Numbered from the stretch's first letter, positions 1 to 64,000 are shown. The stretch: 64,000 bases of DNA from Sphingomonadales bacterium (GCA_027486895.1 JAIXOE010000057.1:1-64000); one strand, 5' to 3'. Numbers and translations are program-made. The notes: generated by a model not told the origin, from the letters alone.

Positions 1-119
1 CAAATGCCGGTCGCCATGATCTCGACCAGAACCTCGCCGGCCTTCGGCCCCTCAAGATCAAGCTCGACAATCTCAAGCGGCTTCTTGGCTTCAAATGCAA
101 CAGCTGCGCGGGTCTTCAT
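1..119 (-). CDS. S-(hydroxymethyl)glutathione dehydrogenase (class III alcohol dehydrogenase), N-terminal fragment
   Basis: The 39 visible codons begin [20 protein letters not shown] and run through [18 protein letters not shown], the usual start of class III (glutathione-dependent formaldehyde) alcohol dehydrogenases. The last visible Cys would be the first catalytic-zinc ligand. The family oxidises the spontaneous adduct of formaldehyde and glutathione to S-formylglutathione in the cytoplasm, using NAD. An AGGGAG-like ribosome site precedes the ATG. The gene lies 51 bp downstream of purU on the same strand, so the two may be cotranscribed as a one-carbon detoxification pair. The gene leaves the window, so the catalytic core cannot be checked. 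Confidence 0.75.
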
Positions 120-170
120 GGTGCTTGGGTCTCCCTGACTTAATCAATTCGTTGGGCGTGTTGCGCCTGA

Positions 171-1031
171 TTATTTGAACACGATCGTGCGATTGCCGTT
201 CAACATCACGCGGTGTTCGAGGTGCAGTTTAACCGCCCGCGATAGAACCCGGCTTTCGGTATCCTGTCCCTGCGCAATGAGATCGTCAACGGTGTCGGCA
301 TGGTCAACGATCGACACGTCTTGGGTAATGATTGGCCCTTCATCGAGGTCCGGCGTCACATAATGCGCGGTAGCGCCGACCATTTTGACACCGCGATCAT
401 ATGCGCGGTGATATGGCTTTGCGCCTTTGAAGCCGGGCAGGAAGCTATGATGAATGTTGATAACGCGCCCATCAAGCTTGCGGCAAAGCTGGTCCGACAG
501 GACCTGCATATAACGGGCGAGGATGACGAGATCGACGTTTTGCTCTTCCACCATCGCAAGCAGTTTGGCTTCCTGATCAAGCTTGGTTTCGGGCGTTATC
601 GGCAAATGGTGGAATGGAATGCCTTCATGGTCCGCGCGGCGCTGCCAATTTTGGTGATTGGAAACGATGCTGGTTATTTCCATCGGTAACCGGTTGGTTG
701 CAGTGCGGTAGAGAAGGTCGTTTAGGCAATGGCCGCCTTGGCTGACCATGATCATAGCACGCAACTTTTTGCGCAAATCGTGAATACGCCATTCCAGGCG
801 GAACGCCGCTGCAACCGGCAGGAATGCCGCCTCGAAGCTTTCCGTCGTCGTATCAGCAGGGCAATTGATAGCGATCCGCATGAAGAATCGCCCGGTTGTC
901 TCGTCGCCATATTGCGAACTTTCGACGATATTGCAGTCCTGGCTGGCAATTGAATTGGCAACCGCTGCGACGATGCCCTTACGGTCGTCACAAACTATCA
1001 ACAGTACAAAATCTGCCCCCATGCGCATCAT
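171..1031 (-). CDS. purU: Formyltetrahydrofolate deformylase
   Basis: PurU hydrolyses 10-formyltetrahydrofolate to formate and tetrahydrofolate, balancing folate one-carbon pools. Residues about 7-80 form an ACT-like domain (LLIVCDDRKGIVAAVAN) and the rest a formyltransferase fold with INIHHSFLPGFKGAKPYHRA and TPDLDEGPII, which carry the catalytic His and Asp. The length, about 286 aa, is normal. Several starts are stacked (TTG 1034, ATG 1031, ATG 1028, ATG 1022). AAGGA sits directly against the TTG, so ATG 1031 or 1028 has the better spacing. The formaldehyde dehydrogenase gene follows on the same strand. The N-methyl amine oxidation genes at 15.6-21.7 kb would feed the same C1-folate pool. 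Confidence 0.93.
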   Translation of the reverse strand: MMRMGADFVLLIVCDDRKGIVAAVANSIASQDCNIVESSQYGDETTGRFFMRIAINCPADTTTESFEAAFLPVAAAFRLEWRIHDLRKKLRAMIMVSQGGHCLNDLLYRTATNRLPMEITSIVSNHQNWQRRADHEGIPFHHLPITPETKLDQEAKLLAMVEEQNVDLVILARYMQVLSDQLCRKLDGRVINIHHSFLPGFKGAKPYHRAYDRGVKMVGATAHYVTPDLDEGPIITQDVSIVDHADTVDDLIAQGQDTESRVLSRAVKLHLEHRVMLNGNRTIVFK

Positions 1032-1136
1032 CAATCCTTAATCTCGCGAAACGTGTGACCGCGTAGCCGTGCAAATCTACGCTATCCATTGCTCTCATTC
1101 ATATATTAGGTCTTCTAATCGCAACATGTAGATGAA

Positions 1137-1169
1137 GTGATTGGTGGGGGAATTTAATTTACCAATCAC
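1137..1169. promoter_or_regulatory. 9-bp inverted repeat upstream of TonB receptor gene
   Basis: GTGATTGGT (1137-1145) and ACCAATCAC (1161-1169) are perfect complements separated by 15 bp, in the 237-bp gap between purU and the TonB receptor. It could be a spaced operator or a leader hairpin. No T-run follows, so a terminator is unlikely. The right arm belongs to a TTTACCA-type element that recurs upstream of the LysR gene (11694) and of the flavoprotein operon (15524). Confidence 0.45.
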
Positions 1170-1268
1170 GAAAATTTGGTCAGTTGCTTGAGGGGGACTC
1201 CAGTTTCAGTCTTGCCATTGGAGAATTAGGACCCCCGCAATGCCGGGGAATGGTTGAGGGGAAGAAAA

Positions 1269-3959
1269 TTGAAAAGTTATTTAAAGATTTCGACTGCGGC
1301 GATTGTGCTTGCAGCATTGGGGGCCGGAAGTGTCCCCGCATTCGCACAGGAAAGCGAAGCTTCCACGGATGAAGCCGCCCCCGGTGATATCGTCGTTACC
1401 GCCAACCGTCGTGACCAGTCTCTGCGAGACGTACCGATGACGATACAAGCGTTCGGCACTGACACGCTCAGCGAACTCAACATCACCTCGATTAACGAGC
1501 TGATCAAATATACGCCCAACGTGACCTTCAGTAACAATGGTCCGGGCAACGGCGCCATCTTTATGCGCGGCCTGTCGGCTGGATTTGCCGGTCAGCAGTC
1601 GTCGGCAACGATCAGCGGCTTCCCGAACGTCGCACTCTATCTTGATGACCAGTCGATGCAATTCCCGGCGCGTAACGCCGATGTGTATCTCGCCGACATT
1701 GAGCGCGTCGAAGTGCTCGAAGGTCCGCAGGGTACGCTGTTCGGCGGTGGCGCTCAGGCTGGTGTGGTCCGCTACATCACCAACAAGCCTAAACTCGACA
1801 AGTTTGAAGGCGCGGTCGAGGGCAGCTTTGGCGGCACCTCAGGTGGCGCCACTAACGGTTCGTTCAATGCGATGGTTAACCTGCCGATCATCGAAGGCAA
1901 GCTCGCGATCCGCGCGGTCGTCTACGCCGATCATCGTGGCGGTTATATAGACAATAAATACTCGACGTTCACACGCGAACCGACCGATCTTGGTTCATAT
2001 TACCTTGCTTACAATGGCAATGGTAATCGGTTGACAGCGGCTCAGCAGAGCCAGGGCGGTAAGTACGACAACGCTCCGCTCGTCAAAGATAACTTCAACC
2101 CAGTCGACTATACTGGTGGCCGCGTCGCGCTGAGCTGGCAGGTCGCGCCTGATTGGGACCTGCTTGTGAGCCAGGCTTACCAGCGTCTCGATACCGAAGG
2201 CACGTTTGCGGTCCAGTCTTATGATTATGACTATAAGCCGTTGACTGGGCTGTCGTCCACGCTGTTCTCGCCGCAGTATAGCAAGGATGATTACTCCAAC
2301 ACCGCTTGGACGCTGAACGGCAAGGTCGGCGATTTCAGTTTGGTCTACACCGGTGCCTACCTCACGCGAAACATAACGCAGCAGGGTGATTACACCAACT
2401 ATTCGCGTGCGACATACGGCATCTTCTATCAGTGCACCGGTGCAGCCAACTACTATTTTGGCACTTTTGGCGCAGCGCCTTATTGCTATGAGCCGACCGG
2501 CTATTGGAAGGACGAGGTCAAGAACACGCACGAGACCCATGAATTCCGTATCTCGACGCCGAGTACTGGCCGTCTGCGCGCCATTGCCGGTGCGTTTTAC
2601 GAATCGTTCGCGATTGAGGACAATATGGATTGGTCCTACAAGTCCATCCCAAGCTGCGGTCTGTCGCTCACAGCGGCGCAAATCAGAGCAGCTGGTACGG
2701 TCTGCATGGGTAATGTTGCGCCCAATCCAGCTGCCACGCTCAACGTTGCGGGGCCACGCGGTCCTGGCGTCGCTTTTGGTCAGGATATTCAGCGTGGCTT
2801 TGATCAATATGCATTCTTTGGGTCGGTCGATTTTGACATAACGTCAAACCTGACGATCACGGGCGGTACCCGTTATTACCACTATGATAACTACGAAACC
2901 GGATCGGTGTATTCGTCGTTCAATGCGGGCTGCTACCAAGTTCCAGTCTGTGTCACGGGCTCCAACCTCGATGCGCAGAACCTGAAGTCGACCTATAGCG
3001 GCTTCCGGAGTAAGGGCACGATCACGTGGAAGCCACAGCCGGGCACGCTGGTTTATGCAACGTACAGCGAAGGCTTCCGTCCTGGTGCTTTCAACCGTGG
3101 GGCTTCTTCGCGCGTTAGAGACCCATTGGCGCCGCACGCACCCCAGCTGCTGGTCCCAGCCGCCTATCGTCCGGACAATTTGACCAACTATGAAATGGGC
3201 CTGAAAACTGACCTGTTCGACCGTATGATGACGTTGAACATGTCTGCCTATTTCATGAAATGGAAAGACACCCAGATCGGTTTCTTCAACCCAGCTGCAG
3301 GTTTCGGTAACACCGCGTTTGCGACCAATGGCCCAACTTATGAGATCAAGGGTATCGAGGCGCAGATATCCGCTCGGCCGATGGACGGGCTGACGATCCA
3401 AAGCTCGGGGTCATATAATGACAGCAAGCAGGCGAACTCACCTTGCTTCATCGCAAACAACCCGGTCGTCTCGACTTTCGGGAAGTGCATCACTCAGGTC
3501 TTTACGGGCGGTGTAGTCAAACCGGTCCAAAGCCCGTTTGGCGATATTGGTGGAATCACGCCGTTTAGTCCGAAGTTCCAAGCCAATATCCGTGCGCGCT
3601 ATGATTTTGCGGGTCCAGCTGGCATGGAATGGTTTGTTTCAGGTGGCGTGAATTACACCAGCTCGATGTACAACCAGCCGGCAACCTATCCGTCGGGTGA
3701 CGTCGCGGCCAACGGTAACGTCTTGGGCCCTAACGGCATCATTGTTCCTGCAACGACTGTGTTGCGTTACAAGATGCCGGGCTATGCCCTCACTGACGCG
3801 CAAGTGGGTTTCAAGCGTGATGACTGGACAGTGACGCTGTTTGCCGACAATTTGTTTAACAGCAAAGCGGCGACATTCACTAACTCTGCGCAGTACATCA
3901 AAACGTCGACGATCGTACGTCCGCGGACCTTTGGCATCAAGATCGGCACCAAGCTGTAA
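1269..3959 (+). CDS. TonB-dependent outer-membrane receptor
   Basis: This is an outer-membrane active-transport barrel energised by TonB-ExbBD. From TTG 1269 the protein is 896 aa. That start has GAGGGGA six bases upstream and gives a clean signal peptide (MKSYLKISTAAIVLAALGAG, cleavage after PAFAQ). The in-frame TTG at 1254 would lie on the ribosome site itself. A TonB-box-like DIVVTANRR, then the plug (DVPMTIQAF, VEVLEGPQGTLFGGGAQAG) and a 22-strand-type barrel follow. It resembles the large FecA/CirA-like receptors abundant in sphingomonads. The last residues are GIKIGTKL, without the usual terminal aromatic. A terminator follows, so the downstream operon needs partial read-through or its own promoter. 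Substrate is unknown; the neighbouring oxidation genes suggest an organic carbon source rather than iron. Confidence 0.9.
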   Translation: MKSYLKISTAAIVLAALGAGSVPAFAQESEASTDEAAPGDIVVTANRRDQSLRDVPMTIQAFGTDTLSELNITSINELIKYTPNVTFSNNGPGNGAIFMRGLSAGFAGQQSSATISGFPNVALYLDDQSMQFPARNADVYLADIERVEVLEGPQGTLFGGGAQAGVVRYITNKPKLDKFEGAVEGSFGGTSGGATNGSFNAMVNLPIIEGKLAIRAVVYADHRGGYIDNKYSTFTREPTDLGSYYLAYNGNGNRLTAAQQSQGGKYDNAPLVKDNFNPVDYTGGRVALSWQVAPDWDLLVSQAYQRLDTEGTFAVQSYDYDYKPLTGLSSTLFSPQYSKDDYSNTAWTLNGKVGDFSLVYTGAYLTRNITQQGDYTNYSRATYGIFYQCTGAANYYFGTFGAAPYCYEPTGYWKDEVKNTHETHEFRISTPSTGRLRAIAGAFYESFAIEDNMDWSYKSIPSCGLSLTAAQIRAAGTVCMGNVAPNPAATLNVAGPRGPGVAFGQDIQRGFDQYAFFGSVDFDITSNLTITGGTRYYHYDNYETGSVYSSFNAGCYQVPVCVTGSNLDAQNLKSTYSGFRSKGTITWKPQPGTLVYATYSEGFRPGAFNRGASSRVRDPLAPHAPQLLVPAAYRPDNLTNYEMGLKTDLFDRMMTLNMSAYFMKWKDTQIGFFNPAAGFGNTAFATNGPTYEIKGIEAQISARPMDGLTIQSSGSYNDSKQANSPCFIANNPVVSTFGKCITQVFTGGVVKPVQSPFGDIGGITPFSPKFQANIRARYDFAGPAGMEWFVSGGVNYTSSMYNQPATYPSGDVAANGNVLGPNGIIVPATTVLRYKMPGYALTDAQVGFKRDDWTVTLFADNLFNSKAATFTNSAQYIKTSTIVRPRTFGIKIGTKL

Positions 3960-3985
3960 TCGACTGCCGATGATTGAATGGGAAG

Positions 3986-4014
3986 GGGCGGTGCGACAAG
4001 CGCCGCCCTTTGCT
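3986..4014 (+). terminator. Rho-independent terminator after TonB receptor
   Basis: GGGCGGTGC (3986-3994) pairs with GCGCCGCCC (4000-4008), with one G-T wobble and a 5-nt loop, and is followed by TTTGCTTTC. It lies 26 bp past the receptor stop codon. The T-tract is interrupted, so termination may be incomplete. Confidence 0.65.
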
Positions 4015-4073
4015 TTCTGGCTGCACTGCGATTTATATAAAGAACGCGGCGCTTGCCGACAGGAAATTGCGGA

Positions 4074-6137
4074 ATGGCCACCCAAATAGACTCGCTTACT
4101 TCTGACAACACCGAGCCTGCACTGCGCGCCGCCGAAGCGCTCGCGTTAGAGATTGGCGCACTTCATGCGCTTCAGGCCGAGGGCGATTATTCGGCTGCAG
4201 TTTTAGGCGCAACGCGGCTGCTATCAGGTCATCCTTCCAACCGCGACTTATTGCTGATCGAGGCGCATTCACTTCGAATGATGAAGCAAACCGATGCGGC
4301 CCTTTCTGCACTGGAGCGGTTTGAGGCGCATCATCCAAATTTTAGCCAATTGTACCTGGAACGCGGCCTGTGCCATGTCGCCAAACGAGACGCCGCGGCC
4401 GCGATACAGTGTCTCCGCACTGCAGTGTCGATGAACCCAGCGCTGGTTATGGGGTGGCACATGCTCGACGGGCTTTATCGCATGACGGGGGATAGCCGGA
4501 GCGCGGACCTTGCTGCGCGGCATTCCGCCAGCCTCTCCAGCCTGCCGCAGCCCATAATCCACGCCAAAGTGCTGCATGGCGATGGCGAGATAGATGCCGC
4601 CGAGGCTTTCATCCGCCGCTTTCTTTTAGAGGCCGGCGACCATCCCGAAGCGATGCGCCTGCTTGCACAGATCGGTCATGTGCGCAACGTGCTGGACGAT
4701 GCAGAGACGCTCTATGCGGGTGTTCTGGCGATGGTGCCGGACCATGACGAGGCGCGTCATGAATATGTGCAGGTGCTGATCGCGCGCCACAAATTTCCGC
4801 AAGCGCGTGAAGCATTGGAGCCGCTGTTGCTGCGCGATCCGCGCAACCACGCCCATCGTACGCAAGCTGCGACGATCAGCGTCGGCTTGGGCAGTTTCTC
4901 TAGCGTGATTCCCGAATACCGCGAAATGCTGTCCGAAATTCCAGGGGATACCATTGAAGCGCGGGTACGCCGCGCCGATCTCAACCTTTGGCTCGGCCAT
5001 GCGCTCAAGACCGAAGGACTCACCGGCGAGGCTATTGAAGCCTATCTGGCCGCGACCGTCGACCGGCCCGATTTCGGCGATGCGTGGTGGAGCCTCGCCA
5101 ACCTCAAGACGTATCGCTTCACGGCCGAATCCATCGCGGTGATGCGCGAACGGCTTGACGCTGCCGATACCGCCGAAAATGACCGGGTCCACATCGCGTT
5201 TGCCTTGGGCAAGGCGCTTGAGGATCAAGGCGAGTATGCCGCATCCTGGGCTGCCTATGACCGGGGCAACCGCATGCACCGCGAAAGCAACGGCTATATC
5301 CCCGAAGTTTTCGAGACGAACACCCGCGAGCAGAAGCGCGTTTGCACAGCCTCGTTTTTTACCGAACGCTCCGGCTGGGGCCTCGACGACCCAGCACCGA
5401 TCTTCGTGCTTGGGTTGCCGCGTTCAGGTTCGACGCTGATCGAGCAAATACTCGCGTCACACAGCATGGTTGAGGGCACGCAGGAATTGCCTGACATCCA
5501 GCGGATCGTTCAAGAATTACAGGGGCGCGAACTCAATTTCGACGATCCGCGTTACCCCGGTGTGCTGCCAGACCTTGATGAAGCAGCCGTCCGTCGGTTT
5601 GGTGAACAATATATCGCAGACACGATGCCCAACCGGGTTATGAGGCGCCCCTATTTCATCGATAAAATGCCCAATAATTTTCGGCATGTCGGCCTGATCC
5701 ATCTGATCTTGCCCAATGCCAAGATCATCGATGCGCGCCGCAACCCGATGGCATGTTGCTTCAGTAACTATAAGCAACTGTTCGCGCAGGGTCAGGAATT
5801 CACCTACGGAGTCGAGGATATCGCCCGCTATTACCGCACCTATGTGGAGCTTATGGATCATTGGGACGCGGTGTTGCCCGGGCGTGTGCTGCGGGTTCAG
5901 CATGAGGATGTGATCGACAACCTTGAAGGCAGCGTGCGCCGCATTCTTGATTATTGCGGCCTTCCATTTGAGGAGGCCTGCGTAGAGTTCCACAAGACCA
6001 AGCGCAGCGTACGCACGCCTAGTTCCGAGCAGGTCCGCCAGCCAATCTTCCGCGATGGGCTTGACCAGTGGAAAAAATTCGAACCCTGGCTTGAGCGCCT
6101 ACGTGATGCTCTTGGGCCGGATTTGGCACAACTTTAG
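4074..6137 (+). CDS. TPR-repeat sulfotransferase family protein
   Basis: This 687-aa protein has two parts. The N-terminal 400 or so residues are helical TPR-like repeats (LYLERGLCHVAKRDAAAAIQ is one good unit). The C-terminal third is a sulfotransferase domain with the 5'-phosphosulfate loop LGLPRSGSTLIEQILASH at about residues 443-460 and a later DARRNPMACCFSNYKQLF resembling the 3'-phosphate-binding region. No signal peptide is visible, so it is probably cytoplasmic. ATG 4074 was chosen because AGGAAA precedes it by about 8 bases; the upstream TTG at 4053 has no ribosome site. The MFS gene begins 10 bp downstream. Proteins of this architecture often sit beside TonB receptors in sphingomonads, but their acceptor is not established. 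Confidence 0.82.
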   Translation: MATQIDSLTSDNTEPALRAAEALALEIGALHALQAEGDYSAAVLGATRLLSGHPSNRDLLLIEAHSLRMMKQTDAALSALERFEAHHPNFSQLYLERGLCHVAKRDAAAAIQCLRTAVSMNPALVMGWHMLDGLYRMTGDSRSADLAARHSASLSSLPQPIIHAKVLHGDGEIDAAEAFIRRFLLEAGDHPEAMRLLAQIGHVRNVLDDAETLYAGVLAMVPDHDEARHEYVQVLIARHKFPQAREALEPLLLRDPRNHAHRTQAATISVGLGSFSSVIPEYREMLSEIPGDTIEARVRRADLNLWLGHALKTEGLTGEAIEAYLAATVDRPDFGDAWWSLANLKTYRFTAESIAVMRERLDAADTAENDRVHIAFALGKALEDQGEYAASWAAYDRGNRMHRESNGYIPEVFETNTREQKRVCTASFFTERSGWGLDDPAPIFVLGLPRSGSTLIEQILASHSMVEGTQELPDIQRIVQELQGRELNFDDPRYPGVLPDLDEAAVRRFGEQYIADTMPNRVMRRPYFIDKMPNNFRHVGLIHLILPNAKIIDARRNPMACCFSNYKQLFAQGQEFTYGVEDIARYYRTYVELMDHWDAVLPGRVLRVQHEDVIDNLEGSVRRILDYCGLPFEEACVEFHKTKRSVRTPSSEQVRQPIFRDGLDQWKKFEPWLERLRDALGPDLAQL

Positions 6138-6147
6138 GGGTAATTTT

Positions 6148-7455
6148 ATGGCGAGCAATGCACCAAACGCACCGGTAAACGCCGACGAACACTCCTCGCT
6201 CGGGCGGCGATGGTACGTTCTCATCATCATGATGCTGGTGTACACCATCAGCATTGCCGACCGTTATGTTCTATCGACGCTGCTTGGACCGATTTCCAAA
6301 GAGCTGCAGTTGAGCGATACCGAAACCGCTTGGCTTGGACTGCCGCTTGCACTTTTTTACGTGACGATGGGCATCCCCCTGTCGTGGCTGTGCGACCGGA
6401 CCAGCCGCCGCAATCTGCTGGCGGCCTCAGTTGCGGTCTGGTCATTTATGACGGCGATTACGGGGTACACGCGCGGCTATATCGATTTGCTCTTGGCACG
6501 TGTCGGCGTTGGCATCGGCGAGGCTGGAGGCACGCCTGCTTGCAATTCCATCATCGCTGACTACTTCCCGGCTGATCGGCGTTCGATGGCCATGACAGTA
6601 TTTGCGCTTGGCGCGCCTATCGGGGCTTGGCTTGGCTCTGATATTGCCGGGCTTGTATCTACAGTACACGGCTGGCGCTCTGCCTTCTTCGTGCTCGGCG
6701 TACCAGGCATCATCTTGGCGTTGATTATCATGGTAACGATTAAGGAGCCGAAGCGCGGCCGTTTGGATGCAGTAACGGAAGATGCGGCCCCAACTGTCAT
6801 GGAAACCCTGAAATTCTTGTGGTCGCAAAAGTCTGCAGTGCACGCGATGACGGGCAGCGGCCTGTCTGCATTTTGGGGATGGGGCCTGATGTGGTTCACG
6901 CCTTTGTTCCTGCAACGGACCTATGGCATGGATGAAGGGGAAGCCGGCGGCATGCTGGGCTGGATCTACCTCATTGGTGGAATTGGTGCGTCTTTGTTGA
7001 CCGCATGGGTGGTGGCGCGCCCGGCCTATACCGATCCGCGTAAAATCGCCCGGCTTTTGGCAGTGGTAACGGCACTGGGCACCATCCCGTCATTTCTTGC
7101 TTATTATACTCGGGATTTGGGTGTTGCGCAGGTCATGTGGTGGTTGTTTATCCCGACAATCTATTTCTACATTGGCCCAGCGTTTGCACTTTGCCAGAAT
7201 TTAGCCGCGCCCAAAATGCGGGCAATGGCAGTGGCGATATCCTTGGTTATTGCCAATGTTCTAAACCTGATCATCGCGCCTACAATAGTAGGCGGGCTGA
7301 GCGACTTTTTTGACGCTGCAGGTGGCGGAAATGCAGATTCCCTGCGTCTTGCGCAGCTCATTCTCGCGCCAACCGGTTTGTGGGCAGCCTGGCATTATTG
7401 GCGCGCCGAAAAATACATTATTGAAGATCAAAAGAGAGCCATTGGATATGTCTAA
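6148..7455 (+). CDS. MFS transporter (spinster-like)
   Basis: This 435-aa inner-membrane carrier has about twelve hydrophobic segments beginning at WYVLIIMMLVYTISIADRYV. The MFS loop 2-3 signature appears as WLCDRTSRRNLLAASVAVWS, and GAPIGAWLGSDIAG fits the TM5 region. The NxxDR-type start of TM1 (SIADRYVLS) is typical of the spinster-like group common in sphingomonad catabolic clusters. ATG 6148 has TAGGGG upstream; the longer frame starting inside the sulfotransferase gene is rejected. Its last 8 bp overlap the aldehyde dehydrogenase gene, indicating coupled translation. It probably imports the substrate, or a derivative, brought across the outer membrane by the nearby receptor. Confidence 0.85.
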   Translation: MASNAPNAPVNADEHSSLGRRWYVLIIMMLVYTISIADRYVLSTLLGPISKELQLSDTETAWLGLPLALFYVTMGIPLSWLCDRTSRRNLLAASVAVWSFMTAITGYTRGYIDLLLARVGVGIGEAGGTPACNSIIADYFPADRRSMAMTVFALGAPIGAWLGSDIAGLVSTVHGWRSAFFVLGVPGIILALIIMVTIKEPKRGRLDAVTEDAAPTVMETLKFLWSQKSAVHAMTGSGLSAFWGWGLMWFTPLFLQRTYGMDEGEAGGMLGWIYLIGGIGASLLTAWVVARPAYTDPRKIARLLAVVTALGTIPSFLAYYTRDLGVAQVMWWLFIPTIYFYIGPAFALCQNLAAPKMRAMAVAISLVIANVLNLIIAPTIVGGLSDFFDAAGGGNADSLRLAQLILAPTGLWAAWHYWRAEKYIIEDQKRAIGYV

Positions 7456-8887
7456 TTTGCCGCTTAAATCCTATATCAACGGCGAATGGGTACGTCCCGC
7501 GACGTCCACTGCAACGGTTGAAGCTGTAAACCCGGCAACTGAGGAGGTCTGCGCCGTCGTCGCTGTTTGTGGCCGTGACGATGTCGACTTGGCGGTCAAG
7601 GCAGCACGCGCTGCATTTGACGGATATGCTGCCACCACGCTTGAGCATCGTATCGCGTTGGTTGAAAAGTTGATCACCATTTTCGAACGGCGTTATGATG
7701 AGATGGTCACCGCCATTTCGACCGAGATGGGCGCGCCTTATGACTTGTCGCACGATGCGCAGGCAGAAAGCGGTCCCGGCCATTTACGCGCAACGGTTAA
7801 GGCCGTGCGCGAAATGACGTGGGAATATGATGTCGGAGAAGATGGCATCGTCGTGCACGAGCCAATCGGCGTTTGCGTCCTGATCACGCCCTGGAACTGG
7901 CCGATAAACCAGATCGTGTGCAAAGTCGGACCGGCGCTGATTACGGGTTGCACGATGGTTTTGAAGCCAAGTGAAATGGCGCCACTTTCTGCACAGTTGT
8001 TCGCCGAAATGGTCGATGAGGCAGGTTTCCCAAAAGGCGTGTTCAACATGATCCACGGTACGGGTGCGTCCGTAGGTGATGCCCTGACCAGCCATCCCGA
8101 AGTTGATATGATCTCATTTACCGGCTCAACGCGCGCGGGTGTGCAGATCGCGAAGAATGCTGCAGATACGGTCAAGCGCGTTGCGCAGGAACTGGGTGGC
8201 AAGTCCGCCAATATCGTCTTTGCCGACAGTGATTTGGAGGCCGCAGTGACTCGCGGCGTGCTGCATTGCTTTGGAAATACCGGGCAGTCGTGCAACGCGC
8301 CGACGCGTATGCTTGTTGAACAATCGGTCTATGACGAGGCAGTGGCCATCGCAGCCCGCGTTGCGCAAGACGCTCAGCTTGGTGATCCGATGGAGAAGGG
8401 GCCTCATTATGGCCCCGTGGTCAGCAAAGCACATTATGACAAGATCCAGGGCCTTATCCAGGTTGGTATCGATGAAGGCGCACAACTTGTTGCCGGGGGC
8501 ACCGGTCGGGCCGACGGCTTTGATCGCGGCTATTATGTGAAACCCACGGTCTTTGCCGGCGTCCACAACAAGATGCGCATTGCGCAAGAAGAAGTGTTTG
8601 GTCCGGTGCTCGTTTTGATTCCATTTAAGGATGAAGCGGACGCCATCGCCATCGCCAACGATTCACCATATGGGCTCTATGCCTATGTGCAGACCGGCGA
8701 CCTCGATCGTGCGCGCCGTGTTTCGCGGTTGATGCGGGCCGGTGGTGTTAGCATTAATGGCACAAGCCAGGACTATATGGCGCCGTTTGGCGGGTACAAG
8801 CAGTCGGGCAATGGCCGCGAATATGGCGAATTTGGTGTGCGCGATTTCCTTGAGATCAAATCGATCAGCGGGTTCCGCACACAATGA
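7448..8887 (+). CDS. NAD(P)-dependent aldehyde dehydrogenase
   Basis: This 479-aa ALDH-superfamily enzyme oxidises an aldehyde to the carboxylate. Catalytic residues are visible: Asn150 in TPWNWP, Glu248 in QELGGKSANIVF and nucleophile Cys282 in GNTGQSCNAPTRM. The nucleotide-site FTGSTRAG is also present. It is cotranscribed between the MFS gene (8-bp overlap) and the enolase-superfamily gene (4-bp ATGA overlap). The GMC oxidoreductase two genes downstream could supply its aldehyde from an alcohol. The start is ATG 7448, giving MSNLPLKSYINGEW, the normal N-terminus of the family. Substrate is not predictable from sequence. Confidence 0.9.
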   Translation: MSNLPLKSYINGEWVRPATSTATVEAVNPATEEVCAVVAVCGRDDVDLAVKAARAAFDGYAATTLEHRIALVEKLITIFERRYDEMVTAISTEMGAPYDLSHDAQAESGPGHLRATVKAVREMTWEYDVGEDGIVVHEPIGVCVLITPWNWPINQIVCKVGPALITGCTMVLKPSEMAPLSAQLFAEMVDEAGFPKGVFNMIHGTGASVGDALTSHPEVDMISFTGSTRAGVQIAKNAADTVKRVAQELGGKSANIVFADSDLEAAVTRGVLHCFGNTGQSCNAPTRMLVEQSVYDEAVAIAARVAQDAQLGDPMEKGPHYGPVVSKAHYDKIQGLIQVGIDEGAQLVAGGTGRADGFDRGYYVKPTVFAGVHNKMRIAQEEVFGPVLVLIPFKDEADAIAIANDSPYGLYAYVQTGDLDRARRVSRLMRAGGVSINGTSQDYMAPFGGYKQSGNGREYGEFGVRDFLEIKSISGFRTQ

Positions 8888-10071
8888 AGTTAACTGATAT
8901 TGAAACCTTCGTTGTCGGCAACCCGCCGCCGCATTTTGGCGGTCGCTATTTTGTCTTTGTGAAGATTACGACCGACACCGGCGTTTCAGGAATTGGCGAG
9001 GCCTATTGCGTACCGTTTGAACCGCATCTTGTCGCCAAGATGATTGAGGATGTGTTTGCGCGTTATGTCGCAGGCAATGACCCGCATGATATCGAGACGA
9101 TGTGGCGCCGGGTGTATTCAAGCGGTTTTACGCAGCACCCTGACCTCACGCTCATGGGCGTTTTGTCCGCGCTCGAAATGGCGTGCTGGGACATTATCGG
9201 TAAGGAAGCGAACAAGCCGGTTTATAAATTACTAGGTGGGCAAGTTCACGAACGACTGCGTGCCTATACCTATATCTATCCGCGGCCCGGTGACAAAAAG
9301 GACGTTTATCACGACCCTGACCTCGCCGCAGAACGGTCGGCAGAATATTTGAGCCAAGGTTTTACCGCACTGAAGTTTGATCCCGCAGGTCCTTATTCGG
9401 CGTTTGATGGACGGCAATTGTCGTTGGAGGCGCTTGACCTGTGCGAGCGATTTGCAAAGTCGCTGCGCGAAGCGGTTGGCATGAAAGCAGACCTGCTGTT
9501 CGGGACTCACGGCCAAATGACGGCTGCAGGTGCGATCCGGCTCGCCAAACGCCTTGAACCATATGATCCGCTCTGGTTGGAAGAACCAGTGCCGCCTGAT
9601 GCGCCTGATGAGATGGCCAAGGTTGCAAGGGCAACATCGATCCCCATTGCAACCGGCGAACGGCTCACCACCAAATATGATTTCGCACGGTTATTGCGTG
9701 CAGGCGCCGCAGCAATATTACAAATGAACCTTGGACGGGTTGGAGGCATATTGGAGGCAAAGAAGATAGCCGCGATGGCCGAGGTTGATCATGTGCAAAT
9801 TGCACCACACCTTTATTGCGGACCAATCGTTGGCGCTGCGAACATCCAGATTGCGACCTGTTCGCCAAACTTTCTCATACTTGAAAGCATTGAGACGTGG
9901 GGCGGTTTCCATACTGAAATTTTGAAATCACCAATTCGGTTTGAAGAGGGACATGTCATCCCATCGACTGCGCCGGGCTTGGGGGTCGAACTGAACGAAG
10001 ATGTAGCCCGTGCCAATCCATATACCGGCAATATGCTTCACCTCGAAATGACGCAGTACCCCGTTCAGTGA
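8884..10071 (+). CDS. Mandelate racemase/muconate lactonizing (enolase superfamily) enzyme, dehydratase-like
   Basis: This 395-aa protein has a capping domain to about residue 120 and a barrel after it. It resembles sugar-acid dehydratases of the DgoD type (ALEMACWDIIGK, LLGGQVHERLRAY). Recognisable active-site positions are Lys164 (LKF), Glu233/234 (WLEEPVPP), Glu259 (ATGERL) and His309 (IAPHLYCGP). The place normally filled by the first metal-ligand Asp reads FGTHGQ, with Gly207 where Asp is expected and His209 two residues on. Either the subfamily uses a different ligand set or metal binding is altered. It has 4-bp overlaps with both neighbours, so it belongs to the same oxidation pathway. 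Acid dehydration or cycloisomerisation is the likely chemistry. Confidence 0.8.
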   Translation: MKLTDIETFVVGNPPPHFGGRYFVFVKITTDTGVSGIGEAYCVPFEPHLVAKMIEDVFARYVAGNDPHDIETMWRRVYSSGFTQHPDLTLMGVLSALEMACWDIIGKEANKPVYKLLGGQVHERLRAYTYIYPRPGDKKDVYHDPDLAAERSAEYLSQGFTALKFDPAGPYSAFDGRQLSLEALDLCERFAKSLREAVGMKADLLFGTHGQMTAAGAIRLAKRLEPYDPLWLEEPVPPDAPDEMAKVARATSIPIATGERLTTKYDFARLLRAGAAAILQMNLGRVGGILEAKKIAAMAEVDHVQIAPHLYCGPIVGAANIQIATCSPNFLILESIETWGGFHTEILKSPIRFEEGHVIPSTAPGLGVELNEDVARANPYTGNMLHLEMTQYPVQ

Positions 10072-11693
10072 CCGAGGAATTCGACTATATCATCGTCGGC
10101 GCAGGCACGGCGGGTTGTGTGCTGGCCAACCGGTTGACTGAAGACGGCAAGTACAGCGTCTTGTTGCTGGAGGCTGGGGGAAGCGATCGTTCGATCTGGA
10201 TACAGATGCCCATCGGCTATGGACGAACGTTTTTCGATAAGCGTATCAACTGGATGTACGATACTGAGCCAGTTGAGGCGCTTGGCGGCAGGCAGAGCTA
10301 TTGGCCGCGCGGCAAGGTAATCGGTGGGTCAGGTTCGATCAACGCGATGGTCTATGTGCGAGGGCAGCCGCGCGATTTCGATGATTGGAAAGCCTTGGGC
10401 AATGAAGGCTGGGGTTGGGAAGACGTGCTGCCCTATTTCAAAAAGTCCGAAGATTTTGATTGGCATAGCGCGCACCATGGCCAGGGCGGGCCACAGCATG
10501 TCACTGACATCTCGCCATTCGCTCACCCAATTTGCCGCAGCTTTATTGAAGCGGCGCAGACATTGGGCCTGCCCGCCAGTAGCGACTTCAACGGTTGTAA
10601 GCCGGAGGGTGTAGGATATTATCAAATCAACACCCGCGGTGGATGGCGCGCATCGACTGCGAATGCGTTTCTACATCCTGTGCGAAAGCGCCAGAACCTA
10701 AAACTGAAGACGCGGGCGCACACGACACGCATATTGTTCGACGGACGGCGCGCGGTGGGCGTTGCGTATACCTGTAAAGGGGCAAGCTTAGAGGCAAAGG
10801 CGCGGCGCGAAGTGATACTGGCTGGGGGCGCAATTAATTCGCCGCAATTGTTGATGCTGTCGGGTATTGGTGATGCGGGCCATCTGAAAAATTTGGGTAT
10901 CGAACCTATTGTCGATGCAAAGGCCGTAGGCCGAAATTTGCAGGACCATATTGCAGTGTCCTATTTCTACAAAGTCCGCACGGCGACGCTGAACGATTTG
11001 CTGCACCCGTTCTTGGGCAAAATCCGCGCCGGATTACGCTATATGGCGGATCGGGCCGGGCCGCTGTCGTTAAGCGTCAATCAAAGCGGGGGTTTTGTGC
11101 GCAGCGATGCAACGAAAATGCACCCGAATTTGCAACTGTATTTCAGTCCGGTCAGCTACACCAAAACGCCCTTGTCGGAACGAAAGCTGCTGAACCCGGA
11201 TCCATTCTCGGCGTTTCTGCTCTCGCATAACCCCTGTCGTCCGACCAGTCGGGGGCATATTGAACTCGCCTGCGCCGACCCTGCCAAATATCCGGTCATC
11301 CACCCGAACTATCTCGCAACGCAAACGGACATTGACGATGTACTGGCAGGCAACCGATTGCTGAAGCAACTTGCGCGCACGAAGCCGCTTGCGGATATCA
11401 TTACTGAAGAGCTCATTCCTGGCCAGCACATCGATGGTGATGAAGCCCTGCTCGCGGATTTTCGCGCGCGTGCCGATACTGTCTATCATCCGACAAGTAC
11501 TTGCATGATGGGGCCGGATGCAGCGACCTCCGTGGTCGATGTCCGCTTACGTGTGCATGGTGTGGACGGTCTTCGTGTCATCGACGCCTCCGTATTTCCG
11601 ACAATCACATCCGGCAACACCAACGCCCCAACGGTCATGGTGGCCGAAAAGGGCGCCGCCATGGTTCTGGAAGACGCAAAAAGCATGCGTTAA
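10068..11693 (+). CDS. GMC-family FAD-dependent alcohol oxidoreductase (choline dehydrogenase-like)
   Basis: This 541-aa glucose-methanol-choline oxidoreductase starts at GTG 10068, overlapping the upstream stop by 4 bp. The N-terminal FAD motif is [20 protein letters not shown] signature 1 is [19 protein letters not shown], signature 2 is [16 protein letters not shown], and the C-terminal active-site segments are [10 protein letters not shown] (catalytic His) and [20 protein letters not shown]. The family oxidises primary or secondary alcohols to aldehydes or ketones and passes electrons to quinone or an acceptor protein. With the aldehyde dehydrogenase upstream it would make an alcohol-to-acid pair. 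No membrane anchor or signal peptide is seen. Confidence 0.9.
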
Positions 11694-11709
11694 TTTTATT
11701 TACCAGTCC
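11694..11709 (+). promoter_or_regulatory. TTTACCAGTCC-type repeated element, copy upstream of LysR gene
   Basis: TTTTATTTACCAGTCC lies directly after the GMC stop codon and 54 bp before the LysR start. It matches the element at 15524-15539 (TTTTTTTAACCAGTCC) at 14 of 16 positions and resembles 1153-1168 upstream of the TonB receptor. It is a possible binding half-site for the adjacent LysR protein; this is inference from recurrence only. Confidence 0.3.
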
Positions 11710-11762
11710 TTTTCTGCTGTGCTACCTCCTTGTGACAGCGCGAATCCGGGGAGGGAGCGGCG

Positions 11763-12692
11763 ATGCATCCGAAGATCGATTTAAAGCAGTTGCCGCCGTT
11801 AAAGGCGCTAAAGGGGTTCGAGGCAGCAACCCGCCATCAAAGTATCCGCGATGCAGCAGACGAGCTCTGCCTCACCCATCCCGCAGTCAGCCATCAGGTC
11901 CAACTCATTGAAGATGCGCTTGGTGTGACGCTGTTCGTGCAGGAAGGGCGCCATATCGTCTCTACGGAAGAAGGTAAGGTTCTTTACCCCTATGTCCGCG
12001 CTGCCTTTGAATCGTTGCTTGAGGGCGTTGAGGAAGTGCACCGCAACGCGCTCGACAAGCCACTTCGCGTGCAGACCTATGTGACGGCCTCGATACGTTG
12101 GCTCGCAAGGCGCGTTCCCCAGTTTCTGGCTGCACACCCTGAGGTAAAGCTTACGCTTAACACATGTGCCGTTGAATGGGAATTTGACGATGTTCATGCG
12201 GACGTCGGCCTCGTTTACTGCGCTTCCGAACCCGACCCGGCCAAATTTCATTGGGTTCCGCTGTATGAATATGCGCTGTTTCCCGTTTGTAGTCCGGACG
12301 TTGCCGAGGCGATGGGCCCGGACCCAAGCCCGCTGACGTTGATGACCAAGCCGCTCGTTGCCATCTATACGGAAGTGCAAAATTGGGAGACGTGGTTTGC
12401 TTCGGCTGGATCAGCGTTTGAACCCTCCGTGCCCTATCTCATGGTCGATACCTTGGCCGTTGCGCTTGAAATGGCGCTAAATGGTGAGGGCATTGCACTG
12501 GTCAACGGCCCGTTTGTCGATCAGGATTTGGCAGCGGGTAGGCTCGTTCAGCCCCTTGACCATAAAGCGGTGTGCCCCGGTGCATGGGGGCTGATATGCC
12601 GCAAGGATATGAGAGAAAACCCCCGCATTCGAACATTCATGGACTGGGTGATCAAGAATGTCGGGGAAAACCGGTTGCCAAACGCCGCTTAG
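11763..12692 (+). CDS. LysR-family transcriptional regulator (GcvA-like)
   Basis: This 309-aa regulator has an N-terminal winged helix-turn-helix (LKALKGFEAATRHQSIRDAA then LTHPAVSHQVQLIEDALG) and a periplasmic-binding-protein-like effector domain from about residue 95 (RVQTYVTASIRWLARRVPQF). The PPLKALKGFEAA opening is typical of the GcvA branch. A strong ribosome site, GGGGAGGGAG, precedes ATG 11763. It sits 69 bp after the GMC gene and is the last gene of that operon, so it is the obvious candidate regulator for the receptor-to-GMC genes. Its stop overlaps the convergent gene downstream by 4 bp. Confidence 0.9.
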   Translation: MHPKIDLKQLPPLKALKGFEAATRHQSIRDAADELCLTHPAVSHQVQLIEDALGVTLFVQEGRHIVSTEEGKVLYPYVRAAFESLLEGVEEVHRNALDKPLRVQTYVTASIRWLARRVPQFLAAHPEVKLTLNTCAVEWEFDDVHADVGLVYCASEPDPAKFHWVPLYEYALFPVCSPDVAEAMGPDPSPLTLMTKPLVAIYTEVQNWETWFASAGSAFEPSVPYLMVDTLAVALEMALNGEGIALVNGPFVDQDLAAGRLVQPLDHKAVCPGAWGLICRKDMRENPRIRTFMDWVIKNVGENRLPNAA

Positions 12693-13642
12693 CGCTTCGG
12701 CACGACTTCATAGCCTGGCTCTTCGGGTTCATCGTCCACCATATCGGCCGGAAATCCCGTACCCAAAACCTTAATGCCGAGCGGTTCTTCATAACGGCGG
12801 ATGATGTTGGGTGAAAATTCGCGAGGTCCATAAGCGTCCTCGCCTTCCTTGAAGATTTTTACGATGAGCGGCGAGAGTTCAACCGGGACATGCGCGGCAT
12901 GGGCAATTTTGTCGAACAGGCCCACGTCTTTGCTCACGAGATCCATGGTGAAATTGATGTCGCGGCTACCGTTGAGAATCACCTGGCTTTCGGTTTCATG
13001 GACAAAGCTGTTGCCCGACGAAATCCGGATCGCCTCATATGTGGTGTTCATATCAAGCCCGATGGCTTTGCATGTGGTCAACGCCTCGGCCAGCGCGACG
13101 AGATGTACCGTGCAGAGATAGTTGGTCATCACCTTCAATTGTGACGCGGTTCCCAGGTCGCCGGTGTGTAATATGCGTCGTCCCATTGTCGTCAAAACGG
13201 GAAGAACAAATTCGAACGCAGCGCGCGGGCCACCTGCAAAAATCGCAATGTTGCCGGTGTCTGCGCGATGGCAGCCGCCCGAAACCGGGCATTCCATGAA
13301 CATGGCGCCACGCGCTTCGACCAAAGCGCCGAGCCGGATGATTTCGCTATAATCGGTCGTGCTCATTTCGAGCCAAACCTGACCCGGGCGCATGACTTGA
13401 AGAAAGCCGTCTTCAGCCTCTGCAACGGCAGCGCTGGCTGCGGGCGAAGGCAGGCAGGTAATGATGAGGTCGACGGCCTCGCCCAACTCTCTTGGTGATG
13501 CCGCAGAGTTTGCGCCGCGCGCGACATATTCGGCAACGAGTGTGCTATCAAGGTCGCGGACAGTAACATCATGTCCATTGCGGATTAGGCTACCGGCCAG
13601 TTTTCCGCCGACATTGCCAAGGCCGATAAATCCGATTTTCAT
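12689..13642 (-). CDS. NAD(P)-dependent beta-hydroxyacid dehydrogenase (3-hydroxyisobutyrate dehydrogenase-like)
   Basis: This 317-aa member of the 6-phosphogluconate/3-hydroxyisobutyrate dehydrogenase superfamily opens with the Rossmann motif MKIGFIGLGNVGGKLAGSL. It has the substrate motif ECPVSGGCHRADTG and the catalytic-Lys helix ASQLKVMTNYL. The C-terminus carries an acidic extension (DDEPEEPGYEVVPKR) beyond the usual family end. The start is ATG 13642; the upstream in-frame extension adds 25 residues with no homology. The family oxidises 3-hydroxy acids to semialdehydes. It is convergent with the LysR gene, overlapping at the stop codons, with no adjoining genes on its strand for 150 bp. 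Confidence 0.85.
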   Translation of the reverse strand: MKIGFIGLGNVGGKLAGSLIRNGHDVTVRDLDSTLVAEYVARGANSAASPRELGEAVDLIITCLPSPAASAAVAEAEDGFLQVMRPGQVWLEMSTTDYSEIIRLGALVEARGAMFMECPVSGGCHRADTGNIAIFAGGPRAAFEFVLPVLTTMGRRILHTGDLGTASQLKVMTNYLCTVHLVALAEALTTCKAIGLDMNTTYEAIRISSGNSFVHETESQVILNGSRDINFTMDLVSKDVGLFDKIAHAAHVPVELSPLIVKIFKEGEDAYGPREFSPNIIRRYEEPLGIKVLGTGFPADMVDDEPEEPGYEVVPKR

Positions 13643-13790
13643 GATTGCACCCAGTTCTTTTCCAGCGGGCGTTCTGTGCCCTTTGGAAAAGTTAGAGCGC
13701 CGTCGATGCGCTGCCACAATTGAAAAATTTGGCCAATTGGGTGAATTATTTTGCAGCGCCTACGGACAAGTCCAAGCCGCTGAATGTTGC

Positions 13791-14573
13791 TTAGGTGACG
13801 CTATATCCAAGCTTGGCAGACAGAGCCTCGGCAAGCCTCGTACGTGCAAGGGCGCAGACGACTTTTCGATCGGCAAGCGCACCGGGATCAAAGGGTTCGA
13901 GGAAGTGGACGTCTACGTCGTAACTCCCGGGCCGTGTGAATGCGCGCCATGCGCTTTCCCAACCAGTCTCCTCACCCAGCCAAGCGATATCTGGGCCGTT
14001 GGCGCCAAAGTCCAGCAGAACCGGCTGAATCATCATTGGCCTGGGCGGCGGTGCCAATGTCGCAAATAGCGACTGTTTGAATGGCAATAGCCCACGGCCA
14101 TCGGACGTCGTGCCTTCGGGGAAAAGCGTTACTGACCAGTTCTCTGCAATCGCTTCGCGTAACTCGGCCACTTGTTGCGCGACATTCTGCTTTTCGGTGC
14201 GGCTAATGAAAATCGTGCGGTTCAGCTTTGCGAGCCAGCCGATCACGGGCCAGTCCCGCACGCCATCCTGCGCGACAAACGAAGAACCCGTGATGCCTGC
14301 CAATATCGGTATATCGTGCCACGAAATATGGTTGGCGACAAAAAATACATCCCAGCGCAAGGGACTGCCGTGAACGCGAACACGCGCGCCCAGAGCACGC
14401 GCGGCAATGCGCAGAAATAACATAGCCCATGGCGAAGGCAATTTCAGCAGATGCCAAACGAGATGCAGCGGCAATAACACCGCAAGCGGCAGCGCAATCC
14501 ACACCACGCGAACGGCGCATAAGAAACATGCCTGCAGATCAACCTTTGGTATTGAAATGCTAATAGTCGCCAT
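13791..14573 (-). CDS. Lysophospholipid acyltransferase (PlsC family)
   Basis: This 260-aa membrane-associated acyltransferase transfers a fatty-acyl group to a lysophospholipid, typically 1-acylglycerol-3-phosphate. The HX4D catalytic motif is NHISWHDIPIL, and the phosphate-binding motif appears as FPEGTTSDG. A hydrophobic segment near residues 17-45 (FLCAVRVVWIALPLAVLLPL) anchors it to the inner membrane. It appears monocistronic. The region upstream (14574-14691) is AT-richer and probably holds its promoter, but no convincing -35/-10 pair was found. It appears to be a housekeeping gene unrelated to the catabolic neighbours. Confidence 0.88.
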   Translation of the reverse strand: MATISISIPKVDLQACFLCAVRVVWIALPLAVLLPLHLVWHLLKLPSPWAMLFLRIAARALGARVRVHGSPLRWDVFFVANHISWHDIPILAGITGSSFVAQDGVRDWPVIGWLAKLNRTIFISRTEKQNVAQQVAELREAIAENWSVTLFPEGTTSDGRGLLPFKQSLFATLAPPPRPMMIQPVLLDFGANGPDIAWLGEETGWESAWRAFTRPGSYDVDVHFLEPFDPGALADRKVVCALARTRLAEALSAKLGYSVT

Positions 14574-14691
14574 CGGGTTCCACTTTATAATGCGGTCAAC
14601 ATTGAAAACTTGACGGCACTAGCCGCCGACTGTGACTTTGCGATGACGGTCCAACGCAGCGCTCTTTCGGGCAACGTTGGCATATCACGGA

Positions 14692-15456
14692 TTATCGCTT
14701 TTTCAAACGAAGCGCATCCCAACTGGCGTCGGCGAGCCATCCACCGTCGACAGGCAAGCTTGCGCCGTTTATAAAACTGTCTTCATGCGCAAGAAACGCA
14801 ATTGCCCGGGCGACATCCTCGGGCGCGGCAAAACGGGCCATTGGAACGCGGTCGATGATATCACTATCGGAATAGGCACCCGAGCCTTGGTCCGCTTCAT
14901 CCATTTCCGTTTTAATCCAGCCGGGGCACACGGCGTTTACGCGCACACCGCGGCCGCCCCATTCCGCAGCAAGCGTTCGCGTTAATCCCACCAACCCGTG
15001 TTTTGATGCATTATAAGCTGATCGATCAATAACACCGCGAAGGCCAGCAATCGAGGCAACGTTGACAATATTACCGTGGTGACGCGCAAGCATCTGTTTG
15101 CCGATTTCGCGGCATAGCAAAAACGGCCCAGTTAGGTTGATGCTCATGACGCGTTGCCATTGTTCGATAGTGGTGTCTTCGGCGCTGCAGATCAGACTGA
15201 TACCTGCGTTGTTGACCAGAACATCTGCTGCCCCATGCTCCCGCGCTATTTTCTCGGCCAGTTCGACGACAAATTCTTCGGATGAAATGTCACCGGAAAG
15301 CGCGGATACACTCCCGCCAAGTGCCACCAATGCTTCGACCTGCGCATCAAGTCGCTGCACGTCCGTCATGACGACATGATAGCCAGTGTCGGCCAAAAGC
15401 TTCGCCGTAACAAAGCCAACGCCTTGTGCAGCACCCGTAACCAACGCAACCCTCAT
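14692..15456 (-). CDS. SDR family NAD(P)-dependent oxidoreductase
   Basis: This 254-aa classical short-chain dehydrogenase has the cofactor motif VTGAAQGVGF, NNAG at about residue 86, catalytic Ser in VASIAG and YNASKHG (Tyr and Lys). An acidic Asp at the end of strand 2 (VMTDVQ) suggests NAD preference. It ends with GASLPVDGGWLAD, the usual family C-terminal segment. AAGG precedes the ATG by 8 bases. It is divergent from the flavoprotein operon across a 151-bp promoter region, so it may be co-regulated with N-methyl amine oxidation. Substrate is unknown. Confidence 0.88.
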   Translation of the reverse strand: MRVALVTGAAQGVGFVTAKLLADTGYHVVMTDVQRLDAQVEALVALGGSVSALSGDISSEEFVVELAEKIAREHGAADVLVNNAGISLICSAEDTTIEQWQRVMSINLTGPFLLCREIGKQMLARHHGNIVNVASIAGLRGVIDRSAYNASKHGLVGLTRTLAAEWGGRGVRVNAVCPGWIKTEMDEADQGSGAYSDSDIIDRVPMARFAAPEDVARAIAFLAHEDSFINGASLPVDGGWLADASWDALRLKKR

Positions 15457-15607
15457 AGCCCAACCTTCACATTATCAATCAACCCTGATCCCCTTACAGG
15501 CACCAGCGGTTCCCATCCAAAAATTTTTTTAACCAGTCCCGTCATATTCCCCATTTGTGCCTGACCTCAAACCCGCCCTAAGGTTCGGTCTTAAGGAGCA
15601 GGGCTTT
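15457..15607. promoter_or_regulatory. Divergent promoter region, SDR and N-methyl amine operon
   Basis: These 151 bp separate the minus-strand SDR from the first flavoprotein gene. They contain an A/T tract running into TTTTTTTAACCAGTCC (15524-15539), the 14-of-16 match to the element before the LysR gene at 11694. AAGGAGCA (15595-15602) is the ribosome site of the flavoprotein gene. No clear -35/-10 pair was recognised. Confidence 0.45.
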
Positions 15608-18025
15608 ATGCAAACATCGGCACGAGTTGTCATTATTGGCGGCGGCATCATGGGAGCTTCGCTGCTCTATCATCTCGCTGAGCTTGGCTGGACGGACTGC
15701 CTGCTGATCGAAAAAGACGAGCTGACCTCTGGCTCGACATGGCACGCCGCCGGACAATGCCCCAACATCACGGGCAGCTTCAACCTTGCCAAGATGCATG
15801 CCTATAGCAATGATCTCTATCCCCGGCTTGAGGGTCTGACTGGACAATATGTCAGCTGGCATAAATCGGGCGGCATCCGTCTTGCAACCAATGAGCGCGA
15901 ACTGGCGTGGATGCGCTACATTCAGGGCTTTTCGAAAATCATCGGGTTCGAGATGGAGATTATTCCGCCTGAGGAAATTCTGCGCCACAACCCATTCATG
16001 ACGCTTGACGGTGTCATTGCCGGTGCGCGGACGACGGAAGACGGACATGCTGATCCGTCCGGTATTTGCAACGCGCTTGCCATTGGTGCCAAGAATATGG
16101 GCGCCAAAATTGTGCGTAAAAACCGCGTGACAGCGCTGACTCAGTTGCCATCCGGCGAATGGGACGTGGAGACCGAGCAAGGCACCGTTCGGGCCGAAAT
16201 AGTCGTCAATGCTGCGGGTTGCTATGCCCGGCAAATCGCCCAAATGGCAGGCATCGATATCCCGGTGACGAACATGGAGCATCACTATGTTGTCACTGAT
16301 CCTATTCCAGCATTCAAAGATCGGGACGAAGAAATCCCGGTCATGCGCTGCCCGCATGTGTCGGGATATTTCCGGCAAGAGCAGAAGAGCGGACTGATTG
16401 GCGTTTACGAAAATACAGGTTTGGCCGAAGCATGGGCGCCGCGCGGCGGAAACCCTGAATGGGATTCGACAAGTGAGTTGTTTCCCGAAGATCTGGAGCG
16501 GATCGCCCCATGGCTTGAGCGCGCGATCGAACGCATGCCGATTTTTGGCGAAGTTGGTTTGCGGCGCTTCGTCAACGGCGCGATCCCGCATACGCCGGAT
16601 GGTGGACCGCTATTGGGACCAGCGGTTGGGCTTAAGAATTTTTGGCATTGTTGCGGCACAAGTTTTGGCATTGCGCAGGGCGGCGGGGCCGGAAAATATC
16701 TCGCGCAGTGGATGGTGTTCGGTGATGCCGATATCAACATGACTGAATTCGATCCGCGTCGTTATGGCCCTTATGCGGACGAAGATTACAGCCGGGCGAA
16801 GGTTTTCCTCGATTACCGGATGACGTTCACAACGCGGCTTCCCGGTGAAGAGGAACCCGATGGCCGCCCACAAAAGATGAGCGCGTTATATGGCCGGTTG
16901 CTGTCCGCTGGCGCAGTATATGGGGAAACCTACGGCTGGGAGCGGCCCAAATATTTTGCCCTCGATGGTGCAGAAGAAGTGGGTGGCTATCACCGCACAA
17001 ATAGCTTCGACGCGGTTGCCGCCGAGGTGAAGGCGGTTGCTGAGCGCGTGGGCGTGCTCGATCTGTCCGGCTTTGCCAAATATGATGTGAGCGGACCAGA
17101 CGCAGAAGCTTTCCTCAACCGTATCTGCGCCAACCGTATGCCAAAGAAATTGGGTGGTATCAGCTTGGTCCACCCGCTTTCGGTTCAGGGCCGCATTTAC
17201 GGCGAGATGACCGTAACACGTTTCGCGGATGACCATTTCTATTGCCTCTCTGCTGCTGCGGCTGAACAGCGCGACTGGGACTTGCTGATCCAAAGCAAAT
17301 TGGCGCACGAAGATGTGACCATCCGCAACCTGACGATGGACCTTGGCGTTCTGGTAATGAACGGTCCGCGTTCGCGCGATGTGCTGGAAAAACTGACGGA
17401 TGCCGACCTTAGCAACGAAGGTTTCCGCTGGCTAAGTGGTCAGGAAATTGTGATTGCGGGCATCACGATGCGCGCGCTTCGTGTCTCTTACGCGGGAGAG
17501 TTGGGCTGGGAATTGCATCCAGCGATGGAGGATCTCGCTGCACTTTATGAAGCAGTATGGGAAGCTGGTCAGGAATTCGGCATAGTCAACTACGGGCTCT
17601 ACGCGGCTAACAGTATGCGGGTCGAAAAGGGCTATAAGGCCTGGGGCTCGGAGCTAACTAATGAGCTCACCATGATTGAGGCGGACATGCCGCGCTTCAT
17701 CAATTTCAATAAGGATGATTTCGTCGGTAAGCAGGCGACGCTTGATGCGCCTGAGCGCTTCCGCATCGTGTATGGTGCTGTTGATGCCGCCAATGTCGAT
17801 GTGCGTGGCGCTGAGCCTTGCTTAATCGGGGACGATTGTATCGGCCTGACGACATCAGGCAGCTATGGCCACCGCGTTGGCAAGAGCCTGTTCTTCGCCT
17901 GTGTGCCAGTTGAAAACGCGGCGCCGGGATCGAAATTCGACATCATATTACAGGGCGAACGGCGCAGCGGTACCGTGCTCGAGCACCCTGCTTATGATCC
18001 TGATAACGCCAAAATGAAGGTCTGA
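15608..18025 (+). CDS. FAD-dependent dimethylglycine/sarcosine dehydrogenase-like protein 1
   Basis: This 805-aa flavoprotein combines a DAO-type FAD domain (VVIIGGGIMGASLLYHLAEL) to about residue 370, an FAO_M linker, and a C-terminal GcvT-like folate-binding domain (about 430 to the end). STWHAAGQ aligns with the TWH segment whose His carries covalent FAD in dimethylglycine dehydrogenase. The family oxidatively demethylates N-methyl amino acids and hands the one-carbon unit to tetrahydrofolate. ATG 15608 was chosen for its AAGGAGCA ribosome site; an in-frame upstream start at 15557 has none. It is 5 bp upstream of a paralogue. The residues after TWH (CPNITGSFN) differ from those of the paralogue, hinting at a different substrate. 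Confidence 0.85.
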   Translation: MQTSARVVIIGGGIMGASLLYHLAELGWTDCLLIEKDELTSGSTWHAAGQCPNITGSFNLAKMHAYSNDLYPRLEGLTGQYVSWHKSGGIRLATNERELAWMRYIQGFSKIIGFEMEIIPPEEILRHNPFMTLDGVIAGARTTEDGHADPSGICNALAIGAKNMGAKIVRKNRVTALTQLPSGEWDVETEQGTVRAEIVVNAAGCYARQIAQMAGIDIPVTNMEHHYVVTDPIPAFKDRDEEIPVMRCPHVSGYFRQEQKSGLIGVYENTGLAEAWAPRGGNPEWDSTSELFPEDLERIAPWLERAIERMPIFGEVGLRRFVNGAIPHTPDGGPLLGPAVGLKNFWHCCGTSFGIAQGGGAGKYLAQWMVFGDADINMTEFDPRRYGPYADEDYSRAKVFLDYRMTFTTRLPGEEEPDGRPQKMSALYGRLLSAGAVYGETYGWERPKYFALDGAEEVGGYHRTNSFDAVAAEVKAVAERVGVLDLSGFAKYDVSGPDAEAFLNRICANRMPKKLGGISLVHPLSVQGRIYGEMTVTRFADDHFYCLSAAAAEQRDWDLLIQSKLAHEDVTIRNLTMDLGVLVMNGPRSRDVLEKLTDADLSNEGFRWLSGQEIVIAGITMRALRVSYAGELGWELHPAMEDLAALYEAVWEAGQEFGIVNYGLYAANSMRVEKGYKAWGSELTNELTMIEADMPRFINFNKDDFVGKQATLDAPERFRIVYGAVDAANVDVRGAEPCLIGDDCIGLTTSGSYGHRVGKSLFFACVPVENAAPGSKFDIILQGERRSGTVLEHPAYDPDNAKMKV

Positions 18026-18030
18026 TCTGC

Positions 18031-20475
18031 GTGGCTGAACTCCCTAAAAAGGCGAAAGTCGTCATAGTTGGTGGCGGTGTTATCGGCTGCTCGATTGCCT
18101 ATCACCTGACCAAGATTGGCTGGGACGACGTTGTGTTGCTGGAACGCAAGCAATTGACCAGTGGCACGACATGGCATGCGGCGGGGTTGGTTGGGCAGTT
18201 GCGTCCAAGCATTAACATGACCAAGCTCGCGAAATATACCGGCGAGCTCTATCGCGGGCTTGAGGCCGAGACAGGCCAAGCAACCGGCTATCGGCAATGC
18301 GGTTCGATTTCGATGGCCACCAATGCCGAGCGCTTTGAAGAGCTGAAGCGCAGCGCATCCATGGCCAAGGTATTTGACCTGCCCGTGCATGTCGTCACGC
18401 CGCAGGAAATCAAAGAGCTGGCGCATATCGTCAATGTCGATGATGTCGTCGGCGGCATTCATATCCCGAGCGACGGCTACGCCAATGCCGTCGATATTAC
18501 CCAAGCCTTGGCTAAAGGTGCGCGGACGGGCGGCGCGAAGATCTTTGAAAACACCAAAGTTACGAGAATCCGTCACAATGGCGATCGCATCACGGGTGTT
18601 GATACTGCCGATGGTGCGATTGATGCCGACTATGTGGTAATTTGCGGCGGCATGTGGACCCGCGACCTAGCGGCCAGCATTGGCGTGGCTGCCCCTTTGC
18701 ATGCCTGCGAGCATTATTATGTGCTGTTTGAAGGCGTCGAAGGCATCGACAACACCCTGCCGGTTCTCCGCGATTATGATTATTGTGGCTATTATAAATA
18801 TGACGCAGGCAAGCTGCTTGTCGGTGCGTTTGAACCCAATGCCCGGCCATGGGGCATGGATGGCATCTCCGAAGATTTCTGTTTCGATGAAATTGCAGGA
18901 AGCTTTGAACATTTCGAACCGCTGTTAATGGACGCGATGCGCCGTGTGCCTGCGCTTGAAAAAGCGGGTATTCAAAAATTCTTCTGCGGCCCTGAAAGCT
19001 TTACCCCCGACGTGCGCTACCATTTGGGGGAAAGTGCGGAGCTGAAAGGCTGCTTTGTTGCGGCTGGGCTCAACTCCATTGGCCTGCAATCCGCGGGCGG
19101 CGTGGGCAAAGTTATGGCCGAGTGGATCCGGGACGGTATTCCGCCTGCAGACCTGTGGACCGTCGACATCCGCCGGAACATGCCGTTCCAGATTAACCGC
19201 AAATATCTGCGTGAACGCGTCACCGAAAGCCTCGGCTTGCTCTACGCAACGCATTATCCGTTCAAGCAATATGAAACCGCCCGCGGCGTTCGGAAATCGG
19301 CATTGCATGACCGGCTGGCCGCCCAAGGTGCGTGTTTCGGCGAAGCTTTCGGCTGGGAACGCGCCAACTGGTATGGCGAACCCGGCAGTACGCCCGAATA
19401 TGAATATAGCTATGGCCGCCAGAATTGGTTTGAAGCCAATGCAGCCGAATGCAAGGCCGTGCGTGAGGCTGTGGGGCTTTTCGACCAATCCAGCTTTGCC
19501 AAATTCCGGCTTGAAGGTCGTGATGCCATGGCCGTGCTTAACCGCGTCTGTGCCAACGATGTCGATGTTGCCCCGGGTAAGCTTGTCTATACCCAATGGC
19601 TCAATGAAAAGGGCGGGATTGAGGCTGACCTAACCGTAACGCGCCTCTCCGAAACCGCATATCTGATCGTCACCGGTGCTGAAACCGAGGTGAAGGATTT
19701 CAACTGGTTGAAACGCCATACGCCCGAAGATGCGCATGCGGTGCTGACCAATATATCATCGGGCATGGGCGTGATTTCGATCATGGGGCCCAACAGCCGC
19801 GCGTTGCTGCAATCGATTAGCCCCAATGACCTGTCGCATGAGGCGTTCCCCTTTGCGACGTCGCAAGAGATTGAGTTAGGCTACGCCATCGTTCGCGCAT
19901 CGCGCATTACCTATGTTGGTGAGCTGGGGTGGGAGCTCTATATTCCTACCGAGTTCATGGCAGGCGTATATGACGAGATTGTCGCTGCTGGTGCGGCATT
20001 TGGACTAAAGCGTTGCGGCTATCACGCCCTTAACGCCCTTCGGATGGAAAAGGCCTATCGCCATTGGGGCCATGACATCACGGACGAGGATACGCCATTG
20101 GAGGCTGGCTTGGGCTTTGCCGTGAAGATGGACAAGCTGGGTGGTTTCATCGGTCGCGAGGCTTTGGCCGCGCAGAAGGAAGCTGGCCTTAAACAGCGCC
20201 TCGTGCAGTTCTTGCTGAAATCGCCAGAACCAATGCTTTATCACAATGAACCCGTTTGGCAGGGCGACCGGATCGCCGGCTATATTCGTTCAGGAATGTA
20301 TGCCCATACGCTCGGTGGCGCGTGCGGGCTTGGCTATGTCGATGCCGCCGACGGCGGTGTTGTCGGACCAATTGGTGCCGATGATTATGAAATCGAGATT
20401 GCCGGTGTTCGCTATCCCGTCACCGCGTCGCTTAAGCCGTTTTATGACCCCACAAATGCACGGATCAAAATCTAA
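18031..20475 (+). CDS. FAD-dependent dimethylglycine/sarcosine dehydrogenase-like protein 2
   Basis: This 814-aa protein is a paralogue of the preceding gene with the same DAO, FAO_M and GcvT order. It starts at GTG 18031, then VVIVGGGVIGCSIAYHLTKI. The covalent-FAD segment is GTTWHAAGLVGQLRPSINMT, closer to classical dimethylglycine and sarcosine dehydrogenases than the first copy. The C-terminal half has the folate-domain features ITYVGELGWELYIP and LNALRMEKAYRHWGHD. It is translationally linked to the Rieske oxygenase gene by TAATG. The order suggests successive demethylations, for example a trimethylated amine by the Rieske enzyme and then the two flavoproteins, releasing one-carbon units into folate. 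Confidence 0.87.
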   Translation: MAELPKKAKVVIVGGGVIGCSIAYHLTKIGWDDVVLLERKQLTSGTTWHAAGLVGQLRPSINMTKLAKYTGELYRGLEAETGQATGYRQCGSISMATNAERFEELKRSASMAKVFDLPVHVVTPQEIKELAHIVNVDDVVGGIHIPSDGYANAVDITQALAKGARTGGAKIFENTKVTRIRHNGDRITGVDTADGAIDADYVVICGGMWTRDLAASIGVAAPLHACEHYYVLFEGVEGIDNTLPVLRDYDYCGYYKYDAGKLLVGAFEPNARPWGMDGISEDFCFDEIAGSFEHFEPLLMDAMRRVPALEKAGIQKFFCGPESFTPDVRYHLGESAELKGCFVAAGLNSIGLQSAGGVGKVMAEWIRDGIPPADLWTVDIRRNMPFQINRKYLRERVTESLGLLYATHYPFKQYETARGVRKSALHDRLAAQGACFGEAFGWERANWYGEPGSTPEYEYSYGRQNWFEANAAECKAVREAVGLFDQSSFAKFRLEGRDAMAVLNRVCANDVDVAPGKLVYTQWLNEKGGIEADLTVTRLSETAYLIVTGAETEVKDFNWLKRHTPEDAHAVLTNISSGMGVISIMGPNSRALLQSISPNDLSHEAFPFATSQEIELGYAIVRASRITYVGELGWELYIPTEFMAGVYDEIVAAGAAFGLKRCGYHALNALRMEKAYRHWGHDITDEDTPLEAGLGFAVKMDKLGGFIGREALAAQKEAGLKQRLVQFLLKSPEPMLYHNEPVWQGDRIAGYIRSGMYAHTLGGACGLGYVDAADGGVVGPIGADDYEIEIAGVRYPVTASLKPFYDPTNARIKI

Positions 20476-21719
20476 TGTCGCACACTGAACTTATGAGCCG
20501 TCTCGCCGCAAACACGCGGGTTGGATACAGCTTTGACCAAGAATTTTACGCGAGCGATGCGGTCTTTAAAGCCGATATGGATCAGATCATCAGCCAGAAA
20601 TGGCTGCTGGCCGGGCACGTGTCACGCATCCCAAATAAAGGCGATTATTTCCTGTATCGGGTCGGGAACGAACAGATTATCGTCATTCGCGAAAACAGCG
20701 AAAGCGTCCGCGCATTTTTCAACGTCTGCCGTCACCGGGGTTCGACGATCTGTCAGTCCGAAAGCGGGAACGCGCCACGCCTCGTCTGCCCATATCATGC
20801 ATGGACATTTGGTCTTGATGGTCGCCTGATTTCCGCGCGATTGATGCCAGAGGATTTCGACAAGGCCGAAAACAGCCTGTTCGCGTGCCACATCCGTGTT
20901 TTCCACGGGCTGATCTTCATCAACATGAGCGAGGGTGAGCCGGACGATTTTGACGCCACTTTTGGCGATATGGGGGCGATCCTCGACTATCATGGTTTTG
21001 CGGACGCCCGCATCGCGCACGCAGGCAGCTATCCGACGACGGCAAATTGGAAACTGGTCGTCGAGAATTTCTTTGAATGCTATCATTGCGTCCCGTCGCA
21101 TCCGGAGTTCTGCTCGATGCATGCGTCGGAGTCGATTGTGGCCGTGGGTGCCGGACCCAGTTCGGGGCCAGCAGACGCCATCGCGAACTTCGCGCCAAAG
21201 CTACAGGCTTGGGAAGAAAGCGCCGCCGCCGCAGGCCGGCCAATCGGCACCATTGATGATTCACCCGACAGCAGCCACCTGCGCCTGTTGATGCAACGCA
21301 TGAACAAGGATGGCTGGGTCTCGGAAACGCAGGATGGCTCAGCGCCAGCGCCGCTCATGGGCAAGCGGACCAAGGCAGATGGTGGCCGTATGCACCTAAG
21401 CTTCAGCCCGTTCAGTCAAATTGTTGCCGACGATCATTTTGCTATCCTGTTCCAGTTCACGCCGCGCGGCGCATTGGAAACCGATGTGGAAATGATATGG
21501 CTTGTGGATGGCCGTGCGACGGAAGACCAGGTTGACATTGAAAAGATGATCTGGGGCTATCACGCGACAACCACTCAGGATAAAGTCATCACGGAAAATA
21601 ATCAGGCGGGCATAATGTCGAGCCGTTATCGTCCGGGTCGCTATTCCGATCAGGAAGGCAGCGTCCTCAACTTCCAGAAATGGTATTTGAACCAGTTCGG
21701 GCTGGCGCGCGCCGAGTGA
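20475..21719 (+). CDS. Rieske [2Fe-2S] oxygenase alpha subunit, quaternary-ammonium type
   Basis: This 414-aa non-heme iron oxygenase has a Rieske cluster with Cys85/His87 (CRHRGSTICQ) and Cys105/His108 (CPYHAW). Mononuclear-iron ligands lie in NWKLVVENFFECYHCVPSHP (His204, His209). The bridging Asp of most ring-hydroxylating oxygenases is Glu201 here (ECYH), a feature of carnitine oxygenase CntA and its relatives, including glycine betaine and stachydrine demethylases. Such enzymes oxidatively cleave a C-N bond of a quaternary amine. It overlaps the upstream flavoprotein gene by one base. No reductase or ferredoxin partner is encoded nearby, so it must borrow one. Glycine betaine is the simplest substrate guess. 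Confidence 0.85.
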   Translation: MSHTELMSRLAANTRVGYSFDQEFYASDAVFKADMDQIISQKWLLAGHVSRIPNKGDYFLYRVGNEQIIVIRENSESVRAFFNVCRHRGSTICQSESGNAPRLVCPYHAWTFGLDGRLISARLMPEDFDKAENSLFACHIRVFHGLIFINMSEGEPDDFDATFGDMGAILDYHGFADARIAHAGSYPTTANWKLVVENFFECYHCVPSHPEFCSMHASESIVAVGAGPSSGPADAIANFAPKLQAWEESAAAAGRPIGTIDDSPDSSHLRLLMQRMNKDGWVSETQDGSAPAPLMGKRTKADGGRMHLSFSPFSQIVADDHFAILFQFTPRGALETDVEMIWLVDGRATEDQVDIEKMIWGYHATTTQDKVITENNQAGIMSSRYRPGRYSDQEGSVLNFQKWYLNQFGLARAE

Positions 21720-21721
21720 CA

Positions 21722-22786
21722 ATGCCTGTCGCCATGCGCGCGGTTCTGCTGACCGGCCATGGCGGTTATGACAAGCTCGAGTTGCGTGATGATGTGCCGG
21801 TGCCGAAACCGGGTGTGGATGATGTCCTGATCCGTGTTGGCGCAGCAGGCGTCAATAATACAGATATCAACACCCGCATTGGCTGGTATTCAAAGTCGGT
21901 CGCAGAGGCGACGGATGTGGGCGCTGCAGAGGGACTGGAAGGTGCCGGCGATGATGGTTGGTCAGGTGCCGCGTTTCAATTTCCGCGCATTCAGGGTGCA
22001 GATGCGTGCGGAAAAATTGTCGCTGTTGGCGCCAATGTTGATCCTGCCCGTGTCGGTGAGCGGGTCTTGGTTGAACCGGTCTTTCGTGGCGCAAGCCAGT
22101 TCGACATTCTCTACTTCGGGTCGGAAGTCGATGGCGGGTTTGCGGACTATGCTTGTGTGCCTTCCGTTCATGCGCACCGCGTTGAATCTTCACTATCGGA
22201 CATCGAGCTGGCTAGCTTTCCTTGCGCCTATGGGACCGCAGAAAACATCCTGACCCGTATCAATTTGCAGGCAGGTGAGCGCGTCCTCGTCACGGGTGCG
22301 TCAGGGGGCGTTGGTTCGGCCGCAGTTCAGCTCGCTAAACGGCGCGGCGCAGAGGTGATAGCCATGGCGGCCGATGCGAAAGCCGATAGCGTCCGCGCTC
22401 TCGGTGCGTCTCATGTCATCCCGCGCGAAGCCAATCTGGTATCATTGTTCGGGCAAGAGCATTTCGACGCAGCTGTCGATATCGTTGGCGGCGGGCAGTT
22501 CGGGGAGATATTGAATGTCCTGAAACGTGGAGGTCGCTACGGCGTATCGGGTGCCATTTCTGGGCCTGTGGTCGATCTGGATCTCCGTACGCTGTACCTC
22601 AAGGATTTGCGGCTCATTGGCTGCACGGTTTTAGAACCCGAAGTTTTTGCAAACCTCGTTTCTTATATTGAACGCGGCGAAATCCAGCCTGTCGTTGCAG
22701 CGACGTACGACCTATCCGATATCGTCAAAGCGCAAGAAGCGTTTTTGACGAAGCAGCATGTCGGAAAGATCGTACTGTCGCTTTAG
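21722..22786 (+). CDS. MDR-family (quinone oxidoreductase-like) alcohol dehydrogenase
   Basis: This 354-aa medium-chain dehydrogenase/reductase starts MPVAMRAVLLTGHGGYDKLE. It has the cofactor motif TGASGGVGSAAVQLAKRRGA. The structural-zinc cysteine cluster is absent, which points to the zeta-crystallin/quinone-oxidoreductase branch. The start ATG is 2 bp beyond the Rieske stop, so it is the last gene of the flavoprotein operon. It may reduce an enal or enone intermediate, or serve as an accessory reductase; its exact role in N-methyl amine breakdown is unknown. Its stop overlaps the convergent aminotransferase stop. Confidence 0.83.
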   Translation: MPVAMRAVLLTGHGGYDKLELRDDVPVPKPGVDDVLIRVGAAGVNNTDINTRIGWYSKSVAEATDVGAAEGLEGAGDDGWSGAAFQFPRIQGADACGKIVAVGANVDPARVGERVLVEPVFRGASQFDILYFGSEVDGGFADYACVPSVHAHRVESSLSDIELASFPCAYGTAENILTRINLQAGERVLVTGASGGVGSAAVQLAKRRGAEVIAMAADAKADSVRALGASHVIPREANLVSLFGQEHFDAAVDIVGGGQFGEILNVLKRGGRYGVSGAISGPVVDLDLRTLYLKDLRLIGCTVLEPEVFANLVSYIERGEIQPVVAATYDLSDIVKAQEAFLTKQHVGKIVLSL

Positions 22787-24099
22787 TCGACGGTTTCAAT
22801 CAGCGCGCCAATACGCCCAACGATTTCGTCGATGTGGGCTTTTTCCAGAATGAGTGGTGGAGACAATGCGATGATGTCCCCGGTCGCGCGGACAAGAACG
22901 CCATCGTCGAAGCATTTGTGGAACAATTGCATGCCCCGCTTGCCAACACCGGCGGAATGCGGCGCAAGCTCTATCGCAGCGACAATGCCCATATTGCGGA
23001 TATCGATAACGTGCTGTTTGCCTTTCAAGCTGTGCACCGCATCCTGCCAATAACCATGCAGCGAGCTGGCGTGCTCAAAAATCCCTTCCGACTTGTACAA
23101 ATCAAGCGTCGCAAGTGCTGCCGCCGCCGCCAACGGGTGGCCGGAATAAGTGTAGCCGTGGAACAGCTCGATACCATCGGGGCCACCTTCCACGACACCG
23201 TCATGGATATGGCGGCTGACCGCGACGGCACCCATAGGTACAGCAGCGTTGGTGAGGCCCTTTGCCATCGTGATGATGTCTGGGGTCACACCGAGCGTTT
23301 CTGATGCCGTGGTGCCGCCTACACGACCAAAGGCTGTGATGACTTCGTCAAAGATGAGCACAATGCCATGCTTGCGCGTGATCTCACGCAATTTTTCGAG
23401 GTAGCCAATCGGTGGTACCAGCACGCCTGTTGACCCCGCCATCGGTTCTACAATCACGGCAGCAATGGTTTCTGCGCCATGCAACGCGACGATAGCCTCA
23501 AGATTGTCGGCCAGATGCGCGCCCCATTCAGGACGACCCATCGTAAAGGCGTTATGTTCCAGATTATGGGTGTGCGGCAGATGGTCTACGCCCGTTAACA
23601 AGGTGCCAAATTGCCGCCGGTTGTTGACGATGCCACCGACCGAAATGCCACCAAAACCAACGCCATTATAACCACGCTCACGTCCAATCAGGCGCGTGCG
23701 GGTGCCCTGGCCAATCGCACGCTGATAGGCGAGCGCAATCTTCAGCGCAGTGTCGACCGATTCCGATCCTGAATTGGTAAAGAAAATTCGGTCCAGCCCC
23801 TCGGGCATGAGTGTAGCCAGCCGCGACGCCAGTTCAAATGCAAGCGGGTGCCCCAACTGGAATGGCGGGGCGTAATCCAGTTCGGCAGCGCATTTCTGGA
23901 TGGCTTCGACGATAGGCGCGCGGCAATGGCCTGCGTTTACCGCCCATAATCCAGCGGTACCATCGAGGATCTGCCGTCCATCGTCGCTGGTATAATGCAT
24001 GTCTTTCGCTGACGTCAGCTGACGCGGCGTGGTTTTGAACGCTCGGTTCGCGGTAAACGGCATCCAAAATGCCGCGAGGGGGTCGTTTTCCAGTTTCAT
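22783..24099 (-). CDS. Class III omega-aminotransferase (beta-alanine--pyruvate type)
   Basis: This 438-aa PLP enzyme has FWMPFTANRAFKTTPR and GTAGLWAVNAGH near its start, hallmarks of omega-amino acid--pyruvate aminotransferases. PLP Lys280 lies in ITMAKGLTNAAVPMG, with Asp251 in IFDEVITAFGR. It moves the amino group of beta-alanine or another terminal amine onto pyruvate. GGAG precedes ATG 24099 by seven bases; the TTG immediately before that ATG is disfavoured. It lies 98 bp downstream of an amino acid permease on the same strand, so uptake and transamination are probably coupled. A semialdehyde product could be taken up by the MmsA-type enzyme at 33.4 kb. Confidence 0.88.
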   Translation of the reverse strand: MKLENDPLAAFWMPFTANRAFKTTPRQLTSAKDMHYTSDDGRQILDGTAGLWAVNAGHCRAPIVEAIQKCAAELDYAPPFQLGHPLAFELASRLATLMPEGLDRIFFTNSGSESVDTALKIALAYQRAIGQGTRTRLIGRERGYNGVGFGGISVGGIVNNRRQFGTLLTGVDHLPHTHNLEHNAFTMGRPEWGAHLADNLEAIVALHGAETIAAVIVEPMAGSTGVLVPPIGYLEKLREITRKHGIVLIFDEVITAFGRVGGTTASETLGVTPDIITMAKGLTNAAVPMGAVAVSRHIHDGVVEGGPDGIELFHGYTYSGHPLAAAAALATLDLYKSEGIFEHASSLHGYWQDAVHSLKGKQHVIDIRNMGIVAAIELAPHSAGVGKRGMQLFHKCFDDGVLVRATGDIIALSPPLILEKAHIDEIVGRIGALIETVD

Positions 24100-24197
24100 C
24101 AATTCACTCCACCAACCGGTTTCGGATGCTTATGCGATGTGCAGGTCAATATCCGTGATTGAAAAGATTGTTGCGTCCGGAAAATTTTGATGGGGCA

Positions 24198-25592
24198 TCA
24201 ATTTTTCAGGTTGTTTGCTTGCACGCGGCACTTAACCCAATACCCAACCAAAAAGAGCGCCGCCACCAGAATACTCGTCCAAAGTTCAATCGCGTGCGAT
24301 GCGGAAACGCCCATCAGCACGAGAACGCCGACCATCCCGGCAATGGCTGCCCATGTGCCATAGGGGTGGAACCACATTTTGATCTGTAGTTTTTGAGGCG
24401 CCGTAGCTTCAAAATCGGCGCGAAGCCGTAACTGCGCCCACGCGATCAGCAGATAGATAAACAGCATGACTGCGCCTGAGGCATTGACGAGAAAATTGAA
24501 CACCCGGTCAGGTGACAGCACAGATGCGGCAAGCGCGACATAGCTGAAGAGGCTAGCGATAAGGATCGCACGGGCAGGCACCCTCGCTTTGCTTAATTGC
24601 ACACAAGACTGCGGCGCATCGCCGTTTTTGGCGAGGCCGAACATGGCGCGTGACGTGATATAGATACCCGAGTTCAGGCACGACAACACTGCCACAAGCA
24701 CGATGCTATTCATAATCAGGTCGGCTGCAGGATAACCCATGACGCGCAAAGCTTGGGCAAATGGCGATACGCCAACTTCGATCTCATTCCATGGCACGAT
24801 GGAGACGATCATCAGGATCGACAATACGAAGAATATCAAAATGCGTGTCGATACCGATATCGTCATACGCGCGATGGTGCTCGCGCCATCTTCGGATTCT
24901 GCCGCTGCGAGGGTAGCAATTTCTGCGCCGCAAAGCGAAAATATCGTCGTCGACACGCCAACGAAAATGGCCGCAAGACCCGCTGGTGCAAAACCACCAT
25001 GTTCGGTCAGGTTCGAAAATGTTGGGCCGGAGGGCGAAGTAATACCTGTGGCATAAGCCGCGGTCGCAAGAATAAAGACGATAATCGCCACGACCTTTGT
25101 CGAGGCGAACCAGAATTCGAATTCGCCATAGGATTTGGCGGACATGAGATTAACCGCGGTAAGTATCGCCATCAACACCACGCCGATTTGCCAAACCTCA
25201 AGCATCGGGAACCAGCCGTTTATAATCTTCGCGCCCGCAATCGCCTCAATGGCGATCACGACAACCCAGAAATACCAATAGAGCCACCCGACAAGAAATC
25301 CTGCCCAGTTACCGACGCCACTGCGTGCAAAGTCAGGGAAAGTCTGAATACCGGGCATTGCCATAGCCATTTCGGAAATCATCCGCATCACGAGCAACAC
25401 AAGAAATCCAGCCAACGCGTAGCTTATGACGGCAGCGGGCCCGATATTGCTGATTGCAGTCGATGAACCAACAAAAAGACCAGCACCTATGATGCCGCCA
25501 AATGTGATCATCGAAACATGGCGCGACTTTAGTGATCGACTAAGTTCGTTCGAACCAATTTCTGGCTTTGGCGTGGCTAAGCTTGTGTCCAT
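24198..25592 (-). CDS. APC-family amino acid permease (GABA permease-like)
   Basis: This 464-aa transporter has about twelve membrane segments and the AAT-family opening LSRSLKSRHVSMITFGGIIG AGLF (TM1). ATG 25592 has GAGGGGG upstream; the frame extends 62 codons further, but that part lacks family features. The best relatives are GABA, asparagine and aromatic amino acid/proton symporters. It lies upstream of the omega-aminotransferase on the same strand and is divergent from the thiamine enzyme, suggesting uptake of an omega-amino acid for transamination. Confidence 0.88.
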   Translation of the reverse strand: MDTSLATPKPEIGSNELSRSLKSRHVSMITFGGIIGAGLFVGSSTAISNIGPAAVISYALAGFLVLLVMRMISEMAMAMPGIQTFPDFARSGVGNWAGFLVGWLYWYFWVVVIAIEAIAGAKIINGWFPMLEVWQIGVVLMAILTAVNLMSAKSYGEFEFWFASTKVVAIIVFILATAAYATGITSPSGPTFSNLTEHGGFAPAGLAAIFVGVSTTIFSLCGAEIATLAAAESEDGASTIARMTISVSTRILIFFVLSILMIVSIVPWNEIEVGVSPFAQALRVMGYPAADLIMNSIVLVAVLSCLNSGIYITSRAMFGLAKNGDAPQSCVQLSKARVPARAILIASLFSYVALAASVLSPDRVFNFLVNASGAVMLFIYLLIAWAQLRLRADFEATAPQKLQIKMWFHPYGTWAAIAGMVGVLVLMGVSASHAIELWTSILVAALFLVGYWVKCRVQANNLKN

Positions 25593-25807
25593 TCGTTGGT
25601 TCCCCCTCGTTTGAAACGGTTCTAGCTTTGAAACAAGCGATCTGTAAATGTCGGAGAACACACAAATGTGATGCCCACAGTCTTTCACTGCGAAAAATGC
25701 TGGAACGCACCAGTTATAATTTTTGCTTATAAGCCGTGGCGTAGCACTGACATGTGCCTGCGGGACTGATAGGTACATATATCAGGTGAGGAAGCGTAAA
25801 AACCGAC
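25593..25807. promoter_or_regulatory. Divergent promoter region, permease and thiamine enzyme
   Basis: The 215-bp AT-rich gap has a TATAAT at 25715-25720 that could be a rightward -10, though its -35 is poor. A 6-bp inverted repeat (CTGATA at 25766-25771, TATCAG at 25780-25785, 8-bp spacer) lies just before the thiamine enzyme's GTGAGGAAG ribosome region, where a repressor could act. Confidence 0.4.
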
Positions 25808-28150
25808 ATGGCAACTATTGTAACAGACCATCGCATCGAAAAAATCGCGACGATTGAGGCGCTTGACGCTCGGCTGCGCTGGTTGTCGTCGTGGATTGTC
25901 CATAACGCCAATCATTTACGGGAGAAGCGCGACGGCCTTAAGGTAGGCGGTCATCAGGCCAGTTGCGCATCAATGACGGCGATTATGGCGGCGCTCTATT
26001 TTCATGCGCTTCGCCCGCAAGACAAGGTTTCGGTGAAGCCGCATGCAGGGCCAGTGCTTCAGGCCATCCATTATCTGCTGGGCAATCAATCACTGGAGCA
26101 GTTGCAGCAGTTTCGCGCACTTGGCGGCGCACAAAGTTACCCGTCGCGCACCAAGGACAAAATCCCGGTGGACTTTTCAACTGGCTCGGTTGGATTGGGG
26201 GTTGCGATTACCGCCTTTTCCAGCCTCGTTCAGGATTATCTTGTTGCGCATGGGTCATTAGACGAAGCGGACGCAGGCCGGATGATATCGCTGATGGGCG
26301 ACGCTGAGCTTGATGAAGGCAATATCTACGAATGCCTTATCGAAGGCTACAAGCACGATATTCGCAATTGCTGGTGGGTGGTTGATTATAACCGCCAGTC
26401 ACTGGACAGCACGACCGCTGACCGAATGTTCAGGCGCTTTGACGATATTTTCGAAACTTGTGGCTGGCGTGTTGTCACGTTGAAGCATGGCAAGTTACAG
26501 CGCGCCGCGTTCTCGCGGCCTGGCGGGAAATCGCTGGAGGACTGGATTGAAAATTGCCCAAATGCTGATTTTGCTGTGCTCACATATCAGGGAGGTGCAG
26601 CCTGGCGTGCGCGGTTAATCGCGGACATCGGTGGCAAGCCGCATGTGACAAAACTCCTCGACAGTTTTGACGATGACGGCCTCGCTGCCCTGATGACCAA
26701 CTTGGGCGGGCATTGCATCGAATCTTTGATGGATGCATTCGACAGCGCCAACGATGAACGACCCACTATGTTCATCGCATACACCGTTAAGGGTTACGGC
26801 CTTCCGCTCGCTGGGCATAAGGACAATCATTCGGGGATGATGAACCCCGCGCAGATTGAGCAGCTTCGCGCCAGCATGGGCGTTGAGGTCGGGCAGGAAT
26901 GGGAACCGTTCGCTGGATTGGGCGGAAATAGCGCCGCACGGCTAAGGGACTTCGTCGCGCAGAGCGTTCTTGCCAAAAAACCGCAAGAGCCGGATGCGCC
27001 AGTGATCGCAGTTCCCGAACGCCTTTCGGTTCCATCTGGTGACGTTCAGTCAACACAAGCGGCCTTTGGCCATGTTTTGCTCGATCTCGCCAAATCCTCA
27101 GAAATATTGGCTGACCGCATCGTGACAACTGCGCCGGACGTTACTCAAACCACCAATCTAGGTGGATTTGTGAACCAGCGCGGTCTTTTTCGCCGGTCCG
27201 ACGTGGCCGATATTTTCCGTGATGCCAAAATTCCGTCGGCGCAAAAATGGGCGGCACATGCCGCGGGGCAACATATCGAGCTCGGGATCGCGGAGAATAA
27301 CTTCTTTCTGTTGCTCACGTCGCTTGGGCTTGCCGCGCCGCATTTCGGAACGCGTCTAATTCCCGTTGGTACGGTGTATGATCCATTTATCGCGCGCGGA
27401 CTGGATGCGCTGAATTATGGTTGCTACTCTGATGCCCGTTTCTTGCTGGTTGGAACCCCGTCTGGGCTGACTTTGGGACCAGAGGGCGGTGCACACCAGT
27501 CAATCAACACGCCGCTCATCGGGATGGGGCAACCTGGCCTCGCTTATTTCGAACCGGCTTATGCCGATGAGGTCGCATTGTTCATGCGCTGGGCATTTGA
27601 GTATTTGCAGAAACCCGACGGCAGCTCGGTATATCTGCGACTGAGCACGCGCCAAGTGCCGCAGGCACAGCGTGCCGGCGCTGAATGGGAGGCTGACGCT
27701 CTCAAAGGCGGCTATTGGTTGCGGCAGCCCGCACCGGGCGCGGAAGCCGCGATTGTTTTCACAGGAGCCATCGCGCCCGAAGTGCTGCAGGCAGTCGATC
27801 AACTGGTGGATGATATTCCCGGATTGGGCGTGTTAAATGTGACCTCGCCCGATGTGCTGCATCGCGACTGGTCCGCAAGCAAGGCTGCGCGCTGGACAAG
27901 CAACAACGCGCCAACTTGCCATGCCGAAGATTTATTATCCGCTTTGGCACCGGGCGCTGGTCTTGTGACCGTGATTGATGGTTCGCCAGGCGCGCTGTCG
28001 TGGCTGGGCGGCGTTACAGGCATGCGGGTAAGTCCGCTTGGTACCGACCGTTTCGGTCAGACCGGGGATTTGATCGATCTTTACGACACATATCGCCTTG
28101 ATGCGGTCGCGATCATTGATGCTATGGCGGAGCTTTTTCTGAAACGATAA
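25808..28150 (+). CDS. Thiamine diphosphate 2-oxoacid dehydrogenase E1 / transketolase-like protein
   Basis: This 780-aa single-chain protein resembles the homodimeric AceE-type pyruvate dehydrogenase E1 and transketolases. The thiamine-diphosphate motif begins at Gly164-Asp165 (GDAELDEGNIYECL) and ends with Asn195 (VVDYNRQS). KVGGHQASCASMTAIMAALY is the conserved E1 N-terminal segment, and GIAENNFFLLLTSLGLA carries the catalytic Glu of the pyrimidine domain. No E2 or E3 gene is adjacent, so it either borrows a dehydrogenase complex or works alone. MdeB, the 2-oxobutyrate-acting E1 homologue linked to methionine catabolism, is a known precedent. It is divergent from the permease. Confidence 0.78.
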   Translation: MATIVTDHRIEKIATIEALDARLRWLSSWIVHNANHLREKRDGLKVGGHQASCASMTAIMAALYFHALRPQDKVSVKPHAGPVLQAIHYLLGNQSLEQLQQFRALGGAQSYPSRTKDKIPVDFSTGSVGLGVAITAFSSLVQDYLVAHGSLDEADAGRMISLMGDAELDEGNIYECLIEGYKHDIRNCWWVVDYNRQSLDSTTADRMFRRFDDIFETCGWRVVTLKHGKLQRAAFSRPGGKSLEDWIENCPNADFAVLTYQGGAAWRARLIADIGGKPHVTKLLDSFDDDGLAALMTNLGGHCIESLMDAFDSANDERPTMFIAYTVKGYGLPLAGHKDNHSGMMNPAQIEQLRASMGVEVGQEWEPFAGLGGNSAARLRDFVAQSVLAKKPQEPDAPVIAVPERLSVPSGDVQSTQAAFGHVLLDLAKSSEILADRIVTTAPDVTQTTNLGGFVNQRGLFRRSDVADIFRDAKIPSAQKWAAHAAGQHIELGIAENNFFLLLTSLGLAAPHFGTRLIPVGTVYDPFIARGLDALNYGCYSDARFLLVGTPSGLTLGPEGGAHQSINTPLIGMGQPGLAYFEPAYADEVALFMRWAFEYLQKPDGSSVYLRLSTRQVPQAQRAGAEWEADALKGGYWLRQPAPGAEAAIVFTGAIAPEVLQAVDQLVDDIPGLGVLNVTSPDVLHRDWSASKAARWTSNNAPTCHAEDLLSALAPGAGLVTVIDGSPGALSWLGGVTGMRVSPLGTDRFGQTGDLIDLYDTYRLDAVAIIDAMAELFLKR

Positions 28151-28178
28151 CTGGCCTCGGCCACTTACTAGATACGGT

Positions 28179-28191
28179 TTGATTGGCGCAG
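28179..28191 (+). repeat. 13-bp direct repeat, left copy (possible attachment core)
   Basis: TTGATTGGCGCAG is found here and, in the same orientation, at 33330-33342. The two copies bracket the phage-derived genes and the following LysR gene. A duplicated core around inserted DNA is what integration leaves, but no integrase is visible and 13 bp is short. Confidence 0.35.
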
Positions 28192-28517
28192 CACGCAGTC
28201 CTGCTCGATACGGTCTCTGTTCGCTGATAAACATAGTTAAACAGCGAAAACGTGAAAATTTACAGCGAAAGCGTGCCTCGCTCGTGCGGACGAACTCGTG
28301 AAACCGTGCCTTTCAGCATTTTCCCGTAAAAATTAACAGCGAACATATCAGCGAAACCTATTTCCAAGTCGTGATGACAACTGTGAAAATTCAATCCCCG
28401 TAAGCGGAATAAAAAATATAGCGAGACATGGTCGCGATGCGCCGCTAAAAGCACATCAGTCGAAAAGGAAAACCAAGTCCCGCAACCGCGGTAGATTTGG
28501 GCCTCTCGGCGCCAAAT

Positions 28518-28562
28518 CTTCTGTGGTTGTATTTTAACAACTGGGCCGCGGCCCCACAGAAG
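28518..28562 (+). promoter_or_regulatory. Stem-loop covering the methyltransferase ribosome site
   Basis: CTTCTGTGG (28518-28526) and CCACAGAAG (28554-28562) are perfect complements. The loop ends in a self-complementary GGGCCGCGGCCC (28543-28554) that could form a competing structure. The right arm runs into AAGGA, the ribosome site of the TTG start at 28573, so folding would hide it. Confidence 0.45.
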
Positions 28563-28572
28563 GAATAGTGTT

Positions 28573-30021
28573 TTGACAACTTTTCGACAAAGCAACGAAG
28601 CACCTATGGGTGCTGCTGAACTCCAAGCTCTCGTTCGCCATAATGTTCGGCTCGACAGGGTGATTTACAGACCCGAGTCTGAGCTTAAATTCTATCATCG
28701 CAAATTGCGCAGCCGTTCTGATGTCTCTCAAGCGGCGCTTGCTACTTCGATCAGTACCTTTGGCTTTGTGCTGCCAATATTAATCGACGCTAATAATACT
28801 ATTATCAGCGGCGAAGCCCTGTTGCAGGCTGCCCGAAGCCTTGGACATGCCGAGGTGCCGACGATCATGTTGGATCATCTCGACGAAAACGAAACCCGGC
28901 TCTTGCGGATTGCTTTAAACAGACTGGCGGAGCAAGCGGACTGGAATAGGGTGGAGCTTGGGAGCGAGCTGGCCGAACTGCTCGCTGCTAATATCGAAAT
29001 AGATGTCGAGGTCACTGGATTTTCTTCCATCGACATTGACGGGTTGGTCCAGGAACTGGTCGAACCGACGGAAGATGGGTTTGAAGGTCTTGAACCCCTG
29101 AGCCCCGGTCCAGCAGTCTCCCGGCTCGGTGATCTGTGGGTGCTAGGCGACCATGTCGTCTACAATGAATCTTCCACTATGGAAGCCAATCTCGAGTTGT
29201 TGATGAACGGACAAAAGGCACAAATGGTGCTGACCGATTCCCCATACAACGTAAAAATTTCAGGGCACGTGAGCGGATTGGGAAAGCACAAGCATCGAGA
29301 GTTTGCCCAAGCCAGCGGAGAGATGAGCGAGGGTCAGTTCATCGAGTTTCAGACGACCAGCACGACCATATTAGCCAAGTTCTGCCATGATGGCGCGCTC
29401 CTTTATCTCTTTATGGATTGGCGTCACATGTGGGAGATGTTGAACGGAATCCGTGCTGCAGGTCTCAAGATGGTAAACTTGGGGGTTTGGGTCAAACAAT
29501 CGGGGGGAATGGGGTCGCTGTACCGCTCTCAGCACGAACTTTGCTTCATTGCCAAGAAAGGATCCGCGCCATCTCGGAACAATGTTCAGCTCGGAAAACA
29601 CGGTCGAAATCGCACGAACGCATGGCATTACAACGGGATGGCGGGCTTTGGCGCAGGCCGTGATGCATTACTTGCGAGCCACCCTACGCCTAAGAATCTC
29701 ATCATGTGTCAGGACGCTATTCGAGATGTAACCGACCGCGGTGAGATAGTCCTGGACGGCTTTCTCGGCAGTGGCACAACGTTAATTGCTGCAGAGCGCA
29801 CGGGCCGGCGATGCTATGGTCTCGAATTGGACCCGCTATATGTCGATGGCATAATTGCGCGCTGGGAAAAGCTGACTGGCCGAAAGGCTGTATTGGCACA
29901 AACTGGTGAGCCTTTCCAGAAAGTCGCGGAGCGCCGGCTATCCGAGGGCGACGCGTCCACAGGATCCGATCATGCCCGGGTGGACATCAATCCGCCTCCG
30001 CGCAGAAATCGCGCGGCATGA
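28573..30021 (+). CDS. ParB-like domain/DNA methyltransferase fusion
   Basis: This 482-aa protein has a ParB/Srx-like N-terminal domain (about residues 25-120, with ISGEALLQAARSLG) joined to a beta-class N4/N6 DNA methyltransferase. Methylase motif IV is TDSPYN at 221-226, with Ser for the usual first Pro of DPPY. Motif I is FLGSGTTLIAAERTGRR near residues 394-410, so motif IV precedes motif I as in the beta class. Such fusions are common in alphaproteobacterial prophages, next to terminase genes. The start is TTG 28573 behind AAGGA, inside a stem-loop. No restriction gene is nearby, so it is an orphan methylase. It is not a partition ParB. Confidence 0.85.
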   Translation: MTTFRQSNEAPMGAAELQALVRHNVRLDRVIYRPESELKFYHRKLRSRSDVSQAALATSISTFGFVLPILIDANNTIISGEALLQAARSLGHAEVPTIMLDHLDENETRLLRIALNRLAEQADWNRVELGSELAELLAANIEIDVEVTGFSSIDIDGLVQELVEPTEDGFEGLEPLSPGPAVSRLGDLWVLGDHVVYNESSTMEANLELLMNGQKAQMVLTDSPYNVKISGHVSGLGKHKHREFAQASGEMSEGQFIEFQTTSTTILAKFCHDGALLYLFMDWRHMWEMLNGIRAAGLKMVNLGVWVKQSGGMGSLYRSQHELCFIAKKGSAPSRNNVQLGKHGRNRTNAWHYNGMAGFGAGRDALLASHPTPKNLIMCQDAIRDVTDRGEIVLDGFLGSGTTLIAAERTGRRCYGLELDPLYVDGIIARWEKLTGRKAVLAQTGEPFQKVAERRLSEGDASTGSDHARVDINPPPRRNRAA

Positions 30022-30065
30022 CCGACCCGACTTCCTTCGTTCTTTAGCCCGAAAGGGATGTTAGT

Positions 30066-30770
30066 ATGCCATTTCGTCCAATTGCTCGTAAAAACCACAC
30101 AATCTCGCAAAGAGCTCAATTCTCTGCGATGCCCACAGGAGAAGTCGCAGAGGCGAACGTTCGCGCGCGCGCTCGACGACAAGTTCCATCATCCAGTAGC
30201 GGAGCCTCTGGTTCCGGCGATGACAATGATATCCCGACTGACCGTCTCGAACAGGATCAGTGCGCAGCTGCTTTGCACGACGCTGATAATGTCGATCTGA
30301 ATAATTCTGATAGCCGAAGTCTGAAAAGACGCGGCGCAAACTGGAATGATGACGGGAGTTATAAGATAGGCAAAGGCAAACCGTCGCCAGACCATTATTT
30401 TCCAAAGGGAAAATCCGGAAACCCTAAGGGGCGCCCAAAGGGTAAGCGGAGTATCAATACCCAAGCCAAAGCAATTTTCGACGTCAAAGTGCCGGTTAAA
30501 GTAAATGGCGAAACCCGAATGCTTGATGCCACAGGCGTTATGCTGACAAAGCTCTACGAGTTGGGCGCTAAGGGCAAATTGGCAGCGATTGCCCAAATTC
30601 TCGCGATTCAACGTGAGCGGTATCCGGAGGCGGTATCAGCTGCTGCAAACCCGCTAAGCAATGATGAGTTAAGACTTATTGACACAATCTTGACCGAAGC
30701 CGGGTTTGCTGCGTCGCCGGTCTCGCGCGCAGGTCGTGGGAAGCCAACTACGCCGGAGGATGAGATATGA
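30066..30770 (+). CDS. DUF5681-domain protein, phage packaging-associated
   Basis: This 234-aa protein has a disordered, Arg/Ser-rich first 95 residues and then the DUF5681 signature YFPKGKSGNPKGRPKG at 111-126. A short helical C-terminal part ends near ERYPEA. DUF5681 proteins commonly sit directly upstream of terminase large subunits, and a small-terminase-like or DNA-binding role has been suggested but is not proven. The ribosome site AAAGGGA precedes ATG 30066. It overlaps the terminase gene by 4 bp (ATGA). The long basic N-terminus is unusual and may be a poorly conserved extension. Confidence 0.78.
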   Translation: MPFRPIARKNHTISQRAQFSAMPTGEVAEANVRARARRQVPSSSSGASGSGDDNDIPTDRLEQDQCAAALHDADNVDLNNSDSRSLKRRGANWNDDGSYKIGKGKPSPDHYFPKGKSGNPKGRPKGKRSINTQAKAIFDVKVPVKVNGETRMLDATGVMLTKLYELGAKGKLAAIAQILAIQRERYPEAVSAAANPLSNDELRLIDTILTEAGFAASPVSRAGRGKPTTPEDEI

Positions 30771-32284
30771 GTGCATCCTCTCCAAAGCCGTCTCCTGATG
30801 TACGCCGAGCGCTCTACGACGAACTATTGCGGCGATCGCTTGGGCATTTTCATTCCGAGGCGTTTTCTATCCTCCATGGAGGAGAGCAGATTGAGCCAGG
30901 CCCTTACATTGAAGCGATGGTGCACGTGTTAGAGCAGGTCGCGCGCGGAGATATCAAACGGCTCATAATCACGCTTCCACCGCGCCATGGTAAGTCCGAA
31001 CTGGTATCCGGATCGTTCGGCGCGTGGCTGATGGGTAACGATCCAACGGTTAAGGTGACCGTTGCGAGCTACGGCATGGATCTCGCGCGCCCCTTGGTGG
31101 ATAAGGCGCGCACTATAATGCGAGACCCAAAATATCGTCAGTTGTTTCCCCAAACCCAAATTCAGCAAGGCAAAGATAAAGCTGAACTGTTCGCGACGAC
31201 GAAAGGCGGGGAGTTCCGAGCCGCGACCCGAGCAGGCGCAATGACTGGATTGGGCACCCATTTTCTCATTGTCGACGATTTTCAGAAAGCGGCCGAAGCC
31301 CTTTCCTTGGTAGAGCGGGAGAGTGCAATACTCACGTTTAAATCAACGTTCTTTTCCCGCTTCGACAATCTGGCGGATGGCCGTATCATCATCGTTCAGC
31401 AAAGATTGCATGAAGATGACCTAGTTGGATGGGCTTTGCGGCACGGCAATTGGCATCACCTCAATCTTCCTGCGGTTGCTGAAGAAGATCAGACCATACC
31501 GTTGCCGCGTGGCAAGATATGGTGCCGCAAAAAGGGTGATCTGTTGGCACCAAAGCGCGTGCCACTTTCTTATCTTGAAGAGCAGAAGCTGATCATGGGC
31601 AGTCGGCTTTACAACGCGCAGTATCAACAAAACCCTGCGGTCGCAGAGGGTAGTTTGATCGACATGCAATGGTTTGGCCAATATGATGAAGCGCCCAAAC
31701 GTAGCTTCTTTCACAAAATTGTTCAAAGTTGGGATCCTGCCATTACCGAGCGCATAACCTCGGACTATTCCGTTGGTATGACGTGGGGCTTTCGAGACGC
31801 CCAATGGTATCTGCTTGATCTCATTCGCATCCAGGCTGGTTTCAATAATGTTCTTGAGCGCACGATTGCGTGGCATCGGCAGTGGAAGGCCGACGCTCTC
31901 ATAATTGAAGGTGCCTCCATCGGTCATGCACTTTACGAACAGGTCCAGAAGGCAAAGCTGCCGGGCATCATCCGGTGCCCAACGCCAAGATTCTCCAAAC
32001 AGGACCGCCTCGCTGGGCGAACCGCACAACTTGCTACCGGGGACTATCTTCTCCCTGCATCAGCTCCTTGGCTGCCCGCATTACGACACGAGCTTCTCGC
32101 TTTTCCGGACGGAAAGAATGACGATCAAGTCGATGCGATGGTTCAGTTCCTTGAGTTCGTGTTCAGTAGTTCGCAGTGGGTTGAGAGGCAGTACGACAGC
32201 ACAGGGCGGCGTATGCGCCCTTCGCGGCCCGAGCGCCGTCCTCGCTATTATAATGGCGAGGCTCCTTCTCGAGGGTCTTGGTGA
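30767..32284 (+). CDS. Phage terminase large subunit
   Basis: This 505-aa DNA-packaging motor has an ATPase domain with Walker A LPPRHGKSELV (70-80) and Walker B FLIVDDFQ (about 166-173), followed by a C-terminal RNase H-like nuclease (SWDPAITERITSDYSVGMTW). Terminases cut and translocate phage DNA into proheads. Length and motifs look intact. No portal, capsid, tail, lysis or integrase gene follows; the next gene is a convergent LysR regulator 100 bp away. The module is therefore either a deeply reduced prophage or a packaging set kept for another reason. Confidence 0.9.
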   Translation: MSASSPKPSPDVRRALYDELLRRSLGHFHSEAFSILHGGEQIEPGPYIEAMVHVLEQVARGDIKRLIITLPPRHGKSELVSGSFGAWLMGNDPTVKVTVASYGMDLARPLVDKARTIMRDPKYRQLFPQTQIQQGKDKAELFATTKGGEFRAATRAGAMTGLGTHFLIVDDFQKAAEALSLVERESAILTFKSTFFSRFDNLADGRIIIVQQRLHEDDLVGWALRHGNWHHLNLPAVAEEDQTIPLPRGKIWCRKKGDLLAPKRVPLSYLEEQKLIMGSRLYNAQYQQNPAVAEGSLIDMQWFGQYDEAPKRSFFHKIVQSWDPAITERITSDYSVGMTWGFRDAQWYLLDLIRIQAGFNNVLERTIAWHRQWKADALIIEGASIGHALYEQVQKAKLPGIIRCPTPRFSKQDRLAGRTAQLATGDYLLPASAPWLPALRHELLAFPDGKNDDQVDAMVQFLEFVFSSSQWVERQYDSTGRRMRPSRPERRPRYYNGEAPSRGSW

Positions 32285-32383
32285 AGCCATGGGCTGTCTA
32301 CTTTGATGCGATTACCCTTATCGACTTTAATAGCCTGCATGTTGTCGGCAGATCAGTTGACGCATTTATCTACATCGGGATTT

Positions 32384-33286
32384 TCACATTCGCGTTGGAT
32401 TAAGAAGTTCGGAATCCTGGCGAACAATCTCCGTTAGCCAATTCTTTCCTGCCTTAATGCGCTCAAGCGTGCGATTATCCTTATGGGTCACGAGCCAAAA
32501 GTTGCGGCTAATTGTGCTCTCGGGAAATATCGGTTCCAAGGTTGGATCGATATCACCAATAAAGCAGGGAAGTACGCCTATTCCGGCTCCCACGGCCACT
32601 AACCTGTGCTGAGCAATGATGCTTGAAGACCGGATGTCAGGCTTCAACCCGGCTACCAAATCATCGAGATAGTTAAGCTCCGGCGCATAAAGCAAATCTG
32701 GTATATAGCCGATGAGATGGTGCTCTGCGCCCAATTCATCTAGCGCCGTGGGAACGCCGTGCTGATTTATATATGCACGGCTGGCATATAAGCCCAGCTT
32801 ATAGCTTGCCAGCTTTTGCGCGATTACGTGTCCAGCCTTTGGCCTTGAAAGCACCACGGCAATATCAGCTTCGCGTTTCGAAGGGCTTAGGAAGCCGCTG
32901 CTTGCAACAATATCGAGGCGGAGTTCGGGATGACGCTCTACGAAGGCTGGTACATGTCGCGTCAGAAACCACGATCCAAATCCTTCTGAAACGCTAATGC
33001 GAAGAGTTCCGCTAAGGCTTCGGCCACCTTGAGATTGCGGTTGGGCGGACTCTGCAGCTGCTGCCATTACTTCGATAGAGGCAAACAGCTTTTCGCCTTC
33101 TTCAGTGAGCGACTGACCTTCGCGGGTTTGTTCGAACAAGGTGTAACCGATTTGACTTTCAAGGCGTCGGACTCTGCGACCTATGGTAGTAGCATCCACG
33201 TGTAGTTTCTTGGCAGCCCGAGCAATTTGCCCAGTCTGTGCAACGACAATGAATGCCTGATAATCGTTCCAGTCAGATACCTGCAT
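32384..33286 (-). CDS. LysR-family transcriptional regulator beside valine genes
   Basis: This 300-aa regulator has an N-terminal HTH (QAFIVVAQTGQIARAAKKLH, then DATTIGRRVRRLESQIG) and an effector domain ending with a lengthy alpha region. The true start is ATG 33286 (MQVSDWNDY); the open frame continues far upstream only because it runs antisense through mmsA. It is divergent from mmsA across 90 bp that hold a perfect 12-bp inverted repeat whose left arm covers this start codon. It probably controls the valine operon and itself. Alternatively it arrived with the phage module, since it lies inside the 13-bp direct repeats. Confidence 0.87.
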   Translation of the reverse strand: MQVSDWNDYQAFIVVAQTGQIARAAKKLHVDATTIGRRVRRLESQIGYTLFEQTREGQSLTEEGEKLFASIEVMAAAAESAQPQSQGGRSLSGTLRISVSEGFGSWFLTRHVPAFVERHPELRLDIVASSGFLSPSKREADIAVVLSRPKAGHVIAQKLASYKLGLYASRAYINQHGVPTALDELGAEHHLIGYIPDLLYAPELNYLDDLVAGLKPDIRSSSIIAQHRLVAVGAGIGVLPCFIGDIDPTLEPIFPESTISRNFWLVTHKDNRTLERIKAGKNWLTEIVRQDSELLNPTRM

Positions 33287-33330
33287 AATTGCAGGCGTGG
33301 CTAGCATTAATACATGTTGCCTGCAATTAT
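33285..33330. promoter_or_regulatory. 12-bp inverted repeat between LysR and mmsA
   Basis: ATAATTGCAGGC (33285-33296) and GCCTGCAATTAT (33319-33330) are perfect complements with a 22-bp spacer, so their centres are 34 bp, about three helical turns, apart. The left arm overlaps the LysR start codon. The placement suits autorepression and control of mmsA by the divergent LysR protein. Confidence 0.6.
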
Positions 33331-33342
33331 TGATTGGCGCAG
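33330..33342 (+). repeat. 13-bp direct repeat, right copy
   Basis: TTGATTGGCGCAG, identical to 28179-28191 and in the same orientation. It begins at the last base of the LysR-side inverted repeat and lies 35 bp before the mmsA start. Confidence 0.35.
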
Positions 33343-33376
33343 TTGAACGCCATTCCTTTAAAGAAAGAGCACCAAC

Positions 33377-34873
33377 ATGCGTCAAATCGATCATTTCATC
33401 AGCGGCGGTGCGGGTGCCAGTTCGGCGCGTTTTGGCGATATCATGGACCCGAACAATGGTGTGGTGCAGGCGCGTGTGGCCTTGGGCGATGCAGCGGTGC
33501 TTGAGCGGGCGGTGCAAGCTGCGCTGGCGGCGCAACCGGCGTGGGCAATGACCAACCCACAACGCCGCGCACGCGTTATGTTCGAGTTTAAGCGCTTGGT
33601 TGAAGCCAATATGAACGAGCTGGCGCATATGCTGAGTAGCGAGCACGGCAAGGTGATTGCCGACAGCAAGGGCGACATTCAGCGCGGCCTTGAAGTCATC
33701 GAATTCTGCTGCGGCATTCCGCATGTCCTCAAGGGGGAATATACCCAAGGCGCTGGCCCTGGCATTGACGTCTATTCGATGCGCCAGCCCATCGGCATTG
33801 GCGCTGGCATTACGCCATTCAATTTTCCTGCGATGATCCCGTTGTGGATGAGCGGTGTGGCGATTGCGACGGGCAATGCTTTCATCATCAAGCCAAGCGA
33901 GCGCGACCCAAGCGTTCCTGTGCGCTTTGCCGAACTGTTTATCGAAGCTGGCTTGCCCGCAGGTATCTGCCAGGTTGTGCATGGCGACAAGGAGATGGTC
34001 GATGCCATTTTGGATCACCCGGCGATTGGCGCGATCAGCTTTGTCGGCTCGTCGGACATTGCGCATTATGTCTACAATCGCGGTGTCGCCAACGGCAAGC
34101 GTGTTCAGGCCATGGGCGGCGCGAAGAACCATGGCATCGTCATGCCTGACGCGGACCTTGACCAGGTTGTTAACGACCTTGCTGGCGCGGCCTTTGGCTC
34201 GGCAGGCGAACGCTGCATGGCGCTTCCGGTGGTTGTCCCCGTTGGCGATGAGACCGCAGAGCGGCTAAAGGCAAAGCTCATCCCAGCCATCGCGGCGTTG
34301 CGCATTGGCATCTCTACCGATGCAGAAGCGCATTACGGCCCAGTGGTCACGCAAACGCATAAGGAAAAGGTTGAAGGCTGGATCCAGACCTGCGCCGACG
34401 AAGGCGCAGAACTGGTGATCGATGGCCGCGGCTTTACGCTTCAGGGGCATGAGAAAGGCTACTTCATTGGGCCGACGCTGTTCGATCATGTCACGACCGA
34501 CATGGAAAGCTACAAGGAAGAGATCTTCGGACCCGTCCTGCAAATGGTGCGCGCTGCCAATTTTGAAGAAGCCCTGTCGCTTGCGAGCAACCATCAATAT
34601 GGCAATGGCGTAGCGATCTTCACGCGCAACGGCCACGCCGCCCGGGAATTTGCAGCGCGTGTCAATGTTGGCATGGTCGGCATCAACGTGCCGATCCCGG
34701 TTCCGGTCGCCTATCACAGCTTTGGCGGGTGGAAGCGCAGCGCCTTTGGCGACACCAACCAGCATGGCATGGAAGGCGTGAAGTTCTGGACCAAGGTCAA
34801 GACCATCACGCAGCGCTGGCCAGACGGGTCACCCGACGGCGGCAATGCGTTCGTCATTCCAACAATGGGATGA
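33377..34873 (+). CDS. mmsA: CoA-acylating methylmalonate-semialdehyde dehydrogenase
   Basis: This 498-aa aldehyde dehydrogenase converts methylmalonate semialdehyde to propionyl-CoA (and malonate semialdehyde to acetyl-CoA) with NAD and CoA, the last step of valine degradation. The nucleophile is Cys280 in GSAGERCMALPV. The usual general-base Glu segment is replaced by GGAKNHGIVMPDA, the recognised sign of the CoA-dependent branch. TPFNFPAMIPLWM and VGSSDIAHYVY are also family-specific. A strong terminator lies 86 bp downstream, separating it from the acyl-CoA dehydrogenase gene, although the pathway continues there. Confidence 0.95.
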   Translation: MRQIDHFISGGAGASSARFGDIMDPNNGVVQARVALGDAAVLERAVQAALAAQPAWAMTNPQRRARVMFEFKRLVEANMNELAHMLSSEHGKVIADSKGDIQRGLEVIEFCCGIPHVLKGEYTQGAGPGIDVYSMRQPIGIGAGITPFNFPAMIPLWMSGVAIATGNAFIIKPSERDPSVPVRFAELFIEAGLPAGICQVVHGDKEMVDAILDHPAIGAISFVGSSDIAHYVYNRGVANGKRVQAMGGAKNHGIVMPDADLDQVVNDLAGAAFGSAGERCMALPVVVPVGDETAERLKAKLIPAIAALRIGISTDAEAHYGPVVTQTHKEKVEGWIQTCADEGAELVIDGRGFTLQGHEKGYFIGPTLFDHVTTDMESYKEEIFGPVLQMVRAANFEEALSLASNHQYGNGVAIFTRNGHAAREFAARVNVGMVGINVPIPVPVAYHSFGGWKRSAFGDTNQHGMEGVKFWTKVKTITQRWPDGSPDGGNAFVIPTMG

Positions 34874-34959
34874 GGACAAAATGTTGAATGGCTGATGCGA
34901 GTGATCTCCTCTCTCCTCTTTACTCGTAACAAGGGCGTTGCCCCTCAGCCGATCAGCGA

Positions 34960-34991
34960 GGCGGAGCAATATGCGTATTGCTCCGCCTTTT
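34960..34991 (+). terminator. Strong Rho-independent terminator after mmsA
   Basis: GGCGGAGCAATA (34960-34971) pairs perfectly with TATTGCTCCGCC (34976-34987) around a TGCG loop, followed by TTTT. It ends 33 bp before the acyl-CoA dehydrogenase start, so it may limit or attenuate read-through into the rest of the valine genes. Confidence 0.85.
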
Positions 34992-35024
34992 GAACGCACA
35001 TCGAAATCCTAGGGGTAGGATGCT

Positions 35025-36170
35025 ATGCAAAACCAGTTTGAACTCACCGACGATCAGGTCGCCATCCAGGATATGGCGCGTAAATTCACCGCGGACGCCA
35101 TCACGCCCTTCGCTGCGGGATGGGACGAAAAGTCCCATTACCCAGTAGACGTGTGGAAGGCGGCTGGACACGTTGGATTTGGTGGCATTTATGTCTCCGA
35201 GGAATCCGGTGGCACAGAACTGGGTCGATTAGAAGCCGCGTTGATCATGGAAGCCATGGCTTATGGCTGCCCCACAACAAGCGCCTTCATTTCTATTCAC
35301 AATATGGCGGCGTGGATGATTGACTGCTTTGGCGGTGCAGATTTAAAGGCCCGCTTCTTGCCCGATCTGGTAAGCATGAACAAAATCGCAAGTTATTGCC
35401 TGACTGAACCAGGCAGCGGATCAGACGCTGCGGCGTTGAAAACCAGCGCGCGCCTTGATGGCGATCATTATGTGCTGAACGGTACCAAGCAATTCATATC
35501 AGGCGCTGGGTATAACGATGTCTACGTCGTCATGGTCCGTACCGGTGACCTTGGAGCAAAAGGCATTAGCTGCATTGTCGTTGAAAAAGACACCCCGGGA
35601 CTGAGCTTTGGAGCATCTGAAAAAAAACTGGGCTGGAACGCCTCACCCACTGCGCAGGTGATTTTCGAAAATTGCCGCGTGCCGGTTGCCAACCGTGTCG
35701 GCGCAGAAGGCGACGGTTTCCGCTTTGCCATGATGGGATTGGACGGTGGTCGGCTGAACATTGGCGCCTGTTCGTTGGGCGGCGCGCAGCGGTGCCTTGA
35801 TGAGGCGATTGCTTACACCAAGGACCGTCAGCAGTTTGGGCAACCTGTGTCCGAGTTCCAGAATACGCAGTTCATGCTTGCGGACATGGCGACCGATTTG
35901 GAGGCCGCGCGCGCGTTGCTGTACATCGCCGCAGCTAAGGTCACCGCAAATGCGCCCGACAAGTCGCGCTTTTCGGCTATGGCCAAGCGCCTGTCTACCG
36001 ACAGCGGCAGCGAAATCGTTAATCAGGCGCTTCAGCTATTTGGTGGCTATGGCTATCTGCGCGATTATCCGATCGAGCGCTTCTGGCGCGACCTGCGTGT
36101 GCATTCGATCCTTGAAGGCACCAACCAGGTCATGCGCATGATTATTGGCCGGGATTTGCTGCGCCAATGA
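35025..36170 (+). CDS. Isobutyryl-CoA dehydrogenase (acyl-CoA dehydrogenase family)
   Basis: This 381-aa FAD enzyme would oxidise isobutyryl-CoA to methacrylyl-CoA. Family signatures are CLTEPGSGSDAAALKTSA, QFGQPVSEFQNTQFMLADMA and FGGYGYLRDYPIERFWRD. The catalytic Glu is in ILEGTNQVMRM. The ACAD8-like assignment rests on surrounding valine genes and on YVSEESGGTELGRLEAA. AGGGGTAGGA precedes the ATG. Its stop overlaps the next gene (ATGA), an unexpected heme-oxygenase-like protein. Confidence 0.9.
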   Translation: MQNQFELTDDQVAIQDMARKFTADAITPFAAGWDEKSHYPVDVWKAAGHVGFGGIYVSEESGGTELGRLEAALIMEAMAYGCPTTSAFISIHNMAAWMIDCFGGADLKARFLPDLVSMNKIASYCLTEPGSGSDAAALKTSARLDGDHYVLNGTKQFISGAGYNDVYVVMVRTGDLGAKGISCIVVEKDTPGLSFGASEKKLGWNASPTAQVIFENCRVPVANRVGAEGDGFRFAMMGLDGGRLNIGACSLGGAQRCLDEAIAYTKDRQQFGQPVSEFQNTQFMLADMATDLEAARALLYIAAAKVTANAPDKSRFSAMAKRLSTDSGSEIVNQALQLFGGYGYLRDYPIERFWRDLRVHSILEGTNQVMRMIIGRDLLRQ

Positions 36171-36874
36171 TCGTTAGTCCTTCGCTATCTGGAGCTTCGG
36201 CGCGGGTACACGCAATACGTCGCGACGTGCTAGGTACTGATTATTTATTAGAAAATTCATGGTGTTCGGCTTCGTTGCCAATGAACTTATCCGAACGGAT
36301 CGAAGACGAAGTGGGCAACGTGCCCTTGGTATTTGCAAAATTGGTGGAAAGTCATCGCTTATTTAAGAGCTCAGAGAGTTACCAGCGCCTACTTGCGGCG
36401 CAACTGGTGATGCTTGCATCGGTTCGTCCTCTTTATGATGACCCATTGATACAAAGGCAATTTCCGCAGCTCACTCGCGCAGACAATCTCGTACAAATCA
36501 TTCTTGATCTTGCGCGTCTTGGGCTGAGGCGAGCTGATAAGCTTGCTGCCGTAGATTGCTTGCCTCATGGCTTTATAAACCGTCTCGGCTGGTTCTATAT
36601 TTCAGAGTCGTTAACTCAAATAGTTCCGAGCTGGTGGGAAATGGCAAGAGAGTTGGAAGTCAGCGAAAGCGTGACGAAATACCATGCGCTGGGACATGCA
36701 GAGAATTCATATCGATGGCTGCGATTGACGGAAACATTGGATAATCTCTCTCTTTCTGAAGTCGAGGAAGATCGCATCTTTGCCGGTGCTCGGTCTGCAA
36801 TAAATCTTTTTGCCAAATTGATTAGAGATGCCTCTGACCTGCGTCACCAGCATCGCGTGGGACGTGGCCAATGA
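36167..36874 (+). CDS. Degenerate HemO-type heme oxygenase homologue
   Basis: This 235-aa protein is not a valine enzyme. From about residue 41 it follows the HemO/PigA heme-oxygenase pattern: LSERIEDEVG, KLVESHRLFKSSESYQRLL, DLARLG, GWFYISES, ALGHAEN, and LDNLSLSEVEEDRIFAGARS. By alignment from memory with Neisseria HemO, the proximal heme-ligand His falls on Pro53, and the glycine-rich distal segment (EGSNLGA) reads ESLTQIV here. Catalysis by the known mechanism is therefore unlikely. ATG 36167 overlaps the upstream stop; ATG 36281 (MNLSERIE) would start exactly at the homologous domain and is an alternative. The gene is AT-richer than its neighbours. It is coupled by ATGA overlaps on both sides. 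Confidence 0.65.
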   Translation: MIVSPSLSGASARVHAIRRDVLGTDYLLENSWCSASLPMNLSERIEDEVGNVPLVFAKLVESHRLFKSSESYQRLLAAQLVMLASVRPLYDDPLIQRQFPQLTRADNLVQIILDLARLGLRRADKLAAVDCLPHGFINRLGWFYISESLTQIVPSWWEMARELEVSESVTKYHALGHAENSYRWLRLTETLDNLSLSEVEEDRIFAGARSAINLFAKLIRDASDLRHQHRVGRGQ

Positions 36875-37920
36875 CCGACGACATTCTGCTCGGGGTACAA
36901 GGACATGCTGGTTTCATTAGTTTGAACCGGCCATCGGCGCTTCACGCGCTGACCTTGCCCATGGTGCATGCAATGACCGAGGCGCTGCTGGCCTGGCGGG
37001 AATCCGACGCGGTCAACTGTGTGGTGATCGACCATGCCGAAGGACGGGGGTTTTGCGCAGGCGGCGATATCGCGTTTTTGCGGAACTCCGCACTGAACGA
37101 TAATGGCGAAAGCGGCCGCAAGTTTTTCTATGACGAATATCAGCTGAACCATTTGCTGTTCACTTATCCCAAGCCGATTGTTGCCTTCATGGACGGTATC
37201 ACAATGGGTGGCGGTGTTGGCATTAGCCAGCCGGCGCGCTTCCGTGTTGCGACCGAAAATACGAAGTTTGCGATGCCCGAAACCGGCATTGGCTTGTTCC
37301 CCGATGTTGGCGGCGGCTGGTATCTTTCCCGGCTTGAAGGACGCGTTGGCCAGTTTCTGGCCCTGACAGGTTCGCGTGTTGCGGGCGCAGGTTGTCTTTC
37401 GCTTGGCCTTGCCACGCATTATGTGTCTTCCGAGGCTTTGGCCGAAGCCAAGCAACGGATTACAACTGAAGACGTCGAGCGCATTGATGGCATATTGGGC
37501 ACCTTATCCGTCACGCCGCCCGCCTCGAAAATCGTGGAGACCTTGTTCCAAATCAACCGCCATTTCGCCTCCGACAAGTTGGAAGATATTCTCGCCAGCC
37601 TTGAGGGCGATGAGAGCGAGTGGGCGATGCGTGAGCTGGCAACGTTGCGGTCGAAAAGCCCGCAAACATGCAAGGTCGCGCTTCGCCAATTGTCGCAGAG
37701 CCTCATGCTCACTGACTTTGCCGATAATATGGCAATGGAATATCGCATCGCGAGCCGCGTCATCGTCCGCCCCGATTTTGCCGAGGGCGTGCGCGCGGTT
37801 ATCGTCGATAAGGACAATGCGCCCAAATGGGACCCCGCAACGCCCGAGGGTGTGACCGAGGACCTGATTGACGCAATTTTTGCTCCCTTGCCGCCGCAAG
37901 AAGAATGGAAACCCCTATGA
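36871..37920 (+). CDS. 3-hydroxyisobutyryl-CoA hydrolase (crotonase family)
   Basis: This 349-aa crotonase-fold thioesterase releases 3-hydroxyisobutyrate from its CoA ester in valine breakdown. [10 protein letters not shown] supplies the first oxyanion segment, [13 protein letters not shown] the second, and [19 protein letters not shown] carries the catalytic Glu and Asp. The length, about 350 aa, fits HIBCH rather than ordinary hydratases (about 260). It has ATGA overlaps with both neighbours. Confidence 0.92.
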
Positions 37921-38690
37921 CATATGAAACAATCCTGGTTGAACAACGCGGCGCAGTGACGTTGATGACGCTGAACCGACCACAGGCGCTGAACGCGTTG
38001 AACAGCCAGGTTTTGGCTGACCTTATCGCGGCCTTTGCGGCGTTTGATGCCGATGATAGCCAAAGATGTGCCGTCCTGACGGGCAGCGAAAAGGCATTTG
38101 CGGCAGGCGCGGACATTAAGGAAATGTCATCGCAGTCCTTTGCCGAAATGTACGGTTCGAATTTCTTTGCAGGCTATGACCGCGTGACCGCGACACGCAA
38201 GCCTTGGATTGCGGCCGTGAATGGCTTTGCGCTTGGCGGCGGATGCGAATTGGCGATGATGGCGGATTTCATTATCGCGGGCGACAATGCCAAATTCGGC
38301 CAGCCCGAAATCAAGCTGGCGGTCACGCCGGGGATGGGTGGATCGCAGCGCCTCACGCGCGCCATTGGCAAGGCCAAAGCGATGGAGATGTGCTTGACGG
38401 GCCGGATGATGGATGCCGCAGAGGCGGAGCGTTCAGGCTTGGTCGCTAAGGTTGTTCCGGCGGCTGATTTGGTCGAAGAGGCTGTCAAGACCGCAACAGC
38501 GATCGCTGCGATGGCGCCCTTGGCGGCGATAGCGTGCAAGGAAATGGTCAACGCTGCGTTTGAAACGACGTTGCAGCAAGGCGTCGTGTTCGAACGCCGC
38601 CTTTTCCACGGTCTGTTCGGCACGGAAGATCAGAAAGAGGGCATGGCTGCCTTTGTTGAGAAGCGTCCCGGTAATTGGATAGGAAAATGA
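37917..38690 (+). CDS. Enoyl-CoA hydratase
   Basis: This 257-aa crotonase would hydrate methacrylyl-CoA to 3-hydroxyisobutyryl-CoA. The start is ATG 37917 ([12 protein letters not shown]), overlapping the preceding stop by 4 bp. The CoA/oxyanion motifs are AAGADIKEM and [16 protein letters not shown], which carries the first catalytic Glu. The second catalytic Glu is in [15 protein letters not shown]. Length and motif spacing are typical of short-chain hydratases. Confidence 0.93.
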
Positions 38691-38692
38691 TC

Positions 38693-39565
38693 ATGAAAAT
38701 CGCGTTTATCGGGCTTGGCAATATGGGCGGCGGCATGGCTGCCAATCTGGTTAAGGCGGGGCATGCGGTGAATGCCTTTGACCTGTCGGCCGAAGCTTTG
38801 GTGCGCGCGCAGGAAAATGGGTGCGCGACATTTACGTCTGTGCGTGAGGCTGTCGATGGCGTTGATGCGGTCGTATCGATGCTGCCCAACGGTAAAATCG
38901 TCGCCAGCGTGTTTGAAACCGATGTCTTGGGCCATGCACCCAAGGGTACGATCTTGCTCGATTGTTCGACGATCGATGTCGATACCGCCCGCAAGGTTAC
39001 GGCGGATGCTGTCGTTGCGGGCAATGATATGGTCGATGCGCCGGTATCGGGTGGTATTGCCGCTGCCAATGGAGGCACGCTGACATTCATGGTGGGCGGT
39101 ACTGATACGGCATTTGCGCGTGCGGAGCCGATCTTGTCGGCGATGGGCAAGGCGGTCATTCATGCCGGCGGGTCAGGTGCCGGACAAGCGGCCAAGATTT
39201 GCAACAATATGCTGCTTGGCGCGTCCATGATTGCAACCTGCGAAACCTTTGCCATGGCGGAGAAGCTGGGATTAGACCTCCAAACCTTTTACGACATTTC
39301 GTCCAAAGCCTCGGGCCAGAATTGGTCGATGACCAGCTATTGCCCGGTTCCCGGCGTTGGGCCGACTTCACCTGCCGACAATGATTACCAGGGCGGCTTT
39401 GCGACAGCGCTGATGCTGAAGGATCTTGAGCTCGCCATGGAGGCTGCCCAATCCGTGAACGCCGATGTCCCAATGGGCGCGCGGGCGGCGGAGCTCTACG
39501 AAGCCTTCGACAAGGCAGGCGAAGGCGCAGTCGATTTCTCGGCCATTATAAAAAAATTGGCATGA
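38693..39565 (+). CDS. mmsB: 3-hydroxyisobutyrate dehydrogenase
   Basis: This 290-aa NAD-dependent enzyme oxidises 3-hydroxyisobutyrate to methylmalonate semialdehyde, the substrate of MmsA. It has the Rossmann motif KIAFIGLGNMGGGMAANL, substrate motif DAPVSGGIAAANGG and catalytic Lys in GQAAKICNNMLLG. AGGA lies 8 bases before ATG 38693; the ATG at 38687 also overlaps the upstream stop but is too close to the ribosome site. It is the last gene of the valine operon. A short AGCATG/CATGCT hairpin without a T-run follows at 39670-39689. Confidence 0.94.
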   Translation: MKIAFIGLGNMGGGMAANLVKAGHAVNAFDLSAEALVRAQENGCATFTSVREAVDGVDAVVSMLPNGKIVASVFETDVLGHAPKGTILLDCSTIDVDTARKVTADAVVAGNDMVDAPVSGGIAAANGGTLTFMVGGTDTAFARAEPILSAMGKAVIHAGGSGAGQAAKICNNMLLGASMIATCETFAMAEKLGLDLQTFYDISSKASGQNWSMTSYCPVPGVGPTSPADNDYQGGFATALMLKDLELAMEAAQSVNADVPMGARAAELYEAFDKAGEGAVDFSAIIKKLA

Positions 39566-39709
39566 ATTTGGCAGCGCTAAAGCCACACCAACAGAAGCAA
39601 TGTCTTGGCCGCATAGCCTCATCTAAGAGACGCATGAGAGCCTAAAGTGCGAAATGGAAAGCATCCAAAAGCATGCAGGCGGCCATGCTGGGATCAAGCA
39701 AGGTTATGC

Positions 39710-41299
39710 TTAGAAAAACCGAAACCCGTTATATTCTTCATTGGCGACACGCTCTAAAATACGTCGGTAACCGCGAACGCCTCCGGAATAAGGCATGAAT
39801 ACCCGAGGCTTTCCTTCAACTTCAGCACCGGTGTAGTAGGATGCTGCCTTGGGATAGAGTGTTTCTTGGGCACGGGCGTTCACATGTTCAACCCATTCCA
39901 GCTCTGCCTCTTGGGTGGTTTCAATAGCGGCACTGCCTTTTGTACTTGCAAATCCTATCAAGTCGCTGAGCCAATCAACTTGCTGTTCGATTGACAAGAT
40001 TACATTGCTGAGCAGCGATGGGCTACCGGGACCGACAAGAACGAACATATTCGGAAAACCGGACACCCCGAGCCCGAGGTAGTTCACGGGACCAAATGCC
40101 CATTTCTCGCGGAGGGTCACACCGTTTCGCCCTTTTATTTCTGGGCGGAGTAATGAACCCGTGAACGCATCAAAGCCTGTTGCGTAGATGATGACGTCGA
40201 GCGAATATTCCCGCTCTGTGGTGCGTAATCCATCCGAACTAATGTCCGTTATAGGCGACGACTTAATATCCACTAGCGTGACGTTTTTACGGTTGAACGT
40301 CTTAAAATAATTACTGTCAACCGACGGCCGCTTCGCACCGAACGGAAAACCTTCAGGTGTTAGCAACTCGCGCGTAACAGGATCATCAACCTGTTGAGCA
40401 ATCTTTTGTCGGATGAAGTCGGCCGCGGTAGCGTTCGATGCATCGTCGAGCAGAATATCTTTGTAGGCAAGCGCAAAACCAAAGCCAAGGCGGTTCCAAG
40501 CCGCCTCGTAGACGGCCTCCCTTTCTTGCGGCGTTGCCTCTAAAGCTGAAACGCCATTGGGCACAAAACCAAGACCGCTCGGCGAATTGAGGGCACGCTG
40601 CCGGCGCGCGGCATAGTCTGCCTTCACGGCGTTGTCTTCCTCGTCAGACACCGGCGCATTTGCTGCCGGGATACTGAAATTTGCCGATCGTTGAAAAACG
40701 GTTAAATGTTCGGCCTGAGCGGCGATAACGGGCGTCATTTGAACGCCTGATGAGCCAGTACCGATAATTCCAACACGTTTTCCTGCAAAGCTAATCGGCT
40801 CGCGTGGCCACGCCGCGCTGTGATAGATATTTCCCTTAAATGTCTCTTGCCCGGGATAATTGGGTTGTTTGGTGGTCGACAATTGGCCCACAGCCATGAT
40901 GAGATATTGGGAATCCCATTCCTGTCCGTCTTGCGCGGTGACGCCCCAGCGGTTGCTGGCTTCATCGAATTTGGCGCGTTCCATTCTTGTGTTAAATTCT
41001 ATGTCGCGACGAAGGTTGAAGCGCTCGGCGACATGATGAATATAAGATAGCACCTCGGGTTGGGTTGCGTAACGTTCGCTCCATCGCCATTCCTGTTCAA
41101 GCTCGGGCGAGAACATGTAGGAGTAATCGTAGCTTTCAACATCGCATCGTGCACCTGGATAGCGGTTGTGGTGCCACACACCGCCGACATCGTCGCTCGC
41201 CTCGATAATTGTTGCGGATAAACCTATTTGTCGAAGTGCATAAAGCGCACGCAACCCGCCCAGGCCAGCACCTACGATTACGACATCACATTTCTTCAT
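39710..41299 (-). CDS. Type I Baeyer-Villiger monooxygenase 1
   Basis: This 529-aa FAD/NADPH enzyme inserts oxygen beside a ketone to form an ester or lactone. It has N-terminal VVIVGAGLGGLRALYALRQ for FAD, the BVMO fingerprint FKGNIYHSAAWP (FxGxxxHxxxWP), the second Rossmann motif IIGTGSSGVQMTPVI, and ATGFDAFTGS, which occurs in cyclohexanone monooxygenase-type enzymes. The start is uncertain: ATG 41299 (MKKCDVVIVG) or ATG 41329. The longer frame overlaps the divergent gene's leader. It lies alone on its strand, facing the acyl-CoA synthetase operon across the first TCAACA-N4-TGTTGA site. Confidence 0.9.
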   Translation of the reverse strand: MKKCDVVIVGAGLGGLRALYALRQIGLSATIIEASDDVGGVWHHNRYPGARCDVESYDYSYMFSPELEQEWRWSERYATQPEVLSYIHHVAERFNLRRDIEFNTRMERAKFDEASNRWGVTAQDGQEWDSQYLIMAVGQLSTTKQPNYPGQETFKGNIYHSAAWPREPISFAGKRVGIIGTGSSGVQMTPVIAAQAEHLTVFQRSANFSIPAANAPVSDEEDNAVKADYAARRQRALNSPSGLGFVPNGVSALEATPQEREAVYEAAWNRLGFGFALAYKDILLDDASNATAADFIRQKIAQQVDDPVTRELLTPEGFPFGAKRPSVDSNYFKTFNRKNVTLVDIKSSPITDISSDGLRTTEREYSLDVIIYATGFDAFTGSLLRPEIKGRNGVTLREKWAFGPVNYLGLGVSGFPNMFVLVGPGSPSLLSNVILSIEQQVDWLSDLIGFASTKGSAAIETTQEAELEWVEHVNARAQETLYPKAASYYTGAEVEGKPRVFMPYSGGVRGYRRILERVANEEYNGFRFF

Positions 41300-41418
41300 C
41301 TCTATCACCGGCTTGTTGGAGTGCGCCATACTGCTGACCAAGTAACTTGCTATCGATGCCCATGTTGACCACGGGTTACCGATTGGTAGCCCAATAATTA
41401 TCAGGCAATTCGATAAAA

Positions 41419-41434
41419 TCAACAACATTGTTGA
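41419..41434. promoter_or_regulatory. Regulon operator A, TCAACA-N4-TGTTGA
   Basis: TCAACAACATTGTTGA is a perfect palindrome-like site (7-bp arms, 2-bp centre) in the divergent region between BVMO 1 and the acyl-CoA synthetase operon. It shares its architecture with sites at 44905, 55620 and 63750. Overlapping TTGACG to the right and TTGATT to the left could serve as -35 elements for either direction, so a bound repressor would block both. Confidence 0.65.
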
Positions 41435-41492
41435 CGACAGCAGTTGGCGTCGGTATTTGGAATCAACGGATGGCGATTGAGAGGGAATGCGC

Positions 41493-43247
41493 ATGATGGA
41501 GCCCAATGCCTTGATGGATGACAAGGCTGCGGGAGCAACCATTAGCGAACTCGTGACTCCTGAAACCCGCCAAGCGGCAATATCAGCTCGGTTTCCCGAG
41601 TGGATCCCGCGAACGCTTGATGAGATGTTTGATGCCGCGGCTACCGAATTTCCCGATCGTCCCTACGTCATCACAGATGATCGGATATGGACTTACCGAG
41701 ATATGCAGGAGTGGTCCCACCGTCTTGCTAGTGGATTAAGCGCAATAGGCGTAAAGCGCGGAGATCATGTCGCACTTGTACTTGCGAACTATCCTGAATT
41801 TGTCGCCCTAAAGCTTGCTATCGCGCGCGTGGGAGCCGTTGCTGTGCCGGTCAACATACTTAACCGTCGCGACGAGCTTGGGTATGTGTTGGCGCAGTCG
41901 GATGCCGTGATGCTGATTACGATGAATACATTTCGCGACCTTGATTATCTCTCGATGTTAGATGAGTTAATACCGGGATGGGAGAAAAATGGCAGCAGTA
42001 CAAAGTTGCCTCGACTTCGCCATGTGATTATTTTCTCGACCGATGGTCAGCCTCAGCGGGCGTCTGCTGCATATTTTGACGTTCTTGAATCGGGTCCGGC
42101 AACTAAGTTTGAAGTCAGCGGCTCGAGGCCGGATGATGTCGCCGACATCATCTATACATCTGGCACTACAGGTGCGCCGAAGGGGGTTATGCTGACCCAT
42201 GATCAGGTCCTTCGAACGGCTTATTGCAGCGCTTACGCCCGCGCATTTGAAGATGGCAGACGGATCGTCTTTTCATTGCCGATGTACCATGTTTACGGTT
42301 ACGGCGAAGGGATGCTTCCGGTAATGTTTGTCGGCGGCGCGATAATCCCGCAACTGAAATTTGACGCAGCGGCGATGCTCACCGCCATTGAGCAACACCG
42401 TGCGACCGATGCATTGCTTGTACCTATGATGACCTTAGCTTTGCTTGATGCTGCGAAAGCCGGGGATTATGATCTTTCGTCGTTTTTTGCGGTCATTTCA
42501 TCGGGAGCCCGTGCACCGGAGCGCGTATGGAATGACATTTTGGCAGTCTTTGGCGTGTCCCAAATTTCGACCGGCTACGGCATGACCGAAGTTACGGCGT
42601 CTTCAACTGTCACGCAGCCAAATGATCCAATTGATCGGCTGCTAAACACAAATGGCCGGATGCGCGATGCGGGCGTTGCGGGCGATCCGGAGAACTACGG
42701 CCGCCTTGTTAATTACCGAGTGGTTGAACCCGAAAGTGGTGACGTTTTGTTGCCCGGTTGTGTCGGTGAATTGCGGGCAAAGGGACTTGGAGTCACACAG
42801 GGCTATTACAACAAGCCCGAAGAGACAGCAGCATTGTTCGATAGTGAAGGTTGGCTCCACACTGGGGATCTTGGGAAAATCGATAGCGATGGTTACATCT
42901 ATCTCGTCGGTCGGTTGAAAGAATCTTATCGTTGCGGCGGTGAACAGGTATTGCCCACGGAGGTGGAGGACCTGCTAACATCGCATCCGTCGGTTTTGCA
43001 AGCCCATGTTGTACCGGTGCCGGATGTTCGGATGGGCGAAATCGGTGTCGCTTTTGTTGTTCCCACACCAGGCGCGGCGGTGACCGTAGAAGAGCTTCTC
43101 GCGCTGGTTCAGTCGCGCATGGCCCGGTTCAAGGTACCCAAATATCTGTTTCTTGTGGATGCGGCGGAGATTCCCACTACCGCTTCGGGACGAGCAAAGA
43201 AATTTCAATTATCCGCAAAGGCGATCAGCATGTTGAATGCGATATGA
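41493..43247 (+). CDS. Acyl-CoA synthetase (AMP-forming) 1
   Basis: This 584-aa ANL-superfamily ligase activates a carboxylic acid with ATP and CoA. It has the P-loop IIYTSGTTGAPKGVMLTH, GYGMTEVTASS, WLHTGDLGKI and GRLKESYRCGGEQVLPTEVE hinge. The C-terminal catalytic Lys probably lies in SGRAKKFQLS. GAGGGA lies 6 bases before ATG 41493; ATG 41487 abuts it and is less likely. It is first in a plus-strand operon with two SDRs and is controlled from operator A. The substrate is probably a ring-opened acid from the BVMO pathway. Confidence 0.9.
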   Translation: MMEPNALMDDKAAGATISELVTPETRQAAISARFPEWIPRTLDEMFDAAATEFPDRPYVITDDRIWTYRDMQEWSHRLASGLSAIGVKRGDHVALVLANYPEFVALKLAIARVGAVAVPVNILNRRDELGYVLAQSDAVMLITMNTFRDLDYLSMLDELIPGWEKNGSSTKLPRLRHVIIFSTDGQPQRASAAYFDVLESGPATKFEVSGSRPDDVADIIYTSGTTGAPKGVMLTHDQVLRTAYCSAYARAFEDGRRIVFSLPMYHVYGYGEGMLPVMFVGGAIIPQLKFDAAAMLTAIEQHRATDALLVPMMTLALLDAAKAGDYDLSSFFAVISSGARAPERVWNDILAVFGVSQISTGYGMTEVTASSTVTQPNDPIDRLLNTNGRMRDAGVAGDPENYGRLVNYRVVEPESGDVLLPGCVGELRAKGLGVTQGYYNKPEETAALFDSEGWLHTGDLGKIDSDGYIYLVGRLKESYRCGGEQVLPTEVEDLLTSHPSVLQAHVVPVPDVRMGEIGVAFVVPTPGAAVTVEELLALVQSRMARFKVPKYLFLVDAAEIPTTASGRAKKFQLSAKAISMLNAI

Positions 43248-44014
43248 CAGGTAGCTCAAACCAAACGCCACGCGTTGCGGTCGTTACGGGCGGCGCGCGG
43301 GGCATCGGGGCTGGAATTGCGCTGCGTCTGGCACAGGATGGGCATGATATTGCGGTAATTGACCTAGATGCCACAGCTTGCGCCGAGACCGTCCGAGACA
43401 TCAAGGGAATAGGTCGCCGCGCTTTTGCTGTCGGCGCGAATGTTGCAGATGAAGCTGCGGTGCAGGAGGCAATCTCCAATATCGTTTCGGCCCTAGGACC
43501 GCCCACAATTGTCGTTAACAATGCTGGCATTTTGCGTGATCGAACCATCGGTAAAATGAGTATCGATGACTGGGATAGCGTCATCAATGTCAATTTACGC
43601 GGCACATTCTTAGTAAGCCGCGAAACACAATTTCACATGCGTGCAGCCGGCTGGGGCCGGATCATCAACTTATCGAGCACGGCTGCCCTCGGCAATTTGG
43701 GCGAAAGCAATTATGCCGCGGCCAAGGCCGGCGTTCAGGGACTGACGAAAACGCTCGCAATCGAGTTGGGGCGATATGGTATCACTGCAAATGCCGTCGC
43801 GCCCGGTTTTGTGGAAACGGCGATGACTGCGGAAGTAGCGGAGCGAGTGGGCATATCATTCGATGAAATGAAGCAGCAAGCTGTCCGTGCAACGGTTGTT
43901 GGCCGCGTCGGGCAACCCGAAGACATTGCAAACGCAGTATCGTTTTTCGCAGATGAGCGTTCGGGCTTTGTCACTGGACAAATTCTATACGTAGCCGGAG
44001 CACCGCGCGGATGA
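43244..44014 (+). CDS. SDR family oxidoreductase (FabG-like)
   Basis: This 256-aa classical SDR has a VVTGGARGIGAGIALRL cofactor motif, NNAGILRD, INLSSTAA (Ser), and NYAAAKAGVQGL (Tyr, Lys). Asp in VIDLDATACA suggests NAD. It overlaps the acyl-CoA synthetase by 4 bp. It could oxidise a 3-hydroxyacyl-CoA or a cyclic alcohol. The C-terminus, QILYVAGAPRG, shows a small departure from the usual DGG ending. Confidence 0.9.
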   Translation: MTGSSNQTPRVAVVTGGARGIGAGIALRLAQDGHDIAVIDLDATACAETVRDIKGIGRRAFAVGANVADEAAVQEAISNIVSALGPPTIVVNNAGILRDRTIGKMSIDDWDSVINVNLRGTFLVSRETQFHMRAAGWGRIINLSSTAALGNLGESNYAAAKAGVQGLTKTLAIELGRYGITANAVAPGFVETAMTAEVAERVGISFDEMKQQAVRATVVGRVGQPEDIANAVSFFADERSGFVTGQILYVAGAPRG

Positions 44015-44135
44015 GTATGGCGGCTGGATTACCTACCGACGGCCAATTTACGAAAAACCGACGATGTGCTTCGCCGGTAACAAATGACGGATCTCATGAG
44101 GGAGTAATCGTCGTCCTTCCGGTTGAAGCGGTATA

Positions 44136-44882
44136 TTGACGGTGGTCGGCAAGCTCAGCGGCAAGACGGCAATTGTAACCGGTGCTGCGCAGGGTATTGG
44201 CCGCGCGACCGCCACTTTGTTTGCACAAGAAGGTGCACGTGTGATTGCGGTAGATGTCAACAGCGCCGCTCTGGCTGAACTCCAGGCCGAGCATGGCTGC
44301 GAGGCCGTGGTGCTAAATCTCACTGACCGAAAAGCGATCGCTGAATTCGCCAATCGAACTGTCGCTGCCGATATCCTGTTTCTGTGCGCGGGCTATGTTG
44401 CCTATGGTACTATCGAGACGTGCACTGACGATGAGTGGGATTTCTCTTTTGACCTGAATGTCACTGCCATGTTCCAGATGATACGTGCATTCATCCCGGG
44501 AATGATTGCCCGCAAAAGTGGATCAATCATTACCATGTCGTCGGTTGCAAGTTCAGTGCGGGGCGTCCCGAACCGTCTTGCTTATGCGTCTACAAAAGCA
44601 GCAATTATCGGCATGACAAAAGCACTGGCAGCTGACCACAGTTCGCAAGGCGTTCGTTGTAACGCGATATGCCCGGGAACCATTGACACTCCTTCGCTCG
44701 AGGCGCGGATGCGCGCTACGGGCGATTATGAAGCAACGCGCGCCGCATTTATCGCGCGCCAACCTGTCCAAAGATTTGGGCTACCCAATGAAATTGCCGA
44801 ACTTGCCCTCTATCTGGCGAGCGATTCATCATCGTTCGTAACTGGCCAAAGTCATGTCATCGACGGTGGTTGGTCAAACTGA
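44136..44882 (+). CDS. SDR family oxidoreductase (BDH2/2-keto-3-deoxyfuconate dehydrogenase-like)
   Basis: This 248-aa SDR has TGAAQGIGRATATLF, CAGYVAYGTIE in place of the usual NNAG, TMSSVASSVRG (Ser), and AYASTKAAIIGM (Tyr, Lys). CNAICPGTIDTPSLEARM resembles the BDH2/DHRS6 subgroup. The start is uncertain: TTG 44136 and GTG 44142 are both in frame, with a weak GAAGCGG upstream. It is 121 bp after the previous SDR without a terminator between, so probably the last gene of that operon. A short hairpin begins in its stop codon. Confidence 0.85.
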   Translation: MTVVGKLSGKTAIVTGAAQGIGRATATLFAQEGARVIAVDVNSAALAELQAEHGCEAVVLNLTDRKAIAEFANRTVAADILFLCAGYVAYGTIETCTDDEWDFSFDLNVTAMFQMIRAFIPGMIARKSGSIITMSSVASSVRGVPNRLAYASTKAAIIGMTKALAADHSSQGVRCNAICPGTIDTPSLEARMRATGDYEATRAAFIARQPVQRFGLPNEIAELALYLASDSSSFVTGQSHVIDGGWSN

Positions 44883-44903
44883 TACCGAAAGGTATCTCTT
44901 GTT
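44881..44903 (+). terminator. Weak intrinsic terminator with GAAA tetraloop
   Basis: GATACC (44881-44886) pairs with GGTATC (44891-44896) around a GAAA loop, followed by TCTTGTT. The stem is only 6 bp and the T-tract is broken. It overlaps the -35 of the next promoter. Confidence 0.4.
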
Positions 44904-44927
44904 ATCAACACGTATGTTGAATATACT
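44899..44927 (+). promoter_or_regulatory. Promoter with regulon operator B in its spacer
   Basis: A -35 TTGTTA (44899-44904) and -10 TATACT (44922-44927) are 17 bp apart. The spacer is almost exactly the operator TCAACACGTATGTTGA (44905-44920). A repressor bound here would exclude RNA polymerase. The promoter drives the CaiB-BVMO 2-esterase-FMO-TetR operon, so the TetR protein encoded in it would regulate itself. Confidence 0.65.
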
Positions 44928-44986
44928 GATCAGATTATAAGGCGAGGTGCTGATTCCGATGACGATCAATAATTCGAGGCAGCATC

Positions 44987-46075
44987 GTGGTTAGCGTTTC
45001 ACACTATCTTTCGGGCGTTAAGATTCTCGACTTGTCGCATTATGTTTCAGGGCCGTTTGCTAGCCTTTTGCTCGCTGACATGGGTGCAGATGTCATCAAG
45101 ATTGAGCCGCCAGCAGGTGACCCAATGCGGCATTTGGGGCCCGCCGATGCCAAGGGCGATCCGCTGTTTTACGGCGCTCTTAGTGCAGGCAAATCAGTGC
45201 TTCACCTTGATCTTAAATCTGATGAGGGCTCTGCTCGGATGCAAGAACTTTTGGTTGACACGGATATTTTGATCGAAGGCTTTCGTCCCGGCGTGATGAC
45301 GCGTCTTGGACTTGATTATGCACGGCTAAGCGTATTGCACCCGTCGCTTATATATTGTTCGATAAGTGGATATGGCGTGGACGCTCCACTTTCGGCTGCC
45401 GCCGGGCATGACGGTAATTACCTCGCCACAAGTGGTATTCTGCATAGGAACGGCACGACTTCGCCACATTTTTTCGATCCGCCGATAGCCGATATGTCGG
45501 GCGCTCTGTTCGCTGTGATTGCGATTTTAGGTGCGCTTAATGCACGAAGCCGGACGGGCAAAGGTGCGCATATCGAACTTGGCCTTGCCGATGCGTTGAT
45601 GCCTCTTCAACTAATGCAGATCGCTGAATGGGGTGCGAATGCTACGGTTCCTACGCGGCAATCAACCTATTTGAATGGCGCTGCTGCATATTATCAGGTG
45701 TACGCAACCGCAGATGCAAAGCATGTTATGTTGGGGGCAGTTGAGCCTAAATTCTGGCTAAATTTCTGTGAAGCAGCTGGTCGTCCGGATTGGGTTAAGC
45801 GGCATGATGACCCTCTACCGCAGCATAGGTTGATCTCTGAACTTTCAAACTTCTTTGAACAGCATGAAGCGGTGGACATTTGTCGTCGTTTCGAGGGTAT
45901 AGAATGCTGTCTTTCACCCGTCCTTGATTTGGGAGAGGCGCTTCAGTCGCCGCAAACATTGGCGCGCGGTCTGGTGAAATCGGACGGGGGTAGACTGCAG
46001 GCGCTTTTCCCAGCTTATTTCGATGGAAAGACGACCACGGCGCGTCCCCCACTGCATAGGCTTGATCCCGCATGA
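44987..46075 (+). CDS. CaiB/BaiF family CoA-transferase or alpha-methylacyl-CoA racemase
   Basis: This 362-aa family III protein starts at GTG 44987 with SGVKILDLSHYVSGPFASLL. The racemase-like features are AGHDGNYLATSG (catalytic His), PPIADMSGALFAVIAILGAL (Asp) and MLGAVEPKFW (Glu), which match AMACR better than CoA-transferases. AMACR epimerises 2-methylacyl-CoA esters, a typical need in breakdown of branched isoprenoid chains or sterol side chains. It is first in the operon from operator B, overlapping BVMO 2 by 4 bp. Confidence 0.85.
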   Translation: MVSVSHYLSGVKILDLSHYVSGPFASLLLADMGADVIKIEPPAGDPMRHLGPADAKGDPLFYGALSAGKSVLHLDLKSDEGSARMQELLVDTDILIEGFRPGVMTRLGLDYARLSVLHPSLIYCSISGYGVDAPLSAAAGHDGNYLATSGILHRNGTTSPHFFDPPIADMSGALFAVIAILGALNARSRTGKGAHIELGLADALMPLQLMQIAEWGANATVPTRQSTYLNGAAAYYQVYATADAKHVMLGAVEPKFWLNFCEAAGRPDWVKRHDDPLPQHRLISELSNFFEQHEAVDICRRFEGIECCLSPVLDLGEALQSPQTLARGLVKSDGGRLQALFPAYFDGKTTTARPPLHRLDPA

Positions 46076-47667
46076 TACCTGACGTGGATGTCTTGATTGT
46101 AGGCGCGGGGTTTGCCGGTCTTTATGCGCTCCACAAAATGCGGGAAATTGGCGTCAGTGCATCGGTTATCGAGATGGCCGACGATGTTGGCGGCGTTTGG
46201 TACTGGAACAAATATCCGGGTGCGCGCTGTGATGTCGAAAGTATGCAATATAGTTATTCCTTCTCGGACGATTTGCAGCAGGAGTGGCAATGGACCGAAC
46301 GTTATGCGCGCCAGCCGGAGATTTATGCGTACCTGCGTCATGTAGCGGACCGTTTTGACCTTCGGCGATCAATTTCATTTGGAACGACGGTGGTCTCCGC
46401 GACATTCGACGATGCTGACCAATGCTGGCGGGTCGTTACCGATAAAGGTGACAATATCGCTGCACGCTATTGCATCATGGCGAGTGGTTCATTGTCGGTA
46501 TCGCGTTTACCAGATTTACCGGGCATCGAAAATTTTGCAGGGCCAGTGTTGCATACCGGCAACTGGCCCGACAATGTGCCAGATTTCGAAGGACAGCATG
46601 TCGCGGTCATTGGAACGGGATCGTCAGGGGTTCAGGCCATTCCCCAGATTGCTCAGCGGGCCAAGCATCTGGTCGTATTTCAGCGTACACCGAATTTCGT
46701 TGTTCCCGCCCGCAATCACCCGCTCGCCGAAGAATGGCAAGCGCGATGGAAGTCTGAATATCCAGAAATGCGGGCCCAAGCCCGGCAGGTGGGTACTTTA
46801 TATGACTTCAGTGATACGCCAGCATTGTCGGTAAGCCCGGAGACGCGCGAAACCGAATATCAGCGGCGATGGGAAAAAGGCGGCGTCAATTTCGTCCATG
46901 CCTTCAAGGATATCATGACCGATATCGCGGCAAACCAGACTGCTGCAGACTTTGTGCACGAGCGTATTCGTCAGGCGGTAAGTGATCCTGTTATTGCAGA
47001 GCGGCTATGCCCCAAAGATTATCCTTTGGGGGCTAAGCGAATTTGCGTTGGGTCCGAATATTATGAAACCTATAATCGTGACAACGTGACTCTGGTGGAT
47101 TTGCGCGAGACGCCGATTGTTAGCGTAAATGGGCAGTCAATTCGGACATCCGCCGCGAACCATGCAATCGACATTTTAATTTGTGCGACGGGTTATGATG
47201 CCCTGACTGGGGCATTGATGCGCATCGATATCCGAGGGCAGGGAGGAGTATCGTTGGCGGAAAAATGGTCTGAAGGGCCGCGCAACTATCTCGGGCTCAT
47301 GAGCGCTGAATTCCCCAACATGTTCATCATTACAGGACCCGGGAGCCCCTCAGTTCTGGTAAATATGGTTGTCGGGATCGAGCAGCATGTCGATTGGATC
47401 GCCGACTGCATCTTGCATCTTAAGGCGACCGGTTCGGCGGGCATTGTACCGCGGGTTGATGCTGAAGATAAATGGGTTCAGCGCGTAAATGACGAAGCTG
47501 CATCGACATTATTTACGCAAGCCGACTCTTGGTATTTAGGCGCGAACATTCCTGGAAAGCCGCGCGTGTTCATGCCTTTCGTGGGAGGCATCGGCCGATA
47601 TCGCGCCATTTGTGATCAAGTTGCTGCCGACGCTTATCCCGGATTTGAAACTTTGAAGGAGCATTGA
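46072..47667 (+). CDS. Type I Baeyer-Villiger monooxygenase 2
   Basis: This 531-aa FAD/NADPH monooxygenase has LIVGAGFAGLYALHKMRE, the BVMO fingerprint FAGPVLHTGNWP, VIGTGSSGVQAIPQI and ATGYDALTGALMRIDIRGQ. It is closer to BVMO 3 (62-63.7 kb) than to BVMO 1: both have LMRIDIRG- or LTRIDIRG-type and PGSPS-V/I-L segments. It is ATGA-coupled to the CaiB-like gene and followed after 1 bp by an esterase gene, which would hydrolyse an ester made by the BVMO. Confidence 0.92.
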   Translation: MIPDVDVLIVGAGFAGLYALHKMREIGVSASVIEMADDVGGVWYWNKYPGARCDVESMQYSYSFSDDLQQEWQWTERYARQPEIYAYLRHVADRFDLRRSISFGTTVVSATFDDADQCWRVVTDKGDNIAARYCIMASGSLSVSRLPDLPGIENFAGPVLHTGNWPDNVPDFEGQHVAVIGTGSSGVQAIPQIAQRAKHLVVFQRTPNFVVPARNHPLAEEWQARWKSEYPEMRAQARQVGTLYDFSDTPALSVSPETRETEYQRRWEKGGVNFVHAFKDIMTDIAANQTAADFVHERIRQAVSDPVIAERLCPKDYPLGAKRICVGSEYYETYNRDNVTLVDLRETPIVSVNGQSIRTSAANHAIDILICATGYDALTGALMRIDIRGQGGVSLAEKWSEGPRNYLGLMSAEFPNMFIITGPGSPSVLVNMVVGIEQHVDWIADCILHLKATGSAGIVPRVDAEDKWVQRVNDEAASTLFTQADSWYLGANIPGKPRVFMPFVGGIGRYRAICDQVAADAYPGFETLKEH

Positions 47668-47668
47668 A

Positions 47669-48589
47669 ATGCCACTACATCCCCAATTACAGGCGATTGT
47701 CGATGCAGCCGCAGCATTGCCGCCCATGGAAACTGTTCTACCCGCGACGCTGCGCGCGGGTTATGAGGCCCAGACCGCGCGGCTTGCCCGACCTGATGTT
47801 GGCCATGTCGAAGATCGGATGATTCCCGGCCCGCGCGGTGATGTTCGAATCCGCATCTATCGGCCCGATATGCAAGACGGGCACGCAGTCGTTACGTACT
47901 TCCATGGCAGCGCATTTGTCATTTGCAGCATCGACACGCATGATGTTATTTGTCGCCATCTTTGTTTGGCTTTGAACGCAGTCGTGGTTTCGGTCGATTA
48001 TGGGTTGGCACCTGAAGCGCCGTTCCCTGCCGGACCAGACGATTGCGAAGCAGCGACAATATGGACGGCAAAAAATGCAACGACCATAGGCGGTGATCCG
48101 GCGCGGCTGATTGTTGCGGGCGACAGCGCGGGCGCAACGATGGCGACGGTGGTTGCTCTCAGATTGCGTAAAGCAGGTGGTCCAAATCTTGCCGCGCAAT
48201 TTCTGATCTATCCAGTGACCGATTATCCTGACCCTGAGCCTGCATCTTACCAAGAGCGCGGGCGAGGATGCGGCCTGACAGCCAACGCGATGCGCTGGGG
48301 CTGGGACCTTTATATCCGCAATCAGGAAGATCGCTTTCATCCTGATGCGTCTCCGCTGCGAGTAGCTGATTTAAGCGGACTGCCACCCGCTTATGTTATT
48401 ACGGCGGAATATGACCTGCTGCGCGACGAAGGCAAAGCATATGCTGCGCGCTTGTTGCAAGCGGGCGTCGATACTGCGTTGGCTCATTATGATGACATGA
48501 ATCATGGTTTCATGGGTATGGTCGGTGCCCTTGATCGCGCTGACCAAGCGATGGCTGCTGCCAGCGACTGGTTGGCAAGCAAGATATGA
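47669..48589 (+). CDS. Alpha/beta-hydrolase esterase (HSL family)
   Basis: This 306-aa hormone-sensitive-lipase-type hydrolase has nucleophile Ser153 in GDSAGA, probable acid Asp249 (EYDLLRDEG) and His279 (MNHGFMG). The oxyanion-hole motif, normally HGGG, is H79-G-S-A here, so two glycines are substituted. It probably hydrolyses the ester or lactone product of the adjacent BVMO. AAGGAGC precedes the ATG, and it overlaps the FMO gene by 4 bp. Confidence 0.88.
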   Translation: MPLHPQLQAIVDAAAALPPMETVLPATLRAGYEAQTARLARPDVGHVEDRMIPGPRGDVRIRIYRPDMQDGHAVVTYFHGSAFVICSIDTHDVICRHLCLALNAVVVSVDYGLAPEAPFPAGPDDCEAATIWTAKNATTIGGDPARLIVAGDSAGATMATVVALRLRKAGGPNLAAQFLIYPVTDYPDPEPASYQERGRGCGLTANAMRWGWDLYIRNQEDRFHPDASPLRVADLSGLPPAYVITAEYDLLRDEGKAYAARLLQAGVDTALAHYDDMNHGFMGMVGALDRADQAMAAASDWLASKI

Positions 48590-49884
48590 CCCGGCATTTC
48601 GCCATCATCGGTGCCGGTGCAGGGGGACTTTGCGCAGCTAAATACCTGACCACACAAGGTATTGATGTGACAATCTTCGAGGCCGGATCAAGTATCGGAG
48701 GACTTTGGGTTTACAACAATGATAGTGGAATGAGCCCCGCATATAAATCGTTGCACATCAATTCGGAGGCAAAGGTAAGCAGCTTCGTGGATTTCCCATT
48801 TCCGGATCACGCGCCGCTTTATCCCGACCATGCTGAAATGTGTCGCTATTTTGAGCGTTATGCAGCAAATTTCGATCTTACGCGTCTGGTCAGATTTAAC
48901 TGCCGTATTAAGTCAGTGACACCTATTAACGGAAAATTCGGTGTTGCGCTTGAAACCGGCGTGACCGAAATATTTGACGGGGTAATTGTGGCCAGCGGTC
49001 ATCAGAGTGTCCCGCGGCATCCTCCTCAAATTGAGGCTTATAGTGGCGACTATATACATGCCCACGCGTATCGCGTTCCGACACCCTATGCGGACAAGCG
49101 CGTGCTGGTGATCGGACCCGGCAACAGCGGCGTCGACATCGCTGCGGACATTTGCACCGTAACTGCGCTAACAGTTCTATCGGCGCGCTCGCCTGTACTA
49201 ATCATGCCCCGAATGATGTTCGGCGTTCCGAATTCCCGCACATTGTTAAAACTCGAACGGTCTTTTTTGCCGTGGAGAGTGCGTATTTGGATCCGCACGA
49301 CATTAACGCGATTTTTCCATGGCCGAATGGAGCAATGGGGCTTTCGGACCCCTAAAACTCGGACGCACCCAATAAGCCATCCGACTTTGATATCGCAAAT
49401 TGCTTGGGGACGGGTGACAGTCAAGCCAGGTATCGCTGCCATTGAGGGTAAGGAGATCCGGTTTACCGATGGCAGCGCAGACACCTTTGATGCGGTAATT
49501 GCCGCGACGGGATATAATACCGCGATCCCATTCCTGCCGGATGAAATTTCTCCCGTTGAAAGTGAAACTACGCATGTCGCGCTGTATAATCGCGTCGCTC
49601 ATCCACGCATCGACGGTCTTTACTTCATTGGCTTTTTCGATGTGACCGGAGGAAGCAACATCCGGATGATGGACGATCAAGCGGAATATATTGCAGCGCT
49701 TGTTACCGGTGCAGTGAAGCGTCGATCCGAAAACGAGATGCTATCCGCAATTAAGGATGATCGCGCTTGGGCGGCGCGGCAGTTTCCCGACTCACCGCGT
49801 TATGGGTTAGAACTGGACCCCCGCCGCTATCGACGACGCCTTGCGCTGGACTATGCGCGAAATAAGGTTAAACGGTCGGCGTGA
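48586..49884 (+). CDS. Flavin-containing monooxygenase
   Basis: This 432-aa class B flavin monooxygenase has FAIIGAGAGGLCAAKYL, the FMO-type fingerprint YSGDYIHAHAYR (xxGxxxHxxxY rather than the BVMO WP ending), a second Rossmann VIGPGNSGVDIA, and ATGYNTAIPFL. FMOs oxygenate N or S atoms, and some act on ketones. Within this operon it may supply a second oxygenation. It overlaps the esterase gene by 4 bp and is followed after 1 bp by the TetR gene. Confidence 0.88.
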   Translation: MTRHFAIIGAGAGGLCAAKYLTTQGIDVTIFEAGSSIGGLWVYNNDSGMSPAYKSLHINSEAKVSSFVDFPFPDHAPLYPDHAEMCRYFERYAANFDLTRLVRFNCRIKSVTPINGKFGVALETGVTEIFDGVIVASGHQSVPRHPPQIEAYSGDYIHAHAYRVPTPYADKRVLVIGPGNSGVDIAADICTVTALTVLSARSPVLIMPRMMFGVPNSRTLLKLERSFLPWRVRIWIRTTLTRFFHGRMEQWGFRTPKTRTHPISHPTLISQIAWGRVTVKPGIAAIEGKEIRFTDGSADTFDAVIAATGYNTAIPFLPDEISPVESETTHVALYNRVAHPRIDGLYFIGFFDVTGGSNIRMMDDQAEYIAALVTGAVKRRSENEMLSAIKDDRAWAARQFPDSPRYGLELDPRRYRRRLALDYARNKVKRSA

Positions 49885-49885
49885 C

Positions 49886-50491
49886 ATGAGCAGCCAAATG
49901 ACCATTAAAGACCAAGTTATCGCGCTCAAGCGCGAGCGGATTGTGGAAGCAGCAGCGCAGCTTTTCTATGACCGCGGTTACGACAGGACAACGCTTGAGG
50001 CGGTTGCTGACTCACTGGGCGTCACCAAACCGTTCATCTATGGCCACTTCAAATCCAAGGCAGAACTTCTCGGCGTTATATGCACATGCGGCGTTAGCGC
50101 ATCACTGTCAGCAATTGACAATATAGCGGCAATGGATCTGTCACCTACCAACAAGCTGTCACTTTTGGGGCGGGATTTTTTGATCGCTGTTCTGAATAAT
50201 CAACGTAATATTGCGATACTTACTCGCGAAGAGAAGAATCTTGAGCCTGATGACTTCCTCCGATTGAGCAACTTGCGGCGTGAATTTGATGCCAAACTGG
50301 TCGCATTATTGCGCGAGGGTGTAGCAACTGGCGAATTTAATGTGAAAGACCCCTTTGTCGCGGCGCTATCCATTGGCGGATTGGTGAGCTGGGCCTATGT
50401 CTGGTACCGCCCGCACGGCAGGCTCTCGCTTGATGCGCTTGCTGATGAGGTTTCGGCGCTGATTCTATCTATGGCCGGGGTTACGCGCTAG
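49886..50491 (+). CDS. TetR-family transcriptional regulator
   Basis: This 201-aa regulator has an N-terminal HTH (RIVEAAAQLFYDRGYDRTTL EAVADSLGVTKPFIYGHF) and a helical ligand domain. It is the only DNA-binding regulator gene in the 39.7-64 kb island and the last gene of an operon whose promoter contains operator B, so autoregulation through TCAACA-N4-TGTTGA is likely. Inducers of related regulators are often pathway CoA esters. Its last 11 bp overlap the end of the convergent MFS gene. Confidence 0.9.
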   Translation: MSSQMTIKDQVIALKRERIVEAAAQLFYDRGYDRTTLEAVADSLGVTKPFIYGHFKSKAELLGVICTCGVSASLSAIDNIAAMDLSPTNKLSLLGRDFLIAVLNNQRNIAILTREEKNLEPDDFLRLSNLRREFDAKLVALLREGVATGEFNVKDPFVAALSIGGLVSWAYVWYRPHGRLSLDALADEVSALILSMAGVTR

Positions 50492-51722
50492 CTTCGAACA
50501 TGTTTTTCCGGAAGCGTAGGCCGAATACCGAAACGATTGCGAAAAGCAGGCAAGTGATACTACCGCCCAAGGCATAATCATATGATCCGAACATGTCTCG
50601 CGAACGACCTATCAGAAATGGGCTAAGCCCAAAACCCAGAGAATACATACTGTAAAACCAGCCATAAATTGCCCCGAAGGCTTTCTGTCCAAACAATCGC
50701 GATGTCATGTAGGCCAGCAAATCAAGCTCTGCGCCGAGCAACAAACCGATCAACGCCACTGCAACAATGCCGTAACTCAAATCACCTAAACCCAAAATCG
50801 CAATGCCCGCCATTCCTAAAGCTAAAACAGTGACGGACACAGTTGGTGCTGCAAAGCGATCAAGGCACAAGCCGATCGTTAGCCGGCCAATGGAACTGGC
50901 AACGCCAATGACCGACGCCAATTGAGCGGCGGCTTTGGCATCGGCGCCCAAATCCTGGAACATGGGTATAAGGTGAACAATCATTCCACCTACTCCGAGC
51001 GCCATGGAGATGGATAGTATGGTTGCAAACCAAAATGCCCTTGTCTTGCGCGCTTCGGCCAATGAAAGCCCGGTTTTGGGTCCAGCCGTCGATGCAGCGG
51101 CGGTCGCGCGGCGTTCTGCCGGACCAAAGCCGAACCAGACGATCGGAGCGGCCAGCATGGCAAGGGACCCAATAGTCCAGTACCCGGCGCGCCAACCGAA
51201 TGCGGCGCTGACTTCGGTTACAACGTTGGGAACCCAGAAGCCGGCAAGTCCAGCGCCAGTGAGAGCGATCCCCAAGGCGAAACCCCGCCGCTTGTCAAAT
51301 GCGGCGGTAATCGGCCTTACAAGTACAATCGGCGTCGACCCTACACCAAGCATGGCGATGAAAAAATAGGCCAGCCAGAAGCTATAAAGGTTAGTGACCA
51401 GCATCGTCATGGTAATCACCGCGAGGCCATAGCTTAACAAGCTCAAAGCTCCGACCCTCGCGGCACCATATTTGTCGCAGAGTTTTCCTACAATTGGCCC
51501 GAACAGAAAAACGCCGAACGTCAGCACCGAGACCGCAAGTGAGATGCTTCCCCGGTCCCAGCCAAATTCGACGTTCAATGGCCCGATAAACGATCCCAGA
51601 CTATAGATCATGACGGCGTTCATGCTAGTGGTGAGGCCAAGGACGGCGCTCAAAACAAGCAATTTATGACCCGAGAACTCGCCCCAGCCACCTGTGTCGA
51701 GTGGTGCCGCTGCGCCGCTCAT
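50481..51722 (-). CDS. MFS transporter (monocarboxylate/oxalate-formate-like)
   Basis: This 413-aa inner-membrane carrier has about twelve membrane segments and YSLGSFIGPLNVEFGWDRGS near TM1-2, typical of MCT/OFA-type MFS proteins that carry organic acids. The loop 2-3 signature reads GKLCDKYGAARVG. It is the last gene of the minus-strand TonB receptor-P450-MFS operon, 39 bp after the P450 gene. It may import the substrate from the periplasm or export an acid product. Confidence 0.86.
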   Translation of the reverse strand: MSGAAAPLDTGGWGEFSGHKLLVLSAVLGLTTSMNAVMIYSLGSFIGPLNVEFGWDRGSISLAVSVLTFGVFLFGPIVGKLCDKYGAARVGALSLLSYGLAVITMTMLVTNLYSFWLAYFFIAMLGVGSTPIVLVRPITAAFDKRRGFALGIALTGAGLAGFWVPNVVTEVSAAFGWRAGYWTIGSLAMLAAPIVWFGFGPAERRATAAASTAGPKTGLSLAEARKTRAFWFATILSISMALGVGGMIVHLIPMFQDLGADAKAAAQLASVIGVASSIGRLTIGLCLDRFAAPTVSVTVLALGMAGIAILGLGDLSYGIVAVALIGLLLGAELDLLAYMTSRLFGQKAFGAIYGWFYSMYSLGFGLSPFLIGRSRDMFGSYDYALGGSITCLLFAIVSVFGLRFRKNMFEASA

Positions 51723-51761
51723 TTAAGGTCGCCACGCGGCGTTGGGATTGCGGGGATGATT

Positions 51762-53006
51762 TTAGCTACGAACATCGACATTCCATTCAAGCTCCAGTCG
51801 CTCGACGTCGGCCACTACACCTGAATGCGCGACCATCTTGAAACCCGGTCGAAGCCGGAATGTAGGGATGCGTGCCAGCCATTCCTGCATCGTGACAACA
51901 ATTTCCATATTCGCAAGGTGCATCCCCGCACAGATATGGGCGCCACCGCCAAAGGTCGCATGAGAACAACCTTTTCGAGCAAAATCCAGCTGCATTGGAT
52001 CGGCATTTATGCGTTCGTCGAGGCCATACAGGGTTGAGGGGACCAGCACCATGTCGCCAGATTTTAGTTCCACACCGTCTCGCACGATATCCTTTGTGAC
52101 GAGCCGCGCCTGCGCGACCACGGGAAAGCGGCGAAGCATTTCTTCAACATGTCGTGGTATCTTTTGCGGATCGGCGGCAAGTTCGGCAACATCGGCTGGA
52201 TGCCGTGCCAGATACTCCATAGCAAAGGGCAGGAAGTTGACTACGGTATCAAGTCCCGCCAACAAGACCAAAGCGATCATTGCCAGTACCTCGTAATCGG
52301 TTGGTGGTGCGCCGTTCACTTCGCCGTGTATGATCGTGCTAATCCAGTCGTCACCCTTGGCGGCCCGGCGGGCCTCGACGGTTGGCCCGATATACTCAAA
52401 AAAGCCTGCGTTGGCGACCGCCATAGACGCTGCCTTTTCTTCTGGCGTATTGCCCGTTGGCCGCAGCATTTCGTGCGCGAATGTGGTCAATGTCGACGCG
52501 TCCTCCAGCGGCAGTTTGGAGAAAGCCAGAAACACCTGTATTGGAAAGATATCCGAATAGGCGGAGCAGAATTCCACATACCCGTCGTTAGAAAATGGTT
52601 CAATCAGTTCGATCGCAACGGATCGAATTGCTGCTTCAAAATTGCGGATTTCACGCGGACCAAGACCTTTGTTGAGAACCCGCCGATAAGGCGTGTGCTG
52701 GGGTGGATCCATGTTCATGGGAACGAGCTTATGTTCCATACCCGCCGCTTTCGGCACGATCATGACCTGGGCGGAGAAATGTTCGGGGTCATTCAGAAAT
52801 TCGCGGATCAGCGCGCCCCGAGTTGCTATCCAATGTCCACCGTTTCGGGGAGTCCAAATAAGGTCGGGAACGCCCGGATTCTGGAGGCGTTTCCATGACT
52901 GATGATAGCCCTCCTCTTGAATGCCCGCCGGACTGTAGACATCGAAATCATATACACGTGATGACGGAACATTTGCAGGGCTGAGACTGATCGCGCTGCT
53001 CGTCAT
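51762..53006 (-). CDS. Cytochrome P450, CYP101 (P450cam)-like
   Basis: This 414-aa class I bacterial P450 follows P450cam along most of its length. The I-helix is LLAGLDTVVNF (P450cam has VGGLDTVVNF), the ExxR motif is EEMLRR (289-292), and the heme Cys359 lies in FGGGAHICAG. At the position of P450cam Tyr96, which hydrogen-bonds camphor's ketone, this enzyme has His92 (AAGMEHKLVP). To my knowledge, CYP101B1, a norisoprenoid hydroxylase, also has His there. No ferredoxin or ferredoxin reductase gene is nearby. It is 46 bp downstream of the TonB receptor on the same strand. Confidence 0.9.
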   Translation of the reverse strand: MTSSAISLSPANVPSSRVYDFDVYSPAGIQEEGYHQSWKRLQNPGVPDLIWTPRNGGHWIATRGALIREFLNDPEHFSAQVMIVPKAAGMEHKLVPMNMDPPQHTPYRRVLNKGLGPREIRNFEAAIRSVAIELIEPFSNDGYVEFCSAYSDIFPIQVFLAFSKLPLEDASTLTTFAHEMLRPTGNTPEEKAASMAVANAGFFEYIGPTVEARRAAKGDDWISTIIHGEVNGAPPTDYEVLAMIALVLLAGLDTVVNFLPFAMEYLARHPADVAELAADPQKIPRHVEEMLRRFPVVAQARLVTKDIVRDGVELKSGDMVLVPSTLYGLDERINADPMQLDFARKGCSHATFGGGAHICAGMHLANMEIVVTMQEWLARIPTFRLRPGFKMVAHSGVVADVERLELEWNVDVRS

Positions 53007-53052
53007 TGCGTGGTTCCCTTTTTGATCGTGACGCTACTCCAGATACATGATG

Positions 53053-55527
53053 CTAGAATTTGACTTGCAACTGCAGAGCAACTTCCCGGCCGCGCGAAAC
53101 TACACCGCGTTGCTCGCCGATGGCAAGCGGTACGCCAGTTCCACCGGTTCGATCGGCGGCGTAGATTAGATAGTATTTGTTGGTGAGATTGCGGCCAACT
53201 AACCTGATCGCATAGCGGTCGTTTGCTTCACTAAGGCTAAGGCTTGCATTGAAGCGCCAGAAATCGTTCTGGAATGTCGACGGCGCCATGGTCTCTGCTG
53301 CGAAGTAGCTGCCACTATAAAATGCGTCACCCGTCAGCTCCGCTATATGATTGCCGACAGGAGCGGAGAGGGTGAAGCCGGTATTGCCTGCCCAGTCGGG
53401 CGAGCGAGCCGGCGCTCGACCCGTGAAATCCTGCTGTAACGTCAGCGCTGTAGCATTCACAAATGTGCACGGTGCCGGCGGTGTCGCTGTTGCCCGTACT
53501 GTGCCAGCAGGGAAAGCATAACCAAAACACTGACCCAAAAAATTATTAAAGCGCGCATTTACATGAGCAATCGCAGCGCGAATGGTCAGGTTGTCGTTGA
53601 CCTGAAAGTTGCCATCAATTTCAAAGCCGCGCTGCTTGACCGAGCTTGCATTATTGATGGTAAACGCAAAACGGACGGGGTCGAACGTGTTTACCTGAAG
53701 GTTGCTGAACTTGAAGTTGAACAAAGCTACGTTGAGGCGGAGCCTGTTGTTTAAGAACACCCCTTTCGCACCAACTTCAAAGCCGCGTGCCTTTTCTGCC
53801 TCAAAGTCCGCGTCACCAATCCGCGTTGTTAGCAGTAATGGGCTGGTCAGGCCAAAGCCACCGGATTTGTAACCGGTTTTATAGGCCGCGAAGATCGTTT
53901 TTGTCGATGAGGGACGATAGGACAATGTCAATTCGGGTGAGAAATTATTGTCCTTGTACGTGCCAGTCAAAAAGCCCGGTATGGTTTCGCCGGGATATAA
54001 TGTGGTCAAGGTATTAAAGGCACCTATCCCATAGGTGTTCTGTTTGCTGAATTTTTTTGTTTCGCGCGTGAAGCGAATCCCCCCTGCCAATTCCAGCTCG
54101 TCAGTTATGTCGAACAAGGCCTGACCGAAAACCGAGAGCGTGCTGCCTTTCTGAGAATTCTTGTCGGCATAGGAGACATAACGATTTGCCGATGCAACAT
54201 AGTTTGCATCTGAAAGCTTTACATCGTTTGCATCGTTTAGCTCGCTCTTCTGGTAAAAGCCACCGAGCATGAAGTTAAAGGATCCATCGAAGTCCGAGGT
54301 TAGGCGCAGTTCCTGGCTGAAGGCCTCATTTCGCTGAATATCGGAAAAAGCCACCTGCGACAGGCTTGTCTGGTCGAGACCGCTAAAGAACACATACTTC
54401 GTCGAATTATAGCCGGAAATAGACGCCAGCGAAACGTTCCCTAGGTTCCAATCAAGGTCAAGCGAACCAGTATATACAGTAAAGTCGCCATAAGGTGTTC
54501 CATCGGCAGTGCCTAGCGCGAATGTCTGAGAAATGACTGGTGGAAGATCGCCAACCGATGTGCGGCGGTCAATGACGCAATCTGCAGCGGGATCGACCGC
54601 GCCGAATGTCCGAGGATTTGGACCAGTGCAAGGTCCGATATTCTGGGTCGCCACACCAGGTCCGTCGTCGTGCGATTTAGCGTAGAACAGCTTTAGGCGC
54701 GCCGTAAGATTTGGTGAAAGTTCGCCCTTGAGCGTTAATCGGCCAAGCAGCTCCTTGTCGCCTGGGCGGGTGTCGCGTGTGCCTGGCAATTGGCTGGCGC
54801 CGATTGGAGCACCTGTTAATGGACGATAAAATGGGTTTGCAAGGGGTTGTGCCGTATTACGCAACCAGCCATCAAGATTGCGATATTTGACGGCTAGTCT
54901 GACGCCGAACGTATCACTTAGCGGGACTGAGGCAACACCCTCGAGAGAATATTCGTCGCCGACAAATTCATAGCCAGCGCGCAGAATATACTCGGCATCC
55001 TTACCGGGGTCAGCAGTTTTGATAGATATGACGCCGGCCGGGCTATTTTTACCGAAAAAGAGCGCTTGGGGTCCTTTCAACACTTCAACTTGTTGAATGT
55101 CGAAAAAACCGAGTTGAGCAATGCGCCCATCGCTGGTTTGGACGCCATCGATCGCAACCGATACTGCTTGTTCAAAGCCTGTCTGGTTGGCTGGGGAGCT
55201 AATACCGCGGATTGCCAGCGATCCACCGCCATTTGATTTATAGGTTCCTATAACAACCGTCGGGGTCAATTCCCCGATGCGCGTCAGATCAGAGGCGTTG
55301 TTACGCTCAAGGTCCTTCTCACTCAGTACCGAAACAACAACCGGAACGCTGACAAGAGTCTCTTCGCGTCGGCGTGCAGTAACGACGATGTCATCGGTGG
55401 ATGGTGCGAGGGTAGTTGTTGTTTCAGGTGAATCCGACGTTTGGGCAAGCGCCGGGTTGGCAGATCCTAACACCGCACAAAGAATTGCGCCTGACAGAAT
55501 TGCATTATCCTTTTGGACTTTTCTCAC
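53053..55527 (-). CDS. TonB-dependent outer-membrane receptor of the catabolic island
   Basis: This 824-aa receptor has a signal peptide (AILSGAILCAVLGSANPALA, then Q), TonB-box region DIVVTARRREETLVSVPVVV, plug motif VEVLKGPQALFFGKNSPAGV and a barrel ending LQLQVKF with the terminal Phe expected by the barrel-assembly machinery. It leads the receptor-P450-MFS operon. Its promoter carries operator C, so it is induced with the BVMO genes and probably imports the organic substrate rather than a siderophore. Confidence 0.92.
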   Translation of the reverse strand: MRKVQKDNAILSGAILCAVLGSANPALAQTSDSPETTTTLAPSTDDIVVTARRREETLVSVPVVVSVLSEKDLERNNASDLTRIGELTPTVVIGTYKSNGGGSLAIRGISSPANQTGFEQAVSVAIDGVQTSDGRIAQLGFFDIQQVEVLKGPQALFFGKNSPAGVISIKTADPGKDAEYILRAGYEFVGDEYSLEGVASVPLSDTFGVRLAVKYRNLDGWLRNTAQPLANPFYRPLTGAPIGASQLPGTRDTRPGDKELLGRLTLKGELSPNLTARLKLFYAKSHDDGPGVATQNIGPCTGPNPRTFGAVDPAADCVIDRRTSVGDLPPVISQTFALGTADGTPYGDFTVYTGSLDLDWNLGNVSLASISGYNSTKYVFFSGLDQTSLSQVAFSDIQRNEAFSQELRLTSDFDGSFNFMLGGFYQKSELNDANDVKLSDANYVASANRYVSYADKNSQKGSTLSVFGQALFDITDELELAGGIRFTRETKKFSKQNTYGIGAFNTLTTLYPGETIPGFLTGTYKDNNFSPELTLSYRPSSTKTIFAAYKTGYKSGGFGLTSPLLLTTRIGDADFEAEKARGFEVGAKGVFLNNRLRLNVALFNFKFSNLQVNTFDPVRFAFTINNASSVKQRGFEIDGNFQVNDNLTIRAAIAHVNARFNNFLGQCFGYAFPAGTVRATATPPAPCTFVNATALTLQQDFTGRAPARSPDWAGNTGFTLSAPVGNHIAELTGDAFYSGSYFAAETMAPSTFQNDFWRFNASLSLSEANDRYAIRLVGRNLTNKYYLIYAADRTGGTGVPLAIGEQRGVVSRGREVALQLQVKF

Positions 55528-55594
55528 ATCGCTCTCCCTCAGATTTATATCAAATCACCACCGGTATTCTTTTTGGAACTGTTTGTTACCAGCC

Positions 55595-55646
55595 AGTATC
55601 TCGCGCTCCGCGTATTTTGTCAACACTCGTATTGACAAAATACGCG
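55595..55646 (-). promoter_or_regulatory. Promoter with 38-bp palindrome and regulon operator C
   Basis: CGCGTATTTTGTCAA (55609-55623) and TTGACAAAATACGCG (55632-55646) are perfect 15-bp complements with an 8-bp spacer. Their centre coincides with TCAACACTCGTATTGA (55620-55635), which matches the regulon motif with one change. On the minus strand, TTGACA (55623-55618) and GATACT (55600-55595) form a 17-bp-spaced promoter for the TonB receptor operon, with the -35 inside the palindrome. Confidence 0.75.
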
Positions 55647-55698
55647 TCATCGAACTGTCAGTTGGATGGACAGCATTGTTTTTCGAAGGGGTTGAATG

Positions 55699-55745
55699 AT
55701 CCTGAGGTGTTGCATCAACAGGATATACGTCGCTACAGTGACGTA
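55699..55745. repeat. Inverted repeats between CoA-transferase end and operator C
   Basis: TGTTG/CAACA arms flanked by ATCCTG and AGGAT (55699-55724), and TACGTC-N8-GACGTA (55726-55745). No T-run follows on the minus strand, so these are doubtful terminators for the long minus-strand operon; they may be accessory binding sites. Confidence 0.3.
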
Positions 55746-55772
55746 ACGAATAATGCACGGATACGCCGTATT

Positions 55773-56975
55773 CTAGCTCAATCCGTGACCCATTTGTGGA
55801 TCGGCGATATTCGCTATCAATTTCTTTCTCTGATCAAAATTGGTCGCACGGATGTCAGCTATCCCATGTTCGGTGATAATGATATCAACATCACTCTGTG
55901 CAGACGTTACATAACCACTGGTAAGGTACGGGACGATGCGGCTTATTGTTCCGCGTTCGTTGACAGAAGGTAGGGCCAGAATAGCAAGGCCATTTGCGGA
56001 TGCATGGGCGGCACGGAAATAGTCTGTTTGTCCGCTTGAAGCCCCGACGTAGCGGTCACCAAGATATTCCGCATTTGCCTGTCCACGCAGGTCCACCTCA
56101 ATGGCCGAATTTATCGCCAGAAACGGTGACCCCGCAATGGGTTGAACAAGGCGCGCGGGAGGCGCAAACCCAAGCAAGCCCTCTGGCGATAGGCTGCTGT
56201 AAATGCTGCTGCCAACGGCCAGTGATGCGAGGCATGAGTCGGGAGTGGCCTCATCGACAGCACCTGCGGCAACCAGTTCTAGAAACCAGTCCCCAACCAT
56301 CCCGCATCGAATGCGTAAGCCGCGGCGATCTAACAGAGCATGGGCTATAGCTGCAGAGAGCTTACCGATGCCCAGTTGCAGGGTGGCCCCATCAGGCACG
56401 AGTCTGGCGACCTCGCGGGCTACTCGGCTCTGCAATTCTCCTGCAGGTTCAGCCGGCAATTCAGGCAGCGGAGTCTGGCTATTTAGCGCCACAACTACCT
56501 CGCTGCTATGCAGGCGACAGTCACTGCGCGTTGCTGGTATATTGTCATTGACCTCGACGATCACGACCCTGGCATTTTGAGCTGCTTCCCAAACATAATC
56601 TACCGCCGGTCCAAGACTGTGATAACCCTCCGCGTCCATTGGAGCAACTTGCAGTAGCACCACATCGATAGGCATTTTGCCCGACTTCAGTGCGGTGCTG
56701 AGTTGCGACATCGAGAAGGGAATGACTTGTGCTCGAGAACGTCCGACAAGAGACCCAATTGTACCCAAGCCGCAATAAGTGGAGATACGCAGTGAGGTAG
56801 GAATTTCGCCCTTCCAAGCAGTGTTAAGCGAATAGCCGCAAAAAACCTCGATCTCGGTAAGCTGACGGGCTACGTCAAACATCTCTGCGACGAGCCCTTG
56901 TGGCTCGCCAGTCGCTTGGCCAATCATGATGCGATCGCCGGACCGCAGATGTTCGGAAAGAACGGAGGCGGTCAT
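55773..56975 (-). CDS. Acetyl-CoA hydrolase/CoA-transferase family protein
   Basis: This 400-aa family I CoA-transferase has the catalytic Glu293 in INSAIEVDLRGQANAE, where it forms a glutamyl-CoA thioester. SGQTDYFRAAHASANGLAIL and ITEHGIADIRATNFDQRKK are the family C-terminal segments. Relatives use acetyl-CoA or another acyl-CoA as donor. It is the last gene of the eight-gene minus-strand operon from BVMO 3. It could load CoA onto, or off, a pathway acid. It begins 6 bp after the upstream gene. Confidence 0.88.
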   Translation of the reverse strand: MTASVLSEHLRSGDRIMIGQATGEPQGLVAEMFDVARQLTEIEVFCGYSLNTAWKGEIPTSLRISTYCGLGTIGSLVGRSRAQVIPFSMSQLSTALKSGKMPIDVVLLQVAPMDAEGYHSLGPAVDYVWEAAQNARVVIVEVNDNIPATRSDCRLHSSEVVVALNSQTPLPELPAEPAGELQSRVAREVARLVPDGATLQLGIGKLSAAIAHALLDRRGLRIRCGMVGDWFLELVAAGAVDEATPDSCLASLAVGSSIYSSLSPEGLLGFAPPARLVQPIAGSPFLAINSAIEVDLRGQANAEYLGDRYVGASSGQTDYFRAAHASANGLAILALPSVNERGTISRIVPYLTSGYVTSAQSDVDIIITEHGIADIRATNFDQRKKLIANIADPQMGHGLS

Positions 56976-56981
56976 GTTCAG

Positions 56982-58109
56982 TTATTCCAAGTCAGATTTT
57001 ACTTTTAGATGTTCAGGCAGCTGGCCAGCAATGGTCAGGGTCATGCTGGCGGAGCCGCTGCTCGCTTTGCCTTCCAAATCGGCAGTAATGGAAACGGGTT
57101 GGATGCGGTGCCAGTGCACTTTTTCAGTACCATCCGGCAAAATTACTTTAGCCGGGTGCGAGACATCCCAAACGTCCGATTCAAGGTGATTATCGCCGCG
57201 CCATGCCCCGAGACCGCGGCCATCATTATAGCCACCACTGTAACCTAGGCCTTGCATTGCGATGGACGGACCTAGTGCTACCACATCCAAATTCAGTGTC
57301 TGACCATTTTGCAAAGTCGCCACCACTCCAGCCCCACGGAAACGTCTGGTGCCCTCGTGTAACTCAACTTCAAGCGCAATATCGGTTACATGGTGGGATA
57401 TCTGGGTCTCACGCTCTGTTATGACGCCGGTTGTATAAGGCAAGTCATCGCCCCGGCCGGAAAATAAGAGGCTTCCGCTCATCGTTGAAGTCGAAAAGAA
57501 TAGGAACGCCATAACATGGCCCTTTTCCGACAAGGGCACCTTCGGACCCGTCACCGGCTCGGGCACGCCCATGCCACGCCTGACGCCCCAGCTATGGTCG
57601 CGGCAAGACCACCAATTGTCGATATCAATGCGCTTGCCATCAACTTCTAAAAAGCCTGATGCAGTGCCGATTTGGTCAAAACGGCGATAATCCTCCACCG
57701 TCCGGCCATGTAATCGCGTATAGTGTGGATCTTCCTCATGCGCCGGTTCCACGCACTCCCATTGAATATGGCCATGCAGCGCGCCGTCATTTGGTTCGAC
57801 CATAATATCAAAAGATTTGAGCGCTTCTATTGGTGTGATTCGCAATGGTCCGCAAACTGTTTCAACACTGCCGTTCAGCGAGCGCGAAACACGAAGATTA
57901 TGCTGTTTGCCGTCGACGATCATGACCGCGCCAGCATCAAGAACATTCATATTGCGGTAGGCGCCCATGGTAATCTGGATCGCTACACGCCCATCGCCCG
58001 AATAGATAGCAAACCAATAGCGGTCGAAAAATCGCGGATCGCTTGTCCAAACATGGTCAAACGTCGTCGGCAACTGATGCCATAATGTGTCGTCGAGAGC
58101 AGTTAACAT
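56982..58109 (-). CDS. Protein of unknown function (DUF7064-like)
   Basis: This 375-aa protein has no enzyme motif I can name. From ATG 58109 (MLTALDDTLWHQLPTTF) it is rich in beta structure, with conserved-looking WWSCRDHSWGVRRGMG at its centre (Trp, Arg, His) and WDVSHPAKVILPDG late. The pattern recalls lipocalin-like families such as the carotenoid 1,2-hydratase (CrtC) or AttH group and the DUF7064/7065 proteins found beside APH-type kinases; this is weak memory-based evidence. A hydratase acting on isoprenoid double bonds would suit the island, but that is speculation. It is separated by 4 bp from the preceding gene. Confidence 0.6.
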   Translation of the reverse strand: MLTALDDTLWHQLPTTFDHVWTSDPRFFDRYWFAIYSGDGRVAIQITMGAYRNMNVLDAGAVMIVDGKQHNLRVSRSLNGSVETVCGPLRITPIEALKSFDIMVEPNDGALHGHIQWECVEPAHEEDPHYTRLHGRTVEDYRRFDQIGTASGFLEVDGKRIDIDNWWSCRDHSWGVRRGMGVPEPVTGPKVPLSEKGHVMAFLFFSTSTMSGSLLFSGRGDDLPYTTGVITERETQISHHVTDIALEVELHEGTRRFRGAGVVATLQNGQTLNLDVVALGPSIAMQGLGYSGGYNDGRGLGAWRGDNHLESDVWDVSHPAKVILPDGTEKVHWHRIQPVSITADLEGKASSGSASMTLTIAGQLPEHLKVKSDLE

Positions 58110-58113
58110 AAGG

Positions 58114-58578
58114 TCACGTTTCCGGAGTTGATGTGATGATGGCGGGTGCGTTCGGCACGTAACGCATGGGCGCACGAGCAGCCCGGTTGATCATATGGGT
58201 TTCGATAGAACGGCGAATTTCAGGCGTGAGATCAGGGCTGCAGACAGCCTCTGCGAGCAAGGCGCGGAGCAACCGGTTGCGTTCTTCGATGGCTGCGCCA
58301 TCAGCAACGTCAGGCTCACCTGCTTGTGCCGCTGTGTCAATACGCCCGACAAGATCCGTCTTAAGCGCCGGTTGCATCGCCAAGAGCAGACTTAACGTCG
58401 CCACATTGTCATCTCGCACAAATCCGGCAACCTTGGGCAGGGCTACCTTTAACATACGGAGGTTTGCAATCAGATTGTCAAGGATCGTCCGAGCATAGGA
58501 GTCCGAAACGCAAGGAGCGACCACCGTCTCCAATATGCGACATGTTCCTTGCAATTGTTCCTCCACCGTTGGTCTCAT
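58114..58578 (-). CDS. Small helical protein of unknown function, APH-associated
   Basis: This 154-aa all-helical protein (MRPTVEEQLQGTCRILETVV) starts at ATG 58578 and overlaps the phosphotransferase stop by 4 bp. A longer frame begins inside that gene and is disfavoured. No catalytic motif, signal peptide or membrane segment is visible. The strict coupling suggests it forms a complex with, or is a second subunit of, the APH-like kinase. Confidence 0.6.
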   Translation of the reverse strand: MRPTVEEQLQGTCRILETVVAPCVSDSYARTILDNLIANLRMLKVALPKVAGFVRDDNVATLSLLLAMQPALKTDLVGRIDTAAQAGEPDVADGAAIEERNRLLRALLAEAVCSPDLTPEIRRSIETHMINRAARAPMRYVPNAPAIITSTPET

Positions 58579-59582
58579 CGCGCCCCCGACATCATATGAA
58601 ACATGGGCCGGTATAACCATGATGGGGTTTGGAAAACACGGTTGTAACGTTCCGATACAAATTCATGAACGGCGGTCAGTTGAATTACCGACAGTTTCCA
58701 GCAGGAGAACACATTCCACCAAGTGAGAGCTGCGTCGCTGACTTTACGGCCCGTCAGCTTGCTATATGCCGCAACAATATGCGCGCGCTCCCAATGCCCA
58801 GCAATCTGGTGTTCGCTTTTACGCACGGGGTTCGTAATCCACCCCAGATCTTCAAGTGGGTCCCCTAGATGCGCGGTTTCCCAGTCGAGCTTTGCAGTGA
58901 TAACGTTGTCCTCGATCAAAGCGTTGCCGGGCTTGAAATCGCCGTGCACCAGCACTATTGCTTCAGCATCCGGCGCGTTATTATCCAACCAGTTCAACAC
59001 ATAATCCAACTCTGGATGCGGTTCGATCTGGACCCGCCGATATTCCGCTTCCCACTGGTGCAGTTCGGTTTTCGCTGGTGACTTTTGGGGCACACCCAGA
59101 CGTTCCCCCAGGCCATGCAATTGCCAGTCAAATTTCTGCATATTCGCCATAAGTTCAAGGAAATCGTGGGCCAATTTTAACCGTTCGGGCAGTGGACGAC
59201 TGCCATTTAGAACCATGTAATCGCAACTGCCAGAAACCCGTTCCATTACGACCGACGGCGCGCCCAGAAAGCGACCGTCTGGGTCCATCCAGTGAACAAC
59301 GGGGGCAGCTACCGCGCTGCCTTTAAGTGCTTTGAGAACATGAAACTCGCGGGATCGCTCCGTAGTAAGTAAGGTCCCGGCCGCATCTCGCATGAGCATC
59401 AATGGGTATGAATGGGTACCGCTCGCGTCTGTCCAAGAGGCATCAAACGACCAGTTCTCCCGCGAGAGGCCACCGGCTGCACGGGACAGGCCGGCAAAGG
59501 TGATCTCGCGTGCGGACGGAACCGCGTCACACATTAACGCCTTCAGTCCTTCAACGACCTGCTGGGCGGGTGTGCTCATCAT
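58575..59582 (-). CDS. Aminoglycoside phosphotransferase (APH)-family kinase
   Basis: This 335-aa kinase-fold protein has the catalytic loop VHGDFKPGNALI (His213 to Asn220) and metal-binding DWETAHLGDP (Asp233). It matches the ACAD10-type phosphotransferases found in lipid and steroid catabolic clusters rather than drug-resistance enzymes. ATG 59582 was preferred because GAAG lies 6 bases upstream; ATG 59588 and TTG 59594 are alternatives. In this setting it might phosphorylate a hydroxy-acyl-CoA so it can be dehydrated, as suggested for ACAD10/11. It does not indicate antibiotic resistance. Confidence 0.82.
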   Translation of the reverse strand: MMSTPAQQVVEGLKALMCDAVPSAREITFAGLSRAAGGLSRENWSFDASWTDASGTHSYPLMLMRDAAGTLLTTERSREFHVLKALKGSAVAAPVVHWMDPDGRFLGAPSVVMERVSGSCDYMVLNGSRPLPERLKLAHDFLELMANMQKFDWQLHGLGERLGVPQKSPAKTELHQWEAEYRRVQIEPHPELDYVLNWLDNNAPDAEAIVLVHGDFKPGNALIEDNVITAKLDWETAHLGDPLEDLGWITNPVRKSEHQIAGHWERAHIVAAYSKLTGRKVSDAALTWWNVFSCWKLSVIQLTAVHEFVSERYNRVFQTPSWLYRPMFHMMSGAR

Positions 59583-59590
59583 TGACATCT

Positions 59591-60472
59591 TCAAAAAATA
59601 GCCATGGGGGTGATTGGACTGCCCGTGCCGCCGACAAGCGGGAGTGCAGCTGCTACGAACAGGAATTCAGTGACACCGCTCTCTGCCAGCTCAGCTAGGA
59701 CGACGCCCTCAAGAAGGGAAATACCATAATCGCGGATGAGACGTTGATGGACGGGAAATATCGTGCCTTCGGGAAATGGCATGGCCTCAATCGCGAAATT
59801 ATCCGCTCCGACCAACGCAATCCCGGACGTTGCGAGCCAGAGCGCTGCTTCCACATCAATGCCCGGCTCATTATTGAAGTCAACGTTGCGTGGGAGCTTG
59901 CCTGTTTGATTTTCGAGCCAACCAGTGCGGATCAAAATCGCATCTCCCTTTTGCAAGGTCGTACCGGATGCTGCTGCCACGGAGGCGAGTTCGACGGCAC
60001 CAATTGACTCTCCGTCGGCAAGAGGGCTACCTCGTCCCTTTGCTACATCAAGAAGCACACCGCGCGTTACAATCGGCGGTAGCTTCTCTATTCCACATTT
60101 TTTCGCGCCATGCGTGCTGTTTATCTCGGTGCTTGCAAAACCATTATATAGCTCATCATCACACCAAGCATGGCACAAAGCATCGATATGCGTGCCAATA
60201 TGGACGGGCATCACCACGGTATCTTCTGCGAATTGAAACCCACCCTTGGCCTTTGCCCCTCCAGCATAATCACCGCCGTCGCGGTCCATGAAATGCTGCA
60301 AGCCACCCCGGTGTCCCGGCACCGGCGTTTTCTTGGATAACGGTTGCGCGAGTGACAACACGCGCCCCTGTTTAACCAGCGCGGTTGCTTTCAAGACTTC
60401 GCTTGCAGTAATCAGGTTTGCTGCTCCGACCTCGTCAGCGTCACCCCAAAGTCCCCACGCTTCATGCGCCAT
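59591..60472 (-). CDS. Cyclase-family metal-dependent hydrolase
   Basis: This 293-aa member of the cyclase/kynurenine formamidase-like family has the metal-binding motif HIGTHIDALCH (His91, His95, Asp97, His101). The family opens amide, ester or lactone bonds. In a BVMO cluster a lactonase role is attractive. Its start overlaps the end of the acyl-CoA synthetase by 11 bp. The N-terminus EAWGLWGDADEVGAANLI is a common opening in this group. Confidence 0.87.
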   Translation of the reverse strand: MAHEAWGLWGDADEVGAANLITASEVLKATALVKQGRVLSLAQPLSKKTPVPGHRGGLQHFMDRDGGDYAGGAKAKGGFQFAEDTVVMPVHIGTHIDALCHAWCDDELYNGFASTEINSTHGAKKCGIEKLPPIVTRGVLLDVAKGRGSPLADGESIGAVELASVAAASGTTLQKGDAILIRTGWLENQTGKLPRNVDFNNEPGIDVEAALWLATSGIALVGADNFAIEAMPFPEGTIFPVHQRLIRDYGISLLEGVVLAELAESGVTEFLFVAAALPLVGGTGSPITPMAIF

Positions 60473-62054
60473 TGCTTATCTCCATTGCGCCGACGAGTTT
60501 GGCAGCTTCTGACTTTAGCGACTGGCGCATCAGCTTACCGGTCGTGGTGCAAGGGAGGCTTTCACGAATTTCGATCCGATCGGGTAGTTTATAGCTTGAT
60601 ACAATTTTTCGGCAGTGCGCGATCAGCGCATCTTCTGAGAGCGAAGCGCCTGTTGCCAGTACGATAAAGGCAATGATCGTCTCCCCCCGTTTACTGTCCG
60701 GCACACCAACGACTGCGGCTTCGGCAACGTCCGCATGCTGCATCAGCACATCTTCAACCTCGGCCGGTGAAACGTTAATACCAGCGCGCTTGATCATTTC
60801 CGAATTACGGCCAAGAAAAACAATCTCCCCTTCTGCGGTCAGCGTTCCGATATCGCCGGTGCGATACCAACCGTCTTTCGTGAAAATTTGCGCATTGTGG
60901 ATGGCGCTTTGTCCACCATAGCCACGCATTATATAACCACTAACCTCTATGAGCCCGGGCGAGCCGCGCATCACGGGCTTTCCAGTTTCGACATCAATAA
61001 AGCGGATATGCACCCCCGGCAAAGGTAGTCCCTGACTGGCAGACCGCCGTTCCAGTGGCCAGTCATGCGGCGTAACGCAGCAGTTGCCATAGGTTTCACT
61101 TGATCCGTAAATGTTGCAAATTTGCGCTGCCCCAAGGATGCTCGCGGCGTTGATCACGTCTTGCGGATTGCCAATGGTTAGCCCGGTACGCAGGCTACGG
61201 GTACGTTCCGAGTTAAAATCATCATGTCCAATCAGCGCGCTCGTCATGCCAGGCAAGGTATAAATCGCCGTGCATTGGTGCGTCTCAATGAGCGAAAGTG
61301 CCGGGCCTGGTTCGAACCGTTCCTGCAATACGAACGTCGCGCCATGGGTAAAGGTCGCCGGCAGGGCATTCGCGGCCCCATAGGCCCAGAACATTGGAAC
61401 CGACGCGAAGACGCGGTCGCTCGGGACGAGGCCTTGCCGCTCCCCTATATTAAAACCGTTTTCAATTAGTCCATAATGCGCAAGCCGAACCGCCTTGGGT
61501 TTGCTGGTTGAACCGGAGGTATATAAAATGAGACAATCGTCGGTAGCGCTTGGTCCATCGCCTGGCGGCAGATCAACCTGTGCACTTGCGAATATTGATT
61601 CATAGCACAGCCATTCTTCATCCGGAGCGGTGCCATTGACCATGACGAGCATCCGCAAGTTCGGAAGGCGAGGACGGAGTTCGCTCAGAGTTGCAACGAA
61701 ATTTTCCTTGCCCACTGATGCCACCGAAAAAAGTATCTCAACATCCGCATCGGCAAGGATGAACTCCAATTCGGCTTGTGTGGACCAAGTGCTGATAGGC
61801 ACCAGCACCGCGCCTGCAGCCAGCGCGCCAAAGCAGATTTCGATCCATTCGGTCCGGTTGCTGGCGAGCAAACCTACCCGGTCTCCGCGCTTAACACCTT
61901 TCGCACGAAGGCCCGAAGCGAGCTCTGCGGCACGGCGTGCCAGTTCAGCGTAGCTTGTTACTCTGCCGTCCGAAATTACAGCAGCACAATCACCATGTAG
62001 CAGCGCTTGCTCACAGAGGAGGTCTGGCAGAGTGCGGCTGAACGGCGCGCGCAT
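60462..62054 (-). CDS. Acyl-CoA synthetase (AMP-forming) 2
   Basis: This 530-aa ANL ligase has the P-loop ILYTSGSTSKPKAVRLAH, which departs from the usual SGTTGxPK (Thr to Ser, Gly to Ser), then IYGSSETYGNC, WYRTGDIG and TTTGKLMRQSL with the C-terminal catalytic Lys. The ATG at 62054 is 1 bp past the BVMO 3 stop; the upstream frame runs into BVMO 3 and is rejected. It would activate an acid formed after ring or ester opening. It differs from the ligase at 41.5 kb, so at least two acids are probably activated in the pathway. Confidence 0.9.
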   Translation of the reverse strand: MRAPFSRTLPDLLCEQALLHGDCAAVISDGRVTSYAELARRAAELASGLRAKGVKRGDRVGLLASNRTEWIEICFGALAAGAVLVPISTWSTQAELEFILADADVEILFSVASVGKENFVATLSELRPRLPNLRMLVMVNGTAPDEEWLCYESIFASAQVDLPPGDGPSATDDCLILYTSGSTSKPKAVRLAHYGLIENGFNIGERQGLVPSDRVFASVPMFWAYGAANALPATFTHGATFVLQERFEPGPALSLIETHQCTAIYTLPGMTSALIGHDDFNSERTRSLRTGLTIGNPQDVINAASILGAAQICNIYGSSETYGNCCVTPHDWPLERRSASQGLPLPGVHIRFIDVETGKPVMRGSPGLIEVSGYIMRGYGGQSAIHNAQIFTKDGWYRTGDIGTLTAEGEIVFLGRNSEMIKRAGINVSPAEVEDVLMQHADVAEAAVVGVPDSKRGETIIAFIVLATGASLSEDALIAHCRKIVSSYKLPDRIEIRESLPCTTTGKLMRQSLKSEAAKLVGAMEISNGA

Positions 62055-62055
62055 G

Positions 62056-63681
62056 TCAGGAGGCTTTGCTTTGGATGAAGCCACGATAGCCCTCTGCTGC
62101 AACCTCATCGCAAATTCGGGTATAGACCCCCAACCCACCAACATAAGGAAGCATTACACGCGGCTTTCCCGGGATGTTAGCACCCATATACCAACTGTCG
62201 GCGTGCACATGGAGTGTCCCGTTGGCGACTTCGCGGACATGTTCGACCCAGTCATCTTCAGCCTGCTGGTCTGCTTCGATCAATTGCAATTCTTCGCGCG
62301 CCATGTGTATCAGGCAATTGCCCACCCAGTCTACATGTTGTTCAATCGACATGACTACATTGGTCAAAATGGACGGACTGCCGGGACCGGTCAGCGTAAA
62401 AAGATTGGGAAAGCCGGCCACCATGATTCCCAGATATGTCTTGGGCCCGTCGCTCCACTTGTCCTTCAACGACTTGCCAGCGCGTCCCCGGATGTCGATC
62501 CGCGTTAGCGCGCCGGTGACTGCGTCATAGCCGGTGGCGAAAACAATGCTATCAACCGGATAGAAGTCGTCGGTCGTTTCAATGCCTTCCTTGGTTATTC
62601 GCTGTATAGGCGTCGCGCGCGCATCGACTAGCGCAACATTATCGCGGTTGAACGTCGCATAATAATCGGTGTCGACGCAAATGCGCTTGGTACCTATCGC
62701 GTGATCAGTTGGCGTCAGTTTCGCTGCGACGTCTTGATCTTGAACAATTTCCCCGATCTTCGTCCGCACATAATCGGCAGCCAGATCATTTGCTGCCTTG
62801 CTCTTGAACAGGTCATTAAAGGCATGCGTGAAATTGGCGCCACCGTGTGACCATCGAGCATCAAATTCGCCTTGCCGTTCTTCGTCGCTCACTTCTAACG
62901 CGCTGCGCTGGCTGTACTGGTATAATGCCCCGGATTTTGATGCTTTGGCGGTTGCGCGATGATGCGCCGCCTGTCGTTTCCAGTTTTCTTGTTCAGCGTT
63001 TGATAGCGGATAGTTCCAAGCGGGTATGCTGAAATTGGGCGTTCGCTGAAAAACCGTAAGATGTGCAGCTTGTTGGGCAACCATAGGAGTAACCTGAATG
63101 CCTGACGACCCGGTACCGATCACTGCAACACGTTGTCCCGTAAAATCAACCGGATCGTGCGGCCATTGACCAGTGTGATACCAGGTACCGCCAAAGTCGT
63201 CCAAGCCTTCGAAATCCGGCTTACGAGATGCGGACAGCGCGCCTGACGCCATAATGCAGTAACATGCAGTGACTGTAGTGCCGTCCTCAGTTTCAACCCG
63301 CCAGATATCTGTTTCTTCGTCAAAATGCGCTGCGGTCACGCGGGTATCGAATTGAATGTCGCGCCGCAAATCGAAACGGTCCGCAACATGTTCGATATAT
63401 TTCAGTATCTCAGGCTGCGCAGGATAGCGTTCGGTCCAAACCCATTCCTGCTGAAGTTGCTCATCAAACGAGTAGGAATATTCCATGCTGTATACATCGC
63501 AGCGCGCGCCGGGATAGCGGTTCCAAAACCATGTTCCGCCAACATCGCTGCCCGTCTCGAAACCACGGGCTGACAAGCCAATCTCGCGCAGTTTGTGGAG
63601 CATATAGAGTCCGGCGAAACCAGCGCCGACGACAATTGCATCATAATCCGTTTGTGGCTTTGCAGGCAAATGAGGTGACAT
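62056..63681 (-). CDS. Type I Baeyer-Villiger monooxygenase 3
   Basis: This 541-aa FAD/NADPH monooxygenase has IVVGAGFAGLYMLHKLREI, fingerprint FGGTWYHTGQWP, VIGTGSSGIQVTPMV and ATGYDAVTGALTRIDIRGR. ATG 63681 (MSPHLPAKPQ) has GGAGAG upstream. The frame extends to 63744, but that would place the start upstream of the likely transcription start set by operator D. It is the first gene of an eight-gene minus-strand operon ending with the CoA-transferase at 55773. Confidence 0.92.
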   Translation of the reverse strand: MSPHLPAKPQTDYDAIVVGAGFAGLYMLHKLREIGLSARGFETGSDVGGTWFWNRYPGARCDVYSMEYSYSFDEQLQQEWVWTERYPAQPEILKYIEHVADRFDLRRDIQFDTRVTAAHFDEETDIWRVETEDGTTVTACYCIMASGALSASRKPDFEGLDDFGGTWYHTGQWPHDPVDFTGQRVAVIGTGSSGIQVTPMVAQQAAHLTVFQRTPNFSIPAWNYPLSNAEQENWKRQAAHHRATAKASKSGALYQYSQRSALEVSDEERQGEFDARWSHGGANFTHAFNDLFKSKAANDLAADYVRTKIGEIVQDQDVAAKLTPTDHAIGTKRICVDTDYYATFNRDNVALVDARATPIQRITKEGIETTDDFYPVDSIVFATGYDAVTGALTRIDIRGRAGKSLKDKWSDGPKTYLGIMVAGFPNLFTLTGPGSPSILTNVVMSIEQHVDWVGNCLIHMAREELQLIEADQQAEDDWVEHVREVANGTLHVHADSWYMGANIPGKPRVMLPYVGGLGVYTRICDEVAAEGYRGFIQSKAS

Positions 63682-63749
63682 TAGCAGCAGGCTCTCCAAT
63701 CTTTCAGCATCGTTCGTGGGGTATAAATTTACGCTCGACAGCACTCAAA

Positions 63750-63765
63750 TCAACACCTATGTTGA
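63750..63765. promoter_or_regulatory. Regulon operator D, TCAACA-N4-TGTTGA
   Basis: TCAACACCTATGTTGA lies in the 139-bp divergent region between BVMO 3 and an SDR. Leftward, TTGATT (63753-63748) and TAAATT (63731-63726) are 16 bp apart and would start BVMO 3 transcription near 63719. Rightward, a perfect TATAAT lies at 63771-63776. A protein on the operator would cover promoters in both directions. Confidence 0.65.
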
Positions 63766-63820
63766 AAGCATATAATACCACAAAGTTATTTGCAATACTA
63801 ACTAGTATGATTGCGAAAAT

Positions 63821-64000
63821 ATGGACGAATTTTTAGGCAAGATTGCATTAGTCACCGGGGCCGGAGCGGGAATTGGCCGTGCAATTGCGCTGCGGTTGGC
63901 AAGCGGCGGAGCCGATGTGGGTGTTTTTGATGTTAATGCTAACGCCGCGCAGGAGGTGGCTGAAGCTGTGGGCGACCTTGGGCGTCGCGCCTGTGTTGTT
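63821..64000 (+). CDS. SDR family oxidoreductase, N-terminal fragment
   Basis: The 60 visible codons begin MDEFLGKIALVTGAGAGIGR and run through GVFDVNANAAQEVAEAVGDL, the first Rossmann half of a classical SDR with an NAD-type Asp (FDVN). The catalytic Ser-Tyr-Lys part lies beyond the window. It is divergent from BVMO 3 across operator D and so probably belongs to the same regulon. Confidence 0.85.
   Translation, partial: MDEFLGKIALVTGAGAGIGRAIALRLASGGADVGVFDVNANAAQEVAEAVGDLGRRACVV

Follow-up and report, generated by a model that had tools for sequence, protein, structure and literature searches.

An operator-defined Baeyer-Villiger monooxygenase island in Sphingorhabdus and its candidate role in the catabolism of alicyclic or branched ketones

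Introduction

Among the systems closest to the locus studied here, the p-menthane pathway of Rhodococcus erythropolis DCL14 relies on a Baeyer-Villiger monooxygenase (BVMO), the monocyclic monoterpene ketone monooxygenase, that turns menthone and dihydrocarvone into lactones, an epsilon-lactone hydrolase, CoA activation and beta-oxidation (PMC4097962). Likewise, the camphor pathway of Pseudomonas putida, with P450cam, the diketocamphane monooxygenases and CamF, brings together a CYP101-family P450, a Baeyer-Villiger step and CoA activation (PMC4097962). In sphingomonads, a BVMO is part of the regulated pdc cluster for progesterone in Caenibius tardaugens, where BVMO and luciferase-like monooxygenase (LLM) are interchangeable; this cluster consists of four genes in 4.6 kb, and the passages of the report that describe it mention neither a CoA ligase nor an AMACR (PMC12239570). 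Additionally, steroid side-chain hydratase-aldolases are built from MaoC, DUF35 and thiolase-fold proteins (PMC11321319; PMC12329534), as in Shy/Sal and ChsH1-ChsH2/Ltp2 (PMC12329534).

The Sphingorhabdus island presented here contains the gene families of the DCL14 type (BVMO, lactone-hydrolase-type esterase and CoA ligase), a likeness that does not by itself fix the substrate, and adds to that system four BVMOs, an AMACR, a MaoC/DUF35/thiolase-fold set, a PQQ alcohol dehydrogenase, TonB receptors and a single palindromic operator. In contrast to the camphor pathway, the island's Pfam matches include no LLM, the Tyr96 position of its P450 is occupied by His, and the P450 is dispensable in relatives. 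With respect to Shy/Sal and ChsH1-ChsH2/Ltp2, the island shows ADN(T/S) in place of YDCY/YDHF, a retained nucleophilic Cys, and MaoC and DUF35 as separate genes. An uncharacterised counterpart, plasmid pSFD01 of Sphingopyxis sp. FD7, carries module C at 56-91% and module A at 45-74% identity, and differs in a second module C copy, where an LLM replaces BVMO4. In the literature we found no description of this combination of enzymes, whose individual kinds are known, nor any assignment of this gene set in ketone catabolism.

Results

The window, that is, the whole stretch of 64,000 nucleotides analysed, ends inside the cluster: the island extends over ~55 kb, at about 32-87.5 kb of the contig. 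The initial annotation had listed three BVMOs, a flavin-containing monooxygenase (FMO), a CYP101-like P450, an esterase, a cyclase-fold hydrolase, two CoA ligases, an AMACR-type protein and three SDRs at 39.7-64.0 kb. All of them were recovered as open frames of the families stated (Pfam), the third SDR crossing the window end; the end of the cluster at 64000 did not hold, as genes go on to ~87.5 kb, and the window alone is an incomplete gene set. Beyond it lie a fourth BVMO (BVMO4), a third CoA ligase, beta-oxidation genes, PQQ alcohol and aldehyde dehydrogenases, and the MaoC/DUF35/thiolase-fold set with its own TetR regulator (TetR2).

A shared regulatory motif had also been claimed and not spelled out; it proved to be real, and was found as TCAACA-N4-TGTTGA. 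The 2.87-Mb genome contains four exact matches, all in the cluster (contig positions 41419, 44905, 63750 and 81488), against ~0.12 expected by base composition. These are TCAACAACATTGTTGA (41419..41434), a palindrome between BVMO1 and CoA ligase 1 that occupies the same place in the Sphingorhabdus relatives G003 and G006; TCAACACGTATGTTGA (44905..44920), upstream of AMACR-BVMO2-esterase-FMO-TetR1; TCAACACCTATGTTGA (63750..63765), between BVMO3 and SDR3; and, beyond the window, a site in the promoter of TetR2/MaoC. With at most one mismatch, 20 places are found in the genome (5 for the reversed control); the 16 one-mismatch sites weigh less, because 13 of them fall outside the cluster. The three within it (55620, 74146 and 74330) stand at TonB-dependent receptor 1 (TBDR1) and at BVMO4/TBDR2, and the first, TCAACACTCGTATTGA (55620..55635, upstream of TBDR1), is conserved in position in G003 and G006.

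Across nine genomes that have the gene set wholly or in part, 24 exact operators were counted, 22 of them inside the island or its modules; eight comparison genomes contain none. G221 has module A and no exact operator, and in a Comamonadaceae MAG (L170) no operator was found within two mismatches. The island is a candidate operator-defined regulon: its site occurs at loci with these modules in several genera, and hardly anywhere else in the genomes compared. In this regard, the proposal that several BVMOs serve one catabolic programme is supported by operators at the BVMO1, BVMO2 and BVMO3 promoters and by the joint recurrence of BVMO types elsewhere. The repressor acting on the operator is predicted to be of the TetR family. 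TetR2, encoded a short way past the window end, is the most likely one; TetR1 (49841..50491, plus strand; Pfam TetR_N and TetR_C_24), 28% identical to TetR2, is the other candidate.

The FxGxxxHxxxWP fingerprint is intact, as first noted, in BVMO1 (39710..41300, minus strand; FKGNIYHSAAWP), BVMO2 (46072..47667, plus; FAGPVLHTGNWP) and BVMO3 (62056..63680, minus; FGGTWYHTGQWP), all of which also carry the second type I fingerprint [A/G]GxWxxxx[F/Y]P[G/M]xxxD and Rossmann motifs. By the definition of type I fingerprints, which includes FxGxxxHxxxW(P/D) (PMC9836352), the three classify as type I BVMOs and are predicted to insert oxygen into ketones. The fingerprint of BVMO4, outside the window, reads FKGPSVHTACYP, with Tyr where Trp is expected, and its second fingerprint is present. 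BVMO1-3 are nearest to phenylacetone monooxygenase (PAMO), at 52%, 55% and 54% identity, respectively; PDB searches with BVMO2 and BVMO3, the two searched, placed PAMO on top, followed by steroid monooxygenase. From this proximity, aromatic or steroid ketones may be the substrates. The BVMO1 frame as called runs from 39710 to 41542, its first ~80 codons overlapping the divergent CoA ligase 1 and the operator at 41419, and the true start is probably near 41300; for BVMO3, called up to 63744, a shorter start was chosen. BVMO1 belongs to a clade of 8 of the 28 tree sequences (support 1.0), and each of the eight has CoA ligase 1 within the locus fetched with it; BVMO2 groups with BVMO2 of Rhodoferax and Glaciimonas, and BVMO3 forms a clade with Burkholderiales BVMO3.

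CoA ligase 1 (41487..43247, plus; Pfam AMP-binding) adjoins BVMO1 in other genera and precedes SDR1 (43244..44014, plus; adh_short), an order also seen in G341, G345, G329, G221 and pSFD01; SDR2 (44136..44882, plus; adh_short_C2) follows. Next comes an AMACR-like 2-methylacyl-CoA epimerase of the CoA-transferase III fold (44987..46075, plus; CoA_transf_3), with Mycobacterium MCR as best PDB match. Alpha-methylacyl-CoA racemases are marked by a His and an Asp in the GHDxNY region, by a later Asp and by Glu241. In the alignment to MCR, GHDxNY with its His and Asp is conserved and the later Asp is kept, as in a racemase, and Ala stands at the residue aligned with Glu241. Past BVMO2 lie an HSL-type esterase/lactone hydrolase (47669..48589, plus; Abhydrolase_3) and the FMO (48586..49884, plus; FMO-like, 199 bits), with homologues of 64% in G423 and 54% in L170. 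An MFS transporter (50481..51722, minus; MFS_1) and TBDR1 (53053..55527, minus) flank the P450; TBDR1 homologues of 59-64% accompany module A in G345, G329, G221 (part) and pSFD01. Further minus-strand genes encode an acetyl-CoA hydrolase/transferase (55773..56975), a DUF7065-like protein (56982..58109; weak Pfam match below cut-off, start codon chosen here, single-sequence fold pLDDT 31), a 168-aa protein with no Pfam family (58114..58620), an APH-fold phosphotransferase family protein (58575..59594), cyclase-fold hydrolase 1 (59591..60472; Cyclase) and CoA ligase 2 (60462..62144); homologues in G423 are 51% identical for the DUF7065-like protein, 39% for the 168-aa protein, 60% for the hydrolase and 55% for the ligase. 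SDR3 occupies 63821..64000 of the window and reaches contig position 64591 (plus).

The P450 (51762..53006, minus) is intact, with its heme Cys at residue 359 (Cys359). Membership of the CYP101 family calls for at least 40% identity to members, and the P450, 51% identical to CYP101D2 and with the heme Cys, falls within it. Tyr96 of the camphor-binding CYP101 enzymes (A1, D1, D2) binds the camphor carbonyl (PMC9655578); the equivalent here is His92 (GMEHKLVP), and the camphor-binding type was discarded. P450 hydroxylation had been put forward as the first step of the route, an idea that the relatives do not support as far as a needed entry step is concerned: G003 and G006, whose clusters are otherwise syntenic, have lost the gene by a deletion that left a scar, and a third relative, G017, has a pseudogene. 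Because of these losses, the P450 is, as far as genome comparison goes, an accessory that relatives dispense with.

The thiolase-fold protein, outside the window, keeps the nucleophilic Cys and shows ADN(T/S) for HDCF and GEA for GHP in six of six sequences at >= 66% identity (G393, at 36%, differs). With the HDCF motif and the GHP His missing and the Cys alone kept, an SCP2-type thiolase was rejected; so was a Sal/Ltp2 aldolase, whose catalytic motifs YDCY and YDHF (PMC12329534) are replaced by ADN(T/S). Judged by these residues, the complex would be neither a thiolase nor a known aldolase.

G003 and G006 retain the whole stretch that runs from the LysR gene to the ACS gene, P450 excepted. 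All 40 genes compared show dN/dS <= 0.36, that is, purifying selection, and dS differs from block to block across the island. A genome search for conservation of the gene set, suggested at the outset, showed relatives that have the island split into modules. A core of BVMO1, CoA ligase, SDR, TetR2, MaoC, DUF35 and thiolase-fold enzyme is present again in five more genera, four of which share the same operator. The thiolase-fold protein of module A occurs in 8 of 396 genomes of the order (E <= 1e-60), and seven of these also encode a BVMO1 homologue, placed in the same island or locus. In the stretches compared, G345, G329 and G221 have the core module and neither module B nor module C, and G423 has module B alongside P450s and no BVMO match. 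A Rhodoferax MAG and Glaciimonas (L145, L148) each have both BVMO2- and BVMO3-type enzymes, and L170 combines BVMO1, BVMO3, FMO, CoA ligase 1 and a TetR1-like protein. On pSFD01, module C forms two blocks whose internal order is the same; they are split and inverted next to insertion sequences. Exact operators lie at 49639, 75059 and 192154 of the plasmid. In the three stretches compared, no P450 turned up (E <= 1e-5), and neither AMACR nor BVMO2 nor any module B gene had a best match (E <= 1e-15). Taken as a whole, an inducible and horizontally exchanged catabolic island is the best reading.

Discussion

We consider it slightly more probable than an even chance that this TetR-switched island serves to break down an isoprenoid-type ketone, either alicyclic or branched, or the corresponding alcohol. 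If so, a p-menthane ketone of the menthone or dihydrocarvone type is our preferred, and rather doubtful, example. From the gene content, operator, synteny, purifying selection and recurring sub-modules observed directly, we infer the pathway as follows. The two TonB receptors would take up the substrate, its alcohol form being oxidised by the PQQ alcohol and aldehyde dehydrogenases and the SDRs; BVMO2 and/or BVMO3 would convert the ketone to a lactone or ester, to be opened by the HSL esterase (or by a cyclase-fold hydrolase). The CoA ligases would then activate the acid, AMACR would set the configuration of the 2-methyl branch, and the MaoC/DUF35/thiolase-fold set and the ACAD2-3HCDH-ECH2 set would shorten the chain. 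Ketones released later could be oxidised by BVMO1 and BVMO4, and 2-methyl-branched C4 units could exit via the adjoining isobutyryl-CoA/valine-type operon, the P450 possibly broadening the substrate range. The lactone chemistry known from DCL14 and the conserved AMACR residues fit this course.

The proximity to PAMO also suits an aryl or alkyl-aryl ketone or oxy-aromatic as substrate, with the BVMOs inserting oxygen beside the ring, the esterase freeing a phenol or benzoate, and ring cleavage encoded elsewhere in the genome. For anthraquinone, a Sphingobium has been suggested to employ hydrolases together with an LLM and a type I BVMO (PMC9836352), and on pSFD01 an LLM replaces BVMO4 in one copy and lig-type extradiol dioxygenase genes lie ~6 kb past one module copy. 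Here, however, no ring-cleaving dioxygenase appears among the Pfam matches of the genes scanned at 35-87 kb, and AMACR, three CoA ligases, beta-oxidation genes and BKACE seem to point to aliphatic or alicyclic skeletons; we hold the aromatic substrate to be unlikely. Less likely still is the side chain of a steroid or polycyclic terpenoid, from which a BVMO of the steroid monooxygenase type would remove an acetyl group while the MaoC/DUF35/thiolase-fold set acted like Shy/Sal or ChsH1/ChsH2/Ltp2. The hydratase-aldolase layout (PMC11321319; PMC12329534), the rank of steroid monooxygenase after PAMO for BVMO2 and BVMO3, and the BVMO and LLM of the Caenibius progesterone cluster (PMC12239570) are consistent with it; the altered aldolase motifs, the core standing without modules B and C in the stretches compared of three genomes, and the cluster's Pfam families, among which a general scan, not aimed at such enzymes, recognised no steroid-nucleus enzyme, argue otherwise.

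Two or three independent clusters might also have gathered at one spot, sharing a regulator and not a substrate, as the separate occurrence of modules A (G345, G329, G221), B (G423) and C (twice on pSFD01), the block-wise dS, two TetRs and two TonB receptors would suggest. Yet a single operator is found at promoters from all three modules here, and on pSFD01 at promoters of A and C, and BVMO1, BVMO3, FMO and CoA ligase 1 are gathered in the Comamonadaceae locus, so that we regard such a mosaic as a minority possibility.

Apart from the alicyclic or branched ketone favoured for the whole regulon, we tentatively propose, as a speculative reading, that the core is a previously undescribed catabolic unit. 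Its divergent MaoC/DUF35/thiolase-fold complex would cleave a beta-branched acyl-CoA to a ketone, oxidised next by BVMO1, under TetR2 control, and the unit would have spread among sphingomonads on plasmids and islands. Beta-methyl branches can otherwise be passed by the Atu/Liu-type carboxylase route, which an oxygen-dependent bypass would replace. If these proposals hold, a regulon and its operator are named, with a small core gene set common to several sphingomonad genera; four BVMOs and an odd thiolase-fold enzyme become available as assay targets; the natural deletion shows that the P450, put first by annotation, is unneeded; and a 'cluster of oxygenases' turns into a brief list of inducers and mutants.

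On the left flank, a LysR-family regulator (32384..33271, minus; Pfam HTH_1 and LysR_substrate), within a longer ORF of 92% (G003) and 81% (G006) amino acid identity, marks the edge of the segment common to both relatives. Between it and the BVMO cluster, at 33.4-39.6 kb, stand valine/isobutyrate-type genes: an aldehyde dehydrogenase (33377..34873, plus; Aldedh, E 2e-129), which from sequence and neighbours we take to be probably a methylmalonate-semialdehyde dehydrogenase, and an operon (35025..39565, plus) with an acyl-CoA dehydrogenase, a 235-aa protein and an enoyl-CoA hydratase among its genes and, presumably, by family names, a 3-hydroxyisobutyryl-CoA hydrolase-type and a 3-hydroxyisobutyrate dehydrogenase-type (HIBADH) enzyme. 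Unlike the BVMO blocks, this operon has dS mostly of 0.3-1.0, and its tie to the cluster could be neighbourhood alone. Speaking for the favoured reading, a further copy of HIBADH, the one gene checked in this way, lies elsewhere in the genome (C27:192556; 91%), and pSFD01 also has mmsA-type and partial HIBADH-like genes.

Gene content and extent of the cluster

Every gene listed by the initial annotation for 39.7-64.0 kb is confirmed in the window. The leftmost, from 39.7 kb, is BVMO1 on the minus strand, followed on the plus strand by CoA ligase 1, SDR1, SDR2, an AMACR-like gene, BVMO2, an HSL-type esterase, the FMO and TetR1, in that order. On the minus strand there follow, in order, an MFS transporter, the P450, TonB receptor 1, an acetyl-CoA hydrolase/transferase and a DUF7065-like gene, and after the latter a 168-aa protein, an APH-fold protein, a cyclase-fold hydrolase, CoA ligase 2 and BVMO3; the start of SDR3 (plus strand) lies at the right edge. 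The fingerprints of the three Baeyer-Villiger monooxygenases are intact, as had been proposed, and BVMO1, BVMO2 and BVMO3 share 52, 55 and 54% identity, respectively, with phenylacetone monooxygenase over the aligned part, and 49-56% with one another. The AMACR-type label is also fair, given that Mycobacterium MCR proteins are the best solved relatives and that GHDxNY and the later Asp are kept. The structure predicted for the DUF7065-like protein, with a pLDDT of 31, was set aside, and the gene is a poor tracer of the cluster, matching above 40% outside the genus in one genome, G423.

The window covers C37:1-64000 of a 126,949-bp contig in a genome of 2.87 Mb, and the cluster runs past the right end. 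Beyond 64 kb come SDR3, a GST, a second cyclase-fold hydrolase, a beta-keto acid cleavage enzyme and a SnoaL-type protein, then CoA ligase 3, an acyl-CoA dehydrogenase, a 3-hydroxyacyl-CoA dehydrogenase and an enoyl-CoA hydratase. BVMO4, with a long N-terminal part (72115-74121), precedes TonB receptor 2, a PQQ alcohol dehydrogenase and an aldehyde dehydrogenase. TetR2 (80650-81309) and a plus-strand MaoC protein (81583-82023) are followed by a 178-aa protein and then by a DUF35/OB protein, a thiolase-fold protein, an FMN-dependent dehydrogenase and, as last gene, an acyl-CoA synthetase ending at 87565; the 178-aa protein matches MaoC marginally (E 0.11) and, by eye, lacks its catalytic motif. 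A 200-aa ORF on the minus strand (81457-82059) is most probably an artefact, since the plus strand there encodes MaoC, which is 70-80% conserved in five other genera. Another BVMO4-like gene (42%) and an adjoining TonB receptor lie at L003 1-4227, on a 4.8-kb contig of the same genome.

To the left of the cluster lies a valine/isobutyrate-type operon (33.4-39.6 kb); a second-copy search covering its HIBADH gene alone found a 91% copy on another contig. Within the operon, a 235-aa protein (36167-36874) without a convincing Pfam family is 77% identical in both relatives described below, diverging faster than its neighbours. At the left edge of the island, 28573-32284 carries N6/N4 DNA methylase, DUF5681 and terminase-like ORFs, a phage- or transfer-agent-like cassette; it is 95-97% identical in G006, whereas in G003 identity falls to 38-39% for the methylase and terminase-like ORFs and DUF5681 has no match. 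A tRNA integration site was rejected as the anchor of the island, as none was found in the window or in the fetched stretch L001 and the sole one detected, a tRNA-Arg at ~93.1 kb, lies outside the conserved segment.

A shared operator

The regulatory motif previously proposed to be common to these genes corresponds to the palindrome TCAACA-N4-TGTTGA, with four exact sites in the genome (41419, 44905, 63750 and 81488), all in the cluster on this contig. All four are intergenic, that at 41419 given a BVMO1 start near 41300, and ~0.12 exact sites per genome are expected from base composition. The spaced palindrome was noticed by eye in the intergenic sequences and tested afterwards. No exact 9-12-mers were common to at least three intergenic regions, and a first pattern, TCAACANNTANGTTGA, was discarded, yielding 19 window matches with three mismatches allowed versus 12 expected. 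Counting each palindrome once, one mismatch gives 16 further genomic sites, three in the cluster (55620, 74146 and 74330) and 13 elsewhere, including 113966 on the same contig; a reversed control motif occurs at five places with at most one mismatch.

The four exact and three one-mismatch cluster sites are positionally kept in the Sphingorhabdus relatives G003 and G006. Over whole genomes, the exact sites lying within the island are 4/4 in the genome studied here (G000), in G003 and in G006, and 1/2 in a third relative, G017. In genomes carrying parts of the island, those lying in the island or its modules are 2/2 in G341 (beside module A, defined below), 2/3 in G345, 2/2 in G329 and 3/3 in G115, whose contig C2 was taken as plasmid pSFD01 of Sphingopyxis sp. 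FD7 on the basis of identical coordinates; the sites elsewhere are one in G017 and one in G345. The whole genome of G221 has no exact operator, nor do eight comparison genomes (G001, G008, G032, G423, G083, G245, G369 and G153), of which G032 stood outside the thiolase-fold gene search.

Conservation in relatives and loss of the P450

Leaving out the P450, C37:28182-87528 aligns with G006 in two pieces at 93% DNA identity, and C37:32386-87575 with G003 in two pieces at 94-95%; the right flank (90-127 kb), compared in G006 alone, is syntenic at only 75-80%. With respect to both relatives, dN/dS is at most 0.36 in 40/40 genes (two matches being partial). The dS values differ by block: the BVMO1-BVMO2 and ACH-BVMO3 blocks have 0.02-0.12, the run of genes from esterase to MFS has 0.26-0.42, and the valine-type genes have 0.3-1.0, apart from HIBADH in G003 (0.03). 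Taken together, identity by region, dN/dS and block-wise dS are read by us as pointing to repeated recombination of a working island. In G006, CoA ligase 3 may be broken or frameshifted, as its match (L070, G006:C18 ~45.8-47.3 kb) is split over two frames.

The P450 is 51% identical to CYP101D2 and has the heme Cys, with His at the equivalent of the camphor-binding Tyr96. The initial annotation placed it at the entry of the pathway, a role that the relatives argue against: the slot is visible in three of them and the P450 is gone or broken in all three, the other genes being under selection in G003 and G006. In these two, what lies between MFS and TonB receptor 1 is a short start plus a C-terminal remnant, and the 320-bp slots are 2 bases apart, so that the loss may be one event. 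In G017, a match from residue 203 on carries stops and Tyr in place of the heme Cys, and adjoins a truncated GST. The P450 was thus rejected as a defining, essential entry step. At E <= 1e-5, the pSFD01 stretches compared give no P450 match, and neither do the G341, G345, G329 and G221 loci of module A. The related module of G423 has two P450s (42 and 33%), which favours an older link between P450 and module B.

Recurrence of the parts in other bacteria

Three modules of the gene set recur elsewhere, and the set is kept in G003 and G006, there without the P450. Module A (MaoC, 178-aa protein, DUF35, thiolase-fold, BVMO1, CoA ligase 1, SDR1 and TetR2) is found together in G345, G329, G221, pSFD01 and G341, with TonB receptor 1 and an esterase-like match (31-38%) nearby in the first four and the FMN dehydrogenase beside it in G345 and G329. 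The thiolase-fold protein occurs in 8/396 genomes of the order (E <= 1e-60), and in seven of these BVMO1 belongs to the same locus or island; for the remaining genome, G393, with a 37% match, the surroundings were covered for ~1.5 kb per side. The genome studied here splits module A into BVMO1-CoA ligase-SDR (39.7-44.0 kb) and TetR2 to the thiolase-fold gene (80.6-84.2 kb), and both halves carry an exact operator.

Module B (FMO, TetR1, AMACR, cyclase 1, CoA ligase 2, APH, 168-aa protein and DUF7065) is present in G423 at 39-64%, with no BVMO match beside it in the 40 kb compared. Module C spans SDR3 and cyclase 2 through to the aldehyde dehydrogenase, and pSFD01 carries it as two blocks that are split and inverted next to insertion sequences, with a BVMO3 remnant; its SnoaL protein occurs in 3/396 genomes. 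A second copy there (L179 and L176, pSFD01 ~63-71 kb), from cyclase 2 to ECH2, has a luciferase-like monooxygenase (LLM) at the place of BVMO4 in the first, possibly a natural swap between two Baeyer-Villiger enzyme types. The accessible part of PMC7273453 gives industrial cooling water as the source of FD7 and names no substrate.

In a single FastTree run of 28 sequences of our choosing, BVMO1 falls in a clade of eight (support 1.0, the one value reported), and CoA ligase 1 lies in the same fetched locus for 8/8 members. BVMO2 neighbours Rhodoferax and Glaciimonas enzymes, and BVMO3 those of Comamonadaceae, Rhodoferax and Glaciimonas. In both Rhodoferax (L145) and Glaciimonas (L148), a single locus contains a BVMO2-type gene, a BVMO3-type gene, an SDR and an esterase-like match, next to ORFs resembling an ABC transporter from their sequence starts. 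One Comamonadaceae locus (L170), in which the operator was not found, joins BVMO1, BVMO3, the FMO, a TetR1-like gene, an esterase-like match and CoA ligase 1. These loci are separate assemblies of the same parts in other bacteria, and constitute the best evidence that the parts serve one pathway.

Several further loci were observed. An LLM-like ORF, named from its protein start, follows BVMO2 directly or ~3.8 kb on (L145 11647-12723, L148 15429-15740). A different cluster on other contigs of the genus (L077-L080) has a BVMO (39-41%) and a CoA ligase 1 homologue (45-48%), with a CYP101-like P450 (31%) in L077 and L078 and, with one in-frame stop, just beyond L079 and L080. In Gammaproteobacteria MAGs (L156, L158 and L159), a BVMO (51-52%) lies a few kb upstream of an ACAD1/ECH1/HIBADH-type operon (ACAD1 and HIBADH 48-55%), with MFS-like and carboxylesterase-like ORFs in between in L156 and L158.

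Proposed route

Beside the gene content, operator and conservation, which are observed, we infer an order of reactions. BVMO2/3 would convert a ketone to a lactone or ester, which would be hydrolysed and the product activated as CoA ester; a 2-methyl branch could then be epimerised, the chain shortened with further BVMO steps, and carbon would exit via isobutyryl-CoA. The same opening steps are described for the menthone/dihydrocarvone route of Rhodococcus erythropolis DCL14 in the available part of PMC4097962. An aromatic substrate remains as an alternative, in line with the lig-type genes near one pSFD01 module copy, as do a steroid substrate and a mosaic reading of the locus, beside which stand the separate assemblies that favour a single pathway. 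Within the open-licence literature, as far as accessible, no work links Sphingorhabdus with Baeyer-Villiger, joins a BVMO with a beta-keto acid cleavage enzyme, or combines Baeyer-Villiger, DUF35 and MaoC; the whole gene set is not described there by title, and may be described elsewhere.

In the thiolase-fold enzyme, whose reaction is the least certain step of the proposed route, a nucleophilic Cys is kept, with ADN(T/S) replacing HDCF and GEA replacing GHP. By these residues it is not a canonical thiolase, nor by motif a Sal/Ltp2 aldolase (PMC12329534, in the part available), and both were dismissed as firm labels. ADN(T/S) and GEA are present in 6/6 thiolase-fold sequences with at least 66% identity.
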